From Bugula neritina (Eukaryota; Bryozoa; Gymnolaemata; Cheilostomatida; Bugulidae), in contig CAXIUT010000035.1 of assembly GCA_964035545.1 (NCBI GenBank), forward strand, positions 1-30,390: a stretch of 30,390 bases of DNA, read 5' to 3'. Numbering within the stretch: the first letter of the stretch is position 1; each line of letters opens with the position of its first letter. The position numbers and the translations under genes were made by a program. The notes under the pieces were generated by a model. The model made no database searches, had not been told where the DNA came from, and saw only the letters and a program-made list of their open reading frames with translations. Positions 1-30,390 of the stretch are shown here, in pieces.

Positions 1-81
1 CCCAACCCCAACCCCAACCCCAACCCCAACCCCAACCCCAACCCCAACCCCAACCCCAACCCCAACCCCAACCCCAACCCC
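1..81. repeat. left telomere, C4A2 repeats
   Basis: About thirteen perfect CCCCAA units start inside a unit at base 1 and end at position 81, where unique AT-rich sequence begins. The C-rich strand runs 5' to 3' into the chromosome, which is the orientation of a left end. C4A2/G4T2 is the telomere of oligohymenophorean ciliates such as Tetrahymena. It differs from the C4A4 of spirotrichs and from the mixed G4T2/G3T3 repeats of Paramecium. Confidence 0.98.
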
Positions 82-256
82 TAATATTGTCAGTGAAAAC
101 TATAAGTTATAAAATATAGGTAAAGAAAAATTAATAGAAAGAAATAATTTATTTACAAAAGATCAGAAATATTTATTTTTTCATATTAAAAATAGACAAC
201 TTAAGATTGTTATATTTAATCAATAAAATAAATAAGTCGCGAATATAATAACAAAT
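82..256. other. subtelomeric leader
   Basis: This AT-rich unique sequence of 175 bases lies between the left telomere and the first start codon. I see no ORF of useful length, tRNA or repeat in it. It presumably holds the promoter of the coiled-coil gene that starts at 257. Confidence 0.5.
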
Positions 257-2736
257 ATGATATAATATCCTCAAACAACCAAAAATAGAACTATTAAAGA
301 CTCATTTATAAGTAATGATAACCCTCAAAGCCATGCTTATCGAACTACTTAAACCCAAAATTATAGAGGAACCACCTAAAATTATTCTCAATCCCATTAA
401 AGACCTCGATCCAGCAGTGAACAATACGGAAGTACTCTGAACTAATTTTTAAACAATGGTGTGACCAAGCCAGGCAAGTACAACAATAAGTATTCCTTCA
501 AGCGAATGCCAAAAGAGAGAGCGAATTAGCGCCCAAATAGTGAATACAGATAAGTACAAACAAACAGACCTGTTATGCCTGAAAGAGTTAGCTATCTCAA
601 CGAATACAAAGAGACAGTTATAAATAGAAATACAGCTAATAACCAAAGGGAAGTAGTAACAGTGAAGCAGTAAAGCCAGTAATGGTAGAAATAAATTATG
701 CAATTGAGAATGAAAGTAGCTGAGCAAGAAGGATTATTGAATCAGATTCGATAGGTAGCATTCAATCGGAAGCAATAGTGTGAGAGACAGAATGCGATTG
801 GAGATAGAAAGTGTATCAATACTCTTGTAGATATTCATAATTTGGCGATTAGAGGTACTACATATCAGTCATTAGCTTATGTTCAAGAGCAAAAGCAGAT
901 GACCATGTCAAATATTCATATTAATCCTCCTACGATTGTTCATAATCCAGTGCCACCGCCTCATATCAATATTACTCATCGTCCTGTTGTTATTCATAAA
1001 CCTGCAGTTATCAATATTTCAGATCAAGCTCCACCTATAATGCCTTCATCATTTCCTAAAGTTCAATCTCCAGAACAGAATTTTGGTAATACTCAAAATA
1101 TTTCTTCTAAACTCGCTAACTATGAGCAATAAATAAGAGATTTGAAGTTAAAAATTGAGAAATTGTAGCAAAATAATTAAAATTTAAAGGGAAAAATAAA
1201 TCATATGTAGAATAATGCTCCAGTACAAGGAATAGACAGAAATATGTTATAGAAGTACAGATAGGAGATAGTTAGACTAAAGCAAGAGATATAGATGATA
1301 AAATAAAAACAAAATTATGAAGAGCATTATTTAAAATTAAAAGAGGATTATGATAAGCTAGTTATTATTAACTAGTAATTAGCCAAACAAAGTACATAGA
1401 ACTACAATAATTTGTAGAAAGCTGAGGATTATATATTGGAGTTGAGAGTATCGATTTAGGAATATTAAAAAAATTAACAAGCTATGAGATAGGAATATTA
1501 GTTAGAGATAAATAGTATTAATGGACAGATAAATATCTTCCAGAATAAAATAGAATAATATAAACTAACCACTGATAAAAAGGAAACTTAAGCTAAAGGA
1601 GATGATCTTGTTGTGGAAAATGGTAAATTGATATTAAAGACTGTGTTTCTTATGGAGGAAATATATCGACTTAATTTGCTTTATTAGGAATTTAGAGGGC
1701 ATCTTGAAAAGGCAGAAGGGCATATTAAATAGACTCAAATTTATATTAAAGAATTATAAGATAATATTGTATCATTAAAATTCAAATATGAAGCAAATAA
1801 CATGTCTGAACTCAAAATTAAGGAATTAGAAAGTAAAATAACATATCTAAGTCAGCAGATAGTACAATATTAAAGTAAAAATAAATTGCAAAAAGATTAA
1901 ATATCAAAAATATAATCTCAATACACTTTGAGTCTCAAAGAAATCAACCAGAAAAACAGTATTCTTTAAGAATTAAATAAAAAACTTAATTTAAAAGTAG
2001 GTAAAAATTAAGAGAATACAAAAATCTTAGTTAAATTAAAATAAGTTTAATAGCATCTTTTAATAGCAGAGAAATATATTGCATAAAATACTCAATTGTG
2101 GTAAAAAGCCAGAAATGACGCTTAATTATTACCTGAGAAGTTAGCTATAATAGATGTACTTAAAAAAGATTTGGGAATAAGTCGAAGTAAAAACAAATAA
2201 TTAAGTGAGAGAATAATGCAATTCGAAAAGATTATTGAGACAATGTAAAAGAAAAGATAAAATAAAGGAGAAATAAATGCTTTGTAGAAAGAGAAAATAG
2301 AACTTTAAGGTAAAGTAAAAAAATATATGCAACTATACATAGACAGTCAAAGTGAAATGGATTAATATGAACAGCAAATTGAGGTTTTTAAAATATAGGC
2401 ATAAAAAAATAGAAATATTTAGAAGATTTTGACATAAAAGGAAAGCAATTTATCTAATGAACTTTCTTCATATCAAGTTATGTATAAAGATATATCGAAT
2501 CATCTTCAAGGAGCTGAGGCATACATTAAAGATCTATAGGGACAACTGTCTAAAATGAGATAGCAATATAATTAGGGTATTTATCTATTAATATAGTTTA
2601 AGCTTCACATAAGGCAGTAAATTAGCATAAAATAGTGCATTCTTCAGCTTTATAAAATGCAGAGCAGCAGATATTCCAGATGGAGAAGATAATGCCCAAA
2701 ACAACTGTCAAACATGCAGGAATTATTAGATTGTGA
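257..2736 (+). CDS. long coiled-coil protein (one 20-nt intron)
   Basis: Reading TAA and TAG as sense, a single frame runs from the ATG at 257 through more than 770 codons. It then needs removal of a 20-nt intron at 2577-2596 to reach a natural TGA at 2734-2736, giving 819 residues. About the first 280 residues are polar and low in complexity, with a His/Pro/Ile-rich patch (NPVPPPHINITHRP) near residue 235. From about residue 290 to the end the protein is a heptad-rich, Lys/Glu/Gln-rich coiled coil without membrane segments. Length and composition suggest a cytoskeletal or centrosomal/basal-body scaffold, but I recognise no named family. Without the intron the C-terminus turns into an implausible Tyr/Ser/Ile-rich tail, which supports splicing. 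It is convergent with the next gene, 132 bases away. Confidence 0.85.
2577..2596 (+). other. intron, 20 nt
   Basis: GTATTTATCTATTAATATAG. Removing it restores the coiled-coil frame through residues such as ASHKAVNEHKIVHSS to a TGA at 2734. It lies after the first base of a codon. Confidence 0.8.
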
Positions 2737-2868
2737 TCAATACAAACCATACTTTTATTATTCATACTATTTTACTGCAATCCATATTGTTTTGTCAAAA
2801 AAATAAGGAGTAATATTACTCATTAAAATGTCTCTTATAAGATATGATAATAATGAATATCAATATGA

Positions 2869-5793
2869 TCATAATTGTTTTCCTAGAGCTTGATATTTTA
2901 ATCTGATGATTTACTGTTCTTTAGTGTCAAGTTGTAGGCTGAGTTCTGATACTTTACGTTGTCTTTCTGACACCTAATCTTATAAATATTGATATTTTTA
3001 TTTCATTATATTGTATTCATATAGAGTTTCTTCAGCATTCTATAGTTGCTTTTACAATCTTAGTACTATGAGTTGCTAATGTTAAAGTTATGCGTTCTTT
3101 TTATTAATTTATCTTTATTTCTATCTTTACAAATTCTCAAATTTATTTTGAAGTTCTTTGATTTTATTTATGCTACTAGATTGTTCATTTAGATAGTTAA
3201 ATGGACTGAAATTATTTTATTATTGATTATTAATTCTTTTTTGTTTTAAAGATTAATTCTATATTCTAATTTTATTCATTTTTTATTTTTGATTAATAAA
3301 ATGTTAATGCAATTGTTTATAATTTTATTTCAATTTATTCTAAGTTTATTGATATTTATAGCTTTCTTATTATATTTTAGATTGAATGATATTTTGTATA
3401 TTTTATTTATACTTTTTATATTAATTTTTTATTTACTAGTTAACATGCATTAGTTCTAAACAATTATTTTAGAGATTAGCATATTACTATCTACCAATAG
3501 ATAAACTACTGATCAGTTTATCTTTTTATTGGTTATCTTCTCTTAACTGATCTGCTTAATTTTGTAGATTTCCAATCATCAATGAATATTCTTTATTTCT
3601 TTGTTATGTTTCTTGAACTCTTTTTAAAGTTATTTCATGTTTGTCTACTAAATTTATTAACTATCGTTTTAGCATCTATGTCTACTCGAATAATTATCTT
3701 CTCTATGTGCTAATAGAAGATTATTGTTATCGACAGAAAGTTATCTATTCACGTAGTTGTCTATTTTAGGCTTATATTTATTTATTAATACAATCTGCAT
3801 GCATTGAGGCATTGAGAGCTAGTTATTTTGCTTGAAGGAGATGTTGAATTTATTATGCTAGCTGTTGATTTCTAGAAGCTAGCTAGTTTATTTGATTTGA
3901 CATCTAAGATGCTTATTACTATGCATTTTTTAGTTATACTTGTCTTATCTTCAAATTTAAATTTTTTATTGTTTTTTACATTTATTCTTTTATTTTATTT
4001 ATCTCTTTAGTTTTTTATTATTTTATTATTTAGATTTATAGCTATTTTTCATATTTATGTCGTTATCTTTATAATTAGTTTTGATATTTTATTCTTTTTA
4101 GTTCATCTTATTGCTATTTTATTATCTATTGATAATTTTATTGGCTTTTTATTTTTTTATTTTAATCTTACATTTATACACTTACAACTAGAGGAGGATT
4201 CAATATTTCCTTTCTTTATCTCTATTTCTTAAATTATGATATTGTTTTTTCATAAATTGTATTTTTAATTTAAAGTTATTCGGCTTTTTATTTGAATATT
4301 TATATTTTTTAATTCATTTATTTACTTTGTTTCAATTATAGATCTCTTTATTTTTAATATTTTAGACATTTTTATGATAATTATTTTATTCTATTCGATG
4401 ATTCTTATAGTTTTTTATTTAAATATTTAATTTATTAATCTTTGTTATTTTATTGAGTTTATTATGTAGATTAAAGCTTTTCTATTCTGTTTAATAATTA
4501 TATTCTTTCATCTACTGTTTAATAGTTCTTTTGGATTAATATCTAATTTTATTATTTAAGTTTCTTTATTTATAATTATAATTTTTCATTTTTATCAAAC
4601 TATTAACTTAAATATTAGTTTTTATCTTTTTATCATTTTTATTTATCTAATTTTTGTATTAATTTATTTCTCTAGTATATCTATAATAAATCTTTTCCAA
4701 AATTTTATTATCCATATTTCGATATAAAATGATAAATACTTTATTTTCTATTCTATTAACTTTCTTTTTAATTAATACATGAAATAAACCATTTTAAATC
4801 TTTTATTTAAGTTGATAATTCCTCATTTTTTTTATTTTGAGTTGAAAGATCAGCTATTAATTGATTTATGCTTTCCTCTTCTGCTTTTTTTATTTAAGAA
4901 TTCGAATATAAATTTCCTTTACTATAACTATAATTATGAATAAGTAATTTCTATCCCGAACGTTATCTTAAATAAAATATCTATCTAAAAAGTGGTTCAA
5001 AGAGTGGTTGTATTTTTTAATGCAGAGATAATAATCTTTTAGTAACATCTTCTTTAGAATAGATATTATTACTTAATTTTAGTATAAAATCTTTAATTGA
5101 ATTTTATTTATAATTTCTAGATTATATTTAAATACAATTAGATTGTAAATATTAAACTATTTTTTTACTTTTATTTCTCATTTATTCATTAACTATTCTA
5201 TCTAATTATGAAAATTATTGACTTATCCCATATCTCATCAATTTATTAAAAAATGATAATATCTATTCATAACTATGAGCCTTTGATTAATACTGTCGAC
5301 CTGTTGCTAGTCGATTAGCTATTTTAATGATGTTATCTCTTTCCATATAACCCATAACTTTAAAATTTTTATTAAGATTATTTTATAAGGATTTTACTTT
5401 CTATTTATCGATGTCCAAAAGATCTGCTATTAAGGTTACATATGTAGTATAGCATTAACTATCTCGGTCTTTTTCATTTAGCATTGTTCTTAACTTTTTT
5501 ATGCTATCAGATATATCATCTTTGTTCATTTATTTTTATTTTTATTTGCTTTTTTTACTAAATACCTTTTTTTACAGAAGAAGGTCTTTTACTTCATCAA
5601 TTATTCGGCTATTTTATTCTAATTGAACTTTTGTATATTTAAAGTAGTTGATAATATCGTCTTTGAGTTGTTCTCCTGGGTTTTTAGCTAAAGAATATTT
5701 GGAATTGGGGAGTTTATTGAATCGACTTATGAGACTTTGTAGTTCCCATTTTTCGTGACTTGTGAAGTTGACTACTATTGGATCTGAATACAT
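2869..5793 (-). CDS. giant coiled-coil protein with one in-frame TGA
   Basis: On the minus strand one frame of 975 codons runs from the ATG at 5793 to the TGA at 2871-2869. The only break is a TGA at 4635-4633, about codon 387. Residues 1-280 look partly globular, with helices such as CYTTYVTLIADLLDIDK. From about residue 310 the protein is a dense Lys/Glu/Leu heptad coiled coil that ends in SELSLQLDTKE. Coding character is equally good on both sides of the TGA, and no ATG in this frame restarts it until well downstream. Two nearby GT..AG options do not help, because the only candidate intron that would remove the TGA is 114 nt long. The codon could be a sequencing error, a disabling mutation or a read-through site. 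By shape this is a cytoskeletal or centrosomal scaffold. I recognise no family. Confidence 0.8.
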
Positions 5794-5822
5794 GATTTAT
5801 TTATAAGAAGAATGAATATATA

Positions 5823-5993
5823 TCAATAAAGAGGTTTATATTTCAAACTTTGACAAAGTTTATCAAAAGTAATTATTTTACTATTCTTTACTATCTAAAC
5901 CAATGATATTCTTCTCTTCTTTTCTTATATTATTGCATTTGAATTTGCCTGATAGGATCGATACTAATTGGCCAATTAGCTATCAACGTTCAT
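5823..5993 (-). CDS. possible 56-residue protein
   Basis: A short minus-strand frame begins MNVDSELANEYRSYQANS and ends at a TGA at 5825-5823. It sits 16 bases after the stop of the small membrane-protein gene and 29 bases before the start of the coiled-coil gene, so it would fit the tight spacing of this chromosome. Its residues (polar, Lys/Glu/Ser/Ile mix, three TAR codons) resemble neighbouring genes more than random AT-rich sequence. No domain is visible. It could instead be plain 5' leader of the coiled-coil gene, or a mis-joined exon. Confidence 0.35.
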
Positions 5994-6009
5994 AATACCT
6001 CTATATCTG

Positions 6010-6358
6010 TCAACTTGATTTATAGTAAAAGCTATTATCAAATGAGGAAGCATTGACTCGATTGTTAGTCTTCTTTTTGCTAAATATCCAAAATGATACT
6101 TTTATATCGGTAATAGATCATACCTAAAGTTGAACATATGATATAGCCAATTCCTTTTAAAGAGTAGATATATTGTCCTATATTGTAGGGTAAATATTTA
6201 TTGTTACCTTATATTGATTCATAATATTTCTTTTACATCATCATTTTTAGTTCTATTTTTTTGATGATGTTGAAGATCAAAGAATCAGTGAGTTTGTTTG
6301 ATTATTGGCTAGTAATTTATTATTTGATTTGGATTGGTCCTTTCTCTCTTGTATCCAT
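6010..6358 (-). CDS. small membrane protein (one 25-nt intron)
   Basis: The ATG at 6358 opens a frame beginning MDTREKGPIQIK. A 25-nt intron at 6123-6099 shifts it into a frame ending SFDNSFYYKSS before a TGA at 6012-6010, for a total of 107 residues. Residues about 61-85 (IYSLKGIGYIICSTLVSFWI) form one hydrophobic span followed by a basic patch, SKKKTNNR. That pattern suggests a single-pass membrane protein with a short polar tail. Without the intron the frame also closes, with a similar length but a less coding-like tail. I do not recognise a family. The gene is divergent from the giant plus-strand gene, with 136 bases between them. Confidence 0.6.
6099..6123 (-). other. probable intron, 25 nt
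   Basis: On the minus strand it begins GTATGATCT and ends ATAAAAG. It is longer than the 19-20 nt introns elsewhere here and ends AAAG rather than TAG or CAG. Removal gives a more natural C-terminal sequence. Confidence 0.55.
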
Positions 6359-6494
6359 CTTTTAATATCTTAATTTAATTCAGATAAAAATCTTATCATA
6401 ATTAGCTATTTAATTAAATAGAGAATAGTAAAAGCTAATAATAAAAACTTAAAATTCTTTTTTAAAATTATGACTGATGATTTTATATTAATTA
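6359..6494. promoter_or_regulatory. divergent intergenic region, 136 bp
   Basis: This very AT-rich spacer separates two divergent starts: the small membrane protein on the minus strand and the giant SelW/SPRY gene on the plus strand. It must hold both 5' regions. I see no motif that I can name. Confidence 0.4.
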
Positions 6495-9400
6495 ATGCAA
6501 CTATTAGTACAGATAGAATATTGTATAAACTGTCATCAGCATTCATGGTGTTCAAAGCATGACGAGGAAAAGTATCTTAATTATTTTCATCTTGTTAAAG
6601 AATCTATACTGAAAAAACTAAGCTAGAATATAGATGTGTTGATAGAAACAATGTAGGTACCGAAACATTACAAAAAAATAAATAAAAGCATTAAAGATAA
6701 TAAATATTATGATTCCTAGAAGTAAGAGTAAATATTTTTCCCTAAAATTGGTGCTTTTTAAATATATTCTGATAAAATACTTATCTTTTCAAAGTTAAAA
6801 ACTGGTTTATGGCCTCACTGTGATAAAATAGCATAGACTATCTTTCAAATGTCAGAGGCTAAAAAAGCTAATAAAGATCTAAATAGGTTTGCATATAAAG
6901 GGAAAAAAGTTCAAGTTGATAAAAACAAACTCCAAAATGCTATTTTCAAAAGAATAGGAGGAAACTAATCAGATTTATTAAAGTAACCAGAAGAAGACCC
7001 TTATATGTATACTTAAAATATCACTTCTCAACCTGTAAAATCAAAATAATTTCAAAAAAGCATGAATTATTAAAGTCCTCATAACAACTTGCCTTCAAGT
7101 GCTAAAAGTTATAATAAAATATATTCATCTGATTTTTATACAAAAAAGGAAAAAGCAAAAATTGAAAGGATAAGATCTCAAGAGAAATCTAAAAAGAAAC
7201 AAAATAGAATCAAAAAAATATATAATGATTATTTAGATTTTAAATAACCAGAACTGAAGGAAGATGTTTCTACACCGTATGCAAAATCTTTATCTAAAAC
7301 TAAAAAACATCATAAAGGATATTCTTCTCCAATAAAAAATCTAAATCCTCTTGATAAAATGATTGATGATGAGTTGAATTAATTCTAAATGGAAACTCCT
7401 CACGAATTGAGAGATTAATAAAAAAAGAAGTTATATAAAAAGTACAATATTGATCCTGAAGAAAAAGGTATTAAAGGAGTTAGTCAACAAAAAATAATTG
7501 AAGAAAAAATAAAATATTAGACTTTACTTGATGCTTTGAAGCAAGAGGAATAAAATTATGTTGAAAAGTTAGAGGTATTAAACAAGAAACTTGGAGTTCC
7601 TAAAAAATATAGTAAATTATCAGATCCTAAAAAAACTATGAAAAATAATGTTGATACCTAGAGAGTAAGAACATAAAATTAAAGAGAAGAAATAGCATTG
7701 CCAAAAATAAAAACTGAAACTAGTCATTAACAAAATACATAAAAAAATTCATAACATTATTCAAAATAAATATAATCGAGAAAAACTAGTAAAGTAAGAG
7801 AATATTAAAATAGTGATTATTCAGAGCCAAATTCTTCTCATAATATAACTAAAGGAAAAATATTTAATCAGAAAAGATCAATTAAATCCAAGATATCTGA
7901 TAGAAATATACCATAAGAATAGAAGAAATTTGGGAGAATAAAAGGTGAGGGAATAAGAAGAAAGGTGGATAATTATATAAATGATACGAAATAAAAGAAG
8001 GTTTAAGCCTAATAAGTTGAATCACCTGTTAAATAATAGAAATAAAGGAAGACATTTAGTTTAAAGAAAGTCATGGATATATATATTTAAAATCCTGTCA
8101 AATTAAATACTTTATTAAGTCAAAAAAGAGAGTATAAAGTTGAAAAGCAGGTTATAAATTAAAGTATTCAGATAGCAATGAGAAAAAGATCAGTGAAGAA
8201 CAGATAATAATTATAAGTTAAAAAATAAGTGAATTAATTTATAGATTAAAGACAAGATAAAGTTTAAGAAGATGAAAAAGTAAAGAAATAGACAATGAAA
8301 TAAGAATTAAATGTGATAAAATAATAAAATAATAGTAATTATGAATCTAAACCCAGAAGATAGACTATTAAATCTGAATAAAATAATCATCATGAAAATA
8401 AGGAGGTAGTTTAATTAAATAGTATTTAAAATAAGAAATAAGAAGTTCAAAATTAATAGATATCGAAAGATAGTCCTTAAGCATAAAAATAAAATTAGAT
8501 TAAATATAAGTAAGAAGAGTAAAATGTTTAATAGAAACATTTATAATAAGAAAAAATTGAATAAACAGAAATTAAATAAAGATAAATTATAGATGAAAAT
8601 AAATAAAAAACTGAAGAGTAGTCTAAAATAAATAAAATTTAATAAAATAAATAGTAATAACCATAAAAGATAAAATAAATCTAGAAAGATTAAAAAGAAG
8701 AAGATACTCCTGAATTAATTGAAAAAGAATAAGAAAATGACTAAAATAAAAAATAATAGTATAATCTGAATAAAATTTAAGAATAAAATAAATAGGAAGA
8801 ACTTTAAAAGAAAGAGTAAATTTAATAAGTTTTAAAAGAAGAAGAAAACAATAATTAGATCATTGAATAAGAAACAATAGAGAAAATATAAACTGATTAA
8901 AATAAGAATATTTAACCTCCAATTTAGATCATAGAAACAAAAAAATAATAATAAAATTAAATCCAGAAATAAATAGTATAGTAATAAGAAAAGATAAATA
9001 AATCTTAAAAAAATTAATAAAAATAGCCTGAAACATTAAAATAAAAAATAAAAGATGAAGATAATTTCAAAAAGTAAATTTCACTAGTATCTTAATAACC
9101 TGAAAAAATATAAAAAATAATAGTTGAATCAAAAGTGTAATAATATACTTCTCAGCCAGCTTAGTCTAGCTCTGAATCAAATTTAGTTAATTATTCTTCA
9201 TAAAAAATTGAAAAAAAAGAAAGAGATAATTAGACTAGTTTAAATTCTGAACAAAAATAGCCTTAATAAAAGTAAATAATTAAATAATAAAAGTAAAAAA
9301 TAAATAACATACCAGAACCTATTGAAGAAGTACCAGAATAACATCATGAAGAAAGTATAAATTATTAAAAATAAAAAGTCGAAGAAAAAATTGAAGCTAC

Positions 9401-12400
9401 TGACAAAAAATAAGATAAATAAGAGGTAAAAAAGGAAAAATCGGAGAAATAAAAATAGATAATTGTTGTCGATTAAAATTAAATACCAAATAAATAGGTT
9501 GAGGCATAAAAAATAGAAGAAAAGCCAAAATAGTAAGAACAGAAATAATAATTTTTAGATAAATCTCAACAGAATAATAAATATTTTATATCAAGAAGGC
9601 CTCCTGGATTAATAGGTCGTTTATCTCCTAAAAGAGATAGATCATTAAATGAATCAAAAAAAGATCGATCAAAAGTAGGTAAAGTGTACACTCTAAATTA
9701 ATCATAAATTCAAAGATAAAATGATTCAAAGTAGTAAACTAAAAAATAGAGTAAAAAGATAAATTAAAGTAGAGATAGTAAGTTTTCAGATTAAAATCAA
9801 GGAATTATTTTGACTGTTAACTAGGATAGCAATGATAATCCATTTCTTGCATTATTCTAAGTTGATAGAAATAAGGTGTCTAAAAAGTATGGTGATGGAA
9901 AATGGCATATTTTGAAAACATAAGAAACTCTTCCATCTAGAGGTTTTTATTCTTTGACATTTTAGGTTATTAATTCATCATAAAATTGTATATAATTTGG
10001 AATAATGCCTGAAAGTTTTTTACCTGTTTAAAATAAGATATGTCCTAGAGCTATTGGATTTCATTTTGCTAATGGTAAAATACATGATACTAATGGTAAT
10101 AAATAAAAGAAAAGTACTGCTTGGAGAAAAGTCAGATAACCTATTCAAAATGGATAAATTGGTTTAGTATAAATGATAGTTAATATTGACTAACAAAATA
10201 TTACTTGGAAATTTCAAAATTAAGAATTTGCTCAAAGTACTATCACTGATTATTTGATTTCTTAAAAATGCGTAGCTTATATAAGTATGATTCATTCAAA
10301 TGATACAATTATATTAAGTCCAGCTAAGAAGAATAAAATTATCAAAAAGGGAGATTCTTCAAATAACAAAATAATCAAAGTGAAAAAAATAGAAGTAGAT
10401 GAAGAAAATATTAATAAAAAATAAAAAGTAGAAGATATATCTTATGTAAATGGTAAAGATAGTATTATCTAAAAAGATTAAAAATAATATAAAAATAAAA
10501 AAGAAGAAACTTTGAATAAAGAAGTCAAACAAAAGTAAGCAAATACAAGACTTTCAGCTTTGTAGAGGAATCAAGAGAGGGCAAAGCAATAGCAGCCAGC
10601 TAATGAGATTAGTATACCTATATCTCATTCTCAGATGAACAGTTCGATTCGATAGACATCACCAAGCAATATCAAAGTAAATAAATAAGAGAAATAAACA
10701 AGCGAAGGATATACTCCTATACCATTGTCAATAAGCTTTGATAAAGTATCAAACCCTTTCATTGACTTTTATGAAGTCAAATCTAATAGTATTACCAAAG
10801 TCAACGGAGCTAACTCTTGGCATATCTTGAAAACTGCTGAAATTTTACCTTCTTCAGGAAAGTATTCTTTCTCTTTTACTATTATTGAGTCTTAAATGAA
10901 CTGCATCGAAGTTGGAATCATGCCAAAAGACTATAATCCTGTTGAGAATAAAATTTGCTAAAAATCTTTAGGCCTTCATTATGCCAATGGAAAAGTTCAT
11001 GATACTAAAGGAAATAAAGAAAAAAAGACTACTTCTTGGAGAGCTGTATGCTAACCTGCTTAAAAAGGAAAAGTAGGGACTATTGAGCTTAATGTAGATG
11101 CTGATAGTCAGATTATTTAATGGAAGTTTGAAGGAAATATCATAGCTAAAAGTATCCTTACCAATTATCTTAAAGGAATTCCTTGTGTAGCCTATATTAG
11201 TGTTGTTCACCTCAAAGATACTGTCTCAATCATGAATCTTAAAATTAAATAAACTTAAACTCATCAAGTATAAGCAATTTAGGTTTAATCTAAAATATCT
11301 AAAAGAATTGCAGAAAATAATGAAAGTGAAAAGTAAGCAAATACAAGACTTTCAGCTTTGTAGAGGAATCAAGAGAGGGCAAAGCAATAGCAGCCAGCTA
11401 ATGAGATTAGTATACCTATATCTCATTCTCAGATGAACAGTTCGATTCGATAGACATCACCAAGCAATATCAAAGTAAATAAATAAGAGAAATAAACAAG
11501 CGAAGGATATACTCCTATACCATTGTCAATAAGCTTTGATAAAGTATCAAACCCTTTCATTGACTTTTATGAAGTCAAATCTAATAGTATTACCAAAGTC
11601 AACGGAGCTAACTCTTGGCATATCTTGAAAACTGCTGAAATTTTACCTTCTTCAGGAAAGTATTCTTTCTCTTTTACTATTATTGAGTCTTAAATGAACT
11701 GCATCGAAGTTGGAATCATGCCAAAAGACTATAATCCTGTTGAGAATAAAATTTGCTAAAAATCTTTAGGCCTTCATTATGCCAATGGAAAAGTTCATGA
11801 TACTAAAGGAAATAAAGAAAAAAAGACTACTTCTTGGAGAGCTGTATGCTAACCTGCTTAAAAAGGAAAAGTAGGGACTATTGAGCTTAATGTAGATGCT
11901 GATAGTCAGATTATTTAATGGAAGTTTGAAGGAAATATCATAGCTAAAAGTATCCTTACCAATTATCTTAAAGGAATTCCTTGTGTAGCCTATATTAGTG
12001 TTGTTCACCTCAAAGATACTGTCTCAATCATGAATCTTAAAATTAAATAAACTTAAACTCATCAAGTATAAGCAATTTAGGTTTAATCTAAAATATCTAA
12101 AAGAATTGCAGAAAATAATGAAAGTGAAAAGTAAGCAAATACAAGACTTTCAGCTTTGTAGAGGAATCAAGAGAGGGCAAAGCAATAGCAGCCAGCTAAT
12201 GAGATTAGTATACCTATATCTCATTCTCAGATGAACAGTTCGATTCGATAGACATCACCAAGCAATATCAAAGTAAATAAATAAGAGAAATAAACAAGCG
12301 AAGGATATACTCCTATACCATTGTCAATAAGCTTTGATAAAGTATCAAACCCTTTCATTGACTTTTATGAAGTCAAATCTAATAGTATTACCAAAGTCAA

Positions 12401-13559
12401 CGGAGCTAACTCTTGGCATATCTTGAAAACTGCTGAAATTTTACCTTCTTCAGGAAAGTATTCTTTCTCTTTTACTATTATTGAGTCTTAAATGAACTGC
12501 ATCGAAGTTGGAATCATGCCAAAAGACTATAATCCTGTTGAGAATAAAATTTGCTAAAAATCTTTAGGCCTTCATTATGCCAATGGAAAAGTTCATGATA
12601 CTAAAGGAAATAAAGAAAAAAAGACTACTTCTTGGAGAGCTGTATGCTAACCTGCTTAAAAAGGAAAAGTAGGGACTATTGAGCTTAATGTAGATGCTGA
12701 TAGTCAGATTATTTAATGGAAGTTTGAAGGAAATATCATAGCTAAAAGTATCCTTACCAATTATCTTAAAGGAATTCCTTGTGTAGCCTATATTAGTGTT
12801 GTTCACCTCAAAGATACTGTCTCAATCATGAATAAATAACTTCTCTAAACTGAATCTCCCAAATAATAAACTAATTAAATCTTACCCACTGCTAAAGTTA
12901 TCGTTTCTCATAAAGTATAACTAAAATAGAAAACATCAAAATAATAAATAATAAATATTTAAACAAAATCTCCTAATTAGACATTTTCATAATTTCCAAC
13001 TTTTAAGATCTTTCTAAATATAGATAAAGCAATAAATTCTTTTATAGATTTTTACTAAATAAAATAAAATAAAATTTAAAAAACAAATGGCCCTAATCTA
13101 TGGCATATGGTTCAATCTCAAGAGACTCTTCCATCATCTGGCAAATATAGTTTATCTTTTACAATCCTCAAATCAGGATTAAACTGTATTTAAGTTGGTA
13201 TTTTACCTGATTAATATACAGTAACATAAAATAGAATTTGTACTAAATCTTTAGGTTTTCATTTTGCTAATGGTAAAATACATGATACTAAAGGAAGAAA
13301 ATAAAAGTCATCAACAGCTTGGAGATAAGTATGCTAGCCTGCTAAACCTGGAACTCTTGGCACTATTTAGCTTGATATTGATTATGATTCTTAAATAGTT
13401 TACTGGAAGTTTTAAGGCAAAGTATTTGCAGAAAGTGTTATAACAAATCATTTATTAAGTAAACCTATGAGAGCTTATGTTAGTATGGTTCATATAAATG
13501 ATTTAATACTTCTTAACCAGCCATTCAAATAATCAAAAAAGGATGTTAAAATAAATTGA
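6495..13559 (+). CDS. 2354-residue SelW/Rdx plus five-SPRY-like-domain protein
   Basis: This is a single uninterrupted frame from the ATG at 6495 (or an in-frame ATG at 6477) to the TGA at 13557. I checked every TGA inside it for phase. Residues 1-125 resemble the selenoprotein W/Rdx thioredoxin-like fold: IEYCINC with Cys10/Cys13 as a CxxC in place of CxxU, then KIGAFEI (86-90) and SKLKTGLWPHC. Residues about 170-1080 are hydrophilic and repetitive, dominated by Lys, TAR and GAR codons. Five domains of about 170 residues follow near 1105-1273, 1411-1580, 1677-1846, 1943-2112 and 2172-2340. Each carries WHILKT, LPSSGKYS, CIEVGIMP, GLHYANGKVHD, GTIELNVD, WKFEG and VAYISVVH motifs. This is a SPRY-like beta-sandwich pattern (GKYSFSF / IEVGIM / GTIELNVD / WKFEGN). 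The middle three lie in identical 798-bp repeats. The likely role is a large binding or scaffold protein. The function is unknown. Confidence 0.85.
10531..12833 (+). repeat. tandem array, 798-bp units, about 2.9 copies
   Basis: Units run 10531-11328, 11329-12126 and 12127-12833. The last copy stops after 707 bases, where the sequence diverges from the unit. As far as I can read, the copies are identical base for base, including synonymous positions. The unit is 266 codons, so the array stays in frame. Each unit encodes a linker beginning ANTRLSALERNQER plus one SPRY-like domain. The flanking domains 1 and 5 are clearly diverged, so the array is a recent expansion or is kept uniform by gene conversion. 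Confidence 0.97.
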
Positions 13560-13627
13560 TTATTTCTAATGCCTATTATTTTAATATTTGATTGATTTAA
13601 TTAGAATAGATGGATTTAATATGAATA

Positions 13628-14125
13628 TCAATGATGTGATTCTTTGAAAATTTAATCCAAAAGATCAAAGTATTTATTTTTAAACTTTTATGATAGATGA
13701 TACTAACTTTATTTTTATATTCTATCTATCAATCGTTTTGCAGATGGGTTCTTCATCTAATCAAGATGAGCTTTCTAGTTGTGAATTTTATTAAGATTTG
13801 AACCATAAAAATATTCATCAACTATCTGATTTAATTCTTGACTTGGATCAACAACCTTACTATCTTTCTTTTTATCTTTCTTATTTTCATATTATATTTC
13901 ATGCTAGGCTTTCTTTGAGAAAAAAGTTTATACTTAAGCTAAGCAGTATATTTATGCTTAGCCTTTTTTTGTATTCGAGTGAGCATCTTTATGAGCTTTG
14001 ATACACTATCTACATAATATTTCTAGGCAGTGATGATTGGCACAAAGGTATTCATATTTTTATTTTGGATGTTTATGACAATTATCTTTTATTTTTTGTT
14101 TCCACTCAGTTCCACAGCAACTCAT
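13628..14125 (-). CDS. B-box-type zinc-finger protein
   Basis: The ATG at 14125 opens an intronless frame of 165 residues ending at TGA 13630-13628. Residues 1-50 carry the cysteine/histidine spacing of a B-box: MSCCGTEW, then CHKHPKEKYEYLC, HHCLEILCRECI and HKDAH. B-boxes bind two zinc ions and mediate protein contacts in TRIM-type and other proteins. Neither a RING finger nor other domains are present. The rest is a charged, probably helical tail (ENKKDKKKDSKVVD, then SAKRLIDRIEKESEYH). It lies downstream of the ankyrin gene on the same strand, and its 3' end is 68 bases from the convergent giant gene. The zinc-binding call is from the pattern only. Confidence 0.75.
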
Positions 14126-14242
14126 TTGTAATAAATCTTATTTAAAAGTAAACAAATAAAAAATATCTTTAAAGAGTTATAAGTATTATTTATCAGTACA
14201 ATTAGTTAAGATGATATATTTAATCACTAAATATAAGGTATT

Positions 14243-14668
14243 TCATAGTTGATGATTGGTAGGTTTCTTTAAAATGATAGACTAAAAAATATTGTCTTAT
14301 TTTTTCTTTCTTTACAACTTAAAATCATCGATATATTTATATTTTCTCATTAGCCATTCTCTTATTTCTGGAATAGCTACATCAAGTGAATTTAGTCCTC
14401 TCTATATTGATAAAATACTACATTGTTGCATCTATAGGGATCAGCTTAGTTTTATAGAAGGAACTCCATCAGCTTTTTTAGACAATTATAAGCAGCATAA
14501 TGCAAAATAGTATCTCCAGTCTGATATAAAGATCGATACTTGATTGATTGGTTCTATTATGTCTAATTTAGATTCTTTGACATGTTAGATGATTTAATCT
14601 TATTGTTTGAGCATGATTTTAGTCATTAGATTTTGTTATCTGAGTTCAAGAGATTCATCGTTTCCCAT
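14243..14668 (-). CDS. small ankyrin-repeat protein (introns of 19 and 20 nt)
   Basis: The ATG at 14668 starts MGNDESLELREQNLMTK. Two introns (14539-14521, 19 nt; 14421-14402, 20 nt) join a frame that ends at TGA 14245-14243, for 128 residues in all. After splicing, residues about 44-92 read TGDTILHYAAYNCLKKLMEF, then LLENEADPYRCNN and RGLNSLDVAI. This is the GDTxLHxAA...LLxxxADP...GxxxLDxA pattern of one to two ankyrin repeats. It is flanked by polar helices with no membrane segment. Both introns fall within the repeat region, and reading through either one destroys the ankyrin pattern. It was probably a protein-interaction adaptor. The partner is unknown. Confidence 0.82.
14402..14421 (-). 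other. intron, 20 nt
   Basis: Minus-strand GTAGTATTTTATCAATATAG in the ankyrin gene. Removal joins YRCNN to RGLNSLDVAI. Confidence 0.85.
14521..14539 (-). other. intron, 19 nt
   Basis: Minus-strand GTATCGATCTTTATATCAG in the ankyrin gene. Removal joins EPINQ to TGDTILHYAA. Confidence 0.85.
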
Positions 14669-14725
14669 TGAACTTTAAAGTTTTAATAATAATATGTAGT
14701 CAAATGAGATTAACTAAAAATCAAG

Positions 14726-16321
<1,596 letters not shown>

Positions 16322-16363
16322 TTATAATTATAACCCTTTAAAATTGTATTATAGAATTTTCAA

Positions 16364-17578
16364 TCATAGGTTAAAAGCTATGAGCCTTTATGGTTCAAAG
16401 TAGGTGACCTATCTGTGAATATTCAGAAGAGTTTTATCTGAAAAGTCAACTGGGTAGTATCGAGATGAAGCTTTTTCTTTGTCTAAAAGACCTAATTCCT
16501 TATAGAGTCTTGCGACTAATTCTGAACAGAAATAAGTCTTTTTTTCTTAGTCTTCACTATCTCGTTTCAGTACAGAATTGAAAGTAAATATCTTATCAAG
16601 ACTTATTTAAAACTCTTTTCCCATTGATTTGGCAACGAAAGCTTCAATAACTGATATGTCATGAGGAGTTAATTTAATTTTTAATCTTCTCCATGCGATT
16701 CTTAGTCGATACATATTTACTTATCAGTTGAATTATACCATCCGAATTTGATAACACTTTTCCAAGGAGTTAATCCTACTCCTTATCCAGAACTACTTTC
16801 AAATATAAATATTTAATTCTTTTTATTTCTGAGAATAACTCCAACATGATCTATCTTACTAAACAAATACCATATTAACTATCAGTAAATAATCTCTGGA
16901 CAGTAGCTGCACTATGCTGGGACTTAAAGAGGATAACATCTAATGAGTTACAACTTTTAGCGAATTATTCATGGGAAATATGCTATTTAGTATAGAAGTC
17001 ATTTGTTTTACTGGGAAGATAAGTAAAATGTTTTGATTTGCCTTCTGCAGTATCAATTGCTTTTTTGAGTAGTGCTATCCAATCATCAACTATTTGATCT
17101 TTTTCTTGTTGTTCAATTGGTTAGAAATAGAACTTTTTATTACATTGTTAAACTTTGATGATAAAGTAACTTCCTTTGTTGGTTACTTCTACAGCCTAGG
17201 TATCAAAATTGAGGAACTGATGGATAAAATCTTGTGCCATTTGTACTTTTAATTTGAAGTTGACTAGTTCTACATCATATTTTCTTCTCTGAATAGTAGA
17301 TGCGTTACCGATGAAATACAAGAGAAGAAACCTTATTCTTCAATATAGAATCTTCCTTTTTTGTAATAGACTTGGTAGTTTTAATCTGGTCTAACAAAAC
17401 CAGGCATAATTCTAAAAGTATTTTAGTCAACTTCTTCTTGTTCGATAATAGTGGTCATTTGAAGTTGAGATTGTTGTGTATACTTATTGGATTCCATATT
17501 GTTAAAATAAGATTTCTTAAGTGAGTTGTCGAAGGCTTTTTTAAGGTCTTCTTTGGCACCTTTTTTTTCAGGCTACAT
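16364..17578 (-). CDS. PH domain plus permuted papain-like (YiiX/NlpC-type) hydrolase
   Basis: The ATG at 17578 and three 20-nt introns give 384 residues ending at TGA 16366-16364. Residues about 55-168 look like a pleckstrin-homology domain: YYKKGRFYIE near the start, NKKFYF, and a C-terminal helix DDWIALLKKAI with its conserved Trp. Residues about 205-365 match the circularly permuted papain-like fold of YiiX/DUF830 and related NlpC/P60 proteins. The motifs are HSAATVQRLF, YDHVGVIL (His231), IFIFESSSG (acidic residue), VGLTPW and TYFCSELVARLYKELGLL (Cys331), then YYPVDFS. In this fold His precedes Cys, as here. Its substrate could be a lipid or a protein, and the PH domain suggests membrane recruitment. 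Introns at 17308-17289, 16870-16851 and 16720-16701 are required to keep these motifs in frame. Confidence 0.88.
16701..16720 (-). other. intron, 20 nt
   Basis: Minus-strand GTAAATATGTATCGACTAAG in the PH/papain-like gene. Removal joins GWYNSTD to IAWRRLKIKL. Confidence 0.85.
16851..16870 (-). other. intron, 20 nt
   Basis: Minus-strand GTATTTGTTTAGTAAGATAG. Removal creates the aspartate codon of the YDHVGVIL motif (G joined to AT), so the active-site His is readable only after splicing. Confidence 0.88.
17289..17308 (-). other. intron, 20 nt
   Basis: Minus-strand GTAACGCATCTACTATTCAG inside the PH domain. Removal joins FFSCISS to RRKYDVELVNF. Confidence 0.88.
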
Positions 17579-17701
17579 AATTTATATTTTATACTCCAAT
17601 TTAAACATAGCCACTAAATAACATAAATGTTGACTAATTCAATCTCTTTAATAATTTATGCATATTTTATTCAATTTATTTTACATATTTATATAAATTC
17701 A
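17579..17701. promoter_or_regulatory. divergent intergenic region, 123 bp
   Basis: This spacer separates two divergent start codons, the PH/papain-like gene on the minus strand and the TFIIS-like gene on the plus strand. It is strongly AT-rich and I see no recognisable element. It should contain both promoters. Confidence 0.4.
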
Positions 17702-18850
17702 ATGAATTAATAAGAACCAAAAGAATAGCCGCCACAAAATATTGATCCTGAAATGGAAAGATTAAATTCTTTAGGGAGTTTAAGATCCATAGATTCAGCC
17801 AATAAATAGCCTTTATAAAAAAAGAATGAGGAAGAAGGGTTGGAACTTCAAGTTGTTCAAAGTAAAGTTGATAAGGGTATTAATCGATAAGAAATTATGA
17901 GAATGTTTAATGAACAAGTACAGAGAGAGGAGCTAGAAAGAGAAGAGATATAAAAAAGAAGAATGTAGATGCGTTTGAAGAGTAAATAGATGCCTAAAAT
18001 AACTCCAAAAAGATCACAAGTTGAAGATAAAAAGATAAGTAAATAACAAGCTATTCAACAAGCTTTAAATTAAAAGAATTTACGCCTTCGTAAAAGAGTT
18101 TAACCTATTTCAAGAAAATACCATACATTGTATCGACCTTCAATTTATGATACTAAAATGAATAGATATAGATTTTAATGTAAAGAAAAACTGATTATCA
18201 ATCTCTGTTTTGGAATAGAGGAACTACGTGAACTTGATCCACAATAGCTTTCTGAAGCAGATAGAGATATTATTAATCAAGATTCTTACTATTTGGTTAA
18301 AAAAAAGGCTACTTTGATTGATGCAAGTATGGTTAAACTTCTTAATAAAGGAGATAGAAATGATATAAGTCGATAGTATAAAACTCAATGGGAAACTTTA
18401 CTAACGAATATTAAAGATTAAAGTAACTTAGAGTTAAAACGTAAAATTTTAACAGGAACATTTGAGCCAACTAAAATAGCAGTAGCTAATGAAATTGATT
18501 TTTTTACTTTGGCTAAAAGAGAACAAATTATTGAAAAGCAAAAGCGATACGTGGCTGAATTTACAGTTGAAAAAGCTATTGTGCCTTCTATGAGACCTGA
18601 AAACGAAGAAATAATGGATAGACCTCGACCTAAATTAGTAGAAGAGCCTTCTCAAGTAGAAATACCCGTTCTTAAGACTAAACACAGCAGTTTAGCAAAC
18701 AAGTATATTGAAGAATCATCGATAACTCAAATATAGGAGTTGTTAAGCGAAAGACAGTTGGAGAAGATGTTGAAAAGGTTGTAAGAGGACCTTCATGGAC
18801 AATCTAAGACAATGTTGATGGATAATTTTAAGAAAACATTCTAAGTATGA
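17702..18850 (+). CDS. TFIIS-central-domain-like protein
   Basis: An intronless frame of 382 residues runs from the ATG at 17702 to TGA 18848-18850. The N-terminal 140 residues are charged and helical. Residues about 225-290 read REYKTQWETLLTNIKDESNL, ELKRKILTGTF, EPTKIAVANEIDFFT and LAKREQIIEKQKRY. This follows the TFIIS middle domain and its relatives in SPOC/PHD proteins: YxxxxxxLxxNLKDxxNxxLxxxxLxGxxxPxxLAxMxxxELA. TFIIS itself would also need a C-terminal zinc ribbon (RSADE motif), which is absent. This is therefore not a full elongation factor but possibly a transcription-linked protein with a TFIIS-M-like module. The tail has Pro-rich stretches (DRPRPKLVEEPS) and a final helix. It converges on the next gene, with 46 bases between them. 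Confidence 0.72.
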
Positions 18851-18896
18851 TATATCTCAATATTCATAATTCTTTAACATTAAAACAAAGCATCAT

Positions 18897-19637
18897 TCAC
18901 ATATATATTTTTCTTCTGGCGCTATCTCTTTGTTTTTTTTATTAGAGTTTGGCGAAGGGGTTCATGGGTTCACTTGATAGATATGTGTTATTTCTAGGTT
19001 GTGGTTTGGATATTGTATTTTGGATTGTTATGTTTTAGGTTTTGTCTTGAGGTTTGATATCTTTGATGAAGTTAAGGACTTGAAGAGTTTATGATCCTGG
19101 GGAAATAAAATCTTACTGAACATAGGAAATATCAGAGATGAAGGCTATAGATGTCTGTGGGTCATTGAGTCTGATTTTATTGACATGACTTTAAAGTTCT
19201 TTGGAGGGAATTCTAGCGGTCCATGGTTATTTCTTTTATTCTTATATTTCTGTTTTGATATCTTTGTTATAAAAAATTCTTGATGATTTTGCTGATGTTT
19301 TATGGCTGTTTATTTTTGATCCAAGCTTTATGCCAACACTCTAATTTTATTGATGTTTTTGGATAGCTTTGACTTTTGGGCTAAATTTATCAGAAGAGAA
19401 GGTGGGTTGTGAAGTGTGGGTTTATTTGGTGTGAGAGAGTCCTCTTTTAGGTGTGACTAGATTGATTTTTTTTTGTTTGACAGGTTTTGGTTCTGAATGT
19501 ATTCTGAGTCGTGCGGGCGGGATGTGAGTCTAGATGGTAGTTGTATGTAAATTAGAGAAGCAGCAGCCGACGGGAATGGTTTCTTATTTTTGGTATTTGA
19601 TGGTTTGTGGTTGTATGGGTTTGAGGTGGTGTTTCAT
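18897..19637 (-). CDS. unrecognised basic protein
   Basis: An intronless minus-strand frame of 246 residues runs from the ATG at 19637 to TGA 18899-18897. The first 120 residues are rich in Lys, His, Pro, Thr and Ser (HLKPIQPQTIKYQK, TPKRGLSHTK), suggesting a disordered basic region. The second half is more mixed (LNDPQTSIAFISDISYV, LQVLNFIKDIK) and ends in KKQRDSARRKIYM. There are no membrane segments or known motifs. Its 5' half is unusually C-rich on the coding strand compared with the AT-rich neighbours. The ATG overlaps a plus-strand ATG in the palindrome CATG at 19635-19638. Coding is supported by frame length and codon texture only. Confidence 0.7.
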
Positions 19638-19841
19638 GTCTAATAAATAATATGTTGGAACAGAATAGAAGAAATAACTTGTGTTTTCTTATCAAACTTA
19701 TCAGAGAGTTTACAACACAATTTAAGAATGTTACTTGTGTAAATAAAAATTAACATTGCTATGTCAACACTTATTATCAAAGATATGATTAATTGATAGT
19801 TAGTGATATTGAATAAGTTTTTAATTGAATAAATAATAATC
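19638..19841. other. divergent spacer with ambiguous ORFs on both strands
   Basis: These 204 bases separate the minus-strand gene starting at 19637 from the plus-strand gene starting at 19842. On the plus strand an ATG at 19636 opens 50 codons (MSNKEYVGTEEKK, with CYLCKEKLTLLC) before a TGA at 19786. On the minus strand a hydrophobic frame begins at about 19879 (MLAFDLLKTF) and ends at 19635, overlapping both genes. Neither has supporting motifs or a clear intron link to a neighbour. It is most simply a shared promoter region, but a tiny gene cannot be ruled out. Confidence 0.4.
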
Positions 19842-20713
19842 ATGGCTGTAAATGTCTTCAGCAAATCAAAAGCAAGCACTCTTGCTAAAATAGCAGCTTT
19901 GCCTCGCTACAGACATCCCATGGATCTCATTAACTAGCCTCATATACCCTACGAATTGCAACTCAAGCAAATTGATAACTCTATTTCATTCAAATAAGGG
20001 CAATATCTGTCTCCTCAACATTTCAACTTATGCAAATCCAGTGTAGAATGCAGAAAGGAGTATCAAGAGAGTGTTGATCCTGAAAGTAGGTCGAAAGTGG
20101 CACATAGACATTATAAACTATGGGAGAAGTATCTTCAGAATTGCATTTCTCAGCCTGAAGTAGATATGAATTAAAGTAGAACCAGCTAACTGAATAGCAA
20201 AAGCAGCGTGTTTATGAAGCTATGTTGACAGCTAAGTAGCGTAACTAGTAGAGGTTGGCATTGAACAGATTTGTTAAATTTGGATATGAGTATTCAACAG
20301 CATTCAAGGTAGATATTCCATTGAACCCAGTTATTATGATGAAGATGGTTCATCCTCATTTTGGATATTTGAACAATATTCCCAATCTCACTCAATATAA
20401 ATATAATTATACTGAACTATTTCAGTTGATCTAATAGTTTATTGCTGCAAGTTATGCTAGAGAAAAGGGGTATAATTTGCATGGTTCTGAGTTGGTGAGT
20501 TTTATATTTTGGAAGATTTTGGTTGGTAAGCAAGCTAGAATCGATCCTAGTACATTTATATCTTTTATGAAAGTGTTTAAATTCAACTAACTGAGTGAAG
20601 AAAACTTCCAGTAGAAGTTAAAATATAGCATTTACGATGGAGAGATGATAGAGGGAGATGGGAAGGTTCGATTCGATGTCTTTAGAAAAATATTTCTGGA
20701 TAGAGATTTATGA
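19842..20713 (+). CDS. unrecognised 283-residue protein (one 20-nt intron)
   Basis: The ATG at 19842 opens MAVNVFSKSKASTLAKI. A 20-nt intron at 20160-20179 restores a frame that runs to TGA 20711-20713. An upstream in-frame TGA at 19794 fixes the start region. The protein looks globular and soluble, with motifs PRYRHPMDLIN, KVAHRHYKLWEKYLQ, NRFVKFGYEYSTAFKVDIP and MVHPHFGYLNNIPNL. Near the C-terminus YDGEMIEGDGKVRFD resembles half of an EF-hand loop followed by the helix VFRKIF, but one partial loop is weak evidence for calcium binding. Codon use changes along the gene: C-ending in exon 1 and G-ending (TTG, AAG, TAG) later. It converges on CTNNBL1 with only 37 bases between the stops. I do not recognise the family. 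Confidence 0.82.
20160..20179 (+). other. intron, 20 nt
   Basis: GTAGATATGAATTAAAGTAG. Reading through it leads to a TGA shortly after. Removal joins CISQPE to NQLTEEQKQRVYEAML. Confidence 0.85.
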
Positions 20714-20750
20714 TGTATTTGATAATTTCTAATTGATCTATATATAGATA

Positions 20751-22262
20751 TCACTGTTATTCTTTATTTTATTTGTTTTTAGCAGTTAGTTAGCGAAGAA
20801 CTGGGAGGTGATCTGCTAATACTACTTATAGCTACTTCTTTTAAAATCCTTAGCCGGTAAATTAGTATTTTGTTTTTATTATGAACTAGATATCTTCTAC
20901 TCGAACTCCATATAGCTTCATCAGTACGACTAGCTTTTGTCTTACAGTTGAAGTGCTGAAGGCAAGAGTGCATAGTATGATATCGATGATTTATACTACT
21001 ATCAGACCTTATTTGACTTTTTAGTAATATTGTTAAGGTCCACTCTCCTTAAATACATCTTTACCTATGTTTTGCATGTATTATGTTCTGATTTCAAAGA
21101 GTTTTTAAAGTTTACTAAATCTTTTTTCAGTTAATTTGGCTTAAACTCTCGCTCTATAGATTTAATTATCACTTCTGATCATAACTAATACTACTCTCAT
21201 GCAATTTTAATCGATTACCATTTGTTAGTCGATATCTTTTCCTTTGAGACCTTGTCGATGCAAAATAGGAAATATATATTTCAGAGATCCTAAATCTATA
21301 AACTAGTCGATTAATTTATTTTACAGCTAATGAGGTAGAAACATAAAAGAGTTAGCAATAGATTTGAGTGCTGAAATAGAATAGTTATTTTTTGCCTTGA
21401 TAAAAAGAAGCATCATCTAATTGCCTTTCATCTAATGGTATATTATCTTTGATTTAAGCAGTTATTATGATTGATTGATCAGCACCACGCTCAAGCAGTC
21501 AAACAAATTACTAACATATTATTTTTAATCATTGTTTCCTGGAGATTTAGATTGATATGGTTTGATAGATTATACTAGAATTTCCATGCCATACAATCGA
21601 TGGAATTTCAGCTGTGCGTTTTAAGAATTAGTCAGTAGTGAAATAAGTAGATCACTACCTACATATTTATTATCATCGATTACTTTATGTTTGACGATAT
21701 AGTTGGGCATAATTCTATTGGCCAAATAATCGATTATTTTAGTATCTGTGACTAGTAGTTCGATTGAGGTGTCGACTTGTTCGACTAGTGCTTATAGTAT
21801 TTTCAATATTTTGAGGGATACTTCATATTATTCAACGCTTTCTTATTCGTCCATTTTGTTTAGTGTTTATACTAGAGATTAGTATAGTCCGTTTTAGACC
21901 AGCCACACACACATGCGGTAGTATACTTCAAATATTTAGTCTTTCTCTGGTTATTATGCTACTATCTAGTGGATAAATTCAATGCAGCTGATGTTGATGT
22001 CTGAGTTGGGATGGTTGAGGAGTTTTAGAATAGAAGTTAGTACTTTAGATTCGATCACTATTGATATGTGTTATTGTGTGAGTTATTGCATGCCTTGGAG
22101 GATGGTGTCGATGTTTTATTAGGATTGGTAGAAACGCATGGGTTCGGTAGGGTATTTCATTCTGAGGTTTATGTTTGTTTCATAGAGATTGTGTAAGTCT
22201 TTGTGGTAACTTTCAAGTAGTGGAAGGGTTATCTCGTTCTCAGGTTAAGGTTTTTACTACAT
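20751..22262 (-). CDS. CTNNBL1: beta-catenin-like protein 1 (spliceosome-associated armadillo protein)
   Basis: An intronless frame of 503 residues runs from the ATG at 22262 to TGA 20753-20751. CTNNBL1 is an armadillo-like helical protein that binds the Prp19/CDC5L complex of the spliceosome. The sequence follows the family from near the N-terminus: MKYPTEPMRFYQS, DTILQGMQ, SILKLLNHPNSDINIS, then SLV-TLNKMDE, YVSNLFDCLSVVL, YSISALKSIANSF, LGSLKYIFPI, GLIVVEIIDIIL and VRQKLVVLMKLYGV. It is shorter than the human protein of about 563 residues, mainly at the N-terminus, where the nuclear-localisation region lies. TAR codons fall on Glu positions of the family (QSE at the helical start, E before YVSNLFD, LE in KILKILEALVE). 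It is divergent from the small coiled-coil gene, with 162 bases between the two starts. Confidence 0.85.
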
Positions 22263-22424
22263 TTATAATAGACAATTATGGCATTTGAATCAATCTATAA
22301 ATATGAAGTAAATTTATCATAAAATAGCCTAAATCAATTCTACTTAAATATAATTTCTAAATGGAGACGAATTTAGTCAATAATAGATAAATATCTATTG
22401 GTTATATTATTTTATTGTTTAAGG
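22263..22424. promoter_or_regulatory. divergent intergenic region, 162 bp
   Basis: This AT-rich spacer lies between the CTNNBL1 start on the minus strand and the start of the small coiled-coil gene on the plus strand. I see no ORF, repeat or named motif. It should contain both promoters. Confidence 0.4.
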
Positions 22425-22830
22425 ATGAGTAATCTGAGTGAATCTCCATAGAAAGAAGGTCAAAATTCAACTCACGCAACTGGTCATTTAACTCTAGTTG
22501 AAGTACTTATATCTAACTAAGAACTTGGCTCGTGAGGCAGATAAAGACCAGCAGTAGTATCATAAATTGATAGAATTATACCGTCAAGATCTGAACTCTA
22601 TGAAAAATAAAATAACCAACATCGATGAGTAGATAGTCTAGACTATGACTCCTCTGATTGAGTCATTGTACCGCAGTTTGTAGTTGGGAATGACGAACCA
22701 GAAATAGGAGAACAGTAATTTTCAGGAGCAGATGACTGAATTGAAGAAAGAGAAATCTATATTGAGTCAGATGATTGTGGCATCGTTTAAGCGTTGTGAG
22801 CAGTTGAACGAGGACGTGGGTCATTATTGA
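22425..22830 (+). CDS. small coiled-coil protein (one 19-nt intron)
   Basis: The ATG at 22425 opens MSNLSESPEKEGQNSTHATG. A 19-nt intron at 22503-22521 joins it to NLAREADKDQQEYHKLIELY, and the frame closes at TGA 22828-22830, for 128 residues. After a polar N-terminus of about 25 residues the protein is helical and rich in Glu, Gln, Lys and Leu (SLYRSLELGMTNQKEE, QMTELKKEKSILSQM). This is consistent with a short coiled coil. There is no membrane segment or catalytic motif. The stop is only 23 bases before the hydrolase start on the same strand, so the two may share transcription signals, though I see no evidence of a joint transcript. Family not recognised. Confidence 0.75.
22503..22521 (+). 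other. intron, 19 nt
   Basis: GTACTTATATCTAACTAAG. A 25-nt alternative starting six bases earlier at GTTGAA keeps the same frame. The GTA start favours the 19-nt form. Confidence 0.75.
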
Positions 22831-22853
22831 TCTATTCTATATTCAAATATATA

Positions 22854-25087
22854 ATGATTGAATTCATACTTCAGGATTAGTGTCGGGGGAAGGTGTTGCT
22901 ATTCGGTGGGACCATTCTGATGGTTGTTTTGGTGATAGGGATATTCAAGTTGATAACTGGATCTATCATAGTGGGTATTTTACTGTTTGCGTTGTTGATG
23001 TATTTTCTGTTGAAAGCATTGGGCGCCTATGTGATGTATCCTGGGAGTTCATTTTATACTCGTTCTGAGATGTAGATTCGTATGGGTCGAGAGATATCTA
23101 ATAGGATGGTAGTATTTTTTAATAGTTTGCATTTTTTGCATATGTCTGTTGTGCAAAAGAAATACACTTCACATCAGAATCATCATGATTTTGTTGTTGT
23201 TATTCGAAATCATGTCAAAACTATGATCTAGGTGCTGGCTATGTTCGAATAGACTTTGTCATAAAGGAAAAAGAAAATGATTGCTTGGTATAGATAAATT
23301 GAATAGATCATGAGTTAGGAGTAAGAAGAGATATCGATTGATTAGCTATTATCTAGACCAAGAATTATTGATGGTTTAAGTTAAGAAATCAATCAAAGTT
23401 TGATATCAAAATTTCAGAGAATATAGCTTCTGTTAAGGAAACTGCACTCCACGATTCAATCATACTCTCCGCCTAGTGGTTCACTTGCTTTGTTGAAATT
23501 TAGAATATTTGAGTAGAATCTTTATTAGATGCGTTTTGCTTTTCATACTTGGAATTCAGCTTTTAACTATGAGTTGAAAATGATAAAAACATCTGACAAT
23601 TAAACCATTGAAACGTAATATAGATATATATTTAGAACTATTATCCATAACTATTTAAAGAAGAACTTTTTAGCAGGTAGTTATTCATAACCTAATACAT
23701 CCAAAAAAACAATTCTATTTTGCAATCCTAACGGAGTATTTATTCAATTTTTTGGATTTGATAATTAATACATAAGAAACTATCTACGTCAAGTATTTTA
23801 TAAACTATTTAGGGATATAATGTGATTTTATGGAACTATAGAGGGTATGGCCAATCAACTGGCAATCCATCCATATGCAAATCTCAAGTAGATGCAAGCA
23901 ATGTTTTTCTACACTACAAGTAATTGGGTTATGATATCAAAATTATCCATGGATATTCGATAGGCGGAGCAGCTGCAGTTGGAATCTTTGACAAGTTGAA
24001 AGAGTAAACACGTGATGTGTAGGTGTTGATAGTAGACCGTTCTTTTTCATCGATTGGTTAGGTATGATTCGGATAAGGTAGATGTCGATTGAATTTGGGC
24101 CTGCTTTGCATGGATTGACTAAATTGATATTTTGGGATGACAATATTGATTTATCTTCTCAATTTTAGTCTGTGAAGTGTAGCAAGTTGCTGATTTGGGA
24201 CAATTATGACGAGGTGATACCTGACCGTGCTTCTTTCAAGAGCAGGATAATAAAGAGAAAGAGAAAAGCGGTTAAATCTAACAGTATGTTTGCCTTTGAC
24301 TAAGATCTGTAGATCAACCAATTGAACGAAGATGTATAAACTAATCTATTACAATAGAACCATAATCCTGATTTCCAATCTTTGACTCAAAAACTCATCT
24401 ATACCCTTCGTAAATTGATAAGAGCCAAAGAAGATGCAGAATTAGAGTAAAAAATAGAGTAAGTTAACAAGGAAGACGACAGGGAAACTTCTAGTAATAG
24501 TTGTAATATTGGTCGAAGTGTCGGAGAAGGGGTTTAGTATCTGGTTGATGTTGTTAATTAGCTAGATGGAGGAGGTATTCAGCTGATGAATGAGGTGAAG
24601 CAGTTGTCTCATATGATGGAATAACATCCTTAGAAGTTCAATCATATGTGTTAATCATATGTGTTGGGGATAGTGTGTTATGGATCATATTTTCCTTTGC
24701 AAGTTGGTTTGCATAATCATCAAAAAATAAAATAAAACACTCTTGTACTTCATTTTAACTCAGCTTAAACTGTAGCGTTCGATGGTTAAATTACAGGAAA
24801 AGTTTTATCTTGATATATCTGAGCCATAGCTATTCTTCAAGAAGGAAGAAACTACTGAACAGTTGATAAAGAATATGTACCATATATACTTCAAATTGTC
24901 TCAGTTGGTGAGCGATTACTTCAGTGAAGAGTGGTTCGCTTTGCACGGCAGTTTGTTACCAACGAACAATGGACATAACAGTAACTTGAGTATTGAATAA
25001 ATTAGAATTCTTAATGGATTTATTAAGGATTGTTTATCAAAGGAATTAGAGGAGAAGGAGGAAATATCTGAGGAAAAGATGTTGTGA
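22854..25087 (+). CDS. membrane-anchored alpha/beta hydrolase (three short introns)
   Basis: The ATG at 22854 and introns at 23793-23812, 24062-24081 and 24745-24763 give 724 residues. Residues about 14-60 form two adjacent membrane spans (VLLFGGTILMVVLVIGIF, then IIVGILLFALLMYFLL). A helical region of about 230 residues follows. The alpha/beta-hydrolase core reads TILFCNPNGVF, GYNVILWNYRGYGQSTG (oxyanion/HG-like loop), the nucleophile elbow HGYSIGGAAA (Ser near 362), LIVDRSFSSIGE, the acid DNYDEVIP (Asp near 439) and a late NNGHNS (His near 688). This is the Ser-Asp-His triad order of ABHD-type serine hydrolases. About 200 charged residues are inserted between the acid and the His. It probably acts on lipid or acyl substrates at a membrane, although the substrate is not visible in the sequence. 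Confidence 0.88.
23793..23812 (+). other. intron, 20 nt
   Basis: GTATTTTATAAACTATTTAG in the hydrolase gene. Removal joins YIRNYLRQ to GYNVILWNYRG. Confidence 0.9.
24062..24081 (+). other. intron, 20 nt
   Basis: GTATGATTCGGATAAGGTAG. The next in-frame codons would otherwise hit TGA at once. Removal joins DRSFSSIGE to MSIEFGPALHG. Confidence 0.88.
24745..24763 (+). other. intron, 19 nt
   Basis: GTACTTCATTTTAACTCAG. Removal joins HQKIKENTL to LKLERSMVKLQEKFYL and carries the frame past a TGA to the catalytic-His region. Confidence 0.85.
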
Positions 25088-25198
25088 ATCTTTATACTTA
25101 AGATAATTATTTATTAAGATAAAATAGATTAATATAGTTTAATTTTGAATGGAATAGAAGTATCTAAGCTGACAAATAATATTTTAATAACTTTTAGA

Positions 25199-26659
25199 AT
25201 GTTTGGAGGATAAAGTTAAAGAAACCTCTTACATTCGACTCCCAACATCCGAATAGCTCCTGACAAAGTGACCCTATATCATGAAAAACAACAATATTCT
25301 AAAGAGATATTCGTATAAAGTGCCTAATAATCAAGTATTTTACACGTACCTATCTACATCTACGGCTATATGAATGAATTAATAAAGGTTGATATTGAGT
25401 AGGAGTATGTAAGTGGTAGATTTACTATATATGCGACTCCTTTGATAAATTTGTTGATAAGTCATGTGTTGTAGTTGAGGAAGAAGGAAATAGCTGAGAT
25501 GGATGCTAATCGAATTAATCGCTATATTCGTTCTTAGTTGGATAAAGTTAAAGATTATATAAGGAATAATTTGATTTTAGAGTGTGGAGAAACTGTGATT
25601 GATATTATTAACTAGAATAAGATAAAACAAAAAAATAGGAAGTATAGTTTGTAGTCATTTGATGAGGAATCTGGAAGTGATTAAGATTAGGACTAACCTG
25701 ATAACTTTTATTACAAAGAAGTAGTGAATAGTTAGGCTGTAAATACTGTTACTTATCAGATAAAAGGTATTTTTACTTGTGAATTTGACTGGGATAATTT
25801 TTACTTTCCTTATCTAGAAATAGTTTCTGCTCTTAAAATCAGAGCAAGACAGCTATATTATGATAAAATTATAATAAGGTATAATATGTTAGAGTTCAGT
25901 AAGAATTCCTAATCTTTTGTTAGACAATTTTGTTTGAAATTCATACAAAAAAGTGAGACTCAATTTGGTATATATAATGTGAATTGTCAGGAGGGGAGTT
26001 ATTCTGTGAATGCAGTCAAAAAATAAATGTAGAAACATCATTATTAATAGAATAATCGGTATTCTATTCCTACTATGGATTAATATTTTTCTGAAACGAG
26101 GTATTTTTAGTTTAAATTTCAAGTATTTTCTTATAATTTACCTTTTATGCTGAGAAATTTGATTCCTCATTTGATATTGCTTTTTGTGTCTATTATGAGT
26201 TATTTTGGAGGAGCCGATTAAATACCTCCAGTTTATGGTAATATAATTTTGCTAGGAATTACTTTGATAGAATCGCTATCTAATTTTAGGAGGAGCAAGT
26301 TTGACAATTCAACTATAAATATATATCAGATTAATCTTTTTGGTATCATTTTGATAAATCTTATGTTATTTATAGTTTCTACTAAAAATTTTTATGGAGA
26401 CAATAACTAAAAACCAAATATTAATGCTGAAAATGCTATATTTTGGATATCTGTGGGAATAGGAGTCTTTTTCTTTGCTTCTAATTACTACATATTTTTT
26501 TATTTTGGATTAAAAAAATAATAATACTCCTTTGAGTCGTTAAAAGTGATGAAAAAGAAAAGAATGGAGTGGTGGATATGGAATTAGTAGGAGATAATTG
26601 AAACTCTTAATGAAGTATAACCTACTGTATCATCTCTTACTTCATTGAGTAGTGTTTGA
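25199..26659 (+). CDS. four-TM protein resembling a pentameric ligand-gated channel subunit
   Basis: An intronless frame of 486 residues runs from the ATG at 25199 to TGA 26657-26659. The first 310 residues are polar with beta-rich stretches (HVPIYIYGYMNELIKVDIE and TVTYQIKGIFTCEFDWDNFY). Four hydrophobic segments follow: LRNLIPHLILLFVSIMSYF, YGNIILLGITLIESLSNF, INLFGIILINLMLFIVS and IFWISVGIGVFFFASNYY. A charged tail of about 45 residues (KVMKKKRMEWW) closes the protein. A large N-terminal beta domain, with the ion-channel-like IKGxFxxxFDWxxFYFP stretch followed by M1-M4, fits the Cys-loop/pentameric channel plan. However, there is no signal peptide, no Cys-loop that I can see, and an acidic insert (DEESGSDEDEDEP). 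It could be another four-TM family. Family assignment is inference from topology. Confidence 0.68.
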
Positions 26660-26704
26660 TTATTATGATATTTTATATTTTCAATATTATTTTGAATATT
26701 TAAT

Positions 26705-28822
26705 ATGAAAGCTAATAAGGAAAAAGAGTGGCAGTTTTAAGAATAAGTTAAATGCCAGGAACTACCTTTTAACGAAGAATAAACTATAAAGCTTTAAAAT
26801 TCTATTCTATATGTAAGGTACAAACAATGGTTAAAAGATCATGGTGCCTTAATTGATTCTCGTCTCAGATATCCTTCCTATTTTGGAGAAGCTAAGAAAG
26901 GAGTTATTGGAATAAGCGCTGCTCAGATGATAGATAAAAATAGAGCTGTTATCGCTGTACCTTACAACTTACTTATTACGGTTGAAAAAGTAAAATAAGA
27001 TATTTAGCTCTTTGAAATAGTTAAAGATAATGTGAGTTATTTTAAACATGACTAAGACGCAGCTATGAAAATATTAGTTCTTTACATATCTAGTGAGTTG
27101 ATTAAAGGTTAAAAATCTATCTATTATCCTTATTTTTGTATTTCTAATTAAGATTTTCTTAGTGGTTGGGAAAGCAGGTACTTACATATGCTTGAAAATA
27201 GAGATCTAATGAAGAAAATGAAGGAACAGCGTTAAGTTATTGAACTTTAGTTTATGAATTTTTTAAGAATCTATCGTAGATATGATAATATTTTTCCTCA
27301 AAAAATGAGTAATAACTAATACCAAAAAATATTCTAAAAATCTTATATTTTTATTGTTACTCGAGCATTTGGATGGTCTCTTCCTTCCATATCTCTGATT
27401 CCACTAGGTGATTCTTTGAATCATAGTAATATCAGATATGTTAATCATTTCGTAGTAAACACTGAGGAAGAAGTCAATCCTAAGCAAGAGGAATTAATGA
27501 CTCAGACTGGATATAAACAGTATCACAAAGAAGTTAACTTATCTTTGCTAAAGAATGAAAGTTTAAAGTTAGAAGAAAAGGATTTGGCTTAATTAAGAAA
27601 GTAGAAAAAGAGTAAGGTGATGAAGTTTGTTTAGAAACATCAGGATTTATTGATTCAAAGTGAGAAACTAAAAGGAATGTAGATAGAGAAGATAGTTTTA
27701 CCTAAAAATAAATCTGAACTTAGAAATAAACAGTATCATATTTTACATCAACAGTATAAAGCTGGTGTCCATAAATTGAAAAATCTTCATTTTTATTAAT
27801 CGTCTTGCGATTAAGATAACGATACTGATGAAGAGACTTTATTTGAGAGAGAGATGAAGTATGAGAAGTTTACATTTTACGATAAGGAAAGAGTAGTTAA
27901 TGAAAATAACAAGAAAAAGGAAGTAAAAAAGTTATGGAAGATGTATTTATAAGATTCAGAATAAGAAGAGGAAGAAGAATAAAAGCCTTAAAGAATTAAA
28001 AATCAAACAAGTAAAAAATAGAATTAGAAATTAAAAGAAGAAATAAAATAAAAGTTGTTTAAATAAAACGAATCAAGTGAAGTATCATATGAAGATTCTG
28101 AAGATGAAGATGATCCTGTTTGGGACTGGATTGATAAGGCTAATCATAAAAAGACATATTTTATAATGAGTACTAAGGAAGTAGTGAGATAGAAATAACA
28201 AATTTATAACTTCTATGGAAGAAGAACAAATAGATTTTTACTTAGCAATTACAATTTTGTATTAAAAGATAATATCTATGATTCATATCCTCTAAGTGTC
28301 AAATTGGATGATAAAATATCGACTAAAGTAGGTGTATCTAAGTTACTTATATTTTCTAAGAAAGAAGAGGAAGGAATTAAGAGTAGGTAGTTTAGTTTAA
28401 AGAGATATTTGATAAATAATGATTTGGTCAATATTTGTCGAAGTTATGTTATTTTATGGAATAAAAAATAATGGAATCAGTGTCGATTGACTATTCCTTT
28501 TGATAGATAAATTGAGGTTAAAACTTTGGAGTTGTATCAGTAAATTATCAAATATTTATCTAAATAGTTTACAACTTCTATTGAATAAGATTAATAAGAA
28601 GAGGAAGAAGAGGTACTTAAACATGAAGAAAGAATGTCGATTCTTTTTAGAAATTAATACAAAAAGATTCTTAAAGGTCAAGATAAGTTAATAGTTCGTA
28701 GTCTTCAATATCTGAAGAAGTGGGAAGTGAACTCTATTCAGAAGTTTTAGTAGCCAGATATGAAGTGGATAAAAAGATTGAAGCCATATATATTATCTCT
28801 TGAATCTGCAGTTTCTTTATGA
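26705..28822 (+). CDS. SETD3/SETD6/LSMT-type SET-domain methyltransferase with large insertion
   Basis: The frame from the ATG at 26705 to TGA 28820-28822 has 705 residues. The N-terminal half of a SET domain of the Rubisco-LSMT/SETD3/SETD6 class is visible: GVIGISAAQ, AVIAVPYNLLITVEKVK, ALK-type helices, then FIVTRAFGWSLP and LIPLGDSLNHSNIR (the class NHs motif, near residue 240). About 220 charged residues follow, including acidic tracts, before the second half resumes: REKEQIYNFYGRRTN (class GEQIxxxYGxxxN), RFLLSNYNFVLKDN. A substrate-binding-like helical region covers roughly 530-700. The likely role is protein-lysine or histidine N-methylation using S-adenosylmethionine. The long insertion is unusual but keeps both halves in frame. 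The next gene starts 49 bases later in another frame. Confidence 0.82.
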
Positions 28823-28871
28823 TAGAAATGATGATTAGAATACCTTATTATAATTCCATTTATAATCGAAG

Positions 28872-30230
28872 ATGATCAAGAAAGATTTCTAAAATGAAAT
28901 AGTTCTTTTTGATGACTAGGATGAGTAGATATAATAAAATCCTGTACCTAAATAGCCAGGAGAGATATTCCTTTTCGATGATTAAGAGTGCCTTGAAGTA
29001 TCTGAATCTTTTCATGATGTTGAAGAACCATCATATTCATCGTAGGAAAGAAAAGAAATGAGTAAGGAGTAATATAGTGATAAGCTTAATGAGCTTCAAG
29101 GTAAAATTATGTTTACGAATATATCTAATTTGGGAAAAGATGTGAAAAAGGCTAAGAAGACATATTTCTAAGAGGCTAAATAAAAAAGAAAAAGTATTTA
29201 ATCTGTTTGTAAACAAAGAAATTCTAAAAGAATTTAATAAATTGTTTTTTAACCTAAAGCAGGTAAAATTAAAGTTAATTTTGATTATGACAGGTCGAAA
29301 ATTAACAACTTTTTTCATTAACAAAAAAAATAAAATCGTCTATAGAGAAAATCTCAAAAACTTGAAGAATTTTCTATGAGCGATGAAATTGTACCTGAAA
29401 GTGCTACTGAAAGTTTTAACAAACAAATGCATCAAAAAAGTTTAACAGGAGCTTAATTTAAAGAAAAGAATGATTTGAAAATCGAAGAGGATCTCAACAA
29501 GAACACTTTGAAAGTGTCTAATTTTAGATAATTTTTATACAACCAACTAAAGCCAAGTTACACAATATTTTTATCAATTAAGAAGACGGTTAGTGGGATA
29601 ATAAATTCGACATACAAGATGTATTTTCAGGAGAATAGTCGATTTGTGATGTCATGTTAGAAGCAGGGTTTTTCTAAATATGTTTTTTCAACTAGTTAGG
29701 TTCATATCGCATAAGATCATATAAGTTATTTGGGCAAGATGTAGAGTAATTTTTTTGGAACTGAGTTTCAGATGTATGATTCAGGATAGTAGTATTCAAA
29801 AACAAAAATGATGTAAAATTATAAAAAGCAGTTGGCTTCTATCAATTATCATCAAGATTAGCATCAACCTCGAGAGATAACTACTTATATTACTACTTGT
29901 GATAATAAATCGTCAGAATTTACTATATTGGATGGAAATAATGATATTATTCAAAGCAAGGTCAAATATTCTAGTTATAAAAATATACATAAGTTGAAAA
30001 GTAAAGATCCTGGATTTGATGAGAATTAGAATTGTTATAAATTAGATTTTAAGGAAGTTGCTGGAGTTGCTTCTACTAAAAATTTTATCGTTTAGAGTCC
30101 AGAATATCCTGATGCGCTTATTTTTGGAAGGCAAGATAAAGATTCTTATATAATGAGAATTAAGGCTCCTTTTTCGATAATGCAAGCAGTGTCAATTGCC
30201 ATGTCGAGTATTCATCGAAAGTTTCTGTGA
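28872..30230 (+). CDS. Tubby-domain protein
   Basis: The ATG at 28872 opens MIKKDFENEIVLFDD and runs 452 residues to TGA 28228+2000 (30228-30230), close to the telomere. The first 210 residues are charged and probably disordered, with a basic stretch (KKAKKTYFEEAKEKRK). Residues about 225-452 match the Tubby C-terminal fold: YTIFLSIKK, HISYLGKMESNFFGTEF, QMYDSGEEYSKTK, KLKSKDPGFDENENCYKL, DF, GVASTKNFIVESPEYP, ALIFGRQDKDSYIMRIKAP and MQAVSIAMSSIHRKFL. In the family the C-terminus QAFxIALSSFDxK closes a helix through the barrel, as here. Tubby domains bind phosphoinositides and, in TULP proteins, help deliver membrane cargo into cilia. An alternative reading joins it to the SET gene through a 28-nt intron (28811-28838). 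Confidence 0.88.
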
Positions 30231-30303
30231 TTTCAGCATATTATTATTTGATTACTTATATAAAATATTTTATGAATAAATTTATATTTTAATAAAAAGT
30301 TAT
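30231..30303. other. 3' trailer and subtelomere
   Basis: These 73 AT-rich bases lie between the Tubby stop codon and the right telomere. They must hold the 3' end of the transcript. Nothing else is visible. Confidence 0.5.
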
Positions 30304-30390
30304 GGGGTTGGGGTTGGGGTTGGGGTTGGGGTTGGGGTTGGGGTTGGGGTTGGGGTTGGGGTTGGGGTTGGGGTTGGGGTTGGGTTGGGG
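30304..30390. repeat. right telomere, G4T2 repeats
   Basis: GGGGTT repeats begin at 30304 and run to the end of the window with the G-rich strand outward, which is correct for a right end. One unit near 30382-30386 is GGGTT, a three-G variant. The remaining units are regular. Confidence 0.98.

Follow-up and report, generated by a model that had tools for sequence, protein, structure and literature searches.

A complete ciliate minichromosome in a Bugula neritina assembly that very probably reads UAA and UAG as glutamate

The stretch of DNA analysed here (the window, 30,390 nucleotides) is a complete ciliate minichromosome, closed at both ends by C4A2 telomeres, which are seen in the sequence as a C4A2 tract on the left (1..81, forward strand) and a G4T2 tract on the right (30303..30390, forward strand). 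The source assembly comprises 215.8 Mb and is dominated by very large contigs of another organism; the ciliate look is also present in 17 of 20 sampled small contigs, and the other ciliate contigs of the assembly are hereafter called sister contigs. Six genes of the window were examined. A giant open reading frame (6477..13559, forward strand; 190 TAA and 47 TAG codons) carries an N-terminal Pfam match to Rdx (SelW-like) and, by repeat comparison, five repeated domains; the SPRY-like character that these domains had been given in the earlier note was not confirmed, no SPRY family being matched in Pfam at E<=0.01. The ULK1-like protein kinase gene (14726..16321, reverse strand; 35 TAA, 3 TAG) matches Pkinase with 232.2 bits and has ULK1 as its best PDB match. 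A gene with a TFIIS central domain (17627..18850, forward strand; 12 TAA, 7 TAG; Pfam TFIIS) and a CTNNBL1 (catenin-beta-like) gene (20751..22262, reverse strand; 39 TAA, 8 TAG) follow, the latter recognised by PDB alignment and by Pfam CTNNBL (240.3 bits with both codons read as glutamate); when homologues were searched for with X at its TAA and TAG (TAR) codons, not one of 1922 candidates reached E<=1e-10. The SET/Rubisco-LSMT-like gene (26705..28822, forward strand) matches Rubis-subs-bind (24.3 bits with TAR as glutamate) and had no match in a PDB search, and the Tubby-family gene (28872..30230, forward strand; 17 TAA, 13 TAG) was identified by Pfam Tub and PDB alignment.

All these genes are open only when both TAA and TAG are sense codons, as had been proposed: under the standard code no run in the window stays open for more than 117 codons, and taking TGA as the sole stop extends the longest to 2361 codons. 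TAA makes up 6.47% and TAG 1.82% of the codons in the six genes. Since the frames were drawn with TGA as the stop, their ending in TGA is given by construction, and counts of such ends prove nothing. The proposed role of TGA is backed by the ciliate eRF1 frame, in which TGA directly follows the same final residues as in the relative P0002. Further backing comes from the domains of cactin and Tub, which reach profile positions 124 of 125 and 254 of 256 just 5' of TGA. These gene ends support UGA as the probable stop codon, the one assigned by NCBI table 30.

Since the two codons have separate meanings in one published ciliate (PMC10553269), TAA and TAG were scored independently of each other. 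The Pfam test covered ten genes, namely three of the six window genes with a match and seven of 25 matched sister-contig genes (40 scanned); each reading was scored over 16 non-overlapping families, and gains were counted over an unknown residue X. For TAA, glutamate gained 121.6 bits, glutamine 71.2 and lysine 61.7, glutamate being the best residue in 13 of the 16 families and lysine in the other three (Tub, CactinC and Cation_ATPase); the three window families by themselves gave 47.1, 35.1 and 22.7 bits, respectively. For TAG, the margin was smaller, with 53.0 bits for glutamate and 42.8 for glutamine, and in those sister families (13) for which lysine was scored as well the gains were 42.3 (glutamate), 35.2 (glutamine) and 26.6 bits (lysine). 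Glutamine exceeded glutamate at TAG in three families (Tub, the L030 kinase and Hydrolase), and two families tied. The overlapping families omitted from the sums include ARM_ARMC5, in which TAA scored 51.1 as glutamine, 51.1 as lysine and 47.7 as glutamate and TAG 49.3 as glutamine and 47.3 as glutamate, and PK_Tyr_Ser-Thr, in which TAA favours glutamate in both kinases while TAG ties in one and gives 86.6 for glutamine and 86.4 for glutamate in the other. With TAG masked, the CTNNBL match scored 231.1 with TAA as glutamate, 220.4 as glutamine and 211.4 as lysine; the Tubby-family gene does not discriminate among the three. The remaining window matches (Rdx, LSMT and TFIIS) are weak and were scored separately: TAA as glutamate or glutamine gave 23.4 and 21.7 for Rubis-subs-bind and 34.9 and 35.7 for TFIIS, and the Rdx match scored 33.5 bits with glutamate, 32.5 with glutamine, 31.6 with lysine and 30.6 with X.

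Several single codons had been pointed out in the earlier note as lying at glutamates of known motifs. The one in the kinase APE motif (15782..15784, reverse strand) is indeed TAA and stands opposite the glutamate of MAPE in the ULK1 alignment, and human CTNNBL1 has glutamate opposite seven of 25 aligned TAA codons, where three or more such sites had been noted. The SET-gene codon (28196-28198) is an in-frame TAA whose position falls outside the matched LSMT stretch. At the SelW GAFE position (6759..6761, forward strand), the in-frame TAA is present, but the preference for glutamate, scored over the whole Rdx domain, is weak.

The repeated domains of the giant frame offer an internal comparison. 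The five columns in which TAA or TAG of domain 5 had been said to face GAA or GAG of domain 2 (codon comparison, 13056..13415, forward strand) are all correct: TAA at 13056 with GAA at 10773, TAA at 13191 with GAA at 10908, TAA at 13227 with GAG at 10944, TAG at 13368 with GAG at 11085, and TAA at 13413 with GAA at 11130; a sixth pairs TAA at 13302 with GAA at 11019. Counting the columns with TAR on one side only, domains 2 and 5 have glutamate in 6, glutamine in 1 and lysine in 1 (n=17), and domains 1 and 2 have 5, 1 and 2 (n=23), mostly in the same columns. Thus, the claim of only one or two TAR/CAR columns holds for these two pairs, but not for domains 1 and 5 (n=15), where TAA pairs with glutamine three times and the counts are glutamate 0, glutamine 3 and lysine 4. 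In paralogue pairs (13 alignments below 90% identity, from few families), TAA (n=129) faces TAA 30, glutamate 24, lysine 11, TAG 10 and glutamine 5 times, and TAG (n=81) faces TAG 22, glutamate 16, TAA 10, lysine 10 and glutamine 3 times, which agrees with glutamate.

For eRF1 and cactin, the close relatives from ciliates have glutamate in 19 of 31 TAA columns, aspartate in four, glutamine in only one and lysine in none; in the 15 TAG columns they have glutamate in ten, glutamine in three, aspartate in one and lysine in one, two-way ties being assigned to the first-listed relative and all three glutamines being such ties. In eRF1, the TAA residues 57, 265, 273 and 287, as well as five TAG columns, have glutamate in 91-100% of homologues. 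Residue 82 looks like a glutamine site (glutamine 53%, glutamate 31% of homologues), yet all three close relatives covering it have glutamate. In cactin, homologues mostly carry I, K, A, D or R at several TAA positions and W at one TAG position. A further 78 TAA and 36 TAG columns came from the PDB relatives of nine genes, counted without TAR-free alignment blocks and without a second L030 kinase stretch that is weak (3.6 bits) but has TAR codons. The joined BLOSUM62 score over 20 residues was highest for glutamate at both codons (TAA: glutamate 80.5, aspartate 36.5, glutamine 26.0, lysine -5.0; TAG: glutamate 48.0, glutamine 24.0, lysine 18.5). The control codons GAA, GAG, CAA, CAG, AAA and AAG all returned their own residue, CAA narrowly (glutamine 42.0, glutamate 38.0), in a control whose PDB counts were partial and whose joined score used only the eight commonest residues. 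Glutamate is therefore the dominant residue for TAA and for TAG over all genes, as had been predicted. For TAA this holds in the window alone as well (39 columns: glutamate 18.5, aspartate 11.0, glutamine 3.5), and its reading as glutamate is strongly supported by the alignments. The reading of TAG as glutamate is supported through the sister contigs, on which it rests, as the 13 TAG columns of the window do not favour glutamate and do not settle the residue (lysine 1.0, arginine -1.0, glutamine -1.5, glutamate -3.0).

Two tRNA genes with the anticodon CUA were found on the sister contigs C10 and C236, both of which start with C4A2, and scored 57.2 and 62.2 bits against the Rfam tRNA model. 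A pattern search, with patterns that assume a fixed T arm, recognised no tRNA with the anticodon UUA on C4A2-bearing contigs. Two suppressor-tRNA patterns with a spacing of 14-16 bases, which exceeds that of these tRNAs by one base, hit five places, only on the large contigs C3, C4, C6 and C9; a broad tRNA pattern gave 172 matches, those listed reaching only contigs up to C5; and a later UUA pattern gave 14 matches (16 in the reversed control), including three places on small contigs. These three, two on C65 (anticodon uncertain by ARAGORN) and one on C196 (a tRNA-Lys), lie on contigs that do not start with C4A2 and were set aside on the assumption that they are organelle-like sequence. Both CUA tRNAs are mosaic. 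Their anticodon stems are glutamine-like (of 14 non-anticodon positions, 8-10 match two host tRNA-Gln and 4-6 match three tRNA-Glu), their T arms are glutamate-like (14-15 of 17 positions match tRNA-Glu and 11 match tRNA-Gln), and the acceptor stem of the C10 tRNA is glutamate-like (6-10 of 14 positions against 4). This mixture neither establishes nor rules out a kinship of the suppressor tRNAs with tRNA-Gln, which the earlier note had named as a refutation of glutamate. The stop-recognition motifs of the ciliate eRF1 are altered to RASQIKD and YNCDSRF; the canonical motifs are TASNIKS and YLCDNKF (PMC4695839, Table 2).

The window is thus very probably a ciliate macronuclear minichromosome whose host takes UAA and UAG for glutamate and UGA for stop. 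The ciliate is probably a peritrich, which fits the code, and the code would be diagnostic of Peritrichia only if it arose once. C4A2 telomeres are common to other oligohymenophoreans, and no peritrich name occurs among the matches listed for eRF1 (120) and cactin (120), the majority of them without an organism name, as might be expected if the code had arisen independently in a non-peritrich ciliate. Such an origin is nevertheless unlikely, given that a single origin of UAR=Glu, in Peritrichia, is inferred in PMC10553269.

It is considerably less probable that UAA is glutamate while UAG is ambiguous or partly another residue. A separate CUA tRNA would let UAG differ from UAA, and the TAG columns of the window by themselves leave room for this, but the five conserved eRF1 columns, the joined TAG score and the pairing of TAG 13368 with GAG 11085 all point to glutamate. 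The table 6 reading of both codons as glutamine, which Tetrahymena and Paramecium use, is the commonest variant code in ciliates (PMC11687900), and the gains of glutamine over X, the glutamine columns between domains 1 and 5 and the anticodon stems of the CUA tRNAs would suit it; it is highly improbable, because the lead of glutamate over glutamine is 50.4 bits for TAA and 10.2 bits for TAG in the Pfam sums and 54.5 (TAA) and 24.0 (TAG) in the residue score, and because glutamine is nearly absent from the TAA columns of close relatives, conserved glutamate columns of eRF1 lie under both codons, and the apparent glutamine site at residue 82 is glutamate in the close relatives. UAA as lysine with UAG as glutamate, published for Oligohymenophorea sp. 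PL0344 (PMC10553269), agrees in UAG and is nearly matched by Meckelin (TAA as lysine 197.9, as glutamate 199.4), but can be dismissed on the lack of lysine in the close-relative TAA columns, its negative joined score and the four conserved TAA glutamates of eRF1.

With glutamate as the preferred reading, the translation table of the chromosome and of the sister contigs is fixed: under table 1 their genes break up, and under table 6 the TAR codons are given the wrong residue. In the likeliest mechanism, an eRF1 with the altered motifs would ignore UAR and end translation at UGA, and dedicated tRNAs, CUA (found) and UUA (expected but not found), presumably charged with glutamate, would read UAG and UAA. 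A more speculative and rather doubtful idea is that the tRNAs reading UAG began as glutamine suppressors and later switched their charged amino acid to glutamate, as suggested by a glutamine-like anticodon stem kept beside a glutamate-like T arm and, in C10, acceptor stem. If so, they would preserve at the molecular level a change from UAR=Gln to UAR=Glu that has been inferred from phylogeny (PMC10553269). With a table 30 ciliate chromosome complete from telomere to telomere, and with eRF1 and two UAG-reading tRNAs in the same assembly, the way in which a lineage makes this transition becomes directly testable.

The code described here is that of NCBI table 30, already known from peritrich (bell-shaped) ciliates, including Campanella umbellaria and Carchesium polypinum (PMC10553269), Vorticella and Opisthonecta (PMC4695839). 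Glutamate for both UAR codons and UGA as stop are shared with the peritrich nuclear code, and no difference was found in the codon assignments. The PL0344 code is similar in UAG as glutamate, CUA tRNA genes and UGA as stop, but reads UAA as lysine instead of glutamate (PMC10553269). Table 6 (Tetrahymena, Paramecium, Oxytricha) likewise has UAR as sense and UGA as stop and differs in UAR as glutamine, rejected here; the eRF1 motif corresponding to TASNIKS ends in D in this ciliate, as does KATNIKD of Tetrahymena (PMC4695839, Table 2).

The window starts with 13.5 C4A2 telomere units and, having 14.8 units of G4T2 at its other end, is therefore an entire linear chromosome of 30,390 bases. The assembly that holds it (as contig C38) comprises 215.8 Mb in 295 contigs, and C1, C2, C3, C4, C6 and C9 are among those of 10 to 36 Mb. 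On the large contigs conserved genes were matched exon by exon, and in-frame TAA or TAG codons (TAR) were nearly absent (one TAG in the 14 such matches listed). The C4A2 repeat was present on C10, C11, C14 and C15 among the telomere-search matches listed, and 17 of the 20 small contigs sampled resemble ciliate DNA, having GC of 0.265-0.35 and long frames that stop at TGA alone and contain many TAR codons; the other three, C12, C13 and C17, have GC of 0.43-0.49 and do not. Perfect telomere repeats, 9 to 16 units per block and with ordinary sequence continuing beyond them, also lie inside sister contigs, in the stretches L015 (4690-4749, 5930-6007), L016 (253-306, 9289-9372), L021 (8275-8370), L023 (1407-1478), L026 (9026-9103), L027 (1210-1281, 8944-9009), L029 (3452-3517), L030 (3430-3525) and L032 (5205-5276); they may be alternative telomere-addition sites or chromosomes joined in assembly. 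Contigs C65 (70,610 bases, with a direct repeat at its start) and C196 (65,006 bases), represented by L049-L053, are AT-rich, carry tRNA-like genes and lack C4A2 at the contig start; they are possibly organelle genomes.

TAA and TAG are sense codons in the window: no open run exceeds 117 codons when the standard code is applied, whereas the longest reaches 2361 with TGA as the sole stop. Since the frames were drawn with TGA as stop, their ends carry no evidential weight; TGA appears a true stop because the frame of the ciliate eRF1 (contig C288, L033:5039-6373, minus strand) reaches it after the same final residues as the related protein P0002, and because the cactin (L033:6693-8126, plus strand) and Tub domains finish just ahead of it. 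A tRNA-Pro(UGG) gene lies in the short gap between eRF1 and cactin (L033 6565-6636). The eRF1 carries RASQIKD and YNCDSRF in place of the canonical TASNIKS and YLCDNKF; Tetrahymena has KATNIKD and YFCDSKF (PMC4695839, Table 2), and the available text of that paper links changes in these motifs to UGA-only recognition. The ciliate protein is accordingly predicted, from its motifs, to be UGA-only. Ciliate-like motifs (KSSCIKD, YSCGLNF) occur in P0054, a low-quality eRF1-like protein annotated to seahorse on a 31-kb contig, which may be ciliate contamination. Six of the ten window frames scanned had a Pfam match above cut-off: a kinase, CTNNBL1, Tubby, a TFIIS domain, a weak Rubisco-LSMT and the giant ORF, which has an Rdx/SelW-like match and a Ribophorin match without any individually significant stretch; the other four had no match or one under cut-off.

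The residue read at TAR was judged from homologues aligned with an unknown residue (X) at these codons. In eRF1 (120 listed of 5292 homologues) the columns at TAA residues 57, 265, 273 and 287 and TAG residues 110, 118, 200, 211 and 371 are 91-100% Glu. Cactin (120 listed of 847) is less conserved and its signal less clear: Glu is on average the commonest residue (0.15 at TAA, 0.32 at TAG), but I, K, A, D or R predominates at five TAA columns, and W occupies one TAG column. Close relatives of both proteins (P0002, P0003, P0024, P0053 and P0107 for eRF1, 77-88% identity; P0122 and P0123 for cactin) have Glu at 19 of 31 TAA and 10 of 15 TAG columns. A PDB relative was found for nine of ten genes searched, the best alignment of each giving 78 TAA and 36 TAG columns in all. 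When these were joined with the homologue columns, BLOSUM62 scoring over 20 residues, rough because columns were treated as independent, favoured Glu for TAA (Glu 80.5, Asp 36.5, Gln 26.0) and TAG (Glu 48.0, Gln 24.0, Lys 18.5). Each of six control sense codons recovered its own residue, CAA narrowly (Gln 42.0, Glu 38.0). From the window's 39 TAA columns alone, TAA is Glu (18.5; Asp 11.0, Gln 3.5), and its 13 TAG columns leave TAG undecided.

The two codons were also scored separately, since the available text of PMC10553269 describes an oligohymenophorean with UAA as Lys and UAG as Glu, so that a single residue for both could not be taken for granted. Ten genes (three from the window, seven from sister contigs), chosen for strong domains before the code comparison in a survey that read TAR as Glu in window genes and X in sister genes, were scored against Pfam with one of the two codons read in turn as X, Glu, Gln or Lys while the second was kept as X (Lys at TAG in the seven sister genes only). 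Over 16 non-overlapping families the gain over X at TAA was 121.6 bits for Glu, 71.2 for Gln and 61.7 for Lys, Glu being top in 13 and Lys in Tub, CactinC and Cation_ATPase. At TAG it was 53.0 for Glu and 42.8 for Gln; Glu exceeded Gln in 11 families, Gln exceeded Glu in three (Tub, L030 kinase, Hydrolase), and two tied. Of the two overlapping families excluded from these sums, PK_Tyr_Ser-Thr was best with TAA as Glu in both kinases and with TAG gave a tie in one and Gln 86.6 versus Glu 86.4 in the other; ARM_ARMC5 gave Gln and Lys 51.1 each and Glu 47.7 at TAA, and Gln 49.3, Glu 47.3 at TAG. Weaker window domains, scored last, gave for TAA Glu 33.5, Gln 32.5 and Lys 31.6 (Rdx), Glu 23.4 and Gln 21.7 (LSMT), and Gln 35.7 and Glu 34.9 (TFIIS). 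That UAG is ambiguous or partly another residue while UAA is Glu is improbable, slightly less so because the excluded families and TFIIS lean slightly to Gln, which also slightly lowers confidence in Glu for both codons; even so, UAA and UAG very probably both encode Glu in the window's ciliate, with UGA as stop.

The earlier note had drawn Glu from, among other sites, a kinase codon and repeats of the giant ORF (6477..13559, plus strand). The kinase codon, at the position given, is indeed TAA, and alignment with ULK1 confirmed its Glu. All five repeat columns were likewise recovered at their stated positions by a codon check, with a sixth besides, but they amount to one comparison, because domains 2, 3 and 4 are near copies of each other, and the pair 1/5 differs (one-sided TAR columns: Glu 0, Gln 3). 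Domains 2-4 are spaced by 798 bases (window about 10700-12850), with a tandem-repeat row recurring at 10975, 11773 and 12571; domains 1 and 5 have diverged.

A tRNA pattern search gave 13 matches versus 15 in the reversed control, a count that by itself says nothing, and matched one small contig, C10. Its tRNA has anticodon CUA (ARAGORN and Rfam, 57.2 bits), as does its sole other BLAST match in the assembly, on C236 (62.2 bits); both contigs start with C4A2, and both genes have a run of T downstream and do not encode CCA. An ordinary tRNA-Glu(UUC) lies on the C4A2-capped C47. Full-length identity to host tRNA-Glu(CUC), host tRNA-Gln and ciliate tRNA-Glu is 63.9%, 56.9-58.3% and 57.5% for the C10 tRNA, and 56.9%, 51.4-52.8% and 49.3% for that of C236. 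An arm-by-arm comparison with three tRNA-Glu and two tRNA-Gln sequences places the T arm of both nearer Glu (14-15 of 17 positions, against 11 for Gln) and the anticodon stem of both nearer Gln (8-10 of 14, against 4-6 for Glu). The acceptor stem resembles Glu in C10 (6-10 of 14, Gln 4) and does so less in C236 (3-7, Gln 2). The D arm fails to discriminate (of 16, C10 Glu 11-13, Gln 13; C236 Glu 9-10, Gln 11), and base 73 is G in C10, unlike Glu and Gln, and A in C236, as in Glu. Descent is not readable from these matches, since both reference tRNA-Gln were from the host rather than the ciliate. A UUA tRNA was not found in the contigs searched, which probably cover only a minor fraction of the ciliate's genome.

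The code of the window's ciliate is already known from peritrichs: in their available text, PMC10553269 gives the same assignment of UAR to Glu for Campanella and Carchesium, PMC4695839 for Vorticella and Opisthonecta, and PMC11687900 for peritrichs in general, with a 2003 report of UAA as Glu cited in PMC4967479 and PMC4695839.
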